Source of the DNA: Aequorivita capsosiphonis DSM 23843
GTDB lineage: Bacteria > Bacteroidota > Bacteroidia > Flavobacteriales > Flavobacteriaceae
DNA length: 64,000 bases
Assembly: GCF_000429125.1 (NCBI RefSeq)
Contig: NZ_AUBG01000001.1
Location: 372,001 to 436,000, forward strand
Direction: 5' to 3'
Of the stretch, positions 1 to 64,000 are shown piece by piece. A program made the translations under genes and the position numbers. Under the pieces are notes generated by a model, which made no database searches, was not told the DNA's origin, and saw nothing but the letters and a program-made list of their open reading frames with translations. Positions within the stretch are counted from its first letter, which is position 1. Each line of letters begins with the position of its first letter.

Positions 1-660
1 AAATGCATTACCCTCATTGTCTATTGCCAACCAAATTCCTAATCTACTTCCCATATTGCCTCCTACCTGGGTAATTGTTGCCGTAGCCACATCCACGGTA
101 AAAAGTCTGTTGTTCGTGCTGTCACCAGTCAATATATACCAAGTTTGATTAATAGTGTTAAATGCTATACCGGTTATTACCTGAGGCACGTCTAAGTTTA
201 AATTTCCAATTTCTGTTTCCAAACCAGTTTCCGGATCTATTTTAAATAGAAACGCATTTTCATCAAATGTGTCGGAACTAACTGCGTATATATTGCCATC
301 GTCGTCATGATCACCAGCATAAAATTTTGTTGTGGTGCCAGTTATGTAATTGATATTATGAGGTCCAGCTACTGGGAAAGTTCCAAAGCCACGCTCACAA
401 CCACCATACACACTAGCCGCGTAAACATCGCCCGCAACTATGGAACCAACGGGATTCTCAGAATTATTTGCATTAAAGTGATTTTGTAACACTAATCTTT
501 CTGCTGGCGTAAATAGATCTTCTGGTTCAGCACCAAGTGGATTTTCTACCGCATCCATACGATTCAACAAATCAGTAACAGTTGTATTTTGTAGGTCCTG
601 AGCATTTACAGTACCTAGTGTTGCCACAAGGCAACCCAATAAAAAGGTAATTTTTTTCAT
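1..660 (-). CDS. Secreted protein, propeller-like repeats, C-terminus beyond window
   Basis: The reading frame is open from an ATG at 660 to the window edge, giving 220 residues with the C-terminus missing. It starts with a signal peptide (basic MKK, hydrophobic stretch, cleavage near VNAQ at residues 18-21). The mature part has short repeated beta-strand phrases of the kind NIYAVSSDT, FKIDPETG, GIAFNTINQTWYIL and LFTVDVATATITQVG, as in beta-propeller proteins that read out 'time/value' style repeats. This resembles DUF4394-like or T9SS-exported propeller proteins, but the sorting domain that would decide this lies outside the window. It is divergent from the esterase gene at 1160. The export call is firm; the function is unknown. 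Confidence 0.8.
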   Translation of the reverse strand, partial: MKKITFLLGCLVATLGTVNAQDLQNTTVTDLLNRMDAVENPLGAEPEDLFTPAERLVLQNHFNANNSENPVGSIVAGDVYAASVYGGCERGFGTFPVAGPHNINYITGTTTKFYAGDHDDDGNIYAVSSDTFDENAFLFKIDPETGLETEIGNLNLDVPQVITGIAFNTINQTWYILTGDSTNNRLFTVDVATATITQVGGNMGSRLGIWLAIDNEGNAF

Positions 661-1159
661 TTTAATAAGGGGATTAAATTTAAAGAGTTAAGTTTTTCTA
701 AGAAGCTGTGAAAGTATAAAATATTTAATAAATAAGGGCTGAAACGAGAGAAAAAATACATATTGAGATCCGTAAAATTCTATAAACCAGATTATTACCA
801 AAATAATCTTACATAGTTTGAACAAATCTGATTCATTTTTTAATGTAAATTGAACCTTAAAAGAATGTTTCATATTAACCCGTCTGAAACAAACTATAAT
901 CAACTCCTTATAAATCACATAAACCTTTGCATTCCCATAAAAAAGGAGTTTCTTCAAAAGAGCTTAAAAGTATTATTATTTTACCTTGAACAGATAAACT
1001 CCATAGTTTTTTATGAACGATTTGAACTTTTGGTCTTTTTCTAAAAATCGAAGTTATTTTGCTGTTAACATTTAATGCGAATAAATGAAATTTTGATTTT
1101 GCTAAAAACATTTAAAAGTTTAATTTCAACACTTATATATAGTGGTTTAAGATTTTTAT
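661..1159. other. AT-rich divergent intergenic region, no gene seen
   Basis: This is a 499-base gap between two divergent secreted-protein genes. Open frames exist on both strands (for example 688-957 minus and 850-1044 plus), but they overlap each other, are rich in Ile/Leu/Phe/Lys as AT-rich noise gives, and show no recognisable domain. I found no convincing TTTG / TAnnTTTG promoter pair, although both flanking genes must have promoters here. Confidence 0.6.
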
Positions 1160-2254
1160 ATGAAAAAAATATACGCTGTAGCACTTTTATTTTTACTGAC
1201 TTCAATAGCACCAAACATGCTGTTGTCACAGTGTGAAGACGTCACCGTTGAGAGTTTAACAAACCCAGGGCCTTTTGACTTTGCTACACTCACTGAAGCA
1301 GATGGGCTTAGAAATGGTCCCGGATATTTTGGTGCCACGGTATATTATCCCACAAATGCTACGCCTCCTTTTGCGAGTATAGCCATTGTTCCTGGATTTA
1401 CGGCGCCGCCTTCAAGCGTTGCCGAATGGGGCCCGTTTTATGCTTCTCACGGAATTGCAACTATCATTATAGGAACCAATTCTATTTTTGATTTTCCAGA
1501 AGCTAGAGCATATGCGCTAATAGATGCCTTAGAAACAATGCGTCAGGAAAATGCCCGAAGCACATCACCTTTAGAAAACAAACTGGATGTTGATAAATTT
1601 GCAGTAAGTGGATGGTCTATGGGTGGCGGTGGAGCACAGCGAGCGGCAGTATTGGACAACTCAATTAAAGGTGTGGTTGCCCTATGCCCTTGGTTAACGA
1701 ATCCATCGCTAGACCACGCAAGTCCTGTGTTAATTTTTAGTGGTCAAAACGATCCAACGGCACCTCCTGCCCAACACGCAGATATTCATTATAATGTTAC
1801 ACCAAATACAACCGACAAACTACTTTTTGAAGTTGAAAACGGAGATCACTCCGTTGCAAATACGCCCAACGGAGGCAATGGAGCCGTAGGAAAAATCGCC
1901 CTTTCTTGGCTTAAATTATACGTTGATAAAAATGATTGTTATTGTCCTTTATTAACAGACGAACTCTTAATTAATCCTCCAGCAGCTTCTAAAGTGGAAT
2001 CCAGTTTTGAATGCGAGCTGCTCAATATAGCCGACAATAATTTTGAAAGCAGTGTTTTTCCGAATCCAACAAAAGATATTGTATCTGTAAACGTTCAGAA
2101 TAGTTCGCATTACAAAGTCTTTTCTTCTTTAGGGCAATTATTATCTTTTGGTGAAATTACTCAGAGCGAAAAGCAGATTGACTTATCAAATTTTGCAAAA
2201 GGAATCTATTATTTACATCTGGAAAATGAAACCTTGAAAATTATTAAAGATTAA
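1160..2254 (+). CDS. Secreted PET-hydrolase/cutinase-like esterase with T9SS sorting domain
   Basis: Predicted extracellular serine esterase of the polyesterase-lipase-cutinase (dienelactone hydrolase-like) family. It has 364 residues: signal peptide about 1-24, alpha/beta hydrolase core about 28-258, short linker, and a T9SS type A sorting domain about 298-364 (VFPNPTKD, then GIYYLHLENETLKIIKD). The nucleophile motif GWSMGGGG gives Ser153; by alignment from memory with Ideonella PETase, Asp198 (GQNDPTAP) and His230 (NGDHSVAN) complete the triad. Phe80 (PGFTA) and Met154 would form the oxyanion hole, and Trp152 and Trp178 match the aromatic clamp. The positions of the PETase-specific extra disulfide are Gly and Val here, so that disulfide is absent, as in ordinary cutinases. 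Known Bacteroidota relatives with PET activity also carry a C-terminal Por/T9SS domain (Aequorivita PET27, Kaistella PET30). Polymer activity is inferred, esterase fold is firm. Confidence 0.9.
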   Translation: MKKIYAVALLFLLTSIAPNMLLSQCEDVTVESLTNPGPFDFATLTEADGLRNGPGYFGATVYYPTNATPPFASIAIVPGFTAPPSSVAEWGPFYASHGIATIIIGTNSIFDFPEARAYALIDALETMRQENARSTSPLENKLDVDKFAVSGWSMGGGGAQRAAVLDNSIKGVVALCPWLTNPSLDHASPVLIFSGQNDPTAPPAQHADIHYNVTPNTTDKLLFEVENGDHSVANTPNGGNGAVGKIALSWLKLYVDKNDCYCPLLTDELLINPPAASKVESSFECELLNIADNNFESSVFPNPTKDIVSVNVQNSSHYKVFSSLGQLLSFGEITQSEKQIDLSNFAKGIYYLHLENETLKIIKD

Positions 2255-2311
2255 AAGCCAGTCGTGAACCAGTTATAAAGCAAAACTACAATTTAACTAA
2301 GGCTGCAAACC

Positions 2312-2339
2312 TTTGGTAATGAGCTGTTTTGTATCTTTG
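2312..2339 (+). promoter_or_regulatory. Bacteroidota promoter of the AidB-like gene, leaderless type
   Basis: TTTG at 2312-2315 and TATCTTTG at 2332-2339 are separated by 16 bases and match the -33 / -7 elements of Bacteroidota promoters (TTTG, TAnnTTTG). The -7 box ends only four bases before the ATG at 2344, so transcription would begin at or next to the start codon. This also argues against the upstream TTG at 2329 as the start, because it lies inside the promoter. Confidence 0.6.
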
Positions 2340-2343
2340 TAAC

Positions 2344-4035
2344 ATGAAATATTCCGATACTAAAAACAAAGTACTACAAACGGATTCCCGAGTAAGCCAA
2401 GATTTCTTTTCCAGCGATTTAATATTGCAGCATTATCTGAAAAGAAATATTACGGCACAGGGGCGGCAATACATGCAACCGGCATGGAAGCAGACTGGGA
2501 AGGACGCAGCGGGAAAAATGAATGAATGGTCTCTACTTGCTGATAAATTTTCTCCACAACTAATAAAAAGAAACCACCTGGGCGAAACAATTAATGAAAT
2601 TCGTTTTCATCCCGTATATGATGAACTCATGAAAGTGGCCGTGGCTTCCGAAATGCTTCGTGTAAAATGGGAACCATTTTTACGTAAAAAATTTGATACA
2701 GAAAAACACAGGTTGGGTTTTGCAAGCGGCTATTTATACGCCATGAGTGAGAGCGGCCAATATTGCCCTTTGTGTATGACAGACGGCGCCGCACGGCTGA
2801 TTGATCTTTTTGGCAAAGAGGAAGATAAACAAAGGTTATTGCCTCATATTTATACAGACAATGCAAATGATCTTTACACAGGTGCCATGTTTTTAACGGA
2901 AAAAAGAGGTGGCTCTGATGTAGGCGCAAATATTGTTTCTGCCATAAAAGACAAAAAGAAATTATATCATCTAAATGGAGAAAAATGGTTTTGCAGTAAT
3001 GTCAATGCCGAAATAATATTTGCACTGGCTCGCACAGATGAAACTGTTGAAGGTACAAAAGGGCTCTCCATTTTCCTAATTGAAAAACAGTTGCCTTCTG
3101 GCGAAAGGAACCCGATGGATATTATCCGCCTAAAAGATAAGCTTGGGGTACGCTCCATGGCCTCGGCAGAGATTATCCTTACCGATACCGTTGGAAAATT
3201 AACGGGCAAAGAATTTGAGGGTTTTAAAGTGATGACGGAAATGATCATTCTTTCTCGTCTGTATAATTCGGTAGCAGCTCTGTCTTGTGCCAGAAGGGCA
3301 TTGATTGAGACCTATCAGTATTTAAGCTTTCGGGAATTATTTGGCAAAAATGCACTGCAACATTCCCTAATTCGTATCAAATTAACTGAACTCGCTGCTT
3401 TACATATTGCCAACTTTTATATGGTATGGCGAGCCATTACGGCCTTGGATAATGCCGATTCGGGTAATGAGGAAGAGAAACAATTATTCCGGTTCATTAA
3501 CCCGCTTACCAAAAAATGGTCGGCAGAAACCAGTGTATATATGGTTAGAGAAAGTATGGAGTTGATGGGCGGAAATGGGTATATTGAAGATGCAGTGATG
3601 CCCAAACTAATGCGGGATGTGATGGTATTACCTATCTGGGAAGGCTCTGGAAATGTTATCGTTTTGGATATGCTCAGAGCCATGACAAAATCAAACGGCT
3701 TTGAAATGTTGTGTAAAGAAATTGAACGCATTGCCTTTACTAATGCAGAAAACAAAAAATGGCTACAAGAAAACCTATCCCTCTTAATTTCCTTTGCAGA
3801 CACTCTGAAAAATTTACCACAGGATGAAATGGAAACAACGGCAAAACCATTTTTTGATAAAGTAACTGAGGTGTTTCAAATTGCTTTACTGATCGAGGCA
3901 CTGGATGAAGAGAGTAAAGTTTGGATTCAACCAGCGGTTGATTTTTTAAAAGAAAAATATTCCTCAGATAAGTTAAAAGCTATAAAACCACTTTCAACTG
4001 AGGAGGTAAAAGAAATGATTGCTTGGGAGTTTTAA
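2344..4035 (+). CDS. AidB-family acyl-CoA dehydrogenase
   Basis: FAD-dependent acyl-CoA dehydrogenase of the AidB subfamily, 563 residues from the ATG chosen because an earlier TTG lies in the promoter box. Residues resembling E. coli AidB run the whole length: an N-terminal extension, FHPVYDELM, the flavin-binding TEKRGGSDVGAN segment, LKDKLGVRSMAS, and LPIWEGSGNV, whose Glu corresponds to the AidB catalytic glutamate. About 100 further C-terminal residues match the AidB-specific helical tail. AidB in E. coli is induced by alkylation and binds DNA; most Bacteroidota members are annotated simply as acyl-CoA dehydrogenases, so a role in fatty-acid or branched-chain oxidation is as likely as a stress role. 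It stands alone with no electron-transfer partner beside it. Confidence 0.88.
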   Translation: MKYSDTKNKVLQTDSRVSQDFFSSDLILQHYLKRNITAQGRQYMQPAWKQTGKDAAGKMNEWSLLADKFSPQLIKRNHLGETINEIRFHPVYDELMKVAVASEMLRVKWEPFLRKKFDTEKHRLGFASGYLYAMSESGQYCPLCMTDGAARLIDLFGKEEDKQRLLPHIYTDNANDLYTGAMFLTEKRGGSDVGANIVSAIKDKKKLYHLNGEKWFCSNVNAEIIFALARTDETVEGTKGLSIFLIEKQLPSGERNPMDIIRLKDKLGVRSMASAEIILTDTVGKLTGKEFEGFKVMTEMIILSRLYNSVAALSCARRALIETYQYLSFRELFGKNALQHSLIRIKLTELAALHIANFYMVWRAITALDNADSGNEEEKQLFRFINPLTKKWSAETSVYMVRESMELMGGNGYIEDAVMPKLMRDVMVLPIWEGSGNVIVLDMLRAMTKSNGFEMLCKEIERIAFTNAENKKWLQENLSLLISFADTLKNLPQDEMETTAKPFFDKVTEVFQIALLIEALDEESKVWIQPAVDFLKEKYSSDKLKAIKPLSTEEVKEMIAWEF

Positions 4036-4105
4036 AGCGATGCTTGCTCTTCCCAAGATAATGAAATATTTCAGGACGAGACCTGTGGAAGGCATACCTT
4101 AAAAA

Positions 4106-4165
4106 TCTGGGCTATCAGGAATTTATGACTTGTCTTTGGAAAATAATACTTTGAAAATTATTAAC
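4106..4165 (+). pseudogene. Remnant of a T9SS sorting domain
   Basis: Read in the frame of 4106, this stretch gives SGLSGIYDLSLENNTLKIIN, closely matching the last residues of the esterase gene at 2254 (GIYYLHLENETLKIIKD). About 40 of 54 bases agree with 2201-2254. No start codon, fold or sorting-domain beginning (YPNP) lies upstream, so this looks like the decayed 3' end of a lost T9SS cargo gene or a partial duplication of the esterase tail. The seen match is short; the interpretation is inference. Confidence 0.5.
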
Positions 4166-4167
4166 AT

Positions 4168-4650
4168 TTATAGATCTCGTTTTTTCTTTTGAAGCTGCTG
4201 AACATCCAAAAGATCTATCGGACGACTGGATTTAATTTTACTTGTAATTAAATCCTCCAAAGAAATAACCTGCCAAATGAGTGTTTTATTGTTTCTTTCA
4301 AGTGTTACTGCTTCACTTTGCTTATAAGCCTCGTCAAAAGTCCTATTTACTGAAAAATTTGTGATTAATTCGAGATCAAAATCTACGGGAGAGAATTTTA
4401 CGGAGATATTTTGTTGCTTATCTTTTACCGCTTCAGGGAAGTCTTCAATATCATAGCCCATTTCTTGAAAAACGGCAACGAGTTTATCAAAATTTTCAGC
4501 AGAAGTGTCAATCCAAAAATCGACATCAGCAGAATGACGTTGATATCCATGAAAGTTTACTGCTGCCCCCCCAACCATAAGCATTCTAACTTTATGCTTT
4601 GTTGATAGCATTATAAAGTTTTCAATAGCGGTATTCCATTCTCCAATCAT
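4168..4650 (-). CDS. MNT/AbiEii-like nucleotidyltransferase
   Basis: A 160-residue protein of the small polymerase-beta nucleotidyltransferase fold (DUF6036/AbiEii-like). The hallmark is visible: Gly27-Gly28 followed by Asp42 and Asp44 in GYQRHSADVDFWID, with a possible third carboxylate at Asp90/Asp92 (SPVDFDLE). The C-terminal part (LEDLITSKIKSSRPIDLLDVQQL) is the conserved helix with the IDLLDV motif seen across these proteins. Its ATG overlaps the stop of the small upstream gene (ATGA at 4647-4650), so the two are translationally coupled. Stand-alone enzymes of this type are often toxin or antitoxin-like components that transfer nucleotides to RNA or protein; the target here is unknown. 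Confidence 0.75.
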   Translation of the reverse strand: MIGEWNTAIENFIMLSTKHKVRMLMVGGAAVNFHGYQRHSADVDFWIDTSAENFDKLVAVFQEMGYDIEDFPEAVKDKQQNISVKFSPVDFDLELITNFSVNRTFDEAYKQSEAVTLERNNKTLIWQVISLEDLITSKIKSSRPIDLLDVQQLQKKKRDL

Positions 4651-4829
4651 TTTAATTGGATATTAATGATAAAGTTTTCAGAATTGGAAGCTGGCTCTTT
4701 AACGGGAAGGCTTTTACTCTTCTGCATCAATTCAAAAAAACGCCATACCCTTTCAGGTTTTGAAAGTTTTAAGAAGGCCTCTTCTTGCTGCCGGTTGCTT
4801 TCTTCTTTGGTCTGGAATCTTATTTCCAT
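4647..4829 (-). CDS. Small conserved partner of the nucleotidyltransferase
   Basis: A 60-residue acidic/basic soluble protein (MEIRFQTKEESNRQQEEAF, then LSKPERVWRFFELMQ) that runs directly into the nucleotidyltransferase gene with an ATGA overlap. The charged N-terminal half reads as a single amphipathic helix. No catalytic motif is visible. Small upstream partners of this size sit next to such nucleotidyltransferases in other Bacteroidota, from general recollection, which supports a real gene rather than a chance frame. It could be an antitoxin or adaptor. I assign no function beyond the pairing. Confidence 0.65.
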   Translation of the reverse strand: MEIRFQTKEESNRQQEEAFLKLSKPERVWRFFELMQKSKSLPVKEPASNSENFIINIQLK

Positions 4830-4971
4830 TAGTTTTTGAATTTTCTTATTTCAAAGTTAGTGAAATATTTTAGGACTAAGTAATGATGTAGGCACGAGCG
4901 GGTGGAAATTATGGAATAAACTTCTCTAAATCGTATTTAGGTTTTTGCTTCAGATATAATCGTGTGACCCG

Positions 4972-5541
4972 TTATTTTTTATTATTCAGTGGAAATGTAA
5001 TTCCAACAGCAAATGCTCCAGCGTATTGTTCAACAGATGGCTGAAGGTAATAAGCAAAGCCTAAATCAACATTATTGTTTTTTCCTAATTCCAGTCCAAA
5101 CGAAAAAGGGATATGATAAATAAGTCCGCTTTTGTCAATATCATCAAATGCTGTCAATGTTCTAAACTTTCCAATTGAAGTTCCTATACCAAATTCAACG
5201 TAAGGTGCTACCCAAGGAATCGGCGCTCGCAGTCTTACTTTTCCTCCAAGTAAAAAAGCTTTTGATTCCGCTTTTTCATCAGTTGGATTGTCATTTAAGT
5301 CTTTGCCATTTGAGCTTGTAAAAATAAAACCTGCGTAAGGCCTTAATTCAACCCAAGAAGTAACTTTCAACACTAATTCTCCTTGAGCGAAAAAGCCATC
5401 ATCAACGATTTCTTCATAGCTATTATTTGGAGCACTTAATCCATATCCAATTTGGGCATTAATGGATTTTTCTTTAATAAATTGGGCTTCAACGAAATTT
5501 GAAGTCAGAACGATTATTAATAATATCAGGGTTTTTCTCAT
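4972..5541 (-). CDS. Outer-membrane beta-barrel protein
   Basis: A 189-residue protein with a signal peptide (MRKTLILLIIVLTSNFVEAQ, cleaved near residue 20) followed by alternating hydrophobic/polar strands typical of a small eight-stranded porin-like barrel: INAQIGYGLSAP, VELRPYAGFIFTSS, SKAFLLGGKVRLRAP, APYVEFGIGTSIG, FSFGLELG, VDLGFAYYL and AFAVGITFPL. It ends in a strand with Phe near the C-terminus, as outer-membrane proteins do. It lies downstream of mutB but separated from it by 43 bases on the same strand side, so it is read after the operon only by read-through in the opposite order; most likely it is independent. Transport or structural role is not determinable. Confidence 0.7.
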   Translation of the reverse strand: MRKTLILLIIVLTSNFVEAQFIKEKSINAQIGYGLSAPNNSYEEIVDDGFFAQGELVLKVTSWVELRPYAGFIFTSSNGKDLNDNPTDEKAESKAFLLGGKVRLRAPIPWVAPYVEFGIGTSIGKFRTLTAFDDIDKSGLIYHIPFSFGLELGKNNNVDLGFAYYLQPSVEQYAGAFAVGITFPLNNKK

Positions 5542-5584
5542 AATGTGTTACAACCGGCGTATTTAAAACACTTCGATTGCGAAT

Positions 5585-7750
5585 TTACTCAACCCCCTCA
5601 ATCAAAACCCCCAACATCTCAATAGCAGCATCACTAATTCTTGTTCCTGGGCCATAAACAGCTACGGCACCAGCATCAAAAAGATATTGATAGTCTTGGT
5701 GTGGTATTACGCCTCCCACGATGACCATAATATCTTCGCGGCCGTACTTTTTTAGAGCTTCAATTACTTGTGGCACTAAGGTTTTGTGTCCTGCAGCGAG
5801 AGAGGAAACGCCAAGAATGTGCACATCGTTTTCAACGGCTTGTTTGGCGGCTTCTGCGGGAGTTTGGAAGAGTGGGCCTATGTCCACATCAAAACCTACG
5901 TCGGCATATCCGGTAGCAATTACTTTGGCGCCACGGTCGTGACCGTCCTGCCCCATTTTGGCAATCATAATGCGGGGACGACGGCCTTCCAGTTCTGCAA
6001 ACTGATCTGCCATTTCTCTAGCTTTCTCAAAGCTCTTGTCTTTCTTAATTTCTTTACTATACACGCCGCTAAATGATCTAATTTGTGCTTTATACCTTCC
6101 GAATTCCTTTTCCATTGCGGTAGAGATTTCGCCTAAAGTTGCCCTTTCGCGGGCTGCTTCTACGGCTAAAGCTAATAAATTTCCTTCACCCGTCTTTGCA
6201 CATTCAGTTATATCTGCAAGGGATCTTTCTACCTTTTTGGTGTCACGCTCAGCTTTTATTCTTTCTAGCCGTTCAATCTGTGAGGTACGGACCTTCTGGT
6301 TGTCCACGTCCAAGATTTGCAACGGGTCCTCTTTATCTAGGCGATATTTGTTTATACCAACAATAATATCCTGCTGGCTATCAATTCTTGCCTGCTTTCT
6401 AGCGGAAGCTTCCTCAATACGCAGTTTTGGAATTCCAGCCTCAATAGCTTTGGTCATTCCACCAAGCTCTTCTACTTCTTCAATTAATTCCCAAGCATTA
6501 TTGGCGATTTCGTTGGTAAGACTTTCAACATAATAACTGCCTGCCCAAGGATCAACCGTTTTGGTAATTTGAGTTTCCGTTTGAAGGAAAATCTGTGTGT
6601 TTCGTGCAATTCGTGCGGAGAAATCGGTTGGTAATGCAATTGCTTCATCCAAGGCATTTGTGTGCAAAGATTGCGTTCCTCCAAAAACCGCTGCCGAAGC
6701 TTCAATAACAGTTCGCGCCACGTTGTTAAACGGATCTTGTTCCGTAAGACTCCAACCGCTGGTTTGGCAGTGGGTTCGAAGGGAAAGCGATTTTTCGTTT
6801 TTAGGATTAAACTGTTTTACAATTTTAGCCCATAACATTCTGGCGGCTCGCAGCTTGGCGATTTCCATAAAGTGATTCATCCCAATGCCCCAAAAGAAGG
6901 AAAGTCGCGGCGCAAAAGTATCTATATCCATTCCTGCTTTAAGACCCGTACGAATATATTCCAATCCATCTGCCAATGTGTAAGCAAGCTCAATATCGGC
7001 CGTAGCTCCCGCTTCCTGCATATGATACCCAGAGATGGAAATACTATTAAACTTGGGCATATTTTTAGAAGCGTATTCAAAAATATCGCTGATGATTTTC
7101 ATCGATGGCGTTGGCGGATAGATATAAGTATTCCGCACCATAAACTCCTTTAAAATATCGTTTTGAATGGTTCCCGCCAAATCTTTTGGCGAAACGCCTT
7201 GTTCTTCGGCTGCAACAATATAAAAGGCCATAATAGGAAGTACCGCGCCATTCATGGTCATAGAAACGCTCATCTTGTCCAATGGAATTTGATCAAAAAG
7301 GATTTTCATATCCTCCACACTGTCAATGGCAACACCTGCTTTCCCCACATCACCTTCCACTCTTTCGTGATCACTGTCATAACCGCGATGTGTGGCAAGA
7401 TCAAAGGCTACAGAAAGTCCTTTTTGACCTGCGGCGAGGTTTCTTCGGTAAAAAGCATTACTATCTTCGGCCGTTGAAAAACCGGCGTATTGACGAATAG
7501 TCCACGGTCTGCGAACGTACATCGTGGAATAAGGCCCACGAAGATTTGGTGCAATTCCAGCGCCGAAGTTTAAGTGCTTAAGATTCACTATATCTTCTTT
7601 GCTGTAGTTTTTTTTGATCTCGATTTTTTCTGCAGTGGAAAAGGTTTCCTCGTCGGTAACATTTTTCTGGTCAAGGTGATTCCTATCTATCCTCTGTCCT
7701 CCGTCTTCCGTCTTTTTCAGACTAATCTGCTGTAAATTCTTTCTATCCAT
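5585..7750 (-). CDS. mutB: Methylmalonyl-CoA mutase large (catalytic) subunit
   Basis: Interconverts (R)-methylmalonyl-CoA and succinyl-CoA using adenosylcobalamin, linking propionate, odd-chain and branched-chain catabolism to the citric acid cycle. From the ATG at 7750 it has 721 residues. An N-terminal TIM barrel carries the family phrases [20 protein letters not shown] and [18 protein letters not shown]; the C-terminal B12 domain has the base-off motif DGHDRG with His604 as predicted cobalt ligand. An alternative TTG 36 bases upstream was rejected because the start at 7750 gives the family's usual MxRKNLQ beginning and an 8-base overlap with the preceding gene. A residue stretch about 13-23 ([11 protein letters not shown]) is encoded by a degenerate 7-base tandem array, see 7688-7715. 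Last gene of the udk-divIC-mutA operon. Confidence 0.97.
7688..7715. repeat. Degenerate 7-base array inside mutB
   Basis: Four consecutive heptamers on the plus strand (TATCCTC, TGTCCTC, CGTCTTC, CGTCTTT) with partial units on both sides. Twenty-eight bases keep a 7-base step although the units differ. It falls in the N-terminal linker of mutB before the conserved barrel, where length and sequence vary between homologues. It looks like the same kind of array as in the intergenic gaps of this window, here tolerated in frame. Confidence 0.55.
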
Positions 7751-7925
7751 AAACGTAAATGCTTCTCCAGACCTGATATATTGCAAATCCTATCAGAATA
7801 ATACCAATTACTATCAATAGATATCGGTAATATTTGTGCGTGGTTAATTTGTTTAAACGAGTTAAAATGGCCAGGCCAAGTATCGCGAAAACTATTCCTA
7901 CTACAATTCCTAATTCTTCACTCAT
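7743..7925 (-). CDS. Small two-helix membrane protein between mutase genes
   Basis: Sixty residues with two predicted membrane helices, about 5-21 ([16 protein letters not shown]) and 36-52 ([15 protein letters not shown]), joined by a short basic loop with the THKYYR segment. The ATG overlaps the mutA stop (ATGA, 7922-7925) and its own stop overlaps the mutB start by 8 bases, so it is locked into the mutase operon and must be translated with it. No family is recognised. It may simply be a conserved hitch-hiker, or it may tether or protect the cytosolic mutase or affect cobalamin handling; none of this can be read from the sequence. Confidence 0.75.
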
Positions 7926-9316
7926 GATTCTTGTTTTAAGCGTTCTTGTTCAGTGATTTCCGAAATTCTTCTTTCAACAATTGGGGGAATAATAGTTTTT
8001 ACTGGGTTCTTTTTAACGAAAGGGAAAAGTTCCAAATCGTCTTTCATTCGGTCGTTTTTGTTTGGGTGATAATTGGTCCCTAACAATTTCAGTTTGCCAG
8101 TATCAAAAAGCGCTTGTTCTTTGTCGGCGCTTTCCTTTATTTTATTTTGAATGGTTTCTTCTTTTAATTGCTGAAGAAAGCCACCATTCTTTTCAATGTC
8201 CTTAAATAATTGCAATGCTTTTTCCGCAAGTTCATCCGTCAAACTTTCAATATAGTAAGTGCCATCTGCGGGATTGCTAACGGTGTCAAAATAACTCTCG
8301 TGTTTTAGAATAAGCAACTGATTCCGGGAAATACGTTCGCCAAACTCGTTATTCTTATGATAAATCGCGTCATAAGGCAAGTTGCAAATTGTGTCCGCTC
8401 CACCCAAAACGCTACTCATACATTCGGTGGTACTGCGAAGCAAGTTTACGTTATAATCATAAAGGGTTTTGTTACGCTCGGAAGGTGTAGCAATAATATG
8501 ACAGGTTTCATTGAAACCGTATTCTTTTGCCAAAGTTGCGTAAAGTTTCCGAAGCGCTCGGATTTTGGCTATTTCGAAGAAATAATTTGGCCCTACTGCG
8601 AGATGGAAGGTTAACGATAAAGATTGCTTCGCTTCGCTCGCAATATGATTTAGGTACTCATTCGCATGAGACAGCGCATAAGCTAATTGCTGAACGATGT
8701 TTGCACCTGCGTTTTGATATAAAGTGGTATCAACCGAAAGGATATTTTCCGAAGAATGCTTCGGAAGAATAGTATCCAGGATTTCGTGATCCCGCTTCAT
8801 ATTATGAAACCAATTTCCAGTTCGGGCTAAGTTCCCGATTAGATCTAAATTGTAATAAACAGTTGCGTTTTTATTGGAAAAAAACTTGATAAGTTTAGTG
8901 TAGAAAACTTCAGAAAGAAAAGTGAGTTTAAAGTAGATGGAAGCCTTTTCAAATGGAAAATCCTTAAAAACAGATTTAATATCAAAATCTTCATCAGCGG
9001 TAAAAATAATGGACTCCGCGCCTCTATTTATAGCATCCAAAGCGATTTTATTTGCTATTTTTTCATCATCAATAAATATTTTCTGGGCTATTTTCCAAGA
9101 TTCGGGTTGTCCCGGGATTGGCTGGAAGTCTTCCGTAAAATCGTCTTGATGATAGAATGGTTTTACATCTACACCTTCAGGACTTTGCCAAACTAAGGTT
9201 TCGTTATAGTCGGCGCCTTTTAGGTCATACTGAATTTGTTGTTTCCATTGTTTTGCGGAAACTTCATCAAAATCTTCAATGCCTACAAATGGGCGGGCGG
9301 GTTCAAATTTACTCAT
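7922..9316 (-). CDS. mutA: Methylmalonyl-CoA mutase small subunit
   Basis: The 464-residue small subunit homologous to the mutase barrel but without a C-terminal B12-binding domain (no DxHxxG motif). It partners the catalytic subunit encoded downstream as a heterodimer. Family phrases are present: FVGIEDFDEVSAKQWKQQIQ at the N-terminus, ALSHANEYLN, HLAVGPNYFFEIAKIRALR (the counterpart of the large-subunit segment) and DGTYYIESLTDELAEKA. At about 460 residues it is shorter than the 620-residue Propionibacterium subunit, as usual in Bacteroidota. Its ATG overlaps the stop of the divIC-like gene by four bases (9313-9316). Function well supported by the pairing with mutB. Confidence 0.95.
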   Translation of the reverse strand: MSKFEPARPFVGIEDFDEVSAKQWKQQIQYDLKGADYNETLVWQSPEGVDVKPFYHQDDFTEDFQPIPGQPESWKIAQKIFIDDEKIANKIALDAINRGAESIIFTADEDFDIKSVFKDFPFEKASIYFKLTFLSEVFYTKLIKFFSNKNATVYYNLDLIGNLARTGNWFHNMKRDHEILDTILPKHSSENILSVDTTLYQNAGANIVQQLAYALSHANEYLNHIASEAKQSLSLTFHLAVGPNYFFEIAKIRALRKLYATLAKEYGFNETCHIIATPSERNKTLYDYNVNLLRSTTECMSSVLGGADTICNLPYDAIYHKNNEFGERISRNQLLILKHESYFDTVSNPADGTYYIESLTDELAEKALQLFKDIEKNGGFLQQLKEETIQNKIKESADKEQALFDTGKLKLLGTNYHPNKNDRMKDDLELFPFVKKNPVKTIIPPIVERRISEITEQERLKQES

Positions 9317-9645
9317 CGCTTTTCATCTTTTTTGACGCTGTCTTTATTTTCAATTATATAAATATCCTCATTTTCCTTCTTCAAGTAATATCTTTCTCGA
9401 GCAAATTTCTCCATCTCATCATCATCTTCCATCTTTTTAATAAAGGTTTTGTCGTGTTCAATTTCTTTCTGATAAAACTCGGCGTTATCTTCCAAAGCAT
9501 CGATATCGTGGTCCAATTCCTTATGAATTAAATAGGAATTGGCATCAAAAAAAATCATCCAAACCAAAAATAGTATAACTATAAGCATGTATTTATTGCC
9601 TATATATCTAACCCACTTGTTCTTTTTTATTTGCGATAATTTCAC
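9313..9645 (-). CDS. FtsB/DivIC-like septum formation protein
   Basis: A 110-residue bitopic membrane protein: one helix about 16-32 (IGNKYMLIVILFLVWMIFF), then an acidic coiled coil (DIDALEDNAEFYQKEIEHDK), then a short conserved tail with KFARERYYLKKENEDIYII, the motif of the FtsB/DivIC family. These proteins form part of the FtsL-FtsB-FtsQ divisome subcomplex. It overlaps udk (9642-9645) and mutA (9313-9316) by four bases each. The linkage to udk and the mutase is a known Flavobacteriaceae arrangement, not evidence of a metabolic role. Confidence 0.88.
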   Translation of the reverse strand: MKLSQIKKNKWVRYIGNKYMLIVILFLVWMIFFDANSYLIHKELDHDIDALEDNAEFYQKEIEHDKTFIKKMEDDDEMEKFARERYYLKKENEDIYIIENKDSVKKDEKR

Positions 9646-10262
9646 AATTCGGTATAACTTATTTTTTGGTGAATAATACTTCTTATTACATCTACGGCCA
9701 CTGTATTGTATTTATTTGTGGGAATAATAATGTCTGCAAACTCCTTTGTAGGCTCAATAAACTGTTGGTGCATGGGCTTTAAGGTAGTTTGATAACGATT
9801 GAGCACTTCTTCCAGATCGCGGCCGCGCGTTGCAATGTCGCGTTTTAACCTTCGTATCAATCGTTCGTCGCTATCAGCGTGTACAAATATTTTAATGTCG
9901 AACATTTCACGAATATCGGGATGTGACAAAATTAAAATTCCTTCCACAATAATTACTTTTCTCGGAAAAGTACGGATCGTTTCGCCTGTTCTATTATGTT
10001 CTACAAAAGAATATACAGGTTGCTCAAAGGAATTTCCGTTGCGCAATTCCTTCAAATGACTCACCAGCAAATCAAAGTCAATGGCTTTTGGATGGTCAAA
10101 ATTTATTTTTTTTCGATCTTCAATCGATAAATGACTGGTGTCGTGGTAATACGAATCCTGCGAAATGACGCACACTTCATCGATAGGCAATTCTTTCACA
10201 ATTTGATCAACTACTGTGGTTTTGCCGCTTCCGGTACCTCCGGCGATGCCAATTATAAGCAT
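9642..10262 (-). CDS. udk: Uridine kinase
   Basis: Phosphorylates uridine and cytidine with ATP or GTP in pyrimidine salvage. The 206-residue protein opens with the P-loop GIAGGTGSGKTTVV (residues 5-18), followed by SQDSYYHD, the substrate-binding NFDHPKAIDFDLL segment, the EGILIL Walker B-like strand and the RLIRRLKRDIATRGRDLE lid helices. Length and motifs match the family throughout. It is the first gene of the mutase operon; its ATG at 10262 follows a 200-base gap holding a 7-base array rather than a gene. Confidence 0.97.
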   Translation of the reverse strand: MLIIGIAGGTGSGKTTVVDQIVKELPIDEVCVISQDSYYHDTSHLSIEDRKKINFDHPKAIDFDLLVSHLKELRNGNSFEQPVYSFVEHNRTGETIRTFPRKVIIVEGILILSHPDIREMFDIKIFVHADSDERLIRRLKRDIATRGRDLEEVLNRYQTTLKPMHQQFIEPTKEFADIIIPTNKYNTVAVDVIRSIIHQKISYTEL

Positions 10263-10293
10263 AGTTTAATATTTATACAAATGTAGGGAAAAG

Positions 10294-10342
10294 GATTCAA
10301 GGTTCAATATTGAATGTTCAATGTTCAAGAATCAACGTTCAA
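10294..10342. repeat. Seven-unit degenerate heptamer array upstream of udk and wbqC-like gene
   Basis: Seven successive heptamers end in TTCAA or a near match: GATTCAA, GGTTCAA, TATTGAA, TGTTCAA, TGTTCAA, GAATCAA, CGTTCAA. Only the last five bases are conserved, while the first two vary. The array sits 32 bases outside the udk start, in the divergent gap before 10479. Forty-nine bases keep the period exactly. Confidence 0.75.
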
Positions 10343-10478
10343 AATTACAGTTTAAACAATACTTATCCATAATCCTTTTTTTATAGAATTTAACTTTTGA
10401 TGTTGATTTCTTTTTTCCTCCCACGGTGAGCAAAAGTTTTCGATTTCTTTGTTATTTTTGAAGTAGTAATATCTCAAA

Positions 10479-11126
10479 ATGAAAAAAATCCTCGTCCATC
10501 CCTCCTATTTTCCTTCCATTGAACAAATGGCTGCTATTGCACAAGCAGAAAAGGTAGTCTTTGAAGTTGAGGATAATTACCAAAAACAAACCTACCGAAA
10601 CCGCGCCTATATTGCGCATAGCAATGGAGAACTCCTTTTAAACATTCCCATCAAACACAGCAAGAATGGGGAACGTCAAAAAATGAAGAATATACTAGTG
10701 GAAAATGACTTTCCGTGGCAAGATCTACATTGGAAAAGCCTACAGAGTGCATATCGCACCTCTCCATTTTTTGAATATTACGAAGATGACCTAGAACCAT
10801 TATTTAGCGAAAAGGTTGAAAGTTTAATGGATTATAACTTGAGAATTGCTGAAATTTTATTCGAATTAATAGGAATAGAAGCCGAAGTTTCCACAACGAA
10901 AGTTTACGAAGTTTCCCCCGAAATTCAAGATCTTCGTTTTTTAGTTAATGCCAAAAGAAAGTCAACTTTTCAGCCTGAACAATACACGCAAGTCCACGAA
11001 GCAAATCATCCCTTTTTACCAAATCTTTCCGTTTTGGATTTGCTGTTTAATGAAGGGCCGAATTCTTTGATTTACTTAGAAGAGTCCTCTCTGCCCTGCG
11101 GGCATCTCCCCAGAGGGGAGAAATAA
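10479..11126 (+). CDS. WbqC-family protein
   Basis: A 215-residue WbqC-like protein. The family signature is clear: HPSYFPSIEQMAAIAQA at the N-terminus (the usual form is PxYFPSIxQ), the YRNRAYIAHSNGELLLNIP segment, WQDLHWKSLQSAYRTSPFFEYY, and FLPNLSVLDLLFNEGP near the end. WbqC proteins occur in O-antigen clusters and are often proposed to act in sugar-nucleotide or glycolipid processing; activity is unproven. The last 14 residues (EESSLPCGHLPRGEK) come from GC-rich palindromic repeat DNA rather than from the family sequence, which normally ends soon after the FNEGP segment. A TATTTTTG box at 10453-10460 lies 18 bases before the ATG. Confidence 0.88.
   Translation: MKKILVHPSYFPSIEQMAAIAQAEKVVFEVEDNYQKQTYRNRAYIAHSNGELLLNIPIKHSKNGERQKMKNILVENDFPWQDLHWKSLQSAYRTSPFFEYYEDDLEPLFSEKVESLMDYNLRIAEILFELIGIEAEVSTTKVYEVSPEIQDLRFLVNAKRKSTFQPEQYTQVHEANHPFLPNLSVLDLLFNEGPNSLIYLEESSLPCGHLPRGEK
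11092..11121. repeat. Two tandem GC-rich palindromes at the wbqC 3' end
   Basis: TGCCC-TGC-GGGCA at 11092-11104 and CTCCCC-AGA-GGGGAG at 11106-11120 form two small hairpins. They lie inside the coding sequence and provide its last 12 codons or so. The second palindrome resembles the CCCCT/AGGGG elements at 28100, 33099 and 55286. Confidence 0.65.
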
Positions 11127-11188
11127 CACGAAAACTGCCTCAACAAGAATCCCACTCGACGGCTAAGGAGAATTGCTCATTGAACTTC

Positions 11189-11280
11189 AATAATAATAAT
11201 AATAATAATAATAATGCGTCCTAGTGAGAATCATCCTCCACGCCCCGAGTAAATGTTCCTCCTTCGGGGGCAAGGGGGGA
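11189..11280. repeat. AAT microsatellite and GC-rich tail before the EEP gene
   Basis: Nine perfect copies of AAT occupy 11189-11215. The rest of the gap, to 11280, is non-coding and includes another GC-rich stretch (CCTTCGGGGG, AAGGGGGG). Perfect trinucleotide runs of this size suggest recent slippage. No promoter or gene is seen in it. Confidence 0.6.
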
Positions 11281-12297
11281 TTACCATCCAATCGTCGCCT
11301 TAATCGCTCTATGGTCTGAGAAAGTTTTATTTATTGTTTCAAAAGTAAGAAAGTCCAATCCTTTTGATGCAAGAATATAGTCAATACGCAACGGAAATTT
11401 GTCAAATTCAAAAGTAGTTCCCAAGCCATTTCCGCGTTCCCTAAAAGAGTCTTGCATCCCATTTTTCAACATATGATAACTATATGAAAAAGGGGTGTTA
11501 TTAAAATCACCACACACAAGAATTGGATGTTTCGTATTACTTTGATGCTTCAAAATAGCTTGTATCTGGTTTTGCTGCTTTGTAAAGGCTGAAGAGATTC
11601 GTTTTCTAAGTTTTTCATTATCAGTTTCTTTTAAAAATCTAATTCTCGGGTTTACATCTATTGACTGAAGGTGAAGATTGTAAACACGGATGGTATCATT
11701 CCCTTTTATCAGATCAGCAAAGAGGGTATTGTTGTGAGAACCTTCAAAATCGAAAGCGCCTGTGTTTATTATGGGATATTTCGACAAAAAAGCATGTCCC
11801 AATTCAGCTCTAGGTCTTCTAAAGTGAAGATATTGATATGGATAAGCTGAAAAATCAACCTTGTTAAATCTATAAAATTCCTGAATACAGATAACATCCG
11901 GATCTTGTTCGGCAAGGATTTCGGACATCATTTGAACTGCATCGGTTTCTGGATTCTTTTCATAAGCGTTAAACAAACGTACGTTATAGGAAAGTACACT
12001 CAACGTGTTTTTGTATTGTGAAGCATCTCCTCCTTTGGATACTTCATAAAACACATTAAAGTAAAAATAGGAAACAAAGAGAACGGTGAAGGAGAGAAAA
12101 AATCGAGCTCTTAGCTGGATAGCCCAATAAAGAGCAAAAATAATATTAAGCAGTATGATCAGTGGTACGAACAAGCTCAACAATGAAATTGTGGGAAAGG
12201 TTTTTGGCGGTAAATACGGCAATACAAAAGAAATCAACAATAAAAAAGCCGCAATCAAATTGACCCAAAAAATCAGTTTATTGAAGAATCTTCCCAT
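11281..12297 (-). CDS. Membrane-anchored endonuclease/exonuclease/phosphatase family protein
   Basis: 338 residues with three N-terminal membrane segments (about 12-29, 36-60, 66-85) and a C-terminal EEP domain. The metal-site phrases are present: LSYNVRLFNAY (Asn), IQEFYRF (Glu), HLQSIDVNPR, CGDFNNTPFSYSY (Asp-Asn) and SDHRAIKA (Asp-His). The domain would face the outside or periplasm if the three helices are all inserted. Substrates of this family range from nucleic acids to phospholipids; the membrane anchor points to lipid or extracellular phosphodiester cleavage, but this is inference. Last gene in the run that starts at 17598; 5 bases separate it from the upstream rhomboid gene. Confidence 0.82.
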   Translation of the reverse strand: MGRFFNKLIFWVNLIAAFLLLISFVLPYLPPKTFPTISLLSLFVPLIILLNIIFALYWAIQLRARFFLSFTVLFVSYFYFNVFYEVSKGGDASQYKNTLSVLSYNVRLFNAYEKNPETDAVQMMSEILAEQDPDVICIQEFYRFNKVDFSAYPYQYLHFRRPRAELGHAFLSKYPIINTGAFDFEGSHNNTLFADLIKGNDTIRVYNLHLQSIDVNPRIRFLKETDNEKLRKRISSAFTKQQNQIQAILKHQSNTKHPILVCGDFNNTPFSYSYHMLKNGMQDSFRERGNGLGTTFEFDKFPLRIDYILASKGLDFLTFETINKTFSDHRAIKATIGW

Positions 12298-12302
12298 TAT
12301 GC

Positions 12303-13178
12303 TTAGTCCTCTTTACCCGCTTTAAAAAGGAAATCTTTTTCTTCTTTTGTAAGGCTTTCGTATCCGCTCTTGCCAATTTTATCCAAAATACCATCTATCT
12401 TTTTCTGATGATCAGATTTTGAATCCTTGGGTTTAGAAGGCTTTGTTTTAGGTTGCGCTGTACGATGTACCGTTTTGAAGGGTTTTTTAGTTCGTGGTTT
12501 AAAAAGATCAGCAATCCAGTCCATAAAATTTTCAAACCATTTGCCAATGTCATTGCCTTTAGCCAATTGTACTGCATAGGTATAGCCAAAAACCGCACCA
12601 CCCACATGAGCCATTAAACCTCCTGCATTACCTGATGAAGGAATACGTATTAAATCTAAAAGGAAAAGTACAATGGCAATATGCCAAAGCTTGATAGTGA
12701 AGGTGAATATTCGCACTTGCGTGTTTGGCGTATAGGTAGCGATAAAAATCATAATCGCAGTTACCGCGCCCGAAGCTCCAATTAAATAACCACGGCTTTC
12801 TGCAAAAACCGGAAAAAGATTATAGGCCAATACAAATAGTAAACCACCAAATAAGGCTCCCAATAAATATATTGTCAGCAATCGTTTTCCTGTAAATAGG
12901 GTCAAAACAAATTGTCCAAACCAATACAGCCATATCATATTAAAGAAAATATGGAAGAAACCAAAATGAAGAAATCCGTATGTAATTAACGTCCATGGAT
13001 GGATTAAAAGCGTATTCAAACTATCGCTTAGCACAAACCATCTAGAAAAATACTGCGGACTTATACTTAAAAAAAAGGAACTCAAGTTGACTATTAAAAA
13101 CACGGCTACATTGATAACAATGAGCTTCACCAAGATATTGGCTGTTTTATATTTATATGAAAGACTTGTAGCAGCCAT
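12303..13178 (-). CDS. Rhomboid-family intramembrane serine protease
   Basis: A 291-residue rhomboid protease with six hydrophobic segments. The catalytic dyad is visible: Ser136 in GASGAV and His191 in LMAHVGGAVFG; the WTLITYGFLHFGFFHIFFNM segment holds the conserved loop and HxxxN. A basic Lys/Pro-rich cytosolic extension of roughly 80 residues follows (about 218-265). It is the second of two adjacent rhomboids (two-base gap from the upstream one), so the pair probably derives from an old duplication. Substrates unknown. Confidence 0.92.
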   Translation of the reverse strand: MAATSLSYKYKTANILVKLIVINVAVFLIVNLSSFFLSISPQYFSRWFVLSDSLNTLLIHPWTLITYGFLHFGFFHIFFNMIWLYWFGQFVLTLFTGKRLLTIYLLGALFGGLLFVLAYNLFPVFAESRGYLIGASGAVTAIMIFIATYTPNTQVRIFTFTIKLWHIAIVLFLLDLIRIPSSGNAGGLMAHVGGAVFGYTYAVQLAKGNDIGKWFENFMDWIADLFKPRTKKPFKTVHRTAQPKTKPSKPKDSKSDHQKKIDGILDKIGKSGYESLTKEEKDFLFKAGKED

Positions 13179-13180
13179 AA

Positions 13181-13924
13181 TTAATTCCAGCGGTGATTAT
13201 CAAAACTGTTCTTCTTCCAATACCAAGCCATAATAAAGCCAAATAGAGCGCCTCCAATATGCGCCCAATGCGCGATTCCAGTACCTGTTCCTGTAATTCC
13301 AAAAATTAAATCCATTAGAATAATTCCTGGAATAAAATATTTCGCTTTAATAGGAATAGGAAGGAAAATCAACATTAGTTCTATATTTGGGAACATGATT
13401 CCAAAAGCCACCAGCACACCATACACGGCACCCGAAGCCCCAAGAGCCACACCGTTGTACGACTGCGCCATAGATGTTATTTGATCCATCGAAACGGTAT
13501 CTAGCACAGATTGGCTTCCGCCATTACCTCCAGCTAAATAACTCATAATCTGGTCTTGGCTCCATCCACCGGCTAATAATGAATCCATAACGCTGTGAAC
13601 ATTATAATAGTTCACCAAAGTGTGTATTATGGCTGCGCCCAGTCCTGCCGAAAAATAAAAAAACAGAAACTTCTTTTGGCCCCAGCGCATTTCTAATGGC
13701 GAACCAAAAGCCCAGAGCGCATACATATTAAAAAGTATATGGAATATGGAGGTAGGATCGTGCATAAACATATGCGTAATTGGCTGCCAATATTGAAAAT
13801 TAGGGTTTTCAAAGTAGTAGAGCGCAAACAATTTCAGCGATACATCGCCTATTAAAAATGATCCTATATAAAAGATCACATTGATAATTAAAAGAAATTT
13901 TACTGTATCGGTTATTTTTCCCAT
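13181..13924 (-). CDS. Rhomboid-family intramembrane serine protease
   Basis: A 247-residue rhomboid with the dyad Ser164 (GASGAVYG) and His222 (WAHIGGALFG), plus the WQPITHMFMHD and HILFNMYALWAFG segments. Compared with its downstream neighbour it carries an insertion of roughly 40 residues (LAGGWSQDQIMSYLAGGNGG) between segments before the catalytic serine, and lacks the basic C-terminal tail. It follows mutL with a 72-base gap, on the same strand. The pair next to mutL is a recurring Flavobacteriaceae arrangement from general knowledge. Confidence 0.92.
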   Translation of the reverse strand: MGKITDTVKFLLIINVIFYIGSFLIGDVSLKLFALYYFENPNFQYWQPITHMFMHDPTSIFHILFNMYALWAFGSPLEMRWGQKKFLFFYFSAGLGAAIIHTLVNYYNVHSVMDSLLAGGWSQDQIMSYLAGGNGGSQSVLDTVSMDQITSMAQSYNGVALGASGAVYGVLVAFGIMFPNIELMLIFLPIPIKAKYFIPGIILMDLIFGITGTGTGIAHWAHIGGALFGFIMAWYWKKNSFDNHRWN

Positions 13925-13996
13925 AGTTTTTCCTGCCTTTCGATTATCGCTGAGGATAATTTTCGGCAGTTATTTTTTCACCCAAAAGGTTTGGTT

Positions 13997-15841
13997 TTAC
14001 ATAAATTTTCTATCAAAATCGCTAACATCCATGGTTGTAAACACCGGTTTGTTATTTGGACTTACCGTTGGCTCCTTACAGGCAAAAAGCTGGTTAATTA
14101 AATGTTCCCGCTCTTCTTTGTTTAAAGAAACGCCTGTTTTAATCGCCATTCCAGCGGCCATTGATTTTGCCAACATATCATTCTGACTAAACCCGCTATC
14201 GGGCACTTCTTCTTTTATATCGTTTACCAATTGCTGCAGCAAATTTACAACATGGCTCTCCATAATCAACACAGGAATACCGCTAATCTCAATGGTTTCG
14301 TTTTTCAATTCTGAAAACACAAAACCGGTATTTTCAAGTTGCTCCCGTATTTTTTCAATGATATCGACATCCGGCTTGGAGAAATGCAACTCCAACGGAA
14401 ACAACAATTGTTGGCTCACCGCTTCTTTTACCGTGATGTTTTTTAATAATTCTTCGTAAAGAATACGTTGATGTGCGAGATTTTGATGCACGATCATCAT
14501 TCCATTTTTCAACGGACTTACAATATATTTATTCTGAAGCTGAAACGTTATCTGTCCAGATTCAAGATCGCTATTTTCAAAAAGACTTCCCGTTACTTCT
14601 TCGCTTTCAAATTCAATATCGCCCAAGCCAGAGACTTCTGTGTTTTCATCTTTTAGTCCCACGTAAAGCGATTCCCAGGAAGAAGCTTGTTCTCGTTTAT
14701 AAGGAAATCTAATATTTCCCTGCTTCGGCTTATCCTTAAATGGATTAAAATCTCTATCAACTTCTACGGAAGGCGCTGTTGGCGATTTTTTACTGTATTC
14801 ATAAGGCGTATCAAAACCTTTATCCCGTTCAAAATCCAATACCGGTGCAATGTTGAATTGTCCCAAACTGTGTTTTACCGTCGCTCGTAGCATCGCATAA
14901 ATTGAATGCTCATCGTCAAATTTTATTTCGGTTTTTGTTGGGTGAATATTGATATCGATGGAATGCGGATCTACTTCTAAAAATAAAAAATAGCCTGGGT
15001 GGACGCCACTTTTCATCAAGCCTTCAAAAGCCGAAGAAACTGCGTGATGTAGATACGGACTTTTAATAAACCGATCATTTACAAAAAAGAACTGTTCTCC
15101 CCTGCTTTTCTTTCCGAATTCAGGTTTTAAGACGAAACCTTCAATTTTTAAAATTTCGGTTTCTTCAGTTACGGGAACCAGTTTTTCATTGGTCTTACTT
15201 CCGAAGATATTTACAATACGTTGTCGCGAATTAGATGCAGGCAGATTAAAAACATCGCTCCCATTGTGAAGCATTTGAAAGGCAACACTTGGATGTGCCA
15301 AAGCCACACGATGAAATTCATCAATAATATGGCGCGTTTCTACGGGATTGCTTTTTAAGAAATTTCTACGTGCGGGAATATTATAAAAAAGATTTTTTAC
15401 TGAAATAGTCGTCCCTTTTGGAACAACAGCCGGATCTTGTGAAATCACTTTGCTGCCTTCAATGGTGAGATGGGTGCCAATATCAGAATCTTCAGTTCTA
15501 GTTTTCAACTCCACATGGGCAATAGCGGCGATGGAAGCCAAGGCTTCCCCACGAAAACCTTTGGTATGAAGATTAAAAAGATCTTCCGCCGATTTAATTT
15601 TTGAAGTAGCGTGACGTTCAAAACTGAGTCGTGCATCGGTAATGCTCATTCCGCCACCATTATCCGTAACCTGAACAAGCGTCTTTCCAGCGTCTTTAAC
15701 AACAAGGGTTATGGAAGTTGCTTTTGCATCAATGGCATTCTCCAGCAACTCCTTCACTACAGAAGCAGGGCGTTGTACAACCTCCCCTGCTGCAATTTGG
15801 TTTGCAACGTGATCCGGTAATAACTGAATGATGTCTGACAT
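13997..15841 (-). CDS. mutL: DNA mismatch repair protein MutL
   Basis: Binds MutS-mismatch complexes and couples them to strand incision. 614 residues. The N-terminal GHKL ATPase is complete: ENAIDAKATSI, DNGGGM and TKGFRGEAL motifs. The C-terminal dimerisation domain is present, but the endonuclease motif DQHAxxExxxxE is altered to HQNLAHQRILYE at residues 452-463 and the later CPHGRP-type motif reads SPNNKPVF, so the metal-dependent nickase site looks lost. In most bacteria lacking MutH, MutL nicks DNA; this copy would need another nuclease. It lies in the cotranscribed run ribH to EEP. Confidence 0.95.
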   Translation of the reverse strand: MSDIIQLLPDHVANQIAAGEVVQRPASVVKELLENAIDAKATSITLVVKDAGKTLVQVTDNGGGMSITDARLSFERHATSKIKSAEDLFNLHTKGFRGEALASIAAIAHVELKTRTEDSDIGTHLTIEGSKVISQDPAVVPKGTTISVKNLFYNIPARRNFLKSNPVETRHIIDEFHRVALAHPSVAFQMLHNGSDVFNLPASNSRQRIVNIFGSKTNEKLVPVTEETEILKIEGFVLKPEFGKKSRGEQFFFVNDRFIKSPYLHHAVSSAFEGLMKSGVHPGYFLFLEVDPHSIDINIHPTKTEIKFDDEHSIYAMLRATVKHSLGQFNIAPVLDFERDKGFDTPYEYSKKSPTAPSVEVDRDFNPFKDKPKQGNIRFPYKREQASSWESLYVGLKDENTEVSGLGDIEFESEEVTGSLFENSDLESGQITFQLQNKYIVSPLKNGMMIVHQNLAHQRILYEELLKNITVKEAVSQQLLFPLELHFSKPDVDIIEKIREQLENTGFVFSELKNETIEISGIPVLIMESHVVNLLQQLVNDIKEEVPDSGFSQNDMLAKSMAAGMAIKTGVSLNKEEREHLINQLFACKEPTVSPNNKPVFTTMDVSDFDRKFM

Positions 15842-15847
15842 TAAAAT

Positions 15848-16132
15848 CTATGCGTAGAAAATGGATAAATCGAACTCAATAATAAACAGGAAAATAAGGA
15901 CTAATATTGCTATAATAACAATAATTCTTCGGTTTGCGTTTCTATCAGAAGTTTGGCGCAAATCTGACCAAGCCGATTGAAATTTTCCCTTTAAACCTTT
16001 ATTATCGCCAACAGTAGTCCGGAAGTGATCAAATTTATGCTCCATAGAATATGGGCTTCCTTCTCCATCAAATTCGTAGTGACGCGGTTTATAGCTATAC
16101 TTCTTATTTTTTCTCTTACCTATTAGTCCCAT
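15848..16132 (-). CDS. Small single-helix membrane protein near ribH
   Basis: 94 residues: a charged, Lys/Tyr-rich N-terminal region (MGLIGKRKNKKYSYKPRHY) and one C-terminal helix, about 70-86 (IIVIIAILVLIFLFIIEF). Six bases separate it from mutL downstream and 200 from ribH upstream. Flavobacteriaceae databases often label such proteins 'riboflavin synthase subunit beta', which is probably an annotation error caused by the neighbouring ribH. No functional motif is visible. Confidence 0.75.
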   Translation of the reverse strand: MGLIGKRKNKKYSYKPRHYEFDGEGSPYSMEHKFDHFRTTVGDNKGLKGKFQSAWSDLRQTSDRNANRRIIVIIAILVLIFLFIIEFDLSIFYA

Positions 16133-16215
16133 AATTGTTGTGCTTCAAAGGTATTGAAAATACTGTGTTTTGTAAAGTATTTTGAAAGCTTGTTTTGAAC
16201 AATTACCGTACCAAT

Positions 16216-16263
16216 GTTCAGTGGTCAGTGAGCAGTATTCAGTTGCAATTGCAATGTGCAGTA
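16216..16263. repeat. Degenerate heptamer array between small membrane gene and ribH
   Basis: Four heptamers end in CAGT (GTTCAGT, GGTCAGT, GAGCAGT, ATTCAGT), followed after a one-base phase change by TTGCAAT, TGCAATG and TGCAGTA. The gap from 16133 to 16332 is otherwise unremarkable except for two copies of a TTTGAAT-type unit. The motif is related to the perfect array at 48723. Confidence 0.6.
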
Positions 16264-16332
16264 GAGATAACGAAAATACTTTGAATCTTAAAATTTCGGT
16301 TACTGAGCGAAGTCGAAGTATGAACTTTGAAT

Positions 16333-16830
16333 CTAAAATTTTGAATCCTTCCGCAGCTGTGCCATTTTTATGGCGGCAATTGCTGCTTCGGTGCCTTTGT
16401 TACCGTGTTTTCCTCCGCTTCGGTCAATGGCTTGTTGCATGGTATTATCGGTGAGTACACAAAAAATTACAGGGATATTTCCGTGTACGTTAAGGTCTTT
16501 TATGCCTTGGGCAACACCTCCACATACGTATTCAAAATGTTTTGTTTCCCCTTGGATAACACTTCCTATGGCAATTACGGCATCAAGCATGTCATAACTT
16601 TGCGTCATAAGTTTACAGCCGTGAATTAGTTCAAAACTTCCTGGAACGTCCCAACGAACTATATTTTCATTGATCGCACCACAATCTTTTAAAGCATCAA
16701 AAGCGCCTTGAAACATGCCTTCGGTTACGTCATGATTCCATTCTGAAACAACAATCCCAAACCGAAAATCTTTCGCGTTTGGGATTGTGTTTTTATCGTA
16801 AGCCGATAAATTTGTATTCTTAGTTGCCAT
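16333..16830 (-). CDS. ribH: 6,7-dimethyl-8-ribityllumazine synthase
   Basis: Condenses 5-amino-6-ribitylamino-uracil with 3,4-dihydroxy-2-butanone 4-phosphate to make the riboflavin precursor. 165 residues with the family's phosphate- and substrate-binding segments: VVSEWNHDVTEGMFQGA, VPGSFELIHG, AIGSVIQGETKHFEYV and VLTDNTMQQAIDRSGGKHGNKG (Arg and His active-site region). It starts directly after the stop of the upstream TPR gene with no spacer, suggesting cotranscription. No other riboflavin genes are nearby. Confidence 0.97.
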   Translation of the reverse strand: MATKNTNLSAYDKNTIPNAKDFRFGIVVSEWNHDVTEGMFQGAFDALKDCGAINENIVRWDVPGSFELIHGCKLMTQSYDMLDAVIAIGSVIQGETKHFEYVCGGVAQGIKDLNVHGNIPVIFCVLTDNTMQQAIDRSGGKHGNKGTEAAIAAIKMAQLRKDSKF

Positions 16831-17598
16831 TTATTTTTTCATTGCTTCCGCGCGACCAGTATAGATTTCGGCTTTGGCGGCTTCGGCTGATTTTGGATAA
16901 TCATCCGCTATTTTTTTGAAATGTGATAAAGCTTTGTCATTCTTATTCAAAGCCATTGCTGCAATTCCAGCTTTTAAAAGAAAGCGTGGTGTTGTAAAAT
17001 CGTTGGTGCGCATCGTGGCTGCTTCCTCGTAATACTTTAAAGCATCCTCATTCTGGCCCAACTGTGCGAATGCATCGCCAATTGCTCCTTTTGCCAAAGG
17101 TGCTAAAATATCATCATCGCTTTTAAATTTGTCCAATTGTGCAATCGCCTCTTGATATTTGTTTGTGTTCAAATAAGCCATTCCAGCGTAGTAGCGGGAA
17201 AGATTTGCTGCCTTTGTTCCACTGTAAGTATCAGCAATGTCAAGAAAACCATATTTTCCCTCACCACCTTGCAATGAAAGATTGTAAAGTGAATCTTTTG
17301 CTGGAGAGTTCAATGCTTGTTCCCAATAGTTCTGCGCTTGGAACATTTCGTTCATAGCTTCAGTTTCCTTTGGCTCTTGAATAAATTTCTGATATAAGAA
17401 ATACCCCAGAACACATATAGCAACAACTGCGATAACTCCAAGAATTACCTTTTGGTTTTTTTCTACCCAAGCCTCAGTTTTTGATGCGCCTTCGTCCAGC
17501 GAGTTGAATACTTCTGCCGTTGTGCTGCCTTCTTCAATTTGAGCCTCTTTATCAGCCTTCGTTTTTGGTTTGCCTCCGCGTTTTTTGTACGTTGCCAT
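16831..17598 (-). CDS. Membrane-anchored tetratricopeptide-repeat protein
   Basis: 255 residues: a Lys-rich N-terminus (MATYKKRGGKPKTKADKEAQ), one membrane helix about 52-71 (VILGVIAVVAICVLGYFLYQ), then about five TPR-type helix pairs (LSRYYAGMAYLNTNKYQEAI, LAKGAIGDAFAQLGQNEDAL, FLLKAGIAAMALNKNDKAL). The layout resembles YfgM-type proteins of the outer-membrane protein assembly or Sec pathway, with TPRs facing the periplasm, though this is family-level inference. It is first in the run down to the EEP gene. A TATTTTTG box at 17619-17626 (minus) may be its promoter; no good -33 box was found. Confidence 0.8.
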   Translation of the reverse strand: MATYKKRGGKPKTKADKEAQIEEGSTTAEVFNSLDEGASKTEAWVEKNQKVILGVIAVVAICVLGYFLYQKFIQEPKETEAMNEMFQAQNYWEQALNSPAKDSLYNLSLQGGEGKYGFLDIADTYSGTKAANLSRYYAGMAYLNTNKYQEAIAQLDKFKSDDDILAPLAKGAIGDAFAQLGQNEDALKYYEEAATMRTNDFTTPRFLLKAGIAAMALNKNDKALSHFKKIADDYPKSAEAAKAEIYTGRAEAMKK

Positions 17599-17898
17599 AG
17601 TTATAGGTTATTGTGGCGCAAAAATAAAATTTTTAATGGAATTTAAAAGGATTAATATTTCTTATTTTTTAATAATTTGAAAAGCCTATATTTTTAACCC
17701 TAAGTCCTTTACAGTATGGACATTGTAAAAAACCAATTTACATCAAAGAATAAAGAAAAGACAAAATGACGCAAGACTTAGGAAGAAATCATACCAAACC
17801 TCTTATTTTTACATCTTTTTACGGCACTTTCTGAATTGAATTTTTAAACTCTTTAGTCTTACGTAATAAGTCTAAAAGCCTTTTGGCATTTTTTATTT
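17599..17898. other. Divergent gap upstream of recF with a hairpin
   Basis: This 300-base region holds no gene. Two features stand out: a 25-base inverted repeat at 17852-17876 (TTTAGtCTTA and TAAGtCTAAA around CGTAA, one mismatch) that ends 22 bases before the recF ATG, and a more distant 8-base inverted pair CCTAAGTC / GACTTAGG. The first could form a leader hairpin or an operator. I see no clear promoter. Confidence 0.5.
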
Positions 17899-18984
17899 AT
17901 GATTTTACAAAAACTCTCCTTACTCAATTATAAAAACTTTGAAGCTGAATCATTTGATTTCGATCCGAAAATAAATTGCTTTGTTGGAAATAATGGCGTG
18001 GGTAAAACCAATATCCTGGATGCCATCTATCACCTTTCTTTCGGAAAAAGTTATTTTAACCCGATTACAACTCAAAACATTAAACACGACGAAGATTTTT
18101 TTGTGGTGGAAGGTTTTTATGAAAAGAACGATTCTTCAGAAAAGATTGTAGTGAGCGCGAAAAGAGGGCAGAAAAAAATTATAAAACGAAACGGGAAAGC
18201 ATATGATAAATTCAGCGACCACATTGGTTTTTTGCCTTTGGTGATCATTTCGCCCGCAGATAGGGATTTAATTATTGAAGGAAGCGATACACGGCGAAAA
18301 TTCATTGACGGCGTTATTTCGCAGCGTGATTCTGAATACCTCCATACCCTAATCAAATACAACAAAGTGCTGGCACAGCGAAATTCACTTTTGAAATATT
18401 TCGCAGCTAACAACACTTTCAGCCAGGACACGATTGACATTTATAACGAGCAAATGCACGCTTATGGAACAAGTATCTTTGGAAAAAGGATTGCTTTTGT
18501 GGAGGAATTCCTTCCTATATTTCTGAATAGATACAAATCCATCAGCAGCGGTGAGGAAAGCATCAATTTGGTTTATCAAAGTCAATTGCAGGAAAATGAT
18601 TTATCGACGCTACTTCAGAAGAATATCATAAAGGATAAAATTTCGCAATACACAAACTTTGGAATCCACAAAGACGATTTGGTTTTTGAAATTGACGGAC
18701 ATCCCATCAAAAAATTTGGCTCGCAGGGACAACAAAAATCGTATCTTATAGCATTGAAATTAGCACAATTCGACTTTATAAAAAATCATTCAAAAACGAA
18801 CCCGATTTTGCTTTTGGATGATATTTTTGATAAATTGGACGAAATGCGGGTAGAGCATTTAATCTCTTTGGTAGATAATGAAAATTTCGGACAACTTTTC
18901 ATTAGCGATACGCACGCAGAACGCACCGAAGACGTAATAAAAAAAGTGCATCAAACCTATAAAATGTTTCCTTTATCATCCTAA
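17899..18984 (+). CDS. recF: DNA replication/recombination protein RecF
   Basis: SMC-like ATPase that loads RecA with RecOR at gaps. 361 residues. Walker A is GNNGVGKT at 30-37; the signature is GSQGQQKS at about 274-281; Walker B is ILLLDD at 303-308 followed by IFDKLD. Family phrases such as [20 protein letters not shown] (about 118-137) are present. In many bacteria recF is linked to dnaA/dnaN; here it is followed by a lipoprotein gene and then by a DUF721/DciA-like gene, an association that is known from other phyla and fits replication. Confidence 0.97.
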
Positions 18985-19061
18985 CTCTGTGCCCTCTGTG
19001 CCTCTGTGGTGAAATAATTGCACGCAAAGCCGCAAAAACGCAAAGAACTAAAAATCCTAAA
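18985..19061. repeat. Octamer-period arrays between recF and lipoprotein gene
   Basis: Right after the recF stop come three CTCTGTG-type units with 8-9 base spacing (CTCTGTGCC, CTCTGTGC, CTCTGTGG), then at 19022-19061 five 8-base units led by ACGCAAAG (ACGCAAAG, CCGCAAAA, ACGCAAAG, AACTAAAA, ATCCTAAA). They fill nearly all of the 80-base gap. Similar GCAAAGAC units occur at 31984. Confidence 0.6.
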
Positions 19062-19064
19062 CCA

Positions 19065-19487
19065 ATGAAATACAAAATCACAATTTTACTGCTTACCGTT
19101 TTTTTCATTGCCTGTGAAAAACCCAATCCCGAAGAACAAAAGCAAATCCTCAACGGGTATTGGGAAATAGAAACCGTAAAAATGCCAAGTGGCAAAAAGA
19201 AAGATTTTAGAGCCAATACCATTGTTGATTATATTGAAGTGAAAGGCGACAGCGGTATCCGCACCAAGGTTTCACCAAAACTTGACGGTAGCTTTAGAAC
19301 AAACGGTGTTTCAGAGAACTTCACATTAAAAATTGAAGCGGACAGCTTGCGGATGTATTACAAAACTCCTTTCGATGAATGGAAAGAAACCGTGATTGAA
19401 GCGAAAGACAGCACCCTGGTGGTAAAAAACAGAGATAACAAGATTTATACATACTCCACTTTTGAAAAATTCGATTTTGGAGAATAA
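19065..19487 (+). CDS. Lipocalin-like lipoprotein
   Basis: 140 residues. A signal peptide with lipobox FIAC (Cys about 17) makes it a probable lipoprotein. The rest is a small beta-rich domain: LNGYWEIETVKMPSGKKKDF, TIVDYIEVKGDSG, SENFTLKIEADSLRMYY, STLVVKNRDNKIYTYSTFEKFD, in the style of lipocalin-like (DUF4923/DUF5004) proteins that bind small hydrophobic molecules. The family is inferred from pattern only. It lies between recF and a DUF721 gene, separated by repeat DNA, so operon structure is uncertain. Confidence 0.65.
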   Translation: MKYKITILLLTVFFIACEKPNPEEQKQILNGYWEIETVKMPSGKKKDFRANTIVDYIEVKGDSGIRTKVSPKLDGSFRTNGVSENFTLKIEADSLRMYYKTPFDEWKETVIEAKDSTLVVKNRDNKIYTYSTFEKFDFGE

Positions 19488-19490
19488 AAT

Positions 19491-19531
19491 GGTTGCAGGT
19501 TGCAGGTTGCAGGTTGCAGGTTGCAGGTTGC
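19491..19531. repeat. Near-perfect heptamer array (GGTTGCA)
   Basis: Five full copies of GGTTGCA plus six bases of a sixth (41 bases, perfect). It starts three bases after the stop codon of the lipoprotein gene and is followed by the octamer array at 19550. A perfect period-7 run of this size is likely recently expanded. Confidence 0.9.
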
Positions 19532-19549
19532 CTAAAAAAATCAAACTAA

Positions 19550-19589
19550 ACTTCTAAACTCATAAACTTCTAAACCTTTAAACTTTTAA
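19550..19589. repeat. Octamer array (ACTTCTAA type)
   Basis: Five 8-base units: ACTTCTAA, ACTCATAA, ACTTCTAA, ACCTTTAA, ACTTTTAA, ending six bases before the DUF721 ATG. A second array of this kind lies at 48843, also downstream of a heptamer array. Confidence 0.75.
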
Positions 19590-19595
19590 AAAAAA

Positions 19596-19892
19596 ATGGC
19601 AAAACGACACTCCGAAAACATATCTATTGGCGATGCTTTACAGGAATTTATTGGCGCCAACAGGCTTGAGAAAGGCTTGAATAAAGTAAATGCCAAAGAA
19701 GCTTGGGATACGGTTATGGGTGTAGCTATTTCAAAATATACAACCGATATAAAACTGGATCGTGAAACACTTTATGTGCAGCTTTCTTCATCAGTTTTGC
19801 GGGAAGAGCTCAGTTATGGGAAGGAGAAAATAGTCAATTTACTCAATGAGGAATTGGGCAAGACATTGATCCAGAAATTAGTTTTGCGGTAA
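19596..19892 (+). CDS. DUF721 / DciA-like protein
   Basis: 98 residues. The conserved core reads IGDALQEFIGANRLEKGLNKVNAKEAWDTVMG, then LYVQLSSSVLREELSYGKEKIVNLLNEELGK, the usual DUF721 arrangement. In bacteria without DnaC/DnaI, DUF721 proteins (DciA) load the replicative helicase; whether this short form does the same is inference. The replication-linked neighbour recF supports a DNA-related role. Start chosen at the ATG after the octamer array. Confidence 0.85.
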   Translation: MAKRHSENISIGDALQEFIGANRLEKGLNKVNAKEAWDTVMGVAISKYTTDIKLDRETLYVQLSSSVLREELSYGKEKIVNLLNEELGKTLIQKLVLR

Positions 19893-19979
19893 GCCCTCTG
19901 ATCTCCAAAGAGATGACTCGGAAATTATTTTGCATGTTCTCCGTAAAAACAATACCTTTCTGTCGTAAAGCCACTCGAT

Positions 19980-21251
19980 ATGAAAGCACTGCTACTAATT
20001 TCCATCTACCTATTCTGTAATTTTGGATTTTCACAAGAAAGCTGGGGTTATCTACCTATTGAAATTACCGATAACTCACACGGTGCCATTTATACAATTG
20101 ATGAAAATATTGTACACGTAGTTTCCGATTCTGGTATTTTCTATAAAACCGAAGATGGTGGTGAAACTTGGACAAGTTTTGAAAGCGGCGTTAGTGTATA
20201 TTTTCTCGACCTAGTTTTTGATGGCATTGAAAAAGGTTATGCCGTAGGTAAGGAAGGGAAAATCCTTAAGACCTCCAATGCGGGGCAATCATGGTCAGAA
20301 TTAACGTCTGGCACTTCCGAAGCTCTTATTTCGATTGCAATAAATGCAGCAAGCAGCATTTGGGCAGTTGGAAATAATGGCACAATTTTACATAGTACGG
20401 ACAATGGAAATTCCTGGACATTAAACAATTCCGTGACTTCTGAAGCTTTAAACAGTGTGAAATTCAAAGATGAAAACATAGGTTATATTGCTGGAAATAA
20501 TGGAGTGCTTTTCTACACGGAAAATGGCGGTGCTAATTGGGAACAGCTTATTATTCCTAATGCATACGATTTATTTTCAATTTCAATTACGGACAATTAC
20601 GTGTATCTGTTAAATGGATATACAGATAATGACTATTTTTCCCGTTCCGCCAGCCAACTTCTTAAAACTGGTAATAATACGGATTGGACAGTTTATTATA
20701 TCGATGATGCTATTGGGTCATTAGGGAATGCCGATTTGTTTTTTCGTGACGACAATACTGGATTCTCTCTTAATTCGGCTGCAATGCTTTGTGACTGTTG
20801 TAATGTCTGGATAGTAAAAACCAGTAATGGCGGCGAAAACTGGGATTTTAGTCTGAATGAAGAAACAAATGCGGCCAATTGTCACGCAAACGATACTAGT
20901 TACGCAGAGATCATTTTCCCCACAGAAAATATTGGCTATGCACTTATAGGTCGCTTTATTTTAAAAACACCTTATGACACCGCAAGCATCGAAGATTTCA
21001 ATACTAACAGGGCTTTTACAATCTACCCAAACCCTTCAACAAACGGCAAATTCAACCTTAAAATCAATTCTACAAACACTGAAGAACTTTTACTGGAAAT
21101 TGTTGATATCACGGGAAAGATAATTTTTTCTGAAAATGATTTAAAGGAAAACAACAGTATTTCCCTCCCAAACATTTCCGAAGGGATTTATTTTGTGCGG
21201 CTTATGAAAGATGAAAAAATGGTGGCGACAAAAAAATTAATCAAAGGGTAA
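19980..21251 (+). CDS. T9SS-exported Ycf48/BNR-type propeller protein
   Basis: 423 residues: signal peptide about 1-19 (cleaved near FGFSQ), six or seven propeller-type repeats in which GGETWTSFESG, AGQSWSELTSG, NGNSWTLNNS and GGANWEQL phrases recur (the BNR/Asp-box SxDGGxTW and Ycf48 form), and a C-terminal T9SS type A domain about 345-423 (IYPNPSTNGKFNLKI ... ISEGIYFVRLMKDEKMVATKKLIKG). The cargo is surface-attached or secreted; its binding partner is unknown. A 60-base gap separates it from the toxin-antitoxin genes. Confidence 0.85.
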   Translation: MKALLLISIYLFCNFGFSQESWGYLPIEITDNSHGAIYTIDENIVHVVSDSGIFYKTEDGGETWTSFESGVSVYFLDLVFDGIEKGYAVGKEGKILKTSNAGQSWSELTSGTSEALISIAINAASSIWAVGNNGTILHSTDNGNSWTLNNSVTSEALNSVKFKDENIGYIAGNNGVLFYTENGGANWEQLIIPNAYDLFSISITDNYVYLLNGYTDNDYFSRSASQLLKTGNNTDWTVYYIDDAIGSLGNADLFFRDDNTGFSLNSAAMLCDCCNVWIVKTSNGGENWDFSLNEETNAANCHANDTSYAEIIFPTENIGYALIGRFILKTPYDTASIEDFNTNRAFTIYPNPSTNGKFNLKINSTNTEELLLEIVDITGKIIFSENDLKENNSISLPNISEGIYFVRLMKDEKMVATKKLIKG

Positions 21252-21313
21252 AAACATCCTCTGGAGAAGAAGATGTTCCAAAAAGTCATAAATTTGAAAT
21301 AAAACATATCATA

Positions 21314-21547
21314 ATGAAAACCCTTAAACTTGAAATAAATAATGAAATTTACGACAAGGTCCTTCAATTATTACAACAGTTTAGCCCCAATGAGTTAAAA
21401 GTTATTGATGAAAATAATGCCAACAAACAATATCTTTCAAAAGAACTTGAAACAATTGACAACGGTACGGCCGAGTTTATTTCTTTAGAAGAATTGGACA
21501 ATGTTATGAAAGAAAGGATTGCAAAATATGAAAATCAAAATCCTTAA
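21314..21547 (+). CDS. Antitoxin of a ParE/RelE-type pair
   Basis: 77 residues. It reads as a small acidic protein with an N-terminal beta-strand (TLKLEINNEIYDKVLQLLQQF) and a C-terminal helix (SLEELDNVMKERIAKYENQ) of the kind that wraps a RelE/ParE toxin. Its last 20 bases overlap the toxin start, the common order antitoxin then toxin. The conserved Bacteroidota type is recognised from its pattern, not by search. Confidence 0.7.
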   Translation: MKTLKLEINNEIYDKVLQLLQQFSPNELKVIDENNANKQYLSKELETIDNGTAEFISLEELDNVMKERIAKYENQNP

Positions 21548-21809
21548 AAGTTTTTTATTCAAATTGGCCGATCAAGTTGAATATATTGCGGAATACAAAC
21601 CTTATGCTTCGAGGAAATTTAAAAAGGATCTCCTCAACTCAAGAAAAGCCTTAAATTCGCTACCTTATAAACAGCGAAAATCCATATATTTTGAAGACAA
21701 AAATATCAGGGATTTAATTTTTAAAGGCTATACAATCGTTTAACGAATAAAGCCCAACGAAAAAATAATCGAGGTGTTTGGTTTTATCAAATACAAAGAA
21801 TTTCTATAA
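21528..21809 (+). pseudogene. RelE/ParE-type toxin broken by a nonsense codon
   Basis: From the ATG at 21528 (an upstream TTG at 21519 is an alternative), the frame runs MKIKILKSFLFKLADQVEYI and on to IRDLIFKGYTIV, then TAA at 21741-21743. The frame continues without interruption as RIKPNEKIIEVFGFIKYKEF to a second stop at 21807-21809. Toxins of this family normally continue GYTI(V/I)YRI, so the TAA replaces a Tyr codon by one base. The truncated product has 71 residues and lacks the last beta strands, where ParE/RelE catalytic or contact residues lie. It is therefore probably inactive. If this is a sequencing error the toxin would be intact. Confidence 0.8.
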
Positions 21810-21840
21810 AAAAACGCCCTCCAAAATGGAAGGCGTTTTC
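21809..21840 (-). terminator. Terminator downstream of ndk, possibly bidirectional
   Basis: An inverted repeat AAAACGCCcTCC AAAAT GGAAGGCGTTTT covers 21811-21839 with one mismatch that becomes a G-U pair in RNA. Read from the minus strand it ends in a run of seven or more U, so it fits an intrinsic terminator of ndk. On the plus strand it would also stop the toxin-antitoxin transcript. Confidence 0.75.
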
Positions 21841-21891
21841 AATTATAATATTCCCTAGTCAACTGTATCCCCTTAGCGGGTTATGGGGCTT

Positions 21892-22311
21892 TTAAAACTT
21901 TTCGCGACCTGCAAAATGAAAAGCACCTTCAATAGCCGCATTTTCATCGCTATCACTTCCGTGAACGGCGTTTTCGCCTATAGAAGCGGCGTATAATTTA
22001 CGGATGGTACCATCAGCAGCATCAGCTGGGTTGGTAGCTCCAATTAAAGTACGAAAATCCTCCACAGCATTATCCTTTTCAAGAATGGCTGCAACGATTG
22101 GACCGCGTGTCATATATTCTACCAATTCGCCATAAAATGGACGTTCACTGTGAACCTCATAGAATGTTTTCGCATCATTTGTGGTCATGTGGGTAAGTTT
22201 CATTGCAACGATTCTAAAACCTGAAGCATTTATTTTTTCAAGAATGGCGCCGATGTGTCCTTTTTCAACCGCATCTGGCTTTAACATTGTGAATGTTCTG
22301 TCTGTTCTCAT
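21892..22311 (-). CDS. ndk: Nucleoside diphosphate kinase
   Basis: Transfers gamma-phosphate between nucleoside di- and triphosphates. The start at 22311 ([18 protein letters not shown]) gives 139 residues, the usual length; the longer frame extending to 22401 is not used because it has no family sequence and crosses the promoter. Motifs: [51 protein letters not shown] and the phosphohistidine loop [16 protein letters not shown]. It is divergent from the nrnA-gldI operon. Confidence 0.97.
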
Positions 22312-22330
22312 GGTATTTTTAAAATTTCGG

Positions 22331-22362
22331 CAAAAATAGGTATTATATTTACAACATTCAAA
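22331..22362 (-). promoter_or_regulatory. Promoter of ndk
   Basis: On the minus strand TTTG (22359-22362) and TATTTTTG (22331-22338) lie 20 bases apart, close to the Bacteroidota TTTG / TAnnTTTG pair. The -7 box is 20 bases before the ndk ATG. Confidence 0.55.
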
Positions 22363-22510
22363 AGTTATCTGTTTTCTCTTCATAAAAGAACATAACTGCA
22401 TAAAAAGTAATATTCCAATATTACTTTCTAACTTTGTAACTACTTCTTCTAATTCAAATTCACGCAGTTAAAGCATTCCTTTTTTAAATTCGTTGCCCCA
22501 AATATTCTGC

Positions 22511-22541
22511 TTTGGTGTTTAGGAGCATTGTTGTAACTTCG
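22511..22541 (+). promoter_or_regulatory. Promoter of nrnA-gldI operon
   Basis: TTTG at 22511-22514 and TAACTTCG at 22534-22541 are 19 bases apart; the -7 box differs from TAnnTTTG by one base. It ends six bases before the nrnA ATG, giving a short or absent leader, and supports the downstream start at 22548 rather than 22512. Confidence 0.55.
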
Positions 22542-22547
22542 CGCCCT

Positions 22548-23567
22548 ATGAATAAAGAAACTACTGAAATTGTCAAAGGCCTGCTTTCTTCTCCACAAAA
22601 CGTGGCGATTATTGGTCACAAAAATCCTGATGGAGACGCCCTAGGATCTTGTTTGGGACTATCCTTTTTTCTGAAAAGTTTAGGACATAAAACAACAGTA
22701 GTAATGCCCAATGATTTTCCACTATTTCTAAAATGGATGCCCGGCGTTGACGATATTGTTATTTATGAAAAGGAAATTGAAAAAAGTAGCGAACTAATTG
22801 ATGCTGCAGATTTAGTTTTCACCTTGGACTTTAATAGCTTGGACAGAGTTGGAGATCTTCAGAAAGTCTTGGAGAATTGTACCGCTAAATTTGTGATGAT
22901 AGACCATCACCAACAACCGGCAGATTATGCAGTTGCAACCTATAGCGATGTGAAAATGAGTTCCACTTCCGAAATGGTTTTTCATTTTATGGATGCTTTA
23001 GGGGAAGCTGAAAAACTTTCCAAAGAAATAGCTGTTAATCTTTATACTGGTATAATGACCGATACGGGTTCATTTCGTTTTTCGACATCCTCTCCAACAA
23101 CCCATCGCGTTGCAGCAAAATTGATAGAGGCTGGTGCAGAAAGCGCCATTATAAATCAAAATGTTTACGACAACAACAGTCCAGAACGCATGAAGTTGCT
23201 TGGCATAGCGCTAAACAATCTAAATATTTTGCCAGAACTTCACACGGCTTATATTACCTTGACCCAAAAAGAACTGGACAAAAACAACTTCAAAAAAGGT
23301 GACACGGAAGGTTTTGTAAATTATGCGCTTTCAGTGAAAGGCGTTGTTTTTGCTGTTATTTTTATTGAAAACAAGCAGGAAAGCATTGTAAAAATATCTT
23401 TAAGAAGTAAAGGAGATTTTTCTGTGAATGATTTTGCTCGCAATCATTATAGCGGCGGCGGCCATACGAATGCAGCCGGTGGAAAAAGTTCGCAATCTCT
23501 TAACAAAACAATAAGCGAATTTATTAGTATCTTGCCACGTTATAAAAATGAACTTACACATGCTTAA
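22548..23567 (+). CDS. nrnA: Bifunctional oligoribonuclease/PAP phosphatase (NrnA-type)
   Basis: DHH-family phosphoesterase that degrades short oligoribonucleotides and 3'-phosphoadenosine 5'-phosphate. 339 residues. Metal-binding motifs are HKNPDGDALGS (about 24-34), DFNSLDR (about 93-99) and MIDHHQQP (about 122-129); the C-terminal DHHA1 domain ends in the SGGGHTNAAGGK substrate loop. The start is the ATG at 22548; the upstream frame from 22512 lies in the promoter. The gene ends inside gldI, a 20-base overlap that couples them. Confidence 0.94.
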   Translation: MNKETTEIVKGLLSSPQNVAIIGHKNPDGDALGSCLGLSFFLKSLGHKTTVVMPNDFPLFLKWMPGVDDIVIYEKEIEKSSELIDAADLVFTLDFNSLDRVGDLQKVLENCTAKFVMIDHHQQPADYAVATYSDVKMSSTSEMVFHFMDALGEAEKLSKEIAVNLYTGIMTDTGSFRFSTSSPTTHRVAAKLIEAGAESAIINQNVYDNNSPERMKLLGIALNNLNILPELHTAYITLTQKELDKNNFKKGDTEGFVNYALSVKGVVFAVIFIENKQESIVKISLRSKGDFSVNDFARNHYSGGGHTNAAGGKSSQSLNKTISEFISILPRYKNELTHA

Positions 23568-24108
23568 TAGGCTGTTTTACATCTTACTATTTCCGTTTTT
23601 AATTGTTTCCTGTAAAAGTCCGGATGCCAGGCATCCATTGCAAAGCAACTCAGGGACTTTTATAAAGGAGTCTGCAGATCGGAACAAAAAAATCTATGAC
23701 GAAGAAAAAAGTTATATCGAAAAACTAATAGCAAAAGATTCCACCAACCAATATATTGCTTCTAAAAATGGGTTTTGGTACTTCTACAACAAACGCAATA
23801 CCACAACTACAGAAACACCCAATTTAGGCGATTTGGTGAAATTTACTTACAACATCAAAGATCTCAACGGAGATGTGATTCTTTCAGAAAAAGAAAATGG
23901 CTTACAACAATATAAGGTAGATCAGAGCAACCAAGAGCTTATTTCTGGAATTCGCGAAGGTATAAAACTTATGAAGGAAGGTGAAACAGTGACCTTCCTC
24001 CTTCCTTCCTATAAGGCCTTTGGCTATTATGGAATTGAAGAAAAACTCGGCACCAATATTCCTGTGCAGAGCACAATAACTTTACATTCAATAGAACAAT
24101 CAAATTAA
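23548..24108 (+). CDS. gldI: Gliding motility lipoprotein GldI, FKBP-type prolyl isomerase
   Basis: 186 residues. A signal peptide with lipobox IVSC (Cys about 22) makes it a periplasm-facing lipoprotein. The N-terminal stretch ARHPLQSNSGTFIKES and the FKBP core (GFWYFYN, GDLVKFTYNI, SGIREGIKLMKEGETVTFLLPS, GYYGIEEKLG) match GldI of Flavobacterium, which is needed for gliding and helps fold T9SS/gliding components. It overlaps nrnA by 20 bases and is followed after 17 bases by a second prolyl isomerase. Either the first or second Met could be the start; the first was kept. Confidence 0.9.
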   Translation: MNLHMLNRLFYILLFPFLIVSCKSPDARHPLQSNSGTFIKESADRNKKIYDEEKSYIEKLIAKDSTNQYIASKNGFWYFYNKRNTTTTETPNLGDLVKFTYNIKDLNGDVILSEKENGLQQYKVDQSNQELISGIREGIKLMKEGETVTFLLPSYKAFGYYGIEEKLGTNIPVQSTITLHSIEQSN

Positions 24109-24125
24109 AATTAATTAAACAAAAG

Positions 24126-25235
24126 ATGGAAAAACTAACAGTTTTATTTTTATTTCTTACGCTTGCACTGGCGTCTTGTCAGGAAAAATATCCAGACTTA
24201 AAAGAAGACGGCGTTTATGCTGAATTTATTACCAACAAAGGAACTTTCGTTGCTAAATTGAAAAATGACAGTGCGCCACTTACAGTTTCAAATTTCGTTG
24301 CATTGGCAGAAGGCACCAACGGAATGGTAGATTCAATTTATAAAGGCAAACGTTTTTATGACGGACTTAGCTTTCACCGTATAATCAAAGATTTTATGAT
24401 TCAAGGTGGAGACCCAAAAGGTGATGGAACTGGAAATCCAGGATATGCATTTCCAGATGAAGTAACCGATACCATTCGTTTTGACAAGAAAGGACTTTTA
24501 GCAATGGCAAATTCAGGACCAGGTACTAATGGAAGTCAATTCTTTATCACTTTAAAAGAAACACCTTGGTTGGATGGTCGTCACACTATCTTTGGCGAAA
24601 TCGTTAAGGGACAAGACGTTGTTGATGCTATCGGAAACATGGAAACCGAAAAACCAGGCGATAAGCCAAAAGAACCTGTTATTATTGAAAAAGTAAACAT
24701 TATTAATAAAGGCGATGTTAAGGTTCCATATTTCACAGAAGAGATGGGCAAGCTTGAAAAAGACAAGAAAGAAAAAGAAGACCGTATAAAGGACGTGGCA
24801 GCAGCACAAGCCAAAGAGCTTAATGCTATGGAGGCTAAAGCGGATTCACTTCCCTCCGGAGTTAAAATTTATTTTAATGAAAAAGGTGATGGCCCACAAC
24901 CAAAAGAAGGCGATAAGATTTTGATGAACTATGCTGGGTACCTGGCTGATGGACACCTATTTGATTCAAACATTTTGGCAAACGCAGAAAAATTTGAAAT
25001 CGTTGATGAAATGCGTAAAGCTGCAAAACAATATGTTCCTGTACCAACGGACTACAGCAAGGATGCACAACTGATTCCTGGTTTCCGCGAAGGTTTATTG
25101 AATATGAAAGTTGGCGATAAGGCAACTATCTTTATTCCATCTCATTTAGCTTACGGAAAAAGAGGAATTCCTGGAGTTATTCCTCCAGATTCTGAATTGA
25201 TTTTCCAACTTGAAATTGTTGAGATCGTAGAATAG
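24126..25235 (+). CDS. Cyclophilin-FKBP fusion lipoprotein
   Basis: 369 residues with a lipobox LASC (Cys about 18). Residues about 27-190 form a cyclophilin-type prolyl isomerase (YDGLSFHRIIKDFMIQGGDP, NSGPGTNGSQFFITL, LDGRHTIFGEIV), and about 238-369 an FKBP-type isomerase (GPQPKEGDKILMNYAGYLADG, LIPGFREGLLNMKVGD, YGKRGIPGVIPPDSELIFQ). The linker, about 191-237, is charged and may be a coiled coil. It sits directly after gldI, so two periplasmic prolyl isomerases are coexpressed, presumably for outer-membrane and exported proteins. Ends in a strong terminator. Confidence 0.93.
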   Translation: MEKLTVLFLFLTLALASCQEKYPDLKEDGVYAEFITNKGTFVAKLKNDSAPLTVSNFVALAEGTNGMVDSIYKGKRFYDGLSFHRIIKDFMIQGGDPKGDGTGNPGYAFPDEVTDTIRFDKKGLLAMANSGPGTNGSQFFITLKETPWLDGRHTIFGEIVKGQDVVDAIGNMETEKPGDKPKEPVIIEKVNIINKGDVKVPYFTEEMGKLEKDKKEKEDRIKDVAAAQAKELNAMEAKADSLPSGVKIYFNEKGDGPQPKEGDKILMNYAGYLADGHLFDSNILANAEKFEIVDEMRKAAKQYVPVPTDYSKDAQLIPGFREGLLNMKVGDKATIFIPSHLAYGKRGIPGVIPPDSELIFQLEIVEIVE

Positions 25236-25255
25236 TTTCAGTATTTCTTAGATAT

Positions 25256-25293
25256 AAAAAGAGGAAACAGTTTAAAAACTAGTTCCTCTTTTT
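25256..25293 (+). terminator. Terminator after the cyclophilin-FKBP gene
   Basis: Inverted repeat AAAAAGAGGAA ... TTCCTCTTTTT with inner pairing AGTTT / AAACT, 20 bases after the stop, with T runs on the 3' side. It can act in both directions, also for the convergent pepD. Confidence 0.8.
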
Positions 25294-25368
25294 ATATTTA
25301 AAACAGGACGAAAAAAGATTATTCCTCTTTTCTCTTTATTCTTTCCTCTTTATTCTATCTCCTTTCCT

Positions 25369-26820
25369 CTATTTCTTCGGAATATTCTTCAAGATCTCCA
25401 TTACGAAGTCCCAGTATTTTTTTGCTGAAGAAATGCTTGCTCGCTCATCAGGAGAATGCGCTCCTCTAATGGTTGGTCCAAAAGAGATCATATCCATATC
25501 AGGATAATTCTGGCCTAATATTCCACATTCCAAACCTGCGTGACAGGCAGCTACCTCAGCTTTTTCACCGTTCATCTTTTGATATAAACTATCCAAAACT
25601 TTTAAAATTGCGCTGTCCATATTCGGTGCCCACCCTGGATAATCGCCATCCAGTTTTACATCGTAGCCCGCAAGCTCAAAAGTAGAAGTCAGCGCATCTG
25701 CAAGAACATCTTTTGAAGATTCCACAGAGCTACGAGTTAAACATTCGACCTTAATTTTTCCGTTAGCAACCGAGACTTTCGCGATGTTATTTGAAGTTTC
25801 TACCAAATCCTCAATATCTGGACTCATTCTGTAAACACCATTATGAGCCGCATTCATTGCGTTTAAAAATACGCTTTGCTCACTTTTAGACATAACCTTA
25901 TTAGAACTCTCGTCGCTCTTTTCAGCTGTAATTGAAAGGTTTTCTTCCAAAGACTTATATTCTGAAGTAATGGCTTTCTTGATTTTTTCAAATGCTGTTT
26001 TAAACTCTTCTTCAGAAGAAACTAAAACTTGAGCAACACTTTCTCTCGGAATAGCATTCCGAAGACTTCCGCCTTCAAGTTTTGCCAATTGCATAAAATC
26101 CTTTGTAGCAAAAAGCACACGGTTCATCAACTTATTGGCGTTCCCCAAACCTTTTATAATGTCCATTCCACTGTGGCCACCGTTAAGACCATTAACCGTT
26201 AGCGTATAAGCTGTAGCATTTTTTGGCGCATCTTCTTCTATATAGGTTCCGGTTGCAGTAACATCTACGCCACCAGCACAACCAACGCCTATTTCGTCAT
26301 CTTCTTCGGTATCTAAGTTTAAAAGGATATCTCCTTTTAAAAGGCCACCTTTTAATCCTTTGGCACCAGTCATTCCGGTTTCTTCATCTATGGTAAAAAG
26401 TGCTTCAATTGCTGGATGAACAATTGTATCACTTTCAAGAATTGCCATAATTGTTGCAACTCCAAGCCCATTGTCCGCACCAAGAGTAGTTCCTTTTGCA
26501 CGAACCCAATCTCCATCAACATGCATTTCAATTCCTTGTTTATCGAAATCGAAATTGGTATCGTTGTTTTTTTGATGAACCATATCTAGATGGCTTTGAA
26601 GCACGATCATTTTTCGGTCTTCCATTCCGTTGGAAGCTGGTTTACGGATGATCACATTCCCAACTTCATCTTCCATAGTCTCCAAGCCAAGGTTTTTCCC
26701 AAAGTCTTTCATAAAGGCAATTACACGTTCCTCTTTTTTTGAAGGACGCGGCACTGCGTTTAAATCTGCAAATTTGTTCCAAAGGGCTTTGGGTTCAAGA
26801 TTTCTAATTTCTTCGTTCAT
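25369..26820 (-). CDS. pepD: Cytosolic aminoacyl-histidine dipeptidase
   Basis: M20-family metallopeptidase that cleaves Xaa-His and other dipeptides. 483 residues. Metal ligands and catalytic residues are seen in LQSHLDMVHQ (His, Asp), LGADNGLGVATIMAI (bridging Asp), TIDEETGMTGAKGL (Glu-Glu pair) and LNLDTEEDD (Asp); the C-terminal ligand is in RGAHSPDERASI. The lid domain starts with HSGMDIIKGLGN. Start is the ATG at 26820. It points away from the DUF3810 gene, across a 207-base gap with inverted repeats. Confidence 0.95.
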   Translation of the reverse strand: MNEEIRNLEPKALWNKFADLNAVPRPSKKEERVIAFMKDFGKNLGLETMEDEVGNVIIRKPASNGMEDRKMIVLQSHLDMVHQKNNDTNFDFDKQGIEMHVDGDWVRAKGTTLGADNGLGVATIMAILESDTIVHPAIEALFTIDEETGMTGAKGLKGGLLKGDILLNLDTEEDDEIGVGCAGGVDVTATGTYIEEDAPKNATAYTLTVNGLNGGHSGMDIIKGLGNANKLMNRVLFATKDFMQLAKLEGGSLRNAIPRESVAQVLVSSEEEFKTAFEKIKKAITSEYKSLEENLSITAEKSDESSNKVMSKSEQSVFLNAMNAAHNGVYRMSPDIEDLVETSNNIAKVSVANGKIKVECLTRSSVESSKDVLADALTSTFELAGYDVKLDGDYPGWAPNMDSAILKVLDSLYQKMNGEKAEVAACHAGLECGILGQNYPDMDMISFGPTIRGAHSPDERASISSAKKYWDFVMEILKNIPKK

Positions 26821-26856
26821 ATAATTTATATTTTGTGATAATTATTTTTTTCACCA

Positions 26857-26947
26857 CGAATACACAAATATCCGGCAAACGGATGCGTGGTCATTTATTT
26901 ACGTCTAAGCTTTTTGCACCAGCAAAAAGCTAACATTCGTGTATTCG
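26857..26947. repeat. Nested inverted repeats between pepD and DUF3810 gene
   Basis: Outer arms CGAATACAC (26857-26865) and GTGTATTCG (26939-26947); inner perfect 10-base arms AGCTTTTTGC (26908-26917) and GCAAAAAGCT (26922-26931) around ACCA. The outer sequence belongs to a CACGAAT-type element also seen at 62361. The position between two divergent starts suggests a structured leader or a mobile palindrome rather than a terminator. Confidence 0.6.
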
Positions 26948-27015
26948 CGGCACATTCCCACAAAATTAACTTTTTTCAATCGCTATAAAAATTATGAAGA
27001 GAAAGAATTCCTTTG

Positions 27016-27023
27016 TAAGTTTG
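27016..27023 (+). promoter_or_regulatory. Promoter -7 box before DUF3810 gene, leaderless type
   Basis: TAAGTTTG ends four bases before the ATG at 27028, the same geometry as the AidB-like gene at 2332-2344. I could not find a good TTTG 17-20 bases upstream, so this is a half-supported promoter. Confidence 0.4.
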
Positions 27024-27027
27024 ATTT

Positions 27028-28095
27028 ATGCAAAGACGAACTGCGCTTATTCTTGCGTTACTGCTTCCGATACAGTGGATTTTCCTCCAGATCCTAAAAA
27101 ATTTTCCAGAATTTGTGGAGAGACATTACAGCTTGGGCTTTTATCCCATGCTTTCCAAAGTATCACGCTATATCTTTGGTTGGGTGCCATTTTCCGTAGG
27201 AGACCTCTTTTATCTTTTGATTGCTTTGGTTACTATTCGATGGATTTATAAGAATTTTTACCGACTTCGTTTTGAGCCCTTTCGAGTATTTGTAGATATT
27301 CTCGCAGCAGTTTCTGTGGTTTATTTTATGTTTCACATTCTTTGGGCTTTTAATTATTATAGAGTACCTCTTCATAAATCCCTACAACTGGAAAGCGATT
27401 ATACTTATGAAGAATTGCTCTCCACTACAAACCGATTTATAGAAAAGAGCAACGCGATGCATCGTGAATTGGGCTATGCAGATTCAACGAAAATTGATTT
27501 GCCATTCAGTCAGAAAGAAATGTTTAGAAAAAGCTTAAATGGATATAAGAATCTTGAAAATGAATTTCCACAACTCGCCTATTCCCCGCGGAGTATCAAA
27601 AAAAGTGGCTGGAGCTTGGGCTTAACCTATATGGGATATAGCGGATATCTCAATCCATTTTCGGGGGAAGGGCAGGTTAACAACCTCATCAAAACCTATA
27701 AATTTCCGGTAGTTGCATGTCACGAAGAAGCGCACCAAATAGGATATGCCGCAGAAAACGAAGCCAACTTTATCGCTACTTTAGCCACCCTTCACAACGA
27801 CGATCTTTATATCCAATATGCAGGATATATTTTTACGCTGCGTTATTTAATAAACGAAGTAGCCCGAAATGACGAAGAGGAATACTATAGACTCTTAAAG
27901 AAAATAAACCCTGGAATCTTGGCCAGTTATAAGGAGATGCGTGATTTCTGGGAAAGCTATGAAAACCCGTTCGAGACTTTTTCAAAGGTGTTTTGGGATA
28001 ATTTCCTAAAAGCGAATAATCAAAGCGCTGGTATTATGAGCTATAACTATATGGTGGCGCTAGTGGTTAATTATTTTGAGGAAAGACCACTGTGA
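27028..28095 (+). CDS. DUF3810 membrane protein, putative zincin
   Basis: 355 residues with three N-terminal membrane helices (about 6-24, 55-73, 89-107) and a soluble C-terminal part. The segment ACHEEAHQIGYAAENEANF carries an HExxH motif (His232, Glu233, His236) with glutamates at 243 and 245 in the right region for a third ligand, as in membrane-linked zinc proteases; the family is formally unknown (DUF3810). The GWSLGLTYMGYSGYLNPFSGEG stretch is its other conserved core. A protease role is inference. Confidence 0.8.
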   Translation: MQRRTALILALLLPIQWIFLQILKNFPEFVERHYSLGFYPMLSKVSRYIFGWVPFSVGDLFYLLIALVTIRWIYKNFYRLRFEPFRVFVDILAAVSVVYFMFHILWAFNYYRVPLHKSLQLESDYTYEELLSTTNRFIEKSNAMHRELGYADSTKIDLPFSQKEMFRKSLNGYKNLENEFPQLAYSPRSIKKSGWSLGLTYMGYSGYLNPFSGEGQVNNLIKTYKFPVVACHEEAHQIGYAAENEANFIATLATLHNDDLYIQYAGYIFTLRYLINEVARNDEEEYYRLLKKINPGILASYKEMRDFWESYENPFETFSKVFWDNFLKANNQSAGIMSYNYMVALVVNYFEERPL

Positions 28096-28099
28096 TATG

Positions 28100-28341
28100 G
28101 CACGCCCCCTGCCCCCTAAAGAGGAAAGACAAAATAACAGCAAAATTTTAAACTCCCTTTAGGGTTGGGGTAAAACGCTGTGAAACTGGGCTTCGGTACA
28201 TCCCGATGAAAAATCGGGACACTCCGCCATCTTGGATTTGGTGTTTAAATTACTTTTAATAAAAATTTGAATCGATTTATAGGAAAGAGTGATTTGTTAA
28301 CTCACTTAACGTTGTGAAATTTTCACCACTCACCACTCAAG
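28100..28341. repeat. Composite repeat region in the gap after DUF3810 gene
   Basis: The 254-base gap to the next gene holds no open frame worth calling. Seen: GC-rich CCCCCT/GCCCCCTAAAG blocks near 28103-28121, CCCTTTAGGG near 28155-28164, a 7-base inverted repeat TCCCGAT / ATCGGGA at 28201-28219 and a short 7-base-step run (TTTCACC, ACTCACC, ACTCAAG) at 28321-28341. All are dispersed-repeat types found elsewhere in this window. Confidence 0.55.
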
Positions 28342-28349
28342 TTTAATAT

Positions 28350-29201
28350 CTAATCCACATACCTACCTTCCGCTGGTTTCACAAAAACAGAAGGATCCAG
28401 TAAGGTTTCGGTTGCAGCTATGTTATCAAACTTTATGTCCATTTCCTTTTTCTTCGGCTTGTCATTTTCAACAGTGTACCAAGAAAGTTTTTCTGGTAAT
28501 AGAAGTCCGTTTACATCTTGCCATTTATCGTATTTAATAAAGTGCCAATCGGTGCTTTTCTTTTGATCCTTAAACGTTACCGTGTATGCCAACCAAGCCA
28601 TTTTATTGGTTTCTGGGTCGAAGTATAGTTTGTATTCATCTTTGGAGGAATCTCCTACGCCATCATTATATGAAATTTTATAAGCATCGTACATTTTACC
28701 GTCCAATTCGGTAGGTTTTAGGGCTGTATAATTAGTTCCCGGATCTGCAATTACGAAAGGCATTGCATAAAAATAAAACATCAAGTTATGGTAAAATACT
28801 GGATCGCCTTTATAACCTACATCGTGCCGTAGAAGCCATACTTTTTTACCATCATAACCTATGGACCAGTCTTTGGATTCTATTTTCGATTTTCTATCCA
28901 GCAAGGAAACGGTGTGGATTTCAACACCATTCTTTCCCTTCATCTCAAAACAGAGATTGTTCATCTGTTTCCAATGGCTTAGTCCGCCGTGAGCCGTAAA
29001 AACAGCTTGAAGTTCTGCTGGAAACACCTTGGTTTTTTTTACCTGAACTTCTTTATTTTCATTAATAGTTGTTTTTACAGAATCGGCCTCTAATGCCTCT
29101 ACACGCGGATCAATCGTTGAATTTTCGGAGTTGTCTTTTTTATCGTTCTTACAGGCAGAAAGTAAAAGCAGAAGGGTACATATAGAAAGCAGTCGTTTCA
29201 T
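28350..29201 (-). CDS. Lipoprotein with DUF6503-like domain
   Basis: 283 residues. Lipobox LSAC near residue 16 after a hydrophobic stretch; then a low-complexity linker (about 18-55) and a beta-rich domain from about 60. Conserved phrases GLSHWKQMNNLCFEMKG, WSIGYDGKKVWLLR, YFYAMPFVIADPGT, YKLYFDPETNKMAWL resemble the DUF6503 / outer-membrane lipoprotein-sorting-like family that carries lipids or sugars, but I recognise it only by pattern. Located in the periplasm or outer membrane. A 7-base array (29279) lies in its upstream gap. Confidence 0.65.
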   Translation of the reverse strand: MKRLLSICTLLLLLSACKNDKKDNSENSTIDPRVEALEADSVKTTINENKEVQVKKTKVFPAELQAVFTAHGGLSHWKQMNNLCFEMKGKNGVEIHTVSLLDRKSKIESKDWSIGYDGKKVWLLRHDVGYKGDPVFYHNLMFYFYAMPFVIADPGTNYTALKPTELDGKMYDAYKISYNDGVGDSSKDEYKLYFDPETNKMAWLAYTVTFKDQKKSTDWHFIKYDKWQDVNGLLLPEKLSWYTVENDKPKKKEMDIKFDNIAATETLLDPSVFVKPAEGRYVD

Positions 29202-29278
29202 TATAGTTGATTTTAGTTTTTTAAAAGTAGAAAAGCTCCTCGATTTGGAGAAGATTTTTAGAAAGGTTTGTGAATAAT

Positions 29279-29313
29279 TAGTCGGTAGTCGGTAGACGAT
29301 AGTTGGTAGTTTT
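29279..29313. repeat. Degenerate heptamer array (TAGTCGG type)
   Basis: Five heptamers TAGTCGG, TAGTCGG, TAGACGA, TAGTTGG, TAGTTTT, ending 11 bases before the 3' end of the T9SS gene at 29325. The first two are perfect, the others drift. Confidence 0.7.
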
Positions 29314-29324
29314 GTCGGTTTGAT

Positions 29325-30503
29325 TTAGTTTTTTACCAATTTTTTAATCGCTGAATTTCCTTCCGAAGCAATCTTCACAAAATATACCCCGCTTTCCAAA
29401 GTAGAAACATTCATCGTTAGCATTCCGTTTTGCGGAAGTATTTTTTCAGAAGACAATAGTTTTCCTTGAATATCATAAATTGAAATTGTTGTTTCTGAAA
29501 CCAATTGTGAGGATTGAACTGCAAAACTTTCGGAAGTTGGATTTGGGGAGATGCTTAAATTTTCCAAAGCAAAAGCAGCCACCGAAATAGTCTGATCTGT
29601 TTCTATTTCAAAAGAAGCTATTACAAAACAACTCGTATCATAATTTTCCACCCGAACATATATTGTCTGTGGGTTTGTAATGTTTTGATATGCCGCAGGA
29701 TTTGCTATGACGAATTCATTATTCTGCGCATCCTCCTCGTTTTCATAGAAATAGACATTATAGTCTGAAGGATTTAAACCGAAGAGAATCACAGGAATAT
29801 TCACGGTAAGATCAAAAATTGCAAAGCCATCACCGTCGCCTTCATTTATAAATAAATCATCTGGTTCGCTTATTGGTGGGCTTTCGTTTACAATCAATTC
29901 TAATTCAACAACAGCGAAACAATCCGTTAGATCATTTGAAACCCGCACATAAATGGTTTGCGAAAATGGAACTATATTTTCGTAAGGACTTATCAGAGGC
30001 AAGCTTCCTAATAACGCATCAACAAGGGTTTCGTGATAGGTAAAAGAAAGATTCGGGTCATCATTACCTATTTCAGAATCTTTCTGTGTTAATACAAAAC
30101 TCGCAAAACCATCATTATCCTCATCGCAGACTTCCAGCGGTGTAGGTTCCGTTGGGGTTGGACTCATTAGCACTTCCAATGCTAATACAACAACAGCGAA
30201 TTCACCATCACTGTTTTCGGCTCTGGCGTAAACCTCATCATTATATGGATTGAAATTAATATAAGGATCTAAAACTTCATTCTCCATCTCCATTGCATCA
30301 ACCAGCGTTAAATGATAGGTTACCGTTATTGTAGGATTTCCAAGTGTGATATCATCATCTGCATCGTGAAGAATAAACTGTGCAAAACCATCATTATCCT
30401 CATCACAAACCATTAAGGGATCAGGCTCAGGGTTTACAATAATCTGGGAATGACTTGAAAGAGAAATTATGCTAAAAACGAAAAAGAGTAAAAATCTTTT
30501 CAT
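29325..30503 (-). CDS. T9SS-exported protein with CDED-type repeats
   Basis: 392 residues: signal peptide about 1-20, then three repeats of about 90 residues that each start with a PLMVCDEDNDGFAQF, PLEVCDEDNDGFASF or DLFINEGDGDGFAIFDL phrase and contain a TYHLTLVDA / TYHETLVDA or VYFYENEEDA segment and an IYVRVE/YARAE strand. A T9SS type A sorting domain covers about 318-392 (ISPNPTSESFAVQS ... LESGVYFVKIASEGNSAIKKLVKN). The Asp-rich loops suggest Ca binding. Such repeats occur in gliding-associated surface proteins. Adhesin-like role inferred. Confidence 0.8.
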   Translation of the reverse strand: MKRFLLFFVFSIISLSSHSQIIVNPEPDPLMVCDEDNDGFAQFILHDADDDITLGNPTITVTYHLTLVDAMEMENEVLDPYINFNPYNDEVYARAENSDGEFAVVVLALEVLMSPTPTEPTPLEVCDEDNDGFASFVLTQKDSEIGNDDPNLSFTYHETLVDALLGSLPLISPYENIVPFSQTIYVRVSNDLTDCFAVVELELIVNESPPISEPDDLFINEGDGDGFAIFDLTVNIPVILFGLNPSDYNVYFYENEEDAQNNEFVIANPAAYQNITNPQTIYVRVENYDTSCFVIASFEIETDQTISVAAFALENLSISPNPTSESFAVQSSQLVSETTISIYDIQGKLLSSEKILPQNGMLTMNVSTLESGVYFVKIASEGNSAIKKLVKN

Positions 30504-30629
30504 AATTAATAGTTTTCATGCAATTTAGTTAAAATTTTAGAATTGTTAATAAAAACTTAAATAATGCGATTTTCAGTTGGCGACATACGGATTTTTCAGT
30601 ACTCTTGTTTCGTTTAAAAAAGGCTATTT

Positions 30630-31337
30630 ATGAGAAAATTATATACATCCCAATTGCTTTTATTGGGGATTCTTTTGCTATTTCAATCTTGTGATATACG
30701 GGTTATGGACGATCATCGTATTTTGATTAAAGGAAGCGTTGTTGATGGTGAAAACAATCCAATTCCCAATATTCCTATTCGCAGCCATGCATACAGTGAA
30801 ATTTTCGGTGAAACACTCACAGATGCTAATGGCAATTTTGAATTTACATCATTGGAAGCAGAGAATTATTATCGATTAGAAATAGGCGTAAACATAAAAA
30901 CCAATATTTATTATTATGATGGTGGTTATAGTTATGACTTAACGGAAAACCCGGATTATTCCGGTAAACAATATTTTAAAGATTCAAGAGACCGGAATGC
31001 AAGCACCTATAATTTAGGTAAAATACAACTCAATAAGGCTGCCCGACTTACCATTTTATTTAATAATACTCCTGGCGATAACAACGCGGTAGCCTATAAA
31101 ATAGAATACCAAAGCGCTATTTGTGAAATAGATCTCAACCATAACAATCCCGAAGATTGTTTTGTAAATGACGACTACTATCAACAGCTGGATATAAACA
31201 CTTCAAACTTCCAAAACACCTTCAACAGTCAGTTAGGCTCCACTGTTTTATTAAAGTATATTCTAAATAATGAGCCGGAGCAAACCATCGCTATTCCACT
31301 AACAAACACCGATAATACGTATGTTTTCGAATTTTAA
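30630..31337 (+). CDS. Lipoprotein with carboxypeptidase-regulatory-like domain
   Basis: 235 residues. Lipobox FQSC near residue 21; then a short Ig-like/CarboxypepD_reg-like fold (GSVVDGENNPIPNIPIRSHA ... DANGNFEFTSLEAENYYRLEIGV). The C-terminal half has beta strands with Asn/Asp/Tyr and no motif I recognise. The gene ends 17 bases inside the next gene (31321), so the pair is translated together. Likely a surface lipoprotein. Confidence 0.65.
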   Translation: MRKLYTSQLLLLGILLLFQSCDIRVMDDHRILIKGSVVDGENNPIPNIPIRSHAYSEIFGETLTDANGNFEFTSLEAENYYRLEIGVNIKTNIYYYDGGYSYDLTENPDYSGKQYFKDSRDRNASTYNLGKIQLNKAARLTILFNNTPGDNNAVAYKIEYQSAICEIDLNHNNPEDCFVNDDYYQQLDINTSNFQNTFNSQLGSTVLLKYILNNEPEQTIAIPLTNTDNTYVFEF

Positions 31338-31965
31338 AATTTTCAGTATTGCTCTTGTAATTTCCGCATCCGCAATTGCCCAAGAATCCAATAAATCAGA
31401 AAACCCAATAATTGAAACCTCACAAGACTCAATAAAACCTGGCAAAGATGTAGGTAGCATCGTTATAGGCCCTTACTTTCCGGTATCATTTGGAGATAAC
31501 TTTGTAAACAACGGAATGGATCTAAAACTTGGAGCACGTATTTCCTTCAAGGTGAATGCGTATAAAGGATTTTATATTGGCCCATATTTCAGCTTTTTTA
31601 ATGGTGACGTAAACAATCCTGAATTATTAGGAAATTACTACAGTACCACCAATACAGTTGTTGGAGCTATTGCGGGTTACGAAAAACACCTTAAAAATTT
31701 CGATGTTAGCATTGGAGTTGGTGTAGGTGCTTCAAGATACAATAACCATGGTTTTAAAGATACCGCCACGGCAGTTTGGCTAAACCCAGAAGTCAGCTAT
31801 CGATTAACAACTTATTTAGGTGTTTATTTTACGCCAGAACTACGTCATGATTTTATGAATATCGATACACCTTCTGAATTAAAAGACACCTTTAACGGCG
31901 TAAATTACTTCAATCTCAGTTTTGGGCTTCGCATAAATTTGGGAACGGCTTATAGAAATTTGTAG
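31321..31965 (+). CDS. Outer-membrane beta-barrel protein
   Basis: 214 residues; a signal peptide about 1-20 (ALVISASAIAQ). The rest has alternating strands GSIVIGPYFPVSFGDN, DLKLGARISFKVNAYKGFYIGPYFSFF, NTVVGAIAGYEKHL, DVSIGVGVGASRY, NPEVSYRLTTYLGVYFTPELRH and NYFNLSFGLRINLGT, as in outer-membrane barrels of the OmpA/OmpW-like type. Coupled to the lipoprotein before it by overlap. A secretion or adhesion partner is possible, not shown. Confidence 0.68.
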   Translation: MFSNFKIFSIALVISASAIAQESNKSENPIIETSQDSIKPGKDVGSIVIGPYFPVSFGDNFVNNGMDLKLGARISFKVNAYKGFYIGPYFSFFNGDVNNPELLGNYYSTTNTVVGAIAGYEKHLKNFDVSIGVGVGASRYNNHGFKDTATAVWLNPEVSYRLTTYLGVYFTPELRHDFMNIDTPSELKDTFNGVNYFNLSFGLRINLGTAYRNL

Positions 31966-31983
31966 CTTAATAATACTGTTTTA

Positions 31984-32112
31984 GCGAAGACGCAAAGACG
32001 CTAAGAATATTTTCTTAAGAAATACTGAAGGTCAGATTTCAGAAAAATCTTAATTATACTCTTGATATGTTTACCTTTGCATCCTAGCGTCCTTGCCTGC
32101 CAGATGGCAGGT
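31984..32112. repeat. Octamer units and palindrome upstream of RNA methyltransferase
   Basis: Three 8-base units GCGAAGAC, GCAAAGAC, GCTAAGAA at 31984-32007 and a palindrome CCTGCCA-GA-TGGCAGG at about 32095-32110. A TACCTTTG box at 32072-32079 may be the -7 element for the gene at 32138; no -33 partner was found. Confidence 0.5.
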
Positions 32113-32137
32113 TTGCGAAAAAATTTTTACAAACAGC

Positions 32138-32941
32138 ATGCAAAAAAACATTACCAGCCTTCAGAACCCACTGATAAAACAGATTATTCTACTTCAGGAG
32201 AAATCGCGCGAGCGTCGCAAAACCAATCTTTTTGTTATTGAGGGATTGCGCGAAATTTCATTAGCGCTGAAAGGTGGGTATGCTTTGAAAACACTTCTTT
32301 TCTGTCCAGAAATTATTTCCGAAGAAGACGTTTTTAAACTGAAAGAATCTTGCAACAATGAAACAGAGCTTATAGAAATCACTTCTGAAATCTATGAAAA
32401 GTTAGCCTACCGAAGTTCTACCGAAGGAATTTTAGCGGTGGCTCATACAAAAGATTTAAGTCTGTTAAACTATAAACCACAAACCACAAACTCTTTAATT
32501 CTAATTGCTGAAGCTCCCGAAAAACCAGGAAACATTGGCGCGCTCCTTCGAACCGCCGATGCAGCAAATGTAGATGCCGTAATAATCGCAAATCCAAAAA
32601 CAGATTTATACAATCCAAACATCATCCGTAGTAGTGTGGGTTGTCTGTTTACCAATACGATTGCCACGGGAAGTACTTCAGAAATAATTTCGTTCTTAAA
32701 ACAAAACAATATCAACATTTACTGCGCCGCTCTACAAGCAGCTGTAAATTACGATACAATAGATTTCAAAGAAAGCACCGCTATAGTCGTTGGCACCGAA
32801 GCCACGGGTCTTTCAGAAGAATGGCTTAAAAACAGCACCCAAAACATCATCATCCCAATGCAAGGCGAAATAGATAGTATAAATGTATCAGTAGCAGCAG
32901 GAATTCTTGTTTTTGAAGCGAAAAGACAGCGTGGGTTTTAG
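32138..32941 (+). CDS. TrmH-family RNA 2'-O-methyltransferase
   Basis: SPOUT-fold methyltransferase that 2'-O-methylates rRNA or tRNA. From the ATG at 32138 it has 267 residues (the frame opens 45 bases upstream, but that part runs through the palindrome). N-terminal substrate-binding domain (about 1-105: KQIILLQEKSRERRKTNLFVIEG), then the SpoU core: GNIGALLRTADAANVDAV, NIIRSSVGCLFTN, VVGTEATGLSEEW and IPMQGEIDSINVSVAAGI (about 245-262), forming the knot and SAM site. The exact RNA target is not predictable. Confidence 0.93.
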   Translation: MQKNITSLQNPLIKQIILLQEKSRERRKTNLFVIEGLREISLALKGGYALKTLLFCPEIISEEDVFKLKESCNNETELIEITSEIYEKLAYRSSTEGILAVAHTKDLSLLNYKPQTTNSLILIAEAPEKPGNIGALLRTADAANVDAVIIANPKTDLYNPNIIRSSVGCLFTNTIATGSTSEIISFLKQNNINIYCAALQAAVNYDTIDFKESTAIVVGTEATGLSEEWLKNSTQNIIIPMQGEIDSINVSVAAGILVFEAKRQRGF

Positions 32942-33110
32942 TATTCAGTTGCAGTTTGCAGTCAAAAAAACGGAGTCTCAAAAAATACCCCAATCCTAAA
33001 GGGAGCAGACCGTACTCATTAATAGAAGCTGGGAAAAAACCAGAAAAATATTTAACATAAACTAAAACACCCAAACCCAAAAGAGAATTGTCTTTGCACC
33101 CCTTTAGGGG
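32942..33110. repeat. Short heptamer run and GC palindrome after RNA methyltransferase
   Basis: Directly after the stop codon, TATTCAG, TTGCAGT, TTGCAGT (32942-32962) keep a 7-base step. Further on, CCCCT-TT-AGGGG at 33099-33110 is a perfect palindrome of the class seen at 11106 and 55286. The M48 gene follows at 33132. No gene lies between. Confidence 0.5.
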
Positions 33111-33131
33111 CTGGGGGTAAAAACAAGAAAC

Positions 33132-34364
33132 TTGAAACCAGAAACTCTTTTCTACATAATTATAGCAATCCTAATCGTCAGTTTTATAATTGACCAAGTA
33201 CTGGATTATCTAAACGCAAAATATTTTAACGACACGCTTCCGGCAGAATTACAAAATGTTTTTGACGAAGAAGAGTATAAAAAATCGCAAGCTTATAAAA
33301 AGGAACGTTATAAATTCGGCATACTTACCTCAGCTATATCACTTATTGCCACCCTCCTATTTTTCTTTTTTGATGGGTTTGCTTTTGTAGATGAATTAGC
33401 GCGATCGGTTTCAAACCATGAAATAATCATCGCCTTGGTTTTCTTCGGAATAATAATGATAGCGAGCGATATACTTAGCACACCTTTTAGTTATTACAGC
33501 ACGTTCGTAATCGAAGAAAAATATGGTTTCAACAAGACAGCTCGAAAAACCTTCTTCCTGGATAAACTTAAAGGCTGGTTGATGGGTGCGGTTATTGGCG
33601 GAGTTCTTTTGGGTGCCATCATCTGGTTTTATGAAACTACGGGCAAAAACTTCTGGCTCTACGCTTGGGGAATTATTACCGTTTTTACCGTTTTAATGAA
33701 TCTTTTTTACGCACGCTTTATCCTCCCATTATTCAACAAACAAACTCCGCTGGAAGACGGATCGCTACGTTCACAAATTGAAACCTATGCTTCGAAAGTA
33801 GGTTTCACCCTCGATAAAATTTTTGTAATAGATGGCAGTAAACGCAGTACCAAAGCCAATGCTTATTTCTCAGGCTTCGGCAGTGAAAAACGGGTGACGC
33901 TTTACGATACACTTATAAATGATTTAAACGAAGAGGAAATAGTGGCTGTTCTCGCGCACGAAGTTGGTCATTACAAACGCAACCATATTATCATAACCCT
34001 TTTTGCCGCTATTGTAACCACTGGGTTTACGCTTTGGCTACTATCATTATTTATTGGGAATCCGTTAATGTCTGAAGCGTTACACGTTTCAAAACCTTCA
34101 TTTCATATTGGGTTAATAGCCTTCGGCGTGCTTTATAGTCCAATTTCTGGAATCACAGGATTATTGATGAATTACCTAAGCCGAAAATTTGAATACCAAG
34201 CAGATAATTATGCGAAAAATACCTATGCTGCGCCACCTTTAATTTCAGGTTTAAAAAAGCTTACAAAAAACAGTTTGAGCGACCTCACTCCGCATCCGTT
34301 TTATGTTTTTGCACATTATTCGCATCCTACGCTTCTTCAACGCTTTCGAAATTTAAGGAAATGA
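33132..34364 (+). CDS. M48 family (Ste24-like) zinc metalloprotease, TTG start
   Basis: 410 residues, multi-pass membrane metallopeptidase of the Ste24/CAAX type, which clips proteins at the cytoplasmic side of the membrane. Zinc motif HEVGH at 276-280 with third ligand Glu354 in RKFEYQADNYA; helices at about 5-25, 63-84, 98-118, 150-170 and 173-195. The gene has no ATG near its start: the best start is TTG at 33132, since the first residues (MKPETLFYIIIAILIVSF) lead straight into the first helix and the next Met is after residue 100. Confidence 0.9.
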   Translation: MKPETLFYIIIAILIVSFIIDQVLDYLNAKYFNDTLPAELQNVFDEEEYKKSQAYKKERYKFGILTSAISLIATLLFFFFDGFAFVDELARSVSNHEIIIALVFFGIIMIASDILSTPFSYYSTFVIEEKYGFNKTARKTFFLDKLKGWLMGAVIGGVLLGAIIWFYETTGKNFWLYAWGIITVFTVLMNLFYARFILPLFNKQTPLEDGSLRSQIETYASKVGFTLDKIFVIDGSKRSTKANAYFSGFGSEKRVTLYDTLINDLNEEEIVAVLAHEVGHYKRNHIIITLFAAIVTTGFTLWLLSLFIGNPLMSEALHVSKPSFHIGLIAFGVLYSPISGITGLLMNYLSRKFEYQADNYAKNTYAAPPLISGLKKLTKNSLSDLTPHPFYVFAHYSHPTLLQRFRNLRK

Positions 34365-34424
34365 CTTTTATCATTTGAATATATTGTAAGAAAAAATTAC
34401 TTTGCAAACTTCTAAACATTTCAA

Positions 34425-36842
34425 ATGAAAATAAGACTACTTTTCCTTTCCGCAATATCCATTTCTTTATCAATTAACGCCCAAATAGATTTTCAGCCAC
34501 ATATTGTTGTGGACGATACTGGCGGGACTAACGGTGCAAATTCCGTCTTCGCCGCAGACCTTGATGGCGATGGTGATATGGACATAATTTCTTCCTCAGT
34601 ACACGACTCCAAAATCGCTTGGTACGAAAACATTAATGGAAATTTTGGTCCGCAACAAATTATAACGGAAAATGCTAATGGCACAAGACAAATTATCGCC
34701 ATAGATATGGATAACGATGGAGATCAGGATTTGATCAATGCCACATTTGGCAATGGCATAACCTGGTATGAAAACACAAATGGACTTGGCAACTTTGCGC
34801 AGCCACAGGCCGTGAGCCCTTTAAATATAAATGTGGCTATAATATATGCCAAAGATATGGATGGCGATGGCGATCTTGATGTAGTGGCCAATGACGGTAC
34901 AAATAGCAGTATTGCATGGTTTGAAAATATGGACGGCCAAGCCAATTTTGGAACGGAGCACACTATTGCCACCAGTGGTAATTATCGGGTTATTGCGGTT
35001 CAGGATATTGATGGTGATGGTGACATGGACGTTGTCGCACCAGACTATGTAAACGATGATATTTCTTGGTTTGAAAACACCAACGGGCAAGGGGATTTTG
35101 GTTCAAAACAAATAATCACAACAGACGTATCTAGCCCAAGTGGTATTTCAACTGCAGATATTGATGGCGATGGCGATATAGATGTGGTTGCAACTTCTTC
35201 TTTTATAGACCCAAAGATTATATGGTTTGAAAATTTGAATGGACAGGGCAATTTTGGACCCCAAAATTTAATAAGTTCCAATGTTCAAAATCCAGATAAA
35301 GTATATACGGCAGATTTAGATGGAGATGGGGACCAAGATGTAATAAGTAATCGAAACAAAATACTTTTTTACAAAAATGACGGTTTTGGCAATTTTGGTC
35401 CGACAGAAGAAATAACGGATCAGGCTATTGGTATTAAAGATATTGAATTCAGTGATTTGGACAATGACGGTGACCTTGACATACTTTCCGCATCTTCAAC
35501 AGATGATAAAATAGCATATTATCTAAACACCAATGGGCAGGGTGATTTTGGATCCCAGCAAATTGTAGCTGAAATAAACGGTGTTAATGGTCCTTATACA
35601 ATATATTCAGAAGATATTGATGGGGATGGCGACAAAGACATACTTTCCGTAGCATCATTTGCAAATAAAATAATTTGGCAGGAAAATTTGGACGGAGAAG
35701 GAAACTTTTCGGCCCCAATAATTATTTCGGAATTAAACGATCCCATATCTATTAATGCAGCAGACATAGATGGGGATGGGGATATGGATGTAATTTCCGA
35801 ATCTAATGGCGACCGTACCGTAGGTTGGTTTGAAAATATGGATGGTTTGGGAACTACTTTTACCGCTCACATGTTCAGTCCGATTTCTGATAATCCTATT
35901 ACCACCGTTCCGCTCGATATTGATGCTGATGGAGATATTGATCTTATTTCTGGCCATTCAAATGGTATATTATGGTATGAAAATATAGACGGGAATGGAA
36001 GTTTTGGCCCTCCTCAAATTTTAGATAACCTCATAGGCAGCATAGAAGGAATAACAAGCGCAGATATAGATAATGATGGAGATATGGATTTAGTCGCCGC
36101 TTCTTGGACTGATGATGTTTTGATGTGGTATAAAAATACAAATGGAAATTTTGGTGAGACACTCACAATCTCAACTGAAGTGAGTGGTTCATTTTCAGTT
36201 TATGCTGGTGATCTGGACAACGATGGCGACGTTGATATTCTTGCATCCGCTTTTGACACCGATGAAGTACTGTGGTTTGAAAATATAAATGGGCAGGGCA
36301 GTTTTGGATCAGCGAATGTTATTTCAAATACCGCCGATGGAATACAAGAAGTATATGCAGAAGATTTGGATGGCGATGGCGATTTGGATGTACTATCCGC
36401 CAGCTATCGGGACAATAAAATAGCGTGGTTCGAAAATCTTGGCTCAGGCAATTTTGGGGAAGAACAGATAATATCTTCACAAGTAAATACCGCCATCTGT
36501 GTGTTTGCCGATGACTATAATGGAGATGGTAAAATGGACGTTCTCGCATCCACACGATTAATGGATGAAATACTCTGGTTCGAAAATCGCGGCCCTCTGG
36601 GGCTTGAAGAAAACACCACAAATCTTTTCAGCATCTATCCAAATCCAACTAATGAAGTTCTAAATGTTAAATCCAAATCATCTATTTCTGAAATAGCCAT
36701 TTATAATAATCTTGGTCAATTGCTATTAACTCTTGAAAAGACCGACAAAGTAGATATTTCAACTTTAAGCGAAGGAATCTATTTCGTAAAAATTAAAGAT
36801 GAAAATGGATATACCGAAACCAAAAAGATAATTAAAGAATAG
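34425..36842 (+). CDS. T9SS-exported FG-GAP/VCBS-repeat protein
   Basis: 805 residues: signal peptide about 1-19, then about 13 FG-GAP/VCBS repeats, each ending in a strand with a DGDGDxD calcium-loop phrase (DLDGDGDMDIISS, DMDNDGDQDLINA, DIDGDGDMDVVAP, DLDNDGDLDILSAS and so on) followed by IAWYENxNGxGNFG. Together they form one or two seven-blade integrin-like propellers. A T9SS type A domain is at about 735-805 (FSIYPNPTNEVLNVKS ... SEGIYFVKIKDENGYTETKKIIKE). Surface attachment or extracellular binding inferred; Ca dependence suggested by the Asp-rich loops. Confidence 0.88.
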   Translation: MKIRLLFLSAISISLSINAQIDFQPHIVVDDTGGTNGANSVFAADLDGDGDMDIISSSVHDSKIAWYENINGNFGPQQIITENANGTRQIIAIDMDNDGDQDLINATFGNGITWYENTNGLGNFAQPQAVSPLNINVAIIYAKDMDGDGDLDVVANDGTNSSIAWFENMDGQANFGTEHTIATSGNYRVIAVQDIDGDGDMDVVAPDYVNDDISWFENTNGQGDFGSKQIITTDVSSPSGISTADIDGDGDIDVVATSSFIDPKIIWFENLNGQGNFGPQNLISSNVQNPDKVYTADLDGDGDQDVISNRNKILFYKNDGFGNFGPTEEITDQAIGIKDIEFSDLDNDGDLDILSASSTDDKIAYYLNTNGQGDFGSQQIVAEINGVNGPYTIYSEDIDGDGDKDILSVASFANKIIWQENLDGEGNFSAPIIISELNDPISINAADIDGDGDMDVISESNGDRTVGWFENMDGLGTTFTAHMFSPISDNPITTVPLDIDADGDIDLISGHSNGILWYENIDGNGSFGPPQILDNLIGSIEGITSADIDNDGDMDLVAASWTDDVLMWYKNTNGNFGETLTISTEVSGSFSVYAGDLDNDGDVDILASAFDTDEVLWFENINGQGSFGSANVISNTADGIQEVYAEDLDGDGDLDVLSASYRDNKIAWFENLGSGNFGEEQIISSQVNTAICVFADDYNGDGKMDVLASTRLMDEILWFENRGPLGLEENTTNLFSIYPNPTNEVLNVKSKSSISEIAIYNNLGQLLLTLEKTDKVDISTLSEGIYFVKIKDENGYTETKKIIKE

Positions 36843-36880
36843 CTCTAAACTTCTAACATTTGAAGGACATTGATAAACTA

Positions 36881-36967
36881 GCCCTAAAAGGGTGGTAATA
36901 TCTTAAAATCGGGCAACGCCCGGTGAAGGAAAAACCCGGGACATACAAAGCTCTGAAAGGGCGAAAT
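36881..36967. repeat. Dispersed GCCCT/CGGGC palindromic element
   Basis: Within 87 bases lie GCCCT-aaa-AGGGT (36881-36892), CGGGC-aac-GCCCG (36910-36922), CCCGGG (36935-36940) and a closing CTCTGAAAGGGCGAAAT (36951-36967). The arrangement resembles multi-stem palindromic elements common in Bacteroidota intergenic DNA, from general recollection. It lies just downstream of the FG-GAP gene. Confidence 0.6.
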
Positions 36968-37006
36968 GATTTTTATCCATTAAAATGTCTATAGAACCAT
37001 GTTATT

Positions 37007-38299
37007 CTACTTATGCAAAGGTTGTAAAGCCTTCGTTTCCTTAAAAAACAATAACGCGTCATACCGCATCGGCACAATGGTGGGCACAAACTGCCGTCGG
37101 TCCAATTGAGGATTGTACACAACACCTATCGCCCGATGGCCAATTGCTTCTAAATTTTCTTCCTTTCGGTCTTCTTCATCAAAAATAAGATAGAAAGCAT
37201 CTAGCCCAATGTTTTTTAGTTTAGTTTCTAAGCTGTTTTTGATGGCCTTCGGAATTGTCATCTCTTCCATTTTAGCACCCCAACTGGATGCGGCAATCAC
37301 TTTTCCTTTATAACTGGAAAAACCAACTAGAAAAACATTTTCCTTCCCTAAGCTTTCCCGCTTCAGCTGCCCTATGTTTTTTTCGCCTGTGTTTCGCATG
37401 CTGGTAAATGAAGCGTCACCAATATGAGTATTGTGCGCCCAGACTATTCCTTTGGAATTTTCGCCATAAAGCGCCAATAAATCTCCTACCGTTTCTCGCA
37501 TATGAAAAACTCTGGAATTCCAAGAAACGGCATCTTTTGAAGCAACACTTTCCCGATAGAACGCTTCCGCATTATGCACCACTACAGCATTCTGAAGCAA
37601 ATAAAAATAAGCGTCATCCGAAAGTTCCTTTAAAACCTCCCGATTGTTTCTAATATATTCAACAACTCTTTCTGTGGCCGCAGCACAATCTGGTTTTCCG
37701 CCTTTTACAGCATGGGCGTATTGCCAGCTTTCTCCTTTATGCGGATTAAAACAATTGTATTGCTTTTTGGCGTATTTAAAACTTGTGTTATCTGTTTTTT
37801 TTAGTACGTCTAAAACCATTTCTTTGGAAACCCATTCGTCATAAACATCCATGCCATAAAAACCTACTTTCTTATCTTGGGGGAGATTATCGTTATGTTC
37901 CCGCAACCATTCAGCAAGCACGACAACTTCTTCATTTGCCCACATCCAAGTGGGCCAGCGGTTGAGTTTCATCAAAACTTCCCTAGCGGAATTTTCAGCA
38001 CCATCCAGATTCTTCACATATTGGTTTAATTTATAAAGACTGGCAAAGTCACCTTCAACAGCAACAAAGTTAAAATTGTGTTCTTCAATAAGTCTTCTAC
38101 TTATTATATCTCGCCACACATAATATTCATGAGTACCATGACTCGCCTCCCCTAACAGGACCAACTTCTTATCTCCCGACGCAGTAATAAGTGGATCCAA
38201 GCTAGAGGCATTGACAAGCAATTTCGCTTTTTCCGTAAAATTTTGGGCAGAGGCCATCATAAATGAAAGAATCATTAAAAGTGTTACACGCAACTTCAT
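37007..38299 (-). CDS. Erythromycin-esterase-family protein (secreted)
   Basis: 430 residues with a signal peptide about 1-18 (MILSFMMASAQ). The family phrases are EASHGTHEYYVWRDIISRRLIEEH, NFVAVEGDFA, GFYGMDVYDEW, NSKGIVWAHNTHIGDA and FYLIFDEEDRKEE. The Glu/His residues of the first phrases match the presumed active site of this family (EreA/B inactivate macrolides). Most environmental members do not act on macrolides and their substrates are unknown. It stands alone, with a palindromic element at its 3' side. Confidence 0.85.
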   Translation of the reverse strand: MKLRVTLLMILSFMMASAQNFTEKAKLLVNASSLDPLITASGDKKLVLLGEASHGTHEYYVWRDIISRRLIEEHNFNFVAVEGDFASLYKLNQYVKNLDGAENSAREVLMKLNRWPTWMWANEEVVVLAEWLREHNDNLPQDKKVGFYGMDVYDEWVSKEMVLDVLKKTDNTSFKYAKKQYNCFNPHKGESWQYAHAVKGGKPDCAAATERVVEYIRNNREVLKELSDDAYFYLLQNAVVVHNAEAFYRESVASKDAVSWNSRVFHMRETVGDLLALYGENSKGIVWAHNTHIGDASFTSMRNTGEKNIGQLKRESLGKENVFLVGFSSYKGKVIAASSWGAKMEEMTIPKAIKNSLETKLKNIGLDAFYLIFDEEDRKEENLEAIGHRAIGVVYNPQLDRRQFVPTIVPMRYDALLFFKETKALQPLHK

Positions 38300-38467
38300 A
38301 AATTGATGTATTAAGTAATAAAGTCAATATAAGAAGATTCGGTGTCGTTTACTAATCAAACAACACACTTTCAAGTAGTAAAACAACCAGTTTACGCAAT
38401 CAAGCCTAGGCAAGCTCCAATGTGTCTACATTTTTATGCACAACGGTCATCCGTCATCAAATAAAAA

Positions 38468-38514
38468 CATTCAACAATAAACCTTAAACAATAAACAATA
38501 GAATATTATCTTTG
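38468..38514 (+). promoter_or_regulatory. pheT upstream: heptamer array touching a -7 promoter box
   Basis: CATTCAA, CAATAAA, CCTTAAA, CAATAAA and CAATAGA run as five 7-base units (38468-38502). Four bases later is TATCTTTG (38507-38514), a full TAnnTTTG box 23 bases before the pheT ATG. No good TTTG at 17-20 bases is present, because the array occupies that place. Confidence 0.55.
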
Positions 38515-38537
38515 CCACCTGTTAAGAATCTATACCT

Positions 38538-40964
38538 ATGACAATTTCCTACAACTGGCTTAAACAATTCATCGATCTACCTTGGAACGCCGAAAAAACT
38601 GGCGAACTACTAACAGACCTTGGTCTCGAAATTGAAGGATTAGAAGATTTTTCATCAGTAAAAGGCGGCTTAGAAGGCGTTGTGGTTGGTCACGTATTAG
38701 AATGTGTCCAACACACCAATGCAGACCGACTTAAGGTAACCATGGTTGATGTTGGCACCGGCGAGCCAATACAAATAGTCTGCGGTGCACCCAATGTGGC
38801 CGTAGGTCAAAATGTTCCGGTAGCCACCGTTGGCACTACACTTTATGATGCTGAAGATAAACCTTGGAAAATCAATAAAGGCAAGATCCGTGGCGAAGTA
38901 AGCGAAGGCATGATCTGCGCTGAAGATGAACTAGGCATTGGCGAGTCGCACGACGGAATTATGGTTTTGGAATCCAAACTTAAGCCCGGAACGCCGATGG
39001 CCGAAGTTTTAGAGATTGAAAATGATAAAATTTTTGAAATCGGGTTAACGCCCAACCGTTCAGATGCTATGAGCCATTGGGGTGTGGCGCGCGATCTTAA
39101 AGCGGGCTTGTTCCAACAAGGTATTTCAGTGAAACTTCACACCCCTTCTACAAGTAGTTTTAGAGTCGATAACCGTACCTTAAAAGTAGCAATCAAAGTG
39201 GAAGATTTTTCATTGGCTCCGCGGTATTGTGGAATTACAATCAGTGGAATAAAAGTAGAGCCTTCTCCTAATTGGCTTCAAAACAGATTGAAATCAATTG
39301 GTATTTCTCCAATAAACAATATTGTAGATGTTACCAACTATGTGCTCCACGATCTTGGCCAACCTCTTCACGCATTTGACGCAGCAAAAATTACTGGAAG
39401 CACCGTTGAAGTGAAAACCTTGCCAACCGGCACAAAATTTACCACTCTTGATGGCGTTGAACGTGAATTACACCAAGAAGATTTAATGATTTGTGATGCC
39501 GAAAAGCCCATGTGTATTGCTGGTGTATTCGGTGGAATAAATAGCGGAGTTACCGAAAACACCACTAGTATTTTTCTGGAAAGCGCCTATTTCAATCCTG
39601 TAAGTATTCGTAAAACAGCAAAAAGACATGGACTGAGTACCGATGCTTCTTTTCGCTTTGAAAGAGGAATTGATCCAAATATTGCAGATTACGCACTACG
39701 CCGCGCCGCAATTATGATCGCTCAGATTACTGAAGGACAAATAACAAGTGATTTAATAGACTTTTATCCAAAGAAAATTGAGGATCATCAAGTGTTTTTA
39801 AATTATGAAAAGGCGAATAAACTGATAGGTCAAGAAATCCCCATGGAAGTCATTAAAGACATCCTTATGGCGCTTGAAATGAGAATAAACAACGTGACCG
39901 AAACCGGTATTGGAATGACCATTCCGGCCTATCGCAATGACGTTACTCGAGATGTTGATGTCATTGAGGAAATTCTTCGTGTTTACGGATACAACAACAT
40001 AGAATTTACCCAAAAACTAAATGCGTCCATCGCATCTATTTTGCCCGGGGAAGACTATGCGGTACAAAATAAAATTGCGCTTCAACTGACCGGACTTGGT
40101 TTTAATGAAATGCTGAACAACTCACTCACTACTCCAGAATACGGTAAATTGAGCGAAAGTATCAAGGAAAATTTCTATGTAAAAATGATGAATCCTTTGA
40201 GCCACGATCTTTCAGTGATGCGTCAATCCATGTTATTTTCAGGCTTGGAAGCTATAGAATTTAACAGCAATAGGAAAAACAGCGATCTTAAACTGTTTGA
40301 ATTCGGTAAAACCTACCACAATTTCCCTGGAGGACGTTCAGAATCAAAACACCTGTCACTTTTAATTACTGGTTTAAAGACGGAAGGCAACTGGACAATG
40401 CCAGGTTCAAGAAGTAATTTTTTCTTCGGAAAAGGAACCGTCGCGATCTTAATGGAGCGAATGGGGCTTGATGCTTATACGGAAGAAACATCCGAAAACG
40501 ACATCTTTTCTGAAGCAATTGCTTTTAAAAGAAACAAAGAAATCATTGTTGAATTTGGAATTGTAAAGTCCAAAATCTCAAAAGAATTAGACATTGATGC
40601 CGAAGTGTTTTACGCCGATTTCAATTGGGAGGCCGTATTAAAACAAATTCCGGTGAAAAATTTCAAATTAAAACCTATTGCTAAATTTCAAGCAGTAGAG
40701 CGAGATTTCGCCTTATTGCTGGATGATTCAGTTAGCTTCGGCGCTTTAAGAGATGCTGCAATGAGCACAGATAAAAAGTTTCTAAAATCTGTAACCTTAT
40801 TTGATGTATATAAAGGTAAGAACCTTCCTGATGGGAAAAAGAGTTACGCCTTGCACTTCACAATTCAGGATACTGAAAAAACCCTTACCGATAAACAGGT
40901 TGATAAAATAATGAAGAAGCTACAACAAAAATTCGAAACTGAGTTTGGAGCTACTTTGCGGTAA
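38538..40964 (+). CDS. pheT: Phenylalanyl-tRNA synthetase beta subunit
   Basis: Charges tRNA-Phe as alpha2beta2. 808 residues: N-terminal B1/tRNA-binding domain with ISYNWLKQFIDLPWN, HTNADRLKVTMVDVGTG and KIRGEVSEGMICAEDELGIG; B3/B4 editing domain (about 210-400, FRFERGIDPNIADYALRR); B5 region; a catalytic-like core (VRQSMLFSGLEAI and FEFGKTYHNF); and C-terminal FDX-ACB anticodon-binding domain (about 716-808, AKFQAVERDFALLLDDS, KNLPDGKKSYALHF). pheS is not in this window. A TMEM175-like gene follows after 44 bases. Confidence 0.97.
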   Translation: MTISYNWLKQFIDLPWNAEKTGELLTDLGLEIEGLEDFSSVKGGLEGVVVGHVLECVQHTNADRLKVTMVDVGTGEPIQIVCGAPNVAVGQNVPVATVGTTLYDAEDKPWKINKGKIRGEVSEGMICAEDELGIGESHDGIMVLESKLKPGTPMAEVLEIENDKIFEIGLTPNRSDAMSHWGVARDLKAGLFQQGISVKLHTPSTSSFRVDNRTLKVAIKVEDFSLAPRYCGITISGIKVEPSPNWLQNRLKSIGISPINNIVDVTNYVLHDLGQPLHAFDAAKITGSTVEVKTLPTGTKFTTLDGVERELHQEDLMICDAEKPMCIAGVFGGINSGVTENTTSIFLESAYFNPVSIRKTAKRHGLSTDASFRFERGIDPNIADYALRRAAIMIAQITEGQITSDLIDFYPKKIEDHQVFLNYEKANKLIGQEIPMEVIKDILMALEMRINNVTETGIGMTIPAYRNDVTRDVDVIEEILRVYGYNNIEFTQKLNASIASILPGEDYAVQNKIALQLTGLGFNEMLNNSLTTPEYGKLSESIKENFYVKMMNPLSHDLSVMRQSMLFSGLEAIEFNSNRKNSDLKLFEFGKTYHNFPGGRSESKHLSLLITGLKTEGNWTMPGSRSNFFFGKGTVAILMERMGLDAYTEETSENDIFSEAIAFKRNKEIIVEFGIVKSKISKELDIDAEVFYADFNWEAVLKQIPVKNFKLKPIAKFQAVERDFALLLDDSVSFGALRDAAMSTDKKFLKSVTLFDVYKGKNLPDGKKSYALHFTIQDTEKTLTDKQVDKIMKKLQQKFETEFGATLR

Positions 40965-41008
40965 AATTAAGCCCAATGGTTTTATTCAATGGGTAAATAT
41001 TAAAAGCA

Positions 41009-41725
41009 ATGAGAAGTGAGTTTAACAAATATAGAAAGCACGATTCAAGAATAAACTACCGTGGTCTTGACCCTTCAAGGATGGACAACCTTACGGATGC
41101 GGTATTTGGAATTGCCATTACTTTGCTGATATTTAATCTTACCAATCCAAATTCCTTTACCGATCTCTTAACCTTTACCAAGACGCTTCCCGCATTTTTA
41201 TTAAGCATTTTTTTTCTAGTGATTATTTGGAAAGAACACCTTCGATTTTCTGAAGTCTATACTCTTAATTCAACTGGTTTCATTTTTTTGAACACCCTTT
41301 TTATTGCACTTGTAATTTTTTATGTTTATCCACTTCGCTTTCTGTCTCTTTTTTTAACAAGTATCTTTTTTAATGTTGATGTGGGGTTGGTTATTGAAGA
41401 AAGCCAACTACCGTACTTAATGATTTATTATGGCTTTGTTGCTTTTGCGTTGAATTTTGTACTCTTTCTGTTTTATTATAAAGCCTATAGAATTAGGGAA
41501 AATTTAAACCTGAGTACATTTGAGATTTTTTATACAAAATCACAAATGAACAAACTCATTATAATGTTCGCAATTCCTCTTATCTCAATCATCATGATTA
41601 CATTTATAATGAACAGCTCCTCCGCGATGGCGACCGCTATCGGTGGTTCTATTTATTTCTTGTACGGTCCTGCAATTTTTTACTGGTCACATAATTATAG
41701 TAAAAAGTCGAAAAAATTAGAATAA
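41009..41725 (+). CDS. TMEM175-like (DUF1211) membrane channel protein
   Basis: 238 residues with six predicted helices. The N-terminal hallmark of the family, close to FSDAVFAIAITLL, reads LTDAVFGIAITLLIF (about 29-43), followed by FTKTLPAFLLSIFFLVIIW and a second helical hairpin set. Bacterial relatives form potassium-selective leak channels. The gene starts 44 bases after pheT and shares its strand, so read-through is possible. The final helices (about 180-225) and a charged tail complete the protein. Confidence 0.8.
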   Translation: MRSEFNKYRKHDSRINYRGLDPSRMDNLTDAVFGIAITLLIFNLTNPNSFTDLLTFTKTLPAFLLSIFFLVIIWKEHLRFSEVYTLNSTGFIFLNTLFIALVIFYVYPLRFLSLFLTSIFFNVDVGLVIEESQLPYLMIYYGFVAFALNFVLFLFYYKAYRIRENLNLSTFEIFYTKSQMNKLIIMFAIPLISIIMITFIMNSSSAMATAIGGSIYFLYGPAIFYWSHNYSKKSKKLE

Positions 41726-41736
41726 TATAAAAACAG

Positions 41737-41771
41737 AAAAAGACGAAAATCTTATAGATTTCCGTCTTTTT
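41737..41771. terminator. Bidirectional terminator between channel gene and fasciclin gene
   Basis: Inverted repeat AAAAAGACG-aaaatc-ttat-agatttc-CGTCTTTTT with mostly paired inner bases, 11 bases after the stop of the plus-strand gene and 18 before the stop of the minus-strand gene. T runs on both 3' sides. Confidence 0.8.
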
Positions 41772-41789
41772 GGTTTTAGGTTTTCAATA

Positions 41790-42368
41790 TTATTTTGGCA
41801 AGACCACGCTATTAATAACGTGAATTACACCATTAGATTGATTTACATCTGCAATAGTAACTTCGGCCATACCGCCATTTTCATCCATCAGCATCACCTT
41901 TTTTCCTTTCATCATTGCTGTTAAAGTTCCACCGCTAACGGTTTTGTACAATGCTTTTCCGTTTCCTTTTTTAATATCCTTCATAATGTCTGAAGCACTG
42001 TGCTTTCCAGACAATACGTGATAGGTTAGGATTGTTTGCAGTTTGGTTTTGTTTTCTGGTTTCAATAAGGTTTCTACGGTTCCTTTTGGTAGTTTTTCAA
42101 AAGCTTCGTTTGTTGGTGCGAAAACAGTAAATGGTCCACCCCCTTGAAGAGTTTCTACCAAACCTGCAGCTTTAACCGCTGCAACAAGTGTGGTGTGATC
42201 TTTTGAGTTCACCGCATTTTCAATAATGTTTTTGCTTGGATACATTTCGGCACCGCCAACCATCACCGTTTTTTCATTTTTCATCATTTTGCTCTGTGCA
42301 AAAGTAGATGTAGTTCCAGCCACTAAGGCGATTGAGAATAATGCTGCTGTTAAGAATTTAGTCTTCAT
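41790..42368 (-). CDS. Fasciclin (FAS1) domain secreted protein
   Basis: 192 residues with a signal peptide (cleaved near TSTFAQS, about 24) and one FAS1 domain (about 50-192). Motifs H1 and H2 are visible: [15 protein letters not shown] and [16 protein letters not shown], with the final [23 protein letters not shown]1 proteins act in adhesion or signalling outside the cell. A second, more diverged FAS1 gene lies 99 bases upstream on the same strand. Confidence 0.88.
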
Positions 42369-42406
42369 AATGTGTTTTTTAGTTTATATTTATGTTCATA
42401 TAAACG

Positions 42407-42444
42407 AAAGTCCGGAAACTGCGGTTTCGCAATTTCCGGACTTT
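42407..42444 (-). terminator. Terminator after the second fasciclin gene
   Basis: Perfect-stem hairpin: AAAGTCCGGAAA ... TTTCCGGACTTT with inner GCG-gttt-CGC, 24 bases downstream of the minus-strand stop at 42468. The U-run on the RNA 3' side is weak (mixed T), so this may be a stabilising 3' end rather than a strong intrinsic terminator. Confidence 0.65.
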
Positions 42445-42467
42445 AAGGTTTATTTAACTTAAACCGA

Positions 42468-43046
42468 CTATTCTTCCGAGGTCGGAAAAATAAGTCCTTC
42501 CACAATATGAAAAAAACCGTTTTTATGATTAAAGTCTGAAGCAACAATTTTGGCAGTTCGCTTTTCAGAATCTATAAGTTCTAGTTGTCCATTTACTTCC
42601 TTAACGCCCAGCTTCTCTCCTTCTAATGTGGCTAAAAAGATGATGCCGTTGTTTTTTTTTATAGCAGCTTTTAAACTATAACTATCCAACCTTCCGGGAA
42701 CGCACAAGTGTTTTACTATGGAAGTTGTAAGTTCTGGGTCGCCCAAAATAGAATCACGACTCTTTTTGGGAAGTTCCAAAAACGCAGAGTCCGTGATAGC
42801 AAAAATGGTAAGCATTTCTTCCTTTTCCAGGGCTTGTCTTAATTTATCCTGCTCTAAAATATTCATCAAGATTGAAAACTGTGGCGCTTCTTCTATATTT
42901 TCAGCAAAAGTTTTGGTGGAAGTAAAATTGCTTCCCTCCCATTCTTTTTTTACCTCAGTAGTATCTAACGAAAGATATTTCTGAGCAGAAGCCTGAATAC
43001 CTAAAAATGTTATAAAAATAATGAAAAATGCATTTTTGAAGTTCAT
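42468..43046 (-). CDS. Fasciclin-like secreted protein, diverged
   Basis: 192 residues with a signal peptide (cleaved near IQASAQK, about 22) and a degenerate FAS1 domain. Correspondence: LTIFAITDSAFLELPKKSRD to H1, VKHLCVPGRLDSYSLKAA to H2 and IVASDFNHKNGFFHIVEGLIFP to the end. Compared with the gene at 41790 the H1 lacks the FAPTN core, so ligand contacts may differ. Cotranscription with 41790 is blocked or weakened by the hairpin at 42407. Confidence 0.8.
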   Translation of the reverse strand: MNFKNAFFIIFITFLGIQASAQKYLSLDTTEVKKEWEGSNFTSTKTFAENIEEAPQFSILMNILEQDKLRQALEKEEMLTIFAITDSAFLELPKKSRDSILGDPELTTSIVKHLCVPGRLDSYSLKAAIKKNNGIIFLATLEGEKLGVKEVNGQLELIDSEKRTAKIVASDFNHKNGFFHIVEGLIFPTSEE

Positions 43047-43203
43047 ATAAGTATTATTTGAGGATGTAAATATAACAAATACAACGCCAATTATAGGCTA
43101 AAGGTAGTTACTGTGGCATTAATTAAAGTTTTACGAAACTTTAATTAATTCTTGCTTTTATTCAAACAACTATGTAAATTTAATACTCCAAAAAACTACC
43201 GCT

Positions 43204-43920
43204 ATGTTTTCCAGAACGAATATAGAAATTCAGCTTTTAAAATATCGCACCAAACGTATTGATGAGCAGTCAATTATTGATGAAGTGCAAAAAATATTTT
43301 CAGAAAATGAAAATAAGCGGAAGGAAATAGTTTCTACCTTAACTGAAGATGATATAGAGGCTGTAAATCATCTTAATTTTGACTTACTACATTCCGAACA
43401 AATTTTCCATATTGACGACATTAAAGGCCTCTGCATTAATTATCGTTTACGTTTTCTAGGCTCTCATCATTTTAAAGGAGATTTTCCTGAAGAAGCCATT
43501 TCTGAAATAAGACACCTTGAAAACAGTCACGACATAACTTTGAGAAACTTCAAAATTGTAGCACCGGCAAAACTATTAAAGCTAGAAAATGCGGACGATC
43601 CATTGCTTTTTGCACCCATGGGCAATGATTATTATTACTTAATTCACAAATGGGGAAGAGACTTGCACCCATTTCGGAAATTATTGATGTGGCCCTATAA
43701 AAGTCTAGACAACTTGGTTTTTATGGTTATGGTTTTAAGTGTCCTTCTTACGTCCATCGTCCCAATGCATTGGTTAACGCCCCATCCCGGAATTGGTGAA
43801 TATTTATTTTTAGCCTTCTTTATTTTTACGGGCATGGGAGGAATGGTCATTCTTTATGGTTTTTCAAAAGGTAAAAACTTTAATGGCGCTATCTGGAAGA
43901 GCAAATATTATAATGCCTGA
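43204..43920 (+). CDS. Hypothetical membrane protein, two helices near C-terminus
   Basis: 238 residues. The N-terminal about 145 residues are soluble and Glu/Lys-rich (RTKRIDEQSIIDEVQKIFSE), with a central region LRFLGSHHFKGDFPEEAISEIRHLE and a FAPMGNDYYYLIHKWG phrase; two membrane segments follow at about 172-190 (LVFMVMVLSVLLTSIVP) and 203-224 (YLFLAFFIFTGMGGMVIL). I do not recognise a family. The soluble part faces the cytoplasm by the inside-positive rule. Its downstream gap carries only a leader hairpin for the next gene. Confidence 0.7.
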   Translation: MFSRTNIEIQLLKYRTKRIDEQSIIDEVQKIFSENENKRKEIVSTLTEDDIEAVNHLNFDLLHSEQIFHIDDIKGLCINYRLRFLGSHHFKGDFPEEAISEIRHLENSHDITLRNFKIVAPAKLLKLENADDPLLFAPMGNDYYYLIHKWGRDLHPFRKLLMWPYKSLDNLVFMVMVLSVLLTSIVPMHWLTPHPGIGEYLFLAFFIFTGMGGMVILYGFSKGKNFNGAIWKSKYYNA

Positions 43921-44141
43921 ATAACGCTGCTAAAACTTAAATTTTTGGTGCTACAACTCTTCTACTCCACATCTATTTGTCAAAAACTAAAACTTTAACA
44001 TATTTTCTTCAACAACAACAAGTTTTAATTTCTGGTATTGCTGTCTATTGTTTTATCATAAATTAATAAAAATTATTTAACATTCTCTTTTTATTTATTT
44101 TTCCATCAAGCTATCCATAATTTTTTAGCCAATTCTTAGTT

Positions 44142-44188
44142 TATTCCGCAGTTCCTATAATAGCAAGCTTAATATCTTGCGCGGAATA
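44142..44188 (+). promoter_or_regulatory. Stem-loop in the leader of the large T9SS gene
   Basis: Arms TATTCCGC (44142-44149) and GCGGAATA (44181-44188) enclose an inner stem GCAAG / CTTGC (44163-44167, 44176-44180) with loop CTTAATAT. The structure ends 23 bases before the ATG at 44212. It could be an operator or an RNA element regulating or stabilising the long transcript. The remaining 220 bases of the gap are plain AT-rich DNA. Confidence 0.5.
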
Positions 44189-44211
44189 TTAATTTATAAA
44201 CCTAAATAATA

Positions 44212-47200
44212 ATGAAAAGAATTACCTTAATTCTATCCCTGTTCGTTATGTGCTGTAGTTGGCATGGAAATGCGCAGGTTTTAAATGAAAGTTTTGACTC
44301 CCCAACCTTCCCCGCTGGTTGGACGAACGAATATGTTAACAAGACGGAAAACTGGAATATCGTTACAGGAAACTCTGATGGCGCGGAACCACATTCGGAT
44401 CCCTACATGATTGAATTCAAACATAGCAACTTTGGTGCGATCACTAAGTTAGTAACACCATCTTTAGATTTAAGTGCGGTAAGCCATCCTCAGCTTAAAT
44501 TTTTCCTATTAAACATAAAATCAGGTGCAGTAGACGAACTACGTGTTTATTACAAAACCAGTAGCACTGGAGCTTGGACTCAGCTTGGCGAAAACTATAA
44601 TTATGCTCACGATACTTGGACGGAAATAACTTTAAATCTTCCTGACCCATCAGACGATTATTATATTGCCTTTGAAGGTAAATTTTTATTCGGTGGAGGA
44701 GTTGATATAGATGATGTAACTGTAGGTGAAGGACCAACTTGCTTGGCACCTACCAGTTTAAAAGCTAAAAACCTTACTGCTCCTTCAGCTTACTTAGAGT
44801 GGATTGAGCCAGGTTCTGCCACAAAATGGAACATTGAATATGGACCTACTGGTTTTACTCAAGGTTCAGGAACAACTGTTGCTGATACCGATGGAACTAT
44901 TGGTGAAAACATTACAGGCTTAACAGCAAGCACAACTTACGATTTTTATGTAAACGCAGATTGCGACGGTGGCGATATCAGCTCTTGGTCCGGTCCTAAG
45001 CAGTTTACTACTACTTGCACACCAATCAGCTCTTATCCTTGGACAGAAAAATTTGAATCTACTGAATATCCAGATGTACCAAACTGCTGGACTGTAGTTG
45101 ACAATAATGAGGACAACCGCAAATTTGAATCAGATGATGGATTTGGAGTTGGAGCCTCAAAAGCAGTTGGAATGTATACCGACTTTAATAATGGAAACAA
45201 TGATGATTACTTAATGTTGCCTCCATTGAATTTAGACGGAAACCAAAAGTTGACATTTTACACATTATTATTAAAGGCTGCCCAGCCTGATGAATTTGAA
45301 GTGTTATTATCTACAACAGAAAATGATGTAGAAGACTTTACTACTGTTATTCTTCCTCCAACTCTTGTTACTACGGCAGGACCAAATGAAGTTAGCATAG
45401 ATTTAAGTGATTACAGTGGAATTGTACATATTGCAGTGCATATCCCTAATAGCAGCACTGATGGATACTACATCTATTTTGATGACTTTTCTATAGAAGA
45501 CGTTATTTTGTCTTGTCCTCCGGTAACTGAATTAACTGCAACGCCACTAGGCGATGGTTCGGTTGATGTTGCTTGGACGAGTGGTGGTAGTGAAACAGAA
45601 TGGGAAATTGAATATGGCGCGCCAGGATTCACATTAGGAACTGGAACTACAGTTACCGTAAACGGTACATCTGGAGAAAACCTTACAGGATTGGATACCA
45701 ATACAAGCTATGAGCTATACGTAACTGCAGTTTGTGCCATAGATGACTCAAGTATCCCTACAGGCCCCGTTGCATTTAGAACTGCAGATACCGATGGATG
45801 TGGTCAAACACAAGTAGGTAATGGCTTTGAAGGTGTTTATGTAATTACTCCAGATTCTGGATATAAAATTGCTGATGATTTTATTGTACCAGCTAGTACC
45901 ACTAACCTTTCAGTAGAAACTATTTCAGCAAACCTAGTTGCTGCTGGCGGAATAAATACCGCGAGTATCGTTTTTTATGAAGATAATAATGGAATCCCTG
46001 GAACTCAAATTGGAACTACCATTGAAAACATAACTCCTACCTCACAGGTTTTAATTGGTGACTATCAAGGAACTGAAGCTTGGGAAGTAGTCCTAGATCT
46101 TCCAACAGCGGTAGATTTTTCAAATGGTGCAAACAACACACCTGCGACCTATTGGGTTCAGATAAGCGCAACACCAAACGGAAATTCACCAGTAGGTATT
46201 GAAATGACTAGCGCTAACCATATAGGTAACTATGCCATGATTAGATATGAGTTTGATCCGTGGATGGTAAACCCAGGTAGTTTTGACGCTGTTTTCAGCA
46301 TTGGAGGAACTTGTACAACTGTTGAATGTCCTGAGCCTACAAATTTAGCAGCTACAAGTATTACGCTGACTTCCGCTAAAATAACTTGGAATGCCGGTGG
46401 AACAGAAACCGAATGGGAATTGGAATATGGCCCTGCTGGTTTCGAACTTGGAACTGGTACTGTAATTCCTGATAATGATGGTATTGCTGGAGAAACCATT
46501 ACTGGTTTGGAACCTTCTACTTATTATGAGTATTATGTTACGCCTTTATGTAGCTCTGGGGATCCATTCCCAGCTGGTCCAAAAGGATTTAGTACACTTT
46601 GTGGAGACACCATAGATACCTTCCCATTTTTAGAGTCTTTTGAAAATACTTCAGGCACTAGAGACTGTTGGACTAACGAGTATGTAGCAGGTGAACCAAC
46701 AGACTGGATGTATGTAGGTACCAATGGTAACAACTCAATAACTCCAAGAACAGGAGATTTAATGGCTCAGTTTAAAATTGAGTCTATGACTGAAAAGACT
46801 AAGTTGGTATCTCCAGCTATGGATTTAACTTCTTTAACAAGTCCACAACTTACATTCTATTTTGCAAATGCAGATTGGATTGGAGATGTAGATGAACTAC
46901 GCATTTTTTACAAGTCTAGCGCAAGCGGATCTTGGACGCAAATTGGAGAGAGTTATACTACATTACACGACGTATGGACTCAAGTTATATTGGACCTTCC
47001 AAACGCAAGTAGCGATTACTACATTGCTTTTGAAGGAAAATCCAATTTCGCAAGAGGAATAGATGTTGACGATGTTATGGTAGCTGAAGCACCAACGTGT
47101 ATGCAACCTTTGAATCTTCAAGCATTGCATATGACTCAAGATTCTGTAGAACTTTCTTGGGATGAAGTTACTGGAGCTAACAACGGATATATTTGGTATA

Positions 47201-48009
47201 TTTTTGAAGAAAATGCAGATCCTGTAACAGCAACTCCTGTAGCTACTGGAACAACTACGCAAGGTACAACCTCGGTAGACGTAACTGATTTAGATGATTA
47301 TACTATTTATGATTTCTACGTAAAAGCTGATTGTGATGACGACGGAATGAGCAACCTAGCAGGACCTACCACTTTCAAAACTGCGGTTATTCCTCCAGTT
47401 TGTGGACAATTCTTTCACGATACAGGTGGAGAAAATGGCAATTATGGTGATAGTGAAAATGTAACAACCATCATTTCACCAGACAACCCAGGAGAGACTG
47501 TAACGGTTACTTTTTCATCGTTTGATACAGATTTCGGATGGGATGTATTGTATGTTCACAACGGACCAGATGCAACTTATCCTTTGATAGACAGCGGAAA
47601 CGATCCTACACCTAACTTCCCAGGAGGAGGTTATTACGGACAGACCATTCCTGGACCATTTACTTCAACGCATTCTTCAGGAGCTTTGACGTTTGTGTTT
47701 AGAAGTGATTATGACGTCAATCGCGCAGGTTGGGAAGCAGACATCGTTTGTTCGCCACTTAGTGTAGCTGATCAAGCTTTTGAAAACTTCACTTATTATC
47801 CAAACCCGGTTGAAAACAGCCTGACTTTAAAAGCAGCCAACGATATTCAAACTGTAAAAGTTTACAATCTGTTAGGTCAAGAAGTTATGACTGTATCACC
47901 AAACGCAACTACTCCAACCATTGAAATGGATAGTTTGCAAACTGGTACTTACTTAATGAAAGTATCTATAGATGGAAATGAACAAACTTATAGACTTTTA
48001 AAGAAGTAA
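44212..48009 (+). CDS. Large T9SS-exported adhesin-like protein with J, Fn3 and CUB domains
   Basis: 1265 residues. Order: signal peptide 1-21; choice-of-anchor J/MAM-like domain about 23-177; Fn3 about 179-268; J/MAM-like about 275-432; Fn3 about 437-526; a beta-rich middle domain about 530-700; Fn3 about 706-796; third J domain about 800-962; Fn3 about 963-1057; CUB domain about 1064-1183 (TISPDNPGETVTVTF, GWDVLYVHNGPDA); T9SS type A domain about 1194-1265. First and third J domains are near copies (DELRVYYKTSSTGAW / DELRIFYKSSASGSW, YIAFEGK in both), so internal duplication is clear. Surface adhesion or polysaccharide/protein binding is inferred. Preceded by a leader stem-loop. Confidence 0.88.
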   Translation: MKRITLILSLFVMCCSWHGNAQVLNESFDSPTFPAGWTNEYVNKTENWNIVTGNSDGAEPHSDPYMIEFKHSNFGAITKLVTPSLDLSAVSHPQLKFFLLNIKSGAVDELRVYYKTSSTGAWTQLGENYNYAHDTWTEITLNLPDPSDDYYIAFEGKFLFGGGVDIDDVTVGEGPTCLAPTSLKAKNLTAPSAYLEWIEPGSATKWNIEYGPTGFTQGSGTTVADTDGTIGENITGLTASTTYDFYVNADCDGGDISSWSGPKQFTTTCTPISSYPWTEKFESTEYPDVPNCWTVVDNNEDNRKFESDDGFGVGASKAVGMYTDFNNGNNDDYLMLPPLNLDGNQKLTFYTLLLKAAQPDEFEVLLSTTENDVEDFTTVILPPTLVTTAGPNEVSIDLSDYSGIVHIAVHIPNSSTDGYYIYFDDFSIEDVILSCPPVTELTATPLGDGSVDVAWTSGGSETEWEIEYGAPGFTLGTGTTVTVNGTSGENLTGLDTNTSYELYVTAVCAIDDSSIPTGPVAFRTADTDGCGQTQVGNGFEGVYVITPDSGYKIADDFIVPASTTNLSVETISANLVAAGGINTASIVFYEDNNGIPGTQIGTTIENITPTSQVLIGDYQGTEAWEVVLDLPTAVDFSNGANNTPATYWVQISATPNGNSPVGIEMTSANHIGNYAMIRYEFDPWMVNPGSFDAVFSIGGTCTTVECPEPTNLAATSITLTSAKITWNAGGTETEWELEYGPAGFELGTGTVIPDNDGIAGETITGLEPSTYYEYYVTPLCSSGDPFPAGPKGFSTLCGDTIDTFPFLESFENTSGTRDCWTNEYVAGEPTDWMYVGTNGNNSITPRTGDLMAQFKIESMTEKTKLVSPAMDLTSLTSPQLTFYFANADWIGDVDELRIFYKSSASGSWTQIGESYTTLHDVWTQVILDLPNASSDYYIAFEGKSNFARGIDVDDVMVAEAPTCMQPLNLQALHMTQDSVELSWDEVTGANNGYIWYIFEENADPVTATPVATGTTTQGTTSVDVTDLDDYTIYDFYVKADCDDDGMSNLAGPTTFKTAVIPPVCGQFFHDTGGENGNYGDSENVTTIISPDNPGETVTVTFSSFDTDFGWDVLYVHNGPDATYPLIDSGNDPTPNFPGGGYYGQTIPGPFTSTHSSGALTFVFRSDYDVNRAGWEADIVCSPLSVADQAFENFTYYPNPVENSLTLKAANDIQTVKVYNLLGQEVMTVSPNATTPTIEMDSLQTGTYLMKVSIDGNEQTYRLLKK

Positions 48010-48039
48010 AAATAAGTTCCATTTTTTAATTTTAAGAAG

Positions 48040-48068
48040 ACCATCCTCATTTCGAGGATGGTTTTTTT
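48040..48068 (+). terminator. Terminator of the large T9SS gene
   Basis: ACCATCCTC (48040-48048) and GAGGATGGT (48054-48062) pair perfectly around ATTTC, followed by a T run to 48068. It lies 31 bases after the stop. Confidence 0.88.
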
Positions 48069-48246
48069 ATAGATGAAATAGACCACAAAAACCTATTGGA
48101 AAGAACCTTTGCAAAAACGTCAAGATATTAATCCGAAAAGGACCATGCTGTATTTCGTTTTTTGTGAAACATTTCACAGGGCCAAAGGGACTGAAGTCGG
48201 AAATAAGTTAGTATTTTAGTAATCAAATCAATTAATAGATCATATC

Positions 48247-48489
48247 ATGTCAGATAATTTAGAAGAAACAATTCGCGTATTCACCGGCTCAGATATTATG
48301 GCCGAAGCACTCGTTGGAAGATTAAAAGAAGCAGATATTACCCCAATCCTTCGCGACGATGAACAAAGCGGAGTCATGTTTGGTTCAGGAAGTAAGTTTG
48401 ACGATCAAGTTAGAATATTTGTCCGCAAAGACGAACTTGCGGTTGCACAACCAATCGTTGACGCTTTTAAAGCAGAAATCAAAGAATAG
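48247..48489 (+). CDS. DUF2007-type small protein
   Basis: 80 residues. The pattern IRVFTGSDIMAEALVGRLKEADITPILRDDEQSG matches DUF2007 small signal-transducing-like proteins, which fold as a ferredoxin-like domain. The partner gene begins two bases after its stop and is a diverged copy (TRIYTGPTLIAKGLVARLNEIGISPIERND), so the pair arose by duplication. Cytosolic, function unknown. A long gap with no gene (48069-48246) precedes it. Confidence 0.82.
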   Translation: MSDNLEETIRVFTGSDIMAEALVGRLKEADITPILRDDEQSGVMFGSGSKFDDQVRIFVRKDELAVAQPIVDAFKAEIKE

Positions 48490-48491
48490 AT

Positions 48492-48719
48492 ATGTCTCAA
48501 ACAAAAAGAATTTACACAGGTCCAACCTTAATTGCGAAAGGTTTGGTAGCACGCCTAAATGAAATTGGCATTAGCCCCATTGAAAGAAACGACCACGACA
48601 GCAGTTTAAGAGCTGGGTTTACTATGAGCATCGCAAATCAGACTATGATTTTTATCAGAAATGATGAAGTCGATAAAGCCCAAGCTACGATTGATGAGTT
48701 TCTGGTGGAAATTGGGTAG
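48492..48719 (+). CDS. DUF2007-type small protein, second copy
   Basis: 75 residues of the same family as the gene at 48247, sharing the layout of a beta-strand plus helix (KRIYTGPTLIAKGLVARLNEIGISP), a short loop, and the end QTMIFIRNDEVDKAQATIDEF. Two bases separate it from the first copy. A perfect 7-base array begins four bases after its stop. Confidence 0.82.
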   Translation: MSQTKRIYTGPTLIAKGLVARLNEIGISPIERNDHDSSLRAGFTMSIANQTMIFIRNDEVDKAQATIDEFLVEIG

Positions 48720-48722
48720 GAT

Positions 48723-48781
48723 TCAGTGGTCAGTGGTCAGTGGTCAGTGGTCAGTGGTCAGTGGTCAGTGGTCAGTGGTCA
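48723..48781. repeat. Perfect heptamer array (TCAGTGG)
   Basis: Eight perfect copies of TCAGTGG plus three bases of a ninth (59 bases). It starts three bases after the stop codon of the DUF2007 copy. Being perfect and long, it is likely to vary in length between strains. Confidence 0.93.
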
Positions 48782-48842
48782 AAAATAAATTTAAAAAATA
48801 GTACTCCAAAAAATTAGGGGCTTAAAAGTTTATAAGATATTC

Positions 48843-48874
48843 TCTCCTAAACTTTTAACCCCCTAAACTTTTAA
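48843..48874. repeat. Octamer array between DUF2007 and ABC-F genes
   Basis: TCTCCTAA, ACTTTTAA, CCCCCTAA, ACTTTTAA keep an 8-base step, followed by CCCTCTCAA, right before the ABC-F stop at 48892. The ACTTTTAA unit is shared with the array at 19550. Confidence 0.7.
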
Positions 48875-48891
48875 CCCTCTCAACGTATCAA

Positions 48892-50523
<1,632 letters not shown>

Positions 50524-50535
50524 TTATATTTTGCG

Positions 50536-50543
50536 CAAAAGTA
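50536..50543 (-). promoter_or_regulatory. Promoter -7 box of the ABC-F gene
   Basis: TACTTTTG on the minus strand, 18 bases before the ATG, a full TAnnTTTG match. A TTTTC at about 20 bases upstream is a weak -33 candidate. Confidence 0.5.
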
Positions 50544-50648
50544 GCCATTTAAGGGACACGCCGAAAAGATTAACGTTTTAAAAGTCCTTTTAACCATGAT
50601 TTAACATTAACCGCTCATGAGGTGGGATACATTTGTCTATTAATTTAA

Positions 50649-52049
50649 ATGCTAGTGCCATTGTTTAAAAAACTACTCCTTCTCTTATTGTTTACTACTT
50701 TATTTTCTTGTAAAAGCAACGAAGAGAATGACGTAAGTACAACCTACATAAGTGGCCAAATAATAAATCCGACCTGCGATTATATTATCTTTTCCAGAGG
50801 ATATGAGTTACGTGATACCGTAAACCTAGATTCAAATAATTTTTTCCATTATAAAACGGATAAAATTACTGCCGGACTTTACGCCTTAAGACATAACGAG
50901 ACCCAAGTTTTTTACATTGAACCAGGCGACAGTCTTCTTCTTCACTTGAACACCATAGATTTTGATGAATCGCTAGCCTACTCAGGGAAAGGGGCAGAAC
51001 AGAACAATCTTTTAATGGATTTGTTTCTTAAAAATCAAACGGAAAACCAAAATTTACCGCGCTGGTACACCCTGTCATCCAGTGATTTTGAAAGCAAAAT
51101 TGACTCTTTAAGAGCTTTAAAGGTTTCAGAATACGAAGATTTTATCAAAAACAATGAGGTAGCCGAAGATTTCAAAAAAGTGGCTCTTGCAAGTATCAAT
51201 TATGATTATTATTCAAAAAAGGAAATGTATGCCGCTGCCAATATGCGCATCGTCAATAAAATAGACCCATCGTTCTTTGCCTATAGAAACGAAGTAAATT
51301 TCCAGTGGGACGAGCTAAAGTTTTATTATCCGTATTACCGCTTTATGAACCGCTATTTTGATAATATGGTATTTTCAGAATACGATCATAAAACCGTTGT
51401 TGATAGAAATTCTTTCAAATATAATTACCGAAGAATTCAGTTGATCGACAGTACCGTAAAATCAGCCGAAATTAAAAACAATCTCTTGTACACTAACGCG
51501 TGGTGGTATATGCAGAATGCCAAAGATGCGGACCAGGAAAAAAGATTCTATAAAATATTTTCAAAAATCAATTCTGATGAAAGACAAGTCGAGGAATTAG
51601 GGAAATTACTAGATATTTCTATAAAACTTACTGCCGGTAAAACCATGCCGAACATTGCATTAGTGAACACTGATAATGTTGTAAAGGATTTAAAAAGTAT
51701 AATTAAAGCTCCCACCGTTATTTATTTCTGGACGGCTAAATTTTCTGCCCAATCTAAAAATCTTCATAATAGGGCGGCAGAATTAAAATCGAAATACCCA
51801 GAATATAACTTTATAGGAATTAATGTAGATACCCATTTCAAAAATTGGCGAGAAATAGTAAAGAAGAGAGGTTATAATCCAGATGAAGAATTTCAGCTCG
51901 AAAATATAACCGAAGCCGAAAAGAATCTTATGCTGAAATCAATGAATAAAACCATTATTTTAGATGAAAACGGAGTAATTCTTGACGGAAAAACCAATTT
52001 GTTCCATATTAATTTTGAAGAATTGCTTCTTGGTTTTTTAAACCGATAA
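50649..52049 (+). CDS. Thioredoxin-like lipoprotein without the CxxC pair
   Basis: 466 residues with lipobox FSC near residue 20. The N-terminal part (about 30-120) has the beta-sandwich features of DUF4369-like heads (YISGQIINPTCDYIIFSRG, GLYALRHNETQVFYIEPGDSLLLHL). The C-terminal part (about 325-466) has the TlpA/thioredoxin fold: TVIYFWTAKFSAQSKNLHNR, INVDTHFKNWREIVKKRGY. At the position of WCxxC both cysteines are replaced (FSAQ), so redox activity is not expected. The head-plus-TlpA layout is common for Bacteroidota lipoproteins. Facing the periplasm; possibly a scaffold or chaperone. Confidence 0.82.
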   Translation: MLVPLFKKLLLLLLFTTLFSCKSNEENDVSTTYISGQIINPTCDYIIFSRGYELRDTVNLDSNNFFHYKTDKITAGLYALRHNETQVFYIEPGDSLLLHLNTIDFDESLAYSGKGAEQNNLLMDLFLKNQTENQNLPRWYTLSSSDFESKIDSLRALKVSEYEDFIKNNEVAEDFKKVALASINYDYYSKKEMYAAANMRIVNKIDPSFFAYRNEVNFQWDELKFYYPYYRFMNRYFDNMVFSEYDHKTVVDRNSFKYNYRRIQLIDSTVKSAEIKNNLLYTNAWWYMQNAKDADQEKRFYKIFSKINSDERQVEELGKLLDISIKLTAGKTMPNIALVNTDNVVKDLKSIIKAPTVIYFWTAKFSAQSKNLHNRAAELKSKYPEYNFIGINVDTHFKNWREIVKKRGYNPDEEFQLENITEAEKNLMLKSMNKTIILDENGVILDGKTNLFHINFEELLLGFLNR

Positions 52050-52185
52050 GTCGGTGTCAAAGCTTAGTTTCCATTGCTGGCAAGCAGCTCAAGAGCCATA
52101 AACGGCCATCAATAATAGCTACAATGAACGCTTTTAAGCGAATTGGCAATTTCTAACAAACCAATAGAATTCGTTTAGGCCGAAA

Positions 52186-52839
52186 TTAATTCCCCTTTTT
52201 ATAATCTTCCAAAAACTGCTTTAAACCACTATCAGTTAGCGGGTGTTTTAATAAGCCTTCAATAGATGAAAGTGGCCCCGTCATTACATCTGCCCCGATT
52301 TTCGCACAGTTTATAATATGCATAGTATGCCGAATGGAAGCCGCGAGAATTTGAGTTTCGAAACCGTAGTTATCATATATAAGTCTAATATCTGCAATCA
52401 ACTCAAGTCCATCTGTTGAAATATCATCCAATCTTCCAATAAAAGGAGAAACATAAGTAGCCCCGGCTTTTGCTGCCAACAACGCCTGTCCAGCTGAAAA
52501 AACTAAGGTACAATTGGTGCGAATACCGTGATCTGTAAAATACTTTAGAGCTTTTACACCTTCCTTTATCATTGGAATTTTAACCACAATCTGATCGTGA
52601 AGTTCAGCGAGCTCCTCGCCTTCCCTTACCATTCCTTCAAAATCGGTCGCAATTACTTCTGCAGAAACATCGCCATCAACTATGTTACAGATGTCCACAT
52701 AATGCTTTAAGATATTGTTTTTGCCTTTTACTCCCTCCTTCGCCATTAGTGATGGATTGGTAGTTACTCCGTCCAATACGCCAAGGTCCTGGGCTTCTTT
52801 AATTTGGTCTAGGTTTGCGGTATCTATAAAAAATTTCAT
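52186..52839 (-). CDS. fsa: Transaldolase-like / fructose-6-phosphate aldolase
   Basis: Class I aldolase, 217 residues. [36 protein letters not shown] is the family opening; the Schiff-base Lys87 sits in IVVKIPM; further motifs are [20 protein letters not shown] and [11 protein letters not shown]. The size matches the short TalC/Fsa group rather than full-length transaldolase. Acts in pentose phosphate or triose/sugar exchange in the cytosol. It precedes the SDR gene on the same strand by a 114-base gap. Confidence 0.92.
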
Positions 52840-52953
52840 AAGTATAGTTTCAGATTAATGTTTGCTAAAATTAGGAAGAATAGATTGATTAAATTGGGTT
52901 GTTGACAAAGATTGATAAACTGGTATTTAAATTTCGCAAGTTCTTCTTACAAT

Positions 52954-53760
52954 TTACTTTAACCCATAATGCTTCAAAAGCATCCGTTCATATACCTTGT
53001 CTGGTAAAATACGCTTTAGTACGATTGAAAATTTCTGCAGGCGAGAGCCCACTTTATAGTGAATCCTGGGATTCTCAGTTTCAATAATTTTATGGACCAC
53101 CTTTGCCATTTCCAGTGGGTCGTTACCATTATCAACATGCTCATTCATCATTTTGAGCGTGTTTCCATAGTCCTTATTATAAGGTGAGTTCTTTAACTCT
53201 GGCGCGTGATAGCGTCCCGCAGCAATATTTGTAGCAAAATCCCCCGGAGCAACATTGGTCATTTTTATTCCGAATTGCAGTGTTTCCATACGCATCGCTT
53301 CTATAGTAATTTCAAGGGAAGCTTTTGTTGCAGAATAAATCCCTCGGTATGGAAGCCCCATATATGCAGCTATTGAAGTAATATTCAAGATATGGCCGCA
53401 ACCCTGATTACGCATCTGCGGAAGCACGGCTTTTATTACATTAATGGGTCCGAGAAAATTGGTTTGAAATGCTTTTTTGATCTCTTCTTCTGGAGTTTCC
53501 TCAATTGGACCCGTAATTCCAATCCCTGCATTATTAATTACAACATCAATTTTCTGAGCTTTACTTAGAATTTCCGAAACAACAGCTTGTATAGAATCCG
53601 TATCGTTCACATCCATTTTCAGTATAGAGAATGATGAATTGGTTATATTTTGAGGATTTCGGCTAGTTCCAAAGACTTGGTAGCCTCTTTCGCTAAGGTA
53701 ATCACCAATGGCTCTACCAATTCCCGAAGAACCGCCTGTAATGAGTACTACTTTTGGCAT
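52954..53760 (-). CDS. Short-chain dehydrogenase/reductase
   Basis: 268 residues, classical SDR with Rossmann opening GGSSGIGRAIG (8-18), VINNAGIG, LNITSIAAYMG (catalytic Ser) and YSATKASLE (Tyr and Lys). The long C-terminal tail (RILPDKVYERMLLKHYG) points to the subgroup used for lipid or steroid-like substrates; the exact substrate is unknown. The candidate promoter is at 53778-53809. Confidence 0.9.
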   Translation of the reverse strand: MPKVVLITGGSSGIGRAIGDYLSERGYQVFGTSRNPQNITNSSFSILKMDVNDTDSIQAVVSEILSKAQKIDVVINNAGIGITGPIEETPEEEIKKAFQTNFLGPINVIKAVLPQMRNQGCGHILNITSIAAYMGLPYRGIYSATKASLEITIEAMRMETLQFGIKMTNVAPGDFATNIAAGRYHAPELKNSPYNKDYGNTLKMMNEHVDNGNDPLEMAKVVHKIIETENPRIHYKVGSRLQKFSIVLKRILPDKVYERMLLKHYGLK

Positions 53761-53777
53761 AGAAGGTTGTTGAATAG

Positions 53778-53809
53778 CAAAGGTGCGGTTATGCGTTCAG
53801 TTTTCCAAA
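53778..53809 (-). promoter_or_regulatory. Promoter of the SDR gene
   Basis: On the minus strand, TTTG at 53806-53809 and CACCTTTG at 53778-53785 are 20 bases apart. The -7 box differs from TAnnTTTG in its first base, so moderate support only. Confidence 0.4.
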
Positions 53810-54020
53810 TAGTTTTTTGAAAAAGAAACAGAACTGAAATGGTATCAAGAAAAAAACGAATCAACAATAATCATTTGAAACATTCCCTATTTTGTTATTT
53901 AATATTCTGAATAAGGAGGTGTTTTTTAAAACGGTAAGAAGTATATTTATTTACCGGTTTTGGAATTTTCCTGTTTTGGATTTTGGAATTTCTTATTTGG
54001 AATTTCCCTTTTAAGAGATT

Positions 54021-54073
54021 TGCCATTTTTTGTTCCGCTCCCAAAATTTCGAGAGCGGGAACAAAAAATGGCA
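54021..54073. repeat. Large inverted repeat adjoining the SRP RNA 3' end
   Basis: Left arm 54021-54040 (TGCCATTTTTTGTTCCGCTC) and right arm 54053-54073, its reverse complement apart from one bulged base, around a 12-base AT-rich loop. The right arm contains the last bases of the SRP RNA gene (54070-54073). On the minus strand the U-rich ATTTTTT follows the RNA directly, so the hairpin probably includes its terminator. Confidence 0.7.
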
Positions 54074-54163
54074 AGCTACCTACATCACACCGCTACGACC
54101 ATTTACCTTTGCTGCGTTCCCGCCCTGGAGGATTCAACAGGAGCTGGTTGTGTAGGACTTGCC
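54070..54163 (-). ncRNA. ffs: Signal recognition particle RNA (4.5S-like, bacterial small)
   Basis: About 94 bases, minus strand. The ends GGCAAG and CTTGCC pair, followed by ACACAACC / GGTGTGAT-type pairing. The apical SRP54-binding helix has CCTCCAGGGC, GGGAACGCAGCAAAGG and GGTCGTAGCGG, the symmetric-loop region with the conserved GGAA/GCAGCAA pattern of 4.5S RNA. It is too short for the ORF-based view and has no coding counterpart. It partners Ffh (not in window) in membrane targeting of nascent proteins. A strong promoter sits immediately upstream. Confidence 0.88.
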
Positions 54164-54167
54164 GCTG

Positions 54168-54197
54168 CAAAGATAAGGCTTTTTACAATTTTTGCAA
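54168..54197 (-). promoter_or_regulatory. Promoter of the SRP RNA gene
   Basis: Minus strand: TTG (54195-54197), 19-base spacer, TATCTTTG (54168-54175). This is the best TTG-N19-TAnnTTTG match in the window. Transcription would start near 54163, as the RNA ends require. Confidence 0.8.
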
Positions 54198-54251
54198 GTA
54201 TTTTCACGTTTCAATTTTAATAAATACCTTGCAACAAATAAAACACGAACA

Positions 54252-55301
54252 ATGAAAATTTATAACGCTTTAGTTCCTACTCTATTAGTGCTTTTAATGG
54301 GTGGTTGTGGAAGTAATTCCGATGAAAAAAAAGATACTTTTTCACTGGAAATCTCCGATGCAAAGAAGTCTTATACCACAGAAGACGTACTTTCCATTTC
54401 CTTGATCAATAAAAAAAACATTGAGATTGATTCTGTTGTTTACTTTCTCAATAAAGATAAAGTAGAAGTCTCCAGCAATAAACTAGCTCTTTCTGGAAAA
54501 AAACTGGGTGAGAAAAAACTAAAAGCGAAAATCTATAGCGACGGTAATGTTTATGAAACCAATAAAACAATTCTGATCCTTTCGTCTATTAAACCGAAAC
54601 TTTACACCTATAAAATTCTCGAAACCTACCCTCACGATATAAATGCATATACGCAAGGCTTAGAGTTTGCAAACGATACCTTATATGAAAGTACCGGGCA
54701 ATATAAAGAATCCACCCTCCGCAAAACAGATTACAAAACAGGTGAAGTTTTAAAAATGGTTAACCTTGACGATCACTATTTCGGGGAAGGCCTCACTATT
54801 TTAAATAATAAGATCTATCAACTCACGTGGCGTGAAAACACAGGTTTTATTTATAACCTGCAGACCATGGAACAAACCGGAACTTTTGTTTATGGAGATA
54901 GCAAAGAAGGATGGGGTCTTTGTCACGATGGCAATAATATTTATAAAAGCGATGGCACCGATAAAATCTGGATCCTTAACCCCAATACGCTTGCTGAAAA
55001 AGATTATATCGAGATTTTCACCAATACCAGTAAAATAAGTAGCGTCAACGAGTTGGAATGGGTTGAAGGAAAAATATACGCCAATGTTTACCAACAAGGA
55101 TCCATCGCAATCATAGATCCTACCAATGGCGCCGTGGAAGGAGTGATTGATCTTACCGATTTAAAAGATAAGGTAACCCAACACGCCAAACTAGATGTGC
55201 TAAACGGCATTGCTTATAATGGAGAACCCAATATACTTTATATCACCGGCAAGAATTGGGACAAGCTTTTTAAAGTTGAAATAAGCCCCCTAACCCCCTA
55301 A
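54252..55301 (+). CDS. Glutaminyl-peptide cyclotransferase (lipoprotein)
   Basis: 349 residues from the ATG at 54252 (an earlier in-frame start lies over the SRP promoter region). Lipobox MGGC near residue 16. A short N-terminal domain (about 25-115) with strand-rich sequence precedes the glutaminyl cyclase-like five-bladed propeller (about 120-345): YPHDINAYTQGLEFANDTLYESTGQYKESTLRKTDYKTGEV, the ITWRENTGFIYN strand, DGNNIYKSDGTDKIWILNP, and INELEWVEGKIYANVYQQ. This matches the plant/bacterial QC family that makes N-terminal pyroglutamate. The terminal residues SPLTP come from GC-rich repeat DNA (CCCCCT elements). Confidence 0.86.
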   Translation: MKIYNALVPTLLVLLMGGCGSNSDEKKDTFSLEISDAKKSYTTEDVLSISLINKKNIEIDSVVYFLNKDKVEVSSNKLALSGKKLGEKKLKAKIYSDGNVYETNKTILILSSIKPKLYTYKILETYPHDINAYTQGLEFANDTLYESTGQYKESTLRKTDYKTGEVLKMVNLDDHYFGEGLTILNNKIYQLTWRENTGFIYNLQTMEQTGTFVYGDSKEGWGLCHDGNNIYKSDGTDKIWILNPNTLAEKDYIEIFTNTSKISSVNELEWVEGKIYANVYQQGSIAIIDPTNGAVEGVIDLTDLKDKVTQHAKLDVLNGIAYNGEPNILYITGKNWDKLFKVEISPLTP

Positions 55302-55340
55302 GGGCGAACGATGCTGCAAACTGCAACTATCAACTGAAAA
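55286..55340. repeat. GC palindrome plus heptamer array after QC gene
   Basis: CCCCCTAACCCCCTAAGGG at 55286-55304 contains the stop codon of the QC gene; then GCTGCAA, ACTGCAA, CTATCAA, CTGAAAA at 55313-55340 keep a 7-base step. Confidence 0.6.
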
Positions 55341-55404
55341 CTTCTTCAACCTTTACAATAATAAGCTTCATAAAAAGTTATATTTTTACCAAAATTTTAC
55401 TTGA

Positions 55405-56937
55405 ATGAGGTATTTATATGGATTGGCGATTTTATGCTGCCTAGTATTGTGGAGTTCTTGCCGCAACGATTTTGAAACTGTTGCCAGCACTGGAAGTCTG
55501 CAGTTTTCAAAAGACACGGTTTATCTGGACACGGTGTTTACGAACATTGGTTCCAGCACCTATAATCTAAAGGTTTACAACCGAAGTAATGACGATATTA
55601 ATATTCCATCTGTTCGTTTATCCCAAGGTGAAAGCTCTAACTATCGCTTAAATGTTGATGGCGTTCCCGGTAGAATTTTTGAAAATGTACAAATTCTTGC
55701 AAAGGATAGCATTTTTATATTTATTGAAACCACGCTGGATATCAATAATCTACCCACTAACGCAAGAGATTTTCTTTATACCGATCAACTCCTGTTTGAT
55801 ACTGGCGGTAACGAACAGAAAGTAGAATTGGTTACGCTTGTAAAAGATGCCGTTTTTCTCTATCCTGAAAAATATGCCGATGGCACTATTGAAACACTTA
55901 CCCTAGGCGAAGGTGATGATGCCGTAGAAATTGAAGGGTTTTTCCTTGATGATGATGAACTAACTTTTACTAACGAAAAACCGTATGTAATATATGGCTT
56001 TGCAGCAGTCCCCAGCAATAAGACACTTACTGTAGAAGCAGGTGCAAGAGTTCATTTTCATAATTCCAGCGGTATTTTAGTTGCGCAAAATGGAACCATG
56101 AAAGTTTTAGGAGGCGAAAGCGCTGATCGGGAAGCTATGGAAAATGAAGTAATCTTTCAGGGGGATCGCTTAGAACCAGGGTTTGCCGATATTCCTGGCC
56201 AATGGGGTTATATCTGGCTCACCCAAGGAAGCGTAAACAATGAATTTAAATTTACCACAATAAAAAACAGCACCGTTGGTATTTTAGTGGATGCGAGTCC
56301 GCTAAATTTGAGTAACGTTCAAATTTATAATAGCACCAACGTTGGTTTACTTTCAAGAACGGGTTTTATTGAAGCCGAAAACTTGGTGATTAACAACAGT
56401 GGCCAAACTTCATTAGCTATCCAACTTGGGGGTAGTTACGAATTTAAACATGCCACATTTGCCAATTATTGGACTGGCGGGTTTAGATCTTTCCCCACTG
56501 TTTCCATTGAAAACATTTTTGAAACCAATGAAGACTTATTTGTTGCAGATTTGATTAAAGCAGATTTCATAAATTGTATTATCTACGGAAACGAACGTCG
56601 TGAATTTTCCTTATTCAAAAACGATCAAGCTGCATTCAATTTTAAATTTGAAAACTCTCTTGTACGCTTTGAAGATCCCACAGGCGAATTTGCGGATAAT
56701 CCTTTATATGATTTTAGCAATGAAGCATTATATCCTGAAACAAAGTTTAATATTGATCCAATTTTCCAAAATACGGAAATGAACAATTTCAATATTGAAG
56801 CTGGAGAATCTGGCGCAATAGGAATTGGGAAACCTGGCGTTGGCCCTTCTAAAGATTTGAATGGCATTGTAAGACCTTCTCCTCCAACAAAACCAGACGC
56901 CGGCGCTTATCAAGCAACTATCTTTCCGGAAGATTAG
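55405..56937 (+). CDS. Right-handed beta-helix lipoprotein
   Basis: 510 residues with lipobox WSSC near residue 19. The N-terminal domain (about 30-150) is Ig-like (STGSLQFSKDTVYLDTVFTNIGSSTYNLKVYNRS). From about 205 the sequence has short regular strands with Asn/Ser/Gly ladders (FKFTTIKNSTVGILVDASPLNLSNVQIYNSTNVGLLS) as in parallel beta-helix proteins, often polysaccharide-binding or -degrading, and a final DAGAYQ strand typical of the cap. Surface-exposed; substrate unknown. Followed by a perfect terminator. Confidence 0.82.
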   Translation: MRYLYGLAILCCLVLWSSCRNDFETVASTGSLQFSKDTVYLDTVFTNIGSSTYNLKVYNRSNDDINIPSVRLSQGESSNYRLNVDGVPGRIFENVQILAKDSIFIFIETTLDINNLPTNARDFLYTDQLLFDTGGNEQKVELVTLVKDAVFLYPEKYADGTIETLTLGEGDDAVEIEGFFLDDDELTFTNEKPYVIYGFAAVPSNKTLTVEAGARVHFHNSSGILVAQNGTMKVLGGESADREAMENEVIFQGDRLEPGFADIPGQWGYIWLTQGSVNNEFKFTTIKNSTVGILVDASPLNLSNVQIYNSTNVGLLSRTGFIEAENLVINNSGQTSLAIQLGGSYEFKHATFANYWTGGFRSFPTVSIENIFETNEDLFVADLIKADFINCIIYGNERREFSLFKNDQAAFNFKFENSLVRFEDPTGEFADNPLYDFSNEALYPETKFNIDPIFQNTEMNNFNIEAGESGAIGIGKPGVGPSKDLNGIVRPSPPTKPDAGAYQATIFPED

Positions 56938-56950
56938 AAAAACGCAATCA

Positions 56951-56980
56951 AAAAAACCCGTCCAAGCAGACGGGTTTTTT
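56951..56980. terminator. Bidirectional intrinsic terminator
   Basis: Perfect 12-base arms AAAAAACCCGTC and GACGGGTTTTTT around CAAGCA, 13 bases after the beta-helix stop and 24 before the guaD stop. U-runs on both strands. Confidence 0.92.
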
Positions 56981-57004
56981 GATACAATATGAAGTGTAAT
57001 TATA

Positions 57005-57484
57005 TTAATAATCTACTCTCCCTTCTTTCTCTTCCCACTTTTTAAAAACTTTTCGGCCTTCCTCCCTATCCAGATTGATAAACTTTACATTTCGGTCTTC
57101 AATCTTTTTATCTATTTCGTCATAGATAAAGTGATCGTCAAAACCAATTTCGGCGGCATCTTCCTTGGTGCAAGCATAGTAAACCGCTTTGGGTCTTGCC
57201 CAATAAATAGCGCCCAAACACATTGGGCAAGGCTCGCAGGAAGTGTATATAATACAATCATCCAATTGAAAAGATCCTAACTTCTCGCAAGCCTTTCGAA
57301 TAGCAACAACCTCCGCATGGGCAGTTGGATCGTTACTAGAAGTAACAGCATTAAATCCTTCGGCTATTATTTCGCCATTTTTAACCACTACAGCGCCAAA
57401 TGGTCCTCCTGCTTGGGAATCCATTCCTTTTTCAGAAAGCTCTATGGCGCGTTTTATAAATCTGTTGTCTTGTTCCGTAATCAT
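57005..57484 (-). CDS. guaD: Guanine deaminase (GuaD-like)
   Basis: 159 residues, cytidine-deaminase fold. Zinc site His56 (TAHAE, with Glu58) and Cys86/Cys89 in PCPMC. The length and C-terminal extension with IYDEIDKKIEDRNVKFI and the GPFGAVVVKNG, VTSSNDPTAHAE and IYWARPKAVYYACTKEDAAEIGFDD phrases follow B. subtilis GuaD, a domain-swapped dimer converting guanine to xanthine. A GNAT gene lies 15 bases upstream on the same strand. Confidence 0.9.
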   Translation of the reverse strand: MITEQDNRFIKRAIELSEKGMDSQAGGPFGAVVVKNGEIIAEGFNAVTSSNDPTAHAEVVAIRKACEKLGSFQLDDCIIYTSCEPCPMCLGAIYWARPKAVYYACTKEDAAEIGFDDHFIYDEIDKKIEDRNVKFINLDREEGRKVFKKWEEKEGRVDY

Positions 57485-57499
57485 ATTTTATTTTTAATG

Positions 57500-57994
57500 T
57501 TAATTTGAAAATAATAATAACTCCTCATCATCACCATAGGAATACGTTCCAACTTCTGAAAGTCCTAATTTCTTTAAAAGCTTGATGGAGGAAGCATTCT
57601 CAGGCAATGTAAAACCGACTATTTTATGAACTCCTAAATCTTCCGAAGCATATTTCATAATTGCATGAGCCGCCTCAAAAGCATAGCCTTTATTGAAATA
57701 TTCGGGCAAAAAAGCAAAACCAATATCTGGATGGTCAAGATTCTCTCGTTGGTAAAGTCCTGAAGAACCAATTTCCGAACCATCCTTTAATGTAACCAAA
57801 TAAGGACCAAAACCTTGATTTTTATAACTAGGTATGTAATTTTTCAGCAAATAGGTTTCGGCGTCTTGAATGGAATTAATATTTCTATTCCCAATATTTT
57901 TAAGCCAGCCTTCGCTATTCATAAGTTTGTAAATGAAATGCGCATCATCACGTGTATATTTGCGTATAATAAGTCGGTCGGTTTCTATTTTCAT
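57500..57994 (-). CDS. GNAT-family N-acetyltransferase
   Basis: 164 residues in the RimJ/RimL-type group: MKIETDRLIIRKYTRDDAHFIYKL start, SGLYQRENLDHPDIGFAFLPEYFNKGYAFEAAHAIM and the CoA-binding YAFEAAHAIMKYASEDL, ENASSIKLLKKLGLSEVG. Likely acetylates a protein or small amine; the target is unknown. Fifteen bases from guaD suggests one transcript. Confidence 0.87.
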   Translation of the reverse strand: MKIETDRLIIRKYTRDDAHFIYKLMNSEGWLKNIGNRNINSIQDAETYLLKNYIPSYKNQGFGPYLVTLKDGSEIGSSGLYQRENLDHPDIGFAFLPEYFNKGYAFEAAHAIMKYASEDLGVHKIVGFTLPENASSIKLLKKLGLSEVGTYSYGDDEELLLFSN

Positions 57995-58061
57995 CGGTTA
58001 ATATGAAGAAAGTGTTTGGAGTATCAAAGATAAATAATTGAAGCTTGCTGAATCCCTCAAT

Positions 58062-58095
58062 TAAAAAAACCTTTAGCTTTTCAACTGAAGGTTTT
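58062..58095 (-). terminator. Terminator of the lipoprotein gene at 58119
   Basis: AACCTTTAG (58068-58076) and CTGAAGGTT (58085-58093) around CTTTTCAA, with a run of seven T on the minus-strand 3' side. The stem is nearly the same as that at 59465-59489. Confidence 0.75.
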
Positions 58096-58118
58096 TATCA
58101 AAAATCAAACAAACTGCT

Positions 58119-59378
58119 CTAATCATATTTTTTAGACACACCTTCATAAATACCATTTTCGGGGATTTCATATACATTGCCCTGAATTCTATACTTCAAA
58201 ATATCTTTATATAAACTTAGTGTATTATAATGGCTCAACAAAACCGAGCCTAACGGTAATGTTTGAAAATCTCTAAGTTTTGGATAAGATTGTTGAATAT
58301 TAATTCGTACATTTTTCTTAGAAAAAGTTATCTCGGGAGCGACTTCGCCATATACAGAATGCGACATAAATACGGTTTCACTTGAATTTGATCCACGGAA
58401 AATCACGTTGTAAAGAGTGGCATCGCCATTAGTAGTCATATTAAAATTTGAGGCAGATTGATTATTTACCACAAAACTTATTTCTGGTGTAGCAATAGAA
58501 GTAGGAATTGTAGGTGCATTTATATCTTTAAAGTATTGAAAATTATCATTACCGAAACTAACGCGGAACAAATAACTGTCAAAAACATTCGTAGCCACCG
58601 GAATTGAAAGTGAAGTCATTCCACTTGGATAATTTCCTTCTCGAATAGGTTGGTATATATTGTTAGTCATCCCATTAACCAAACCTTCAAGTCCATAATT
58701 ATATATGTTATTAGAAGGAGATTGAACAGTCACGATATTTTCAATTTCTGGCAATGTATTATAGTCAATATTGAAGATAGAACCTTCTTCAATATCTTCT
58801 TGCCAAAAATATCTATCAAGTTGGTCATTTGGACTTTTAAAGGAAACATAAAAATCACTTGTAGGAGAACCTTTTAAATTACTACGGAATTTATAATATC
58901 CTCCATTTTCAGGGCCATAAGTTCCAGCGCTTGTTGTACTTGAAGTTACTTCACAGGGATAACCTGTATTTTCTAGATTTATATAAATTTCGTCGTTCGA
59001 GTTTTCTATAGCCTGTCTGGGAAATATAGTATAATCTCCTTGCTCAACATCTGAAAAAGTTTTCAGTGAAAAAAGATCCTCGTCCACAAAATCCAAATAA
59101 TCATATTTCATATAACTTAAGTCGTAAATAGCTGATGGTTCTCCCGAATAACTTAATGTTAGTGTTTCACCTATTTGTAATTCGCCTCTGGCTAGAATTG
59201 ATCCGCTTTCATCACTAAGAAAGGCTGTCAGGCTTTGAGTAAAGTTGGAAAAGCGATAATCGGGATCAACATGAATGGTTATAGTGAAATCTTGCAATCC
59301 TGAACCTGTATCATCTACATCATTTGAACAGCTAAACAGAATCGCGGAAAACAATAGAAGAAAGAATATATTTTTCAT
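58119..59378 (-). CDS. Lipoprotein of unknown function
   Basis: 419 residues with lipobox FSC near residue 17 (MKNIFFLLLFSAILFSCSN). The rest is beta-rich with many Tyr/Asn/Ser: FTITIHVDPDYRFSNFTQSLTAFLSDE, ITHLxIGE-like strands (GELQIGETLTLSYSGE), GYYKFRSNLKGSPTSDFYVSFKSPND, then a C-terminal part with SEVKKNVRINIQQSYPKLRDFQ-type helix-strand. I recognise no domain. Surface lipoprotein likely. It sits between two similar hairpins. Confidence 0.62.
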   Translation of the reverse strand: MKNIFFLLLFSAILFSCSNDVDDTGSGLQDFTITIHVDPDYRFSNFTQSLTAFLSDESGSILARGELQIGETLTLSYSGEPSAIYDLSYMKYDYLDFVDEDLFSLKTFSDVEQGDYTIFPRQAIENSNDEIYINLENTGYPCEVTSSTTSAGTYGPENGGYYKFRSNLKGSPTSDFYVSFKSPNDQLDRYFWQEDIEEGSIFNIDYNTLPEIENIVTVQSPSNNIYNYGLEGLVNGMTNNIYQPIREGNYPSGMTSLSIPVATNVFDSYLFRVSFGNDNFQYFKDINAPTIPTSIATPEISFVVNNQSASNFNMTTNGDATLYNVIFRGSNSSETVFMSHSVYGEVAPEITFSKKNVRINIQQSYPKLRDFQTLPLGSVLLSHYNTLSLYKDILKYRIQGNVYEIPENGIYEGVSKKYD

Positions 59379-59460
59379 AACAATAGGTTTTAATGTATTT
59401 TAAGATTTTAAACTCTTTACCTTATAGTCTTAAAAACGCTGAAAGGTTGCGTTGAAAACA

Positions 59461-59489
59461 AAAAAACCTTCAGCGGTTAACTGAAGGTT
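59461..59489 (-). terminator. Terminator of glyA
   Basis: AACCTTCAG (59465-59473) and CTGAAGGTT (59481-59489) around CGGTTAA, followed on the minus strand by six or more T. It lies 24 bases downstream of the glyA stop. Confidence 0.85.
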
Positions 59490-59513
59490 ATATAAAATTT
59501 AGATGAATATTCT

Positions 59514-60788
59514 TTACATTTTAAACAATGGTAATCCGGACATCATTTCATTTACCTTTTCGGCAATGCTTTCAAGTTTGGCATCATCGTCACGGTTTGA
59601 AATCACCTCATCTACCAAATCAACAATTTTCCCCATATCTTTTTCCACCAAACCACGGGTTGTAACCGCAGCTGTTCCAACACGAATTCCGCTGGTTACA
59701 AATGGAGATCGGTCATCAAAGGGAACCATGTTTTTATTCACAGTAATATCTGCCTTCCCTAATGCTTCCTCAGCTTCCTTTCCGGAAAGATTCTTATTGC
59801 GAAGATCGATCAGCATCACATGAGTATCAGTTCCACCTGAAACAACATCGTATCCCTTATCCATAAAACGCTGTGCCATTATTGCTGCATTCTTCTTTAC
59901 TTGCACCATATAATGAAGGAAGTCATCCGTCAAAGCTTCGCCAAAAGCAATGGCTTTAGCTGCAATTATATGCTCTAGTGGTCCACCTTGATTCCCAGGA
60001 AAAACAGCACTGTTCAATAAGGAGCTCATTTTTTTAAGTTTTCCGTTTTTCAATTTTTGACCAAATGGATTTTCAAAATCCTTACCCATCATTATCATCC
60101 CACCGCGAGGACCGCGCAAGGTTTTATGGGTAGTTGTGGTAACTATATGACAATGCGGAAGTGGATCTCCTATAATTCCTTTGGCGATCAAACCCGCAGG
60201 ATGCGCAATATCGGCCATCAATAACGCGCCAACTTTGTCTGCAATTTCACGGAACCTTTTATAGTCCATTTCGCGTCCGTATGCCGAGGCACCCGCGATT
60301 ATCATTTTCGGCTTCTCTTTTATCGCCATGGCTTCCACCATATCATAATCTATCAGGCCAGTTTCCTTTACAACACCATAAAATACAGGCTGGTAAAGTT
60401 TTCCTGAAAAATTAACTGGAGAACCATGGGTTAAATGCCCGCCGTGAGAAAGATCAAAACCTAAAAATTTATCGCCTGGTTTTAGACATGCTGCGAAAAC
60501 AGCCGTATTTGCTTGTGACCCACTATGCGGTTGCACGTTTGCATATTCGGCACCAAATAGTGCTTTTGCGCGGTCAATAGCTAGTTGCTCCACCTCGTCT
60601 ACCACTTCGCAACCACCGTAGTAGCGCTTTCCAGGATAGCCTTCAGCATATTTATTAGTTAGAACGGAACCTGCAGCTTCCATAACTTGTCCGCTTACAA
60701 AGTTCTCTGAAGCAATTAGCTCCAGCCCATTTAATTGGCGTTGTTTTTCTTCTTCTATTAATTCAAAAATTTGTTCGTCTCGTTTCAT
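59514..60788 (-). CDS. glyA: Serine hydroxymethyltransferase
   Basis: PLP enzyme that converts serine and tetrahydrofolate to glycine and methylene-THF. 424 residues; opening [26 protein letters not shown], tetrahydrofolate/PLP segments [45 protein letters not shown], the PLP Lys in [14 protein letters not shown], and [12 protein letters not shown]. It is divergent from fahA across 276 bases, a frequently conserved pair in this family. Confidence 0.98.
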
Positions 60789-60800
60789 AGTAAAAGCTTA

Positions 60801-60874
60801 TGGTTTGGGGTTTAAAGTTTAAAAATTACGAGGTATTTCGCTTCAGAACCATAAACCCGAAACAACAAACCTCG
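60801..60874. repeat. Two heptamer arrays and inverted repeats between glyA and fahA
   Basis: TGGTTTG, GGGTTTA, AAGTTTA, AAAATTA (60801-60828) and AACCATA, AACCCGA, AACAACA, AACCTCG (60847-60874) each keep a 7-base step. The two are partly inverted copies: TTATGGTT / AACCATAA and ACGAGG / CCTCGT pair. Further upstream of glyA on the minus strand is TATTTTTG at 60893-60900. The remaining part of the gap, to 61064, is AT-rich without features. Confidence 0.6.
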
Positions 60875-61064
60875 TCGAAAGTTAATTAAATCCAAAAATA
60901 CTAATTACATTCGGTAACTATCATGAAATATATATATTTGACGAACAATTTTACTAACAAAACTCAATATTGAAAATAAAACGAATTAGCAATTAAATAA
61001 CTGATTTCAAATTATTTGAAATAATTTTACTTAATTTTATTTTTAATTACAAAAGAATAATAAA

Positions 61065-62345
61065 ATGCCAATAACAGCAAACGACCCCAAAAGAAAAACA
61101 TGGCTCGAGACAACGCCAGAAACAGATTTTCCTATTCAAAATATTCCTTTCGGTGTTTTTTTGACACGTGATGATATCATTACCATTGGAACCCGAATTG
61201 GCGATTATGCTATTGATTTGGGAGCCCTACATCAATTGGGCTATTTTAAGGGAATTGAACTCACCGATGATATATTTCTTCAAGATACTTTAAATGATTT
61301 TATTAGTGACGGAAGAAAAACTTGGCGATTGGTAAGAGACCGTATCGCTGCTATTTTTGATAAGGAAAACCCAGAACTTCGCGAAAACAAAGACCATAGG
61401 CAACATATTCTTTTCACTATGGAGGAAGTGGAAATGCAGCTTCCAGTGCAAGTTGGAGATTACACCGATTTTTACTCCAGCAAAGAGCACGCAACAAACG
61501 TAGGTACTATGTTCCGTGGAAAAGAAAACGCCTTGATGCCAAACTGGCTTCATATTCCTGTAGGATACCACGGAAGAAGCTCTTCAATAATCCCTAGCGA
61601 AATCAACGTTCGCAGACCTTGGGGACAAACAATGCCAAACGGCGCGACGGAACCTGTTTTTGGTCCTGCAAAAATGGTCGACTTTGAACTAGAAATGGCG
61701 TTTATCACTACAGATGCAAATGCTTTGGGAGAACCTATTCCAGTTAATGAAGCTGAGGAACATATCTTCGGTTTGGTTCTTTTAAATGACTGGAGCGCTC
61801 GCGATATCCAAAAGTGGGAATATGTTCCACTGGGACCATTTTTAGCCAAGAATTTCGCTTCATCTATTTCCCCTTGGATCGTTACTTTGGATGCGCTGCA
61901 ACCCTTTAAAGTAGAAGGACCAAAACCAGAAATGGAACAACTCCCCTACCTTCAGTATAAAGGAAAGAAAAGCTACGATATACAATTAGAAGTTGCAATA
62001 GCGCCTGAAAATGGAGACGAAAATAAAATAGCTACTTCCAATTTCAAATATATGTATTGGAATATGTCGCAACAGTTGGCGCATCACACCGTTAACGGCT
62101 GTAATGTTAACAGCGGCGACATGATGGGTAGCGGCACCATTTCTGGAACAACACCAGATTCATTTGGCTCCATGCTTGAACTTACTTGGCGCGGTGAAAA
62201 CCCCATAAAACTATCGGACGGCTCTGAAAGAAAATTTATAAATGATAACGACACGGTTACGTTAAAAGGTTTCTGCAAAAACGAAAATGTACGTATCGGT
62301 TTTGGTGAATGTAGAGCTAAGTTGCTTCCTGCAATAAAGCAGTAA
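61065..62345 (+). CDS. fahA: Fumarylacetoacetase
   Basis: Hydrolyses fumarylacetoacetate to fumarate and acetoacetate, the last step of tyrosine breakdown. 426 residues. Conserved segments: DYTDFYSSKEHATNVGTMFR (catalytic His and metal residues), YHGRSSSIIPSE, ELEMAFITTDANALGEPIP, GLVLLNDWSARDIQKWEYVPLGPFLAKNFASSISPWIVT and LAHHTVNGCNVNSGDMMGSGTISG. The N-terminal SH3-like domain (about 1-120) is present. Other tyrosine genes are not in the window. Confidence 0.97.
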   Translation: MPITANDPKRKTWLETTPETDFPIQNIPFGVFLTRDDIITIGTRIGDYAIDLGALHQLGYFKGIELTDDIFLQDTLNDFISDGRKTWRLVRDRIAAIFDKENPELRENKDHRQHILFTMEEVEMQLPVQVGDYTDFYSSKEHATNVGTMFRGKENALMPNWLHIPVGYHGRSSSIIPSEINVRRPWGQTMPNGATEPVFGPAKMVDFELEMAFITTDANALGEPIPVNEAEEHIFGLVLLNDWSARDIQKWEYVPLGPFLAKNFASSISPWIVTLDALQPFKVEGPKPEMEQLPYLQYKGKKSYDIQLEVAIAPENGDENKIATSNFKYMYWNMSQQLAHHTVNGCNVNSGDMMGSGTISGTTPDSFGSMLELTWRGENPIKLSDGSERKFINDNDTVTLKGFCKNENVRIGFGECRAKLLPAIKQ

Positions 62346-62367
62346 TTTCAACTTTTCGATTGCCACG

Positions 62368-62408
62368 AATGCACGAATGTTTTTCTTTAAACATTCGTGC
62401 ATTTTTAG
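62368..62408 (+). terminator. Hairpin after fahA (CACGAAT element)
   Basis: Perfect 15-base arms AATGCACGAATGTTT and AAACATTCGTGCATT around six bases, then a T run (TTTTT). It lies 22 bases after the stop and belongs to the same CACGAAT-type family as 26857. Could serve as terminator or as a mobile palindrome. Confidence 0.65.
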
Positions 62409-62502
62409 TTTAATTTTTCCGCTGATCATTTTCAAAAGAAACATTCTAATGAAAATTGGCACTACTATTGTATTTTAGCCTTCATAACCAAATGATTTTA
62501 TT

Positions 62503-63687
62503 ATGAAGACAATCTACTTCCTTCTCTTTACTGCACTTTTCAGCGTTTCCTGTAACAGTGTGAAACGCACTCAAAAATTCGTCTCCCAAGGAGATTATAA
62601 CGAAGCTATTGAATTGGCTGTCAAAAAACTTCAAAAAGATAAAGGCGCCAAAGAATATGATGCCCACATACGTCTTTTGGAAGAAGCTTTCTTAAAAGCA
62701 AAGGATGATGACACGCGTCACATTGCATTTCTGAAAAAAGAAAATAATCCAAGGAACGCAAAAGAATTATATTATACTTACTTAGATATGCAAGCTAGGC
62801 AAAACCTAATCCGTCCACTGCTTCCGCTGTATAGTCTTGACATGGGAAGAAATGCAAATTTTGTTTTCTCTGATTATTCCAATGATTTATTATCGGCGAA
62901 AGATTCTTATGTTCAGTCCTTATATCAGGAAGCCATTGCTTACATACAGCGAAACACAAAACAGGATTCCAGGAGTGCTTACGATGTTTTATGTGAATTG
63001 GATGAAGTTCATCAAAATTACAAAGATGTATTCCAATTAAAAAAAGATACCCATTTTCAAGGAACGGATTTTGTTTTTGTAGCATTAAACAATCATACCA
63101 AACAGTTTATTCCTTTTAGGTTGGAACAGGATTTATTGGACTTCAACACCTATGGACTCAATGATTTTTGGACAGAATACCATAGCAAACTCGAGCAGGG
63201 AATTAATTATTATTTAGGTGTAGATCTAAATTTCCAAACCATTCAGATTTCACCGGAACGCATTTCAGATAGACAATACACGCGAAACGCACGTGTTAAG
63301 GATGGATCTGATTACAGACGCGATAGAAGAGGAAATATTGTAAAGGACAGTCTTGGGAACCCGATTAAAATTGACAAGTTTATCAACGTTTCTGCGACCA
63401 TAACTATTACCAGCCAGCAAAAAAGTGTCCTTGTAGGTGGCGCGGTAGTATATAAAGATTTGAGTAGAAGAAAACAATTGAATAGTTTTCCGCTTTCTTC
63501 TGAATTTATTTTTGAAAACGTCTTTGCAAAATACCGTGGTGATCAGCGAGCATTAACTGCCGAGGACAGAACGCTAATTGTAAATAATTTCATCCCTTTT
63601 CCCAACAACGAACAAATGGTTTTTGACGCGGGAACAGATATAAAAGAAAGGTTTAAGGAGATTTTGAAGGATAATTCATTCAACTAA
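62503..63687 (+). CDS. Lipoprotein of unknown function
   Basis: 394 residues with lipobox VSC near residue 17. The N-terminal half (about 20-160) reads as TPR-like helices (QGDYNEAIELAVKKLQKDKG, EYDAHIRLLEEAFLKAKDD, AKELYYTYLDMQARQNLI). The C-terminal half has strands and a charged insertion (RRDRRGNIVKDSLGNPIKID) and ends in a soluble tail. No family is recognised. Located on the periplasmic or outer face, so an assembly or envelope role is plausible but unproven. The ParE-like toxin gene starts on the opposite strand 300 bases downstream. Confidence 0.68.
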   Translation: MKTIYFLLFTALFSVSCNSVKRTQKFVSQGDYNEAIELAVKKLQKDKGAKEYDAHIRLLEEAFLKAKDDDTRHIAFLKKENNPRNAKELYYTYLDMQARQNLIRPLLPLYSLDMGRNANFVFSDYSNDLLSAKDSYVQSLYQEAIAYIQRNTKQDSRSAYDVLCELDEVHQNYKDVFQLKKDTHFQGTDFVFVALNNHTKQFIPFRLEQDLLDFNTYGLNDFWTEYHSKLEQGINYYLGVDLNFQTIQISPERISDRQYTRNARVKDGSDYRRDRRGNIVKDSLGNPIKIDKFINVSATITITSQQKSVLVGGAVVYKDLSRRKQLNSFPLSSEFIFENVFAKYRGDQRALTAEDRTLIVNNFIPFPNNEQMVFDAGTDIKERFKEILKDNSFN

Positions 63688-63692
63688 ATAAA

Positions 63693-63983
63693 CTATATTT
63701 TCTTTTTATCAGGATGTTGTCGAACATCAAAAAGAGTTAAAATGATTATTTTATTTTCCTTAATTCGGTAAAATATACGAGTCTGTTTGCTGAACTGAAA
63801 TCCACGGATTCCTTTTTCGGCAACTTCTAAACTTCCCAATTCTGGAAAGTTTTTTAAAAGCTCCAAAAAATCAAACATCTTATTCTCAAATGCTTCGGTA
63901 ACTAGAGGTCCAAATTTACTTGAAATATGATCTTTAATAGAATTATAGTTCTTGTAGGCTCGTTTGGTGAAAAGGATTTCCAT
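63693..63983 (-). CDS. RelE/ParE-family toxin
   Basis: 96 residues, full family length: MEILFTKRAYKNYNSIKDHI, EAFENKMFDFLELLKNFPELGS, GIRGFQFSKQTRIFYRIKENKIIILTLFDVRQHPDKKK. The last strand pair with RIFYRI and LTLFDVRQHP is the ParE/RelE core. The ATG is 17 bases from the window edge, and the few bases upstream contain a stop in frame with a likely antitoxin, which would lie outside. Paired with its missing partner it would form a toxin-antitoxin module. Confidence 0.85.
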   Translation of the reverse strand: MEILFTKRAYKNYNSIKDHISSKFGPLVTEAFENKMFDFLELLKNFPELGSLEVAEKGIRGFQFSKQTRIFYRIKENKIIILTLFDVRQHPDKKKI

Positions 63984-64000
63984 CGGAATTACTTAAAAAC

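Follow-up and report, generated by a model that had tools for sequence, protein, structure and literature searches.

The intergenic gaps of Aequorivita capsosiphonis and of its relatives carry tandem arrays with a period of seven or eight bases. These arrays gain and lose whole units, exchange their word at kept places, run in a preferred direction and are met by facing partners. The best explanation we can give—held tentatively, although it may well prove right—is a realignment of the growing DNA strand by whole units, with G-rich synthesis directed into the gap.

The window, the whole stretch of 64,000 nucleotides analysed here and the source of all positions given, has 44 gaps with 7,348 bp, for which 200 Markov shuffles supplied expected numbers. 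From the source genome (G000), 936 kb out of 4.04 Mb were sampled. Gene calls were made by our own codon-usage script. The comparison spans 28 genomes, 25 of them near-complete, and the relatives are species of the same genus, not strains of one species. All p values are to be taken as guides, species pairs and arrays being non-independent.

Arrays with a period of seven or eight bases

Gaps from five species of the genus, 268 kb in total, contained 114 period-7 and 30 period-8 arrays, against means of 3.0 and 1.5 in two Markov shuffles, and periods 4–6 and 9–13 gave at most 16 arrays each. Coding DNA of these species held 15 period-7 arrays in 1.72 Mb. The arrays hence are heptanucleotide long simple sequence repeats, with the heptamer as the commonest period and a mostly noncoding location. 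This bears out the initial annotation, which had described a constant step of 7 (or 8) bases with changing sequence and had proposed a matching autocorrelation peak as its check. In 127 kb of intergenic DNA within an 856-kb sample, the autocorrelation at lag 7 was 0.3051 compared with 0.2887 ± 0.0014 in 20 shuffles (z 11.5), accompanied by lag 8 (z 7.4), lag 14 (z 4.8) and lag 21 (z 6.1). Lags 6 and 9 were elevated as well (z 7.6 and 9.5), which we attribute in part to unannotated coding DNA. The lag-7 peak is present in G000, G022 and G026, each on its own.

In the window gaps, eight period-7 and four period-8 segments scored at least 11 (expected 0.55 and 0.55), with zero to two segments for every other period from 4 to 13. 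Sixteen sites had been listed initially: six are clear, four are borderline, five lie singly at chance level and one is coding. The list below adds an array absent from that first list; "expected" is the number of segments that good in shuffled window gaps.

48723..48781, plus strand: perfect heptad array (TCAGTGG)x8.4; TRF score 118; score 52, expected 0.00; forms the left arm of a facing pair and begins 3 bp past the stop codon of the gene at 48492-48719
48846..48877, minus strand: 16-mer CCTAAACTTTTAACCC twice (two octamers); TRF 100% match; skew -15; right arm, adjoining the stop codon of an ABC-transporter-type gene (48892-50517, minus strand); the octamer at 48843 as first listed has score 7, expected 6.8, chance level singly
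19491..19531, plus strand: perfect heptad array (GGTTGCA)x5.9; score 34, expected 0.00; starts 3 bp past a stop codon; left arm
19546..19590, minus strand: octamer array CTAAACTT; score 23, expected 0.00; right arm, directly ahead of the dciA start
10296..10342, no strand assigned: TTCAATG/TTCAAGG heptads, degenerate, between divergent genes; score 18, expected 0.03
29279..29311, plus strand: TAGTCGG heptads between two genes; score 16, expected 0.06
38466..38500, minus strand: AACAATA heptads ahead of the 38538 gene; score 16, expected 0.06
25322..25366, minus strand: heptads of the TTTATTCT type, with a stop codon 2 bp away; score 16, expected 0.06; absent from the first list
16212..16243, plus strand: degenerate TCAGTGG/GCAGTAT heptads; score 11, expected 0.55; borderline
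31984..32006, plus strand: GACGCAAA-type octamer array; score 11, expected 0.55; borderline
60802..60828, plus strand: GTTTGGG/GTTTAAA heptads; score 10, expected 1.07; borderline; makes up, as left arm, a weak facing pair with 60847..60870, situated upstream of a serine hydroxymethyltransferase gene
60847..60870, minus strand: AACCATA/AACCCGA heptads, facing 60802..60828 as right arm of that weak pair; score 7, expected 7.1, chance level when taken singly
28323..28339, minus strand: short run of TCACCAC with a stop codon 10 bp away; score 10, expected 1.07; borderline
55314..55342, minus strand: CTGCAAA/CTGCAAC run; score 8, expected 3.6; chance level singly
32949..32962, plus strand: TTGCAGT twice; score 7, expected 7.1; chance level singly
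18985..19008, no strand assigned: CTCTGTGCC repeats in an inverted-repeat region; TRF 41; score 8, expected 3.7; chance level
7686-7714: coding repeat in the methylmalonyl-CoA mutase gene; score 16 (expected numbers refer to gaps)

The presence of heptad and octamer arrays in the gaps of the window and of the genus is thereby confirmed.

Kept places and changing words

Within conserved gaps, over all ordered species pairs, the orthologue of an array gap carries a period-7 array in 33/76 cases, that of an array-less gap in 41/496. The word itself is exchanged. At locus 48720-48891, a long array of TCAGTGG in G000 is replaced by long arrays of TAGTCGG in G023 and AGTAAGC in G007—with octamers after each—and inspection by eye, covering all relatives but G015 (L076), found no array there in 23/27 relatives and two short heptads in G022. 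Similarly, a GAGATGT-type array in G000 corresponds to an AGTCGGT-type array in G026 between a stop codon and a conserved terminator. Scored octamers occupy the place of 19546..19590 in G022, G026 and G004 (in G023 by eye), scored GTTTCNN-type heptads that of 10296..10342 in G022, G023 and G026, scored heptads that of 38466..38500 in G023 and G026, and scored arrays that of 16212..16243 in G022 and G004 (in G023 by eye). For 29279..29311, a related array adjoins the orthologous gene in G023; the layout of the 60802/60847 pair has a like in G022 and G026, by eye.

The arrays gain and lose whole units, as supported by length differences between relatives. A TTAATTG array differs by exactly 14 nt between G023 and G026, a GGTGCTG array differs by one unit between G002 and G011, and in the latter two species one heptad has also become two. 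Indels of 7 nt were found six times (five in heptad sequence by eye), of 6 nt once and of 8 nt never. With steps of exactly 7 and 14, a shared copying process—as suggested from the start—is the best reading.

The idea that the units are unrelated did not hold, as the heptads recur at unlinked loci and beyond: TCAGTGG arrays at nine loci of the G000 genome, TAGTCGG arrays in 5/28 species and heptads in other phyla, with at least 120 TCAGTGG stretches found across many phyla. The exactly reversed words are lacking or infrequent in G000 and the 28 species and occurred in 1/395 genomes of a wider search; hence, sequence matters besides register. Self-pairing of TCAGTGG via G-U pairs, seen in a fold, was given no weight, since the reversed word looks equally capable of such pairing. 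The pattern AGTNNNN x5 matches in 28/28 genomes, and its backward control, itself a heptad class, matches about equally often. These counts are of overlapping matches, so that one long array is counted many times. Of two close pairs, G027/G009 had two array places over 200 kb, each of them on the G027 side, and dozens of array rows came from G002/G011; their AGT-pattern counts overlap (67, 44, 23, 43), and we therefore make no claim on array-poor versus array-rich species.

Array gaps align poorly to array-less orthologues, with a cover of 0.32 vs 0.68. Array-less orthologues aligned with each other do hardly better (0.29 vs 0.24; 18 gaps, p 0.196), so these gaps are fast-changing anyway, and a break-and-fill origin failed this test. 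Gene adjacency is equally conserved at array gaps and elsewhere, except in G023 (for example, 4/7 vs 14/16), which lacks orthologues of the 44212-48009 gene—for a secreted fibronectin-III/MAM protein by Pfam—and of a small gene at two array sites. Deletion or rearrangement scars, as suggested by G023, were rejected: adjacency is otherwise conserved, and the low gap retention vanished under a third-species control covering 18 gaps. Where arrays abut genes, C-terminal tails of at least 2 aa occur in 9/52 cases vs 20/245 (Fisher p 0.067), with p 0.044 in a rank test of tails and p 0.35 for the drop in identity, a mixed result as regards truncation of genes by the arrays.

Position, direction and facing partners

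Placement near stop codons, already noted initially, exceeds that under random placement. Of the period-7-class arrays, 36 have a stop codon no more than 8 bp away vs 9.8 expected (19 vs 4.0 for strong ones), and 20 lie near start codons vs 8.1 expected. In addition, the arrays are oriented: in 111/170 of them the G-rich strand leads away from the nearer gene into the gap (p 0.002), with non-array windows—53.3% inward overall—as control. For the most skewed arrays (|G-C|/length at least 0.25) the share is 42/50 (p 6.5e-6 vs control), with 82/120, 73/102 and 53/74 at intermediate cut-offs. Direction is significant in convergent and in tandem gaps; divergent gaps alone are not significant (12/17 vs 57% in the control, p 0.33). 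Near the downstream start in tandem gaps, the sense strand is G-rich in only 6/26 arrays (control 626/1,407), so the direction follows the gap and not the transcript. A run of AAAAA follows the 3' end of the G-rich strand in 14/102 arrays and precedes it in 2/102, a flank that nothing in the proposed model predicts.

The G-rich arrays often face a C-rich partner. Across many phyla, neighbour heptads downstream of TCAGTGG arrays are 57 C-rich vs 6 G-rich, upstream 0 C-rich and 5 G-rich, among the matches listed: all 120 listed stretches, a set of unknown bias with some stretches sharing one genome. Complementary arms are found downstream in 26/105 and upstream in 0/105 of the listed matches, the 105 remaining after 15 of the 120 were dropped for short flanks, N or a repeated flank. 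Many C-rich partners are of another motif, namely 20 at score 11 and 16 at the stricter setting, which used the 105 (again among the matches listed). For GGGGAYT in cyanobacteria—30 of 402 matches giving 17 sites, L340 being without match—nine C-rich and one neutral partner lie downstream and one G-rich partner upstream. Within the genus, facing pairs outnumber divergent pairs 16 vs 5 at score 11 (p 0.027), 9 vs 3 at score 13 (p 0.15) and 5 vs 0 at score 15 (p 0.062); the divergent pairs include TTCCAAA/TTTGGAA pairs. A complementary arm in its own gap accompanies 11/131 period-7 arrays of the genus vs 0-3 in controls.

Relation to known repeats

These arrays are a class already known, and their layout is as described for one motif in Xanthomonas (PMC4692102). 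The heptanucleotide precedent drawn initially was right, but the cyanobacterial STRR sequences named are not the nearest: GGGAATC/GGGGAYT (PMC4692102) and TAACTGA (PMC4679880) are closer. Rehm et al. (2015) described G-rich heptameric repeats, GGGAATC in Xanthomonas and GGGGA(C/T)T in Nostoc, that are intergenic, nearer to the ORF on their own 5' side regardless of gene direction, near stop codons on the sense strand and variable in length and sequence among relatives, with convergent pairs numbering 70 in one Xanthomonas genome and 75 in another (PMC4692102). Quadruplex formation in vitro is a further mark of that group. Nearness to the ORF 5' of the G-rich strand is shared by our arrays (111/170 and 42/50, with p 0.33 in divergent gaps alone), as are the convergent pairs (57 vs 6 across phyla among the matches listed; 16 vs 5 in the genus, weaker at stricter cut-offs). 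Unlike the GGGNATC/GGGGAYT motif, the window units TCAGTGG, TAGTCGG, GGTTGCA, TTCAATG and AACAATA are without its G-tracts. Where the passages of PMC4692102 on these repeats give one motif type per genome, we find many per genome, most of them lacking GGG and interspersed with octamers; facing arms that differ in motif and the exchange of words at orthologous places likewise go beyond those passages. In the open-licence literature we found no description of facing arrays of unlike word, in itself weak evidence.

TAACTGA direct repeats lie in intergenic DNA of Bacteroidetes, cyanobacteria and Beggiatoaceae, with other heptads intermixed, mostly 7-nt indel steps between two Cyanothece strains and some close relatives without repeats at the same gap (MacGregor 2015; PMC4679880). 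In the main genome of that account they sit mostly just upstream of starts; here both are in excess, stops (36 vs 9.8 expected) more so than starts (20 vs 8.1). TAACTGA is not among the window units; its near relative TCAGTTG is present in L058. Heptamers were found to be the most abundant long simple sequence repeats by Mrazek (2007), who offered a polymerase-contact explanation (via PMC4679880 and PMC4692102). The heptamer excess is common to both data sets, and degenerate in-phase drift and direction are described here. The tandem repeats of Borgs share fast turnover, a location often in gaps and a formation mechanism left open, but their unit lengths vary, with multiples of three inside ORFs, and the sections concerned mention no 7/8 register (PMC9879509).

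A proposed realignment model and its alternatives

We propose that these simple sequence arrays with heptanucleotide and octanucleotide units, the like of which occur in Xanthomonas, cyanobacteria and Beggiatoaceae, would arise by realignment: while a fast-changing gap is being copied, the 3' end of the new strand would shift on its template by 7 (or 8) bases, letting the array grow or shrink by whole units. Point changes might then spread in phase along the array, such that step and place outlive the word. The G-rich strand would be the strand extended. Synthesis might enter from both gap borders if the DNA broke, a fork stalled or a hairpin stood within the gap, giving facing arrays; an occasional fold-back step could yield complementary arms. 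The 7/8 register would be a property of a housekeeping polymerase. Against the model weigh the failed break-and-fill test, the lack of a direction beyond the control in divergent gaps, and the fact that slippage as such accounts neither for the direction nor for the recurrence of TCAGTGG across phyla with a rare reverse. A further-reaching version, in which across phyla both 3' ends at a break or stall within a gap are extended inward in this register with G-rich product and then joined to leave facing arrays of like or unlike motif, general polymerases adding the repeats as a side activity, is distinctly doubtful, the more so as divergent gaps show no significant direction. If true, it would be a bacterial counterpart of chromosome-end repeat addition—in geometry, not in descent.

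Alternatively, the arrays might be selected RNA or DNA elements, such as terminators, mRNA 3' ends or quadruplex-like controls, with direction and stop proximity reflecting their use. The excess at stops and starts, the complementary arms and a direction significant in convergent and tandem but not divergent gaps speak for this, as does a heptad hairpin in G026 that occupies the place of an ordinary terminator in G022 and folds with z -4.7 (0/200 shuffles as good). We nevertheless consider it rather unlikely in view of the 6/26 G-rich sense strands near downstream starts, the many non-complementary partner arms, the word not conserved at orthologous places and the 60802/60847 pair, whose folding does not surpass that of shuffles (z -1.4, 16/200).

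Unlikely, too, is an origin by ordinary slippage in place, starting from chance seeds and without special geometry, direction and recurrent motifs then stemming from composition and common seeds. Unit-wise indels and the polymerase-contact idea of Mrazek (via PMC4679880 and PMC4692102) are in line with it, and non-array windows also lean inward. However, it does not explain the direction—42/50 skewed arrays against that very control—nor the recurrence of TCAGTGG across phyla with a rare reverse, and the one-sided partners (57 vs 6 and 0 vs 5, among the matches listed) stand against it.

A mobile hairpin element in the gaps, REP/RAYT-like or MITE-like with arms built of heptads, would give an equal inward layout when inserted either way and would fit the complementary arms and the mild common AAAAA flank. 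It is very improbable, as RAYT is missing in 9/28 genomes (6/25 near-complete) that all have heptad matches, partner arms are often of another motif or period, and no common element body was seen by eye in the loci inspected; G000 itself has five RAYT matches. Products of reverse transcriptase or Ku end joining, to which facing G-rich 3' arms as at two broken ends bear a resemblance, are hardly credible: RVT_1 (PF00078) is missing in 19/28 genomes (16/25 near-complete; reverse transcriptases outside PF00078 could escape), Ku in 15/28 (12/25) and both in the array-rich G023. Since all 28 genomes have AGTNNNN x5 matches, RAYT, PF00078 reverse transcriptase and Ku are not required for arrays in the genus, nor does their presence track AGT-pattern counts (Mann–Whitney p 0.20, 0.35 and 0.58, respectively).

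For the dominance of heptamers among bacterial simple repeats, the polymerase-contact suggestion is the sole explanation in the relevant passages of PMC4679880 and PMC4692102. A genome with many words, compared over 28 species, separates what is fixed—step, place and largely direction—from the word, which changes. Facing arms that differ in word do not follow easily from a single repeat family and present a geometry that any mechanism must explain. Consistent with the realignment model, while no test of it, a DinB-type polymerase is encoded in 28/28 genomes.

Extent of the arrays

The tandem arrays of period 7 (heptads) and period 8 (octamers) are real, genome-wide, and beyond chance. The intergenic gaps of the window (7.3 kb) hold eight period-7 and four period-8 segments, where Markov shuffles lead to 0.55 expected for either period. 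Tandem Repeats Finder recovered the perfect arrays at 19491 and 48723 as well as most of the degenerate sites. The 16 sites listed in the initial annotation exceed chance when taken together; compared singly with Markov-shuffled gaps, six lie clearly beyond chance, four are borderline, five stay at chance level, and one is in coding DNA. The genome-wide intergenic autocorrelation proposed there as a check shows the lag-7 peak, with harmonics at 14 and 21.

A five-species gap sample was drawn from the window's own genome (G000, 936 kb) and four others of the genus (G022, 480 kb; G026, 470 kb; G004, 87 kb; G023, 37 kb). Its 268 kb of gaps contain 114 period-7 and 30 period-8 arrays—two Markov shuffles of the gaps gave 3.0 and 1.5—and periods 4, 5, 6, 9, 10, 11, 12, and 13 reach 2, 1, 16, 5, 4, 4, 5, and 7 arrays. 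Coding DNA of the same species (1.72 Mb) has only 15 period-7 and 3 period-8 arrays. Within the window, a period-7 stretch (7686–7714, score 16) lies in the methylmalonyl-CoA mutase frame, and a pure AAT x9 run (11189–11215) sits between two converging genes. Elsewhere in G000 (contig 15, 60814–61010), a long TCAGTGG array contains a run of N; this part of the assembly is possibly unreliable, and arrays may in reality be longer or shorter than given here.

The window's arrays belong to the known heptanucleotide class. Four of their features were not found described in the literature searched: many words (unit sequences) per genome, octamers, unlike facing arms, and word exchange at fixed places.

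Recurrence and exchange of words

The units had been taken to be unrelated in sequence, which is not borne out, as heptads recur at separate loci and in separate genomes. Tandem TCAGTGG x2 gives 49 matches at 9 loci in the 4.04 Mb G000 genome, and the reversed word gives none. TAGTCGG x3 is found in 5 of the 28 genus genomes, its reverse in 0 of 28. The pattern AGTNNNN x5 is matched in all 28, with prominent units varying among the species whose places were listed; its backward control, itself of the heptad class, matches about equally often in these genomes, so the counts speak for a genus-wide step and nothing more. In a phylum-wide sample of 395 genomes, TCAGTGG x3 is present in 8 and the reversed word in 1; among GTDB genomes, at least 120 stretches carry TCAGTGG x3, the 80 titles listed including Planctomycetes, Anaerolineae, Acidobacteriota, cyanobacteria, Desulfobacterales, and Clostridia. 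Units can drift within one array while the phase is kept, for example, from TGAGTGG to GTAGAAA (locus L068). In an Anaerolineae bacterium (L154), a TCAGTGG inverted pair lies, by eye, apparently within an open frame.

At fixed places, the step is kept and the word exchanged:

Convergent gap 48720–48891: (TCAGTGG)8 in G000; (TAGTCGG)10 in G023; a long AGTAAGC array in G007; two short heptads in G022
Stop 19487 to dciA start: GGTTGCA in G000; GGATGCT-type in G004; by eye, ACCCCTA in G023 and ATGACGG in G026
Gap 10263–10478: scored heptads of the TTCAA/GTTTC kind in four species
Stop codon to conserved terminator (G000 contig 3, 204160): GAGATGT-type in G000; AGTCGGT-type in G026

On its right side, the first gap carries CTAAACTT-type octamers in G000, G023, G007, and G022; by eye (G015 not seen), arrays are absent from this gap in 23 of 27 relatives, most of which show a short gap with a hairpin. 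Before dciA, octamers come next; they were scored in G000, G022, G026, and G004 and seen by eye in G023. Among conserved gaps of the five species (all ordered pairs), the orthologous gap also has a period-7 array in 33 of 76 cases if an array is present and in 41 of 496 if absent.

Further observations concern single places. Orthologues of the 44212–48009 gene (fibronectin-III/MAM/Por_Secre_tail domains) and of a second small gene (48492) were not found in G023 (L136, contig 9, ~31948–32400), and arrays occupy both junctions where they are missing; G026 also lacks the former gene, yet has no array there. By eye, a word like ACTGAGCG(C)AGTCGAAGT is present at ~16299–16323 of the window and breaks up a heptad array in G026 (L138, contig 2, near 370330). 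The stretch 18985–19050 combines CTCTGTG-type and ACGCAAAG octamers, and the matching gap of G022 shows by eye a long CTCTGTG...CACAGAG inverted repeat.

Orientation and facing partners

A stop codon is found no more than 8 bp away from 36 of the 127 period-7-class arrays with room to move (9.8 expected), and a start codon equally close to 20 (8.1 expected). Arrays also point inward, being nearer the gene at the 5' side of their G-rich strand in 111/170, 82/120, 73/102, 53/74, and 42/50 cases at successive skew cut-offs from 0 up to 0.25. In non-array gap windows, the inward share is 53.3% (2,546/4,774), and the arrays differ from it with p from 0.002 to 6.5e-6. At cut-off 0.15, this holds for convergent (17/21, p 0.0072) and tandem gaps (44/64, p 0.012); divergent gaps (12/17 vs. 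57% in the control, p 0.33) do not go beyond control. In tandem gaps, the inward orientation is pronounced beside the downstream start: the sense strand is G-rich there in only 6/26 period-7 arrays (control 626/1,407), which is not what a transcript-sense rule would give. On the G-rich strand, an AAAAA run comes after the 3' end of 14 of 102 arrays and before the 5' end of 2.

Flanks of the cross-phylum TCAGTGG stretches were searched among the matches listed. Within 160 bp downstream lie 64 period-7 arrays (57 C-rich, 6 G-rich, 1 neutral); of the C-rich partners, 20 lack complementarity to the adjoining TCAGTGG array. Upstream there are five, all G-rich. A stricter run, with a higher score demand and all periods from 4 to 12 competing, left 52 period-7 and 4 period-8 arrays downstream (4 and 1 upstream), with other periods totaling 2 downstream and 1 upstream; downstream, 16 were C-rich of another motif and 4 G-rich. 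A complementary arm scoring at least 14 is found downstream of 26 of 105 TCAGTGG arrays and upstream of none (downstream controls: reversed 1, complemented 2, direct 3). The known cyanobacterial GGGGAYT heptads have the same facing layout: 17 sites among the matches listed have ten period-7/-8 arrays downstream (nine C-rich, three of these octamers; one neutral) and one upstream, G-rich. Within the genus, facing outnumber back-to-back pairs 16:5, 9:3, and 5:0 at three cut-offs (p 0.027, 0.15, 0.062). Partners of unlike word, like those found here, would probably have escaped the counts of Rehm et al. (PMC4692102).

Growth and origin

Whole-unit slippage is supported by indels. One array differs between G023 and G026 by exactly two heptads; between G002 and G011 (90% identity over 86 kb), one array differs by one unit, and elsewhere a single heptad became two. 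The latter pair shows six 7-nt indels (five in heptad sequence, by eye), one of 6 nt, none of 8 nt, nine of 5 nt, and three of 9 nt. In G027/G009 (94%), one 7-nt and one 8-nt indel fall within one poorly aligned stretch.

RAYT, RVT_1, and Ku are not required: they are absent from 9, 19, and 15 of the 28 genus genomes, and their presence does not track the AGTNNNN x5 counts. Ku is patchy in the genus (13/28), G000 itself having two Ku genes (contig 1, 63550; contig 9, 5899); DinB-type polymerases occur in 28/28. A register of 7 or 8 irrespective of the word fits a polymerase property, which Mrazek 2007, as relayed in PMC4679880 and PMC4692102, proposed as the source of heptamer excess.

To account for the array direction, a process is needed that comes together from two sides within the gap. 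Two-ended 3' extension, in which synthesis from both sides would meet inside the gap, agrees with this direction. Gap replacement, expected under such extension, failed its control, and divergent gaps lend no support of their own; hence, this step is one that we infer.

Possible function

In G026, a heptad hairpin with a folding energy of −32.7 kcal/mol (z −4.7) replaces a terminator. The cross-phylum pair L183 reaches z −5.9 and 48720–48860 of the window z −3.5, but the weak window pair at 60795–60880 only z −1.4. Given the hairpin at a terminator's place and these folds, some arrays may be put to use. Word conservation, which a sequence-specific site would need, was not seen at the compared places. 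A hint of a Bacteroidota genome comes from a Bacteroidales small SRP RNA in the window (54065–54171, minus strand; RF04183, 104 bits).
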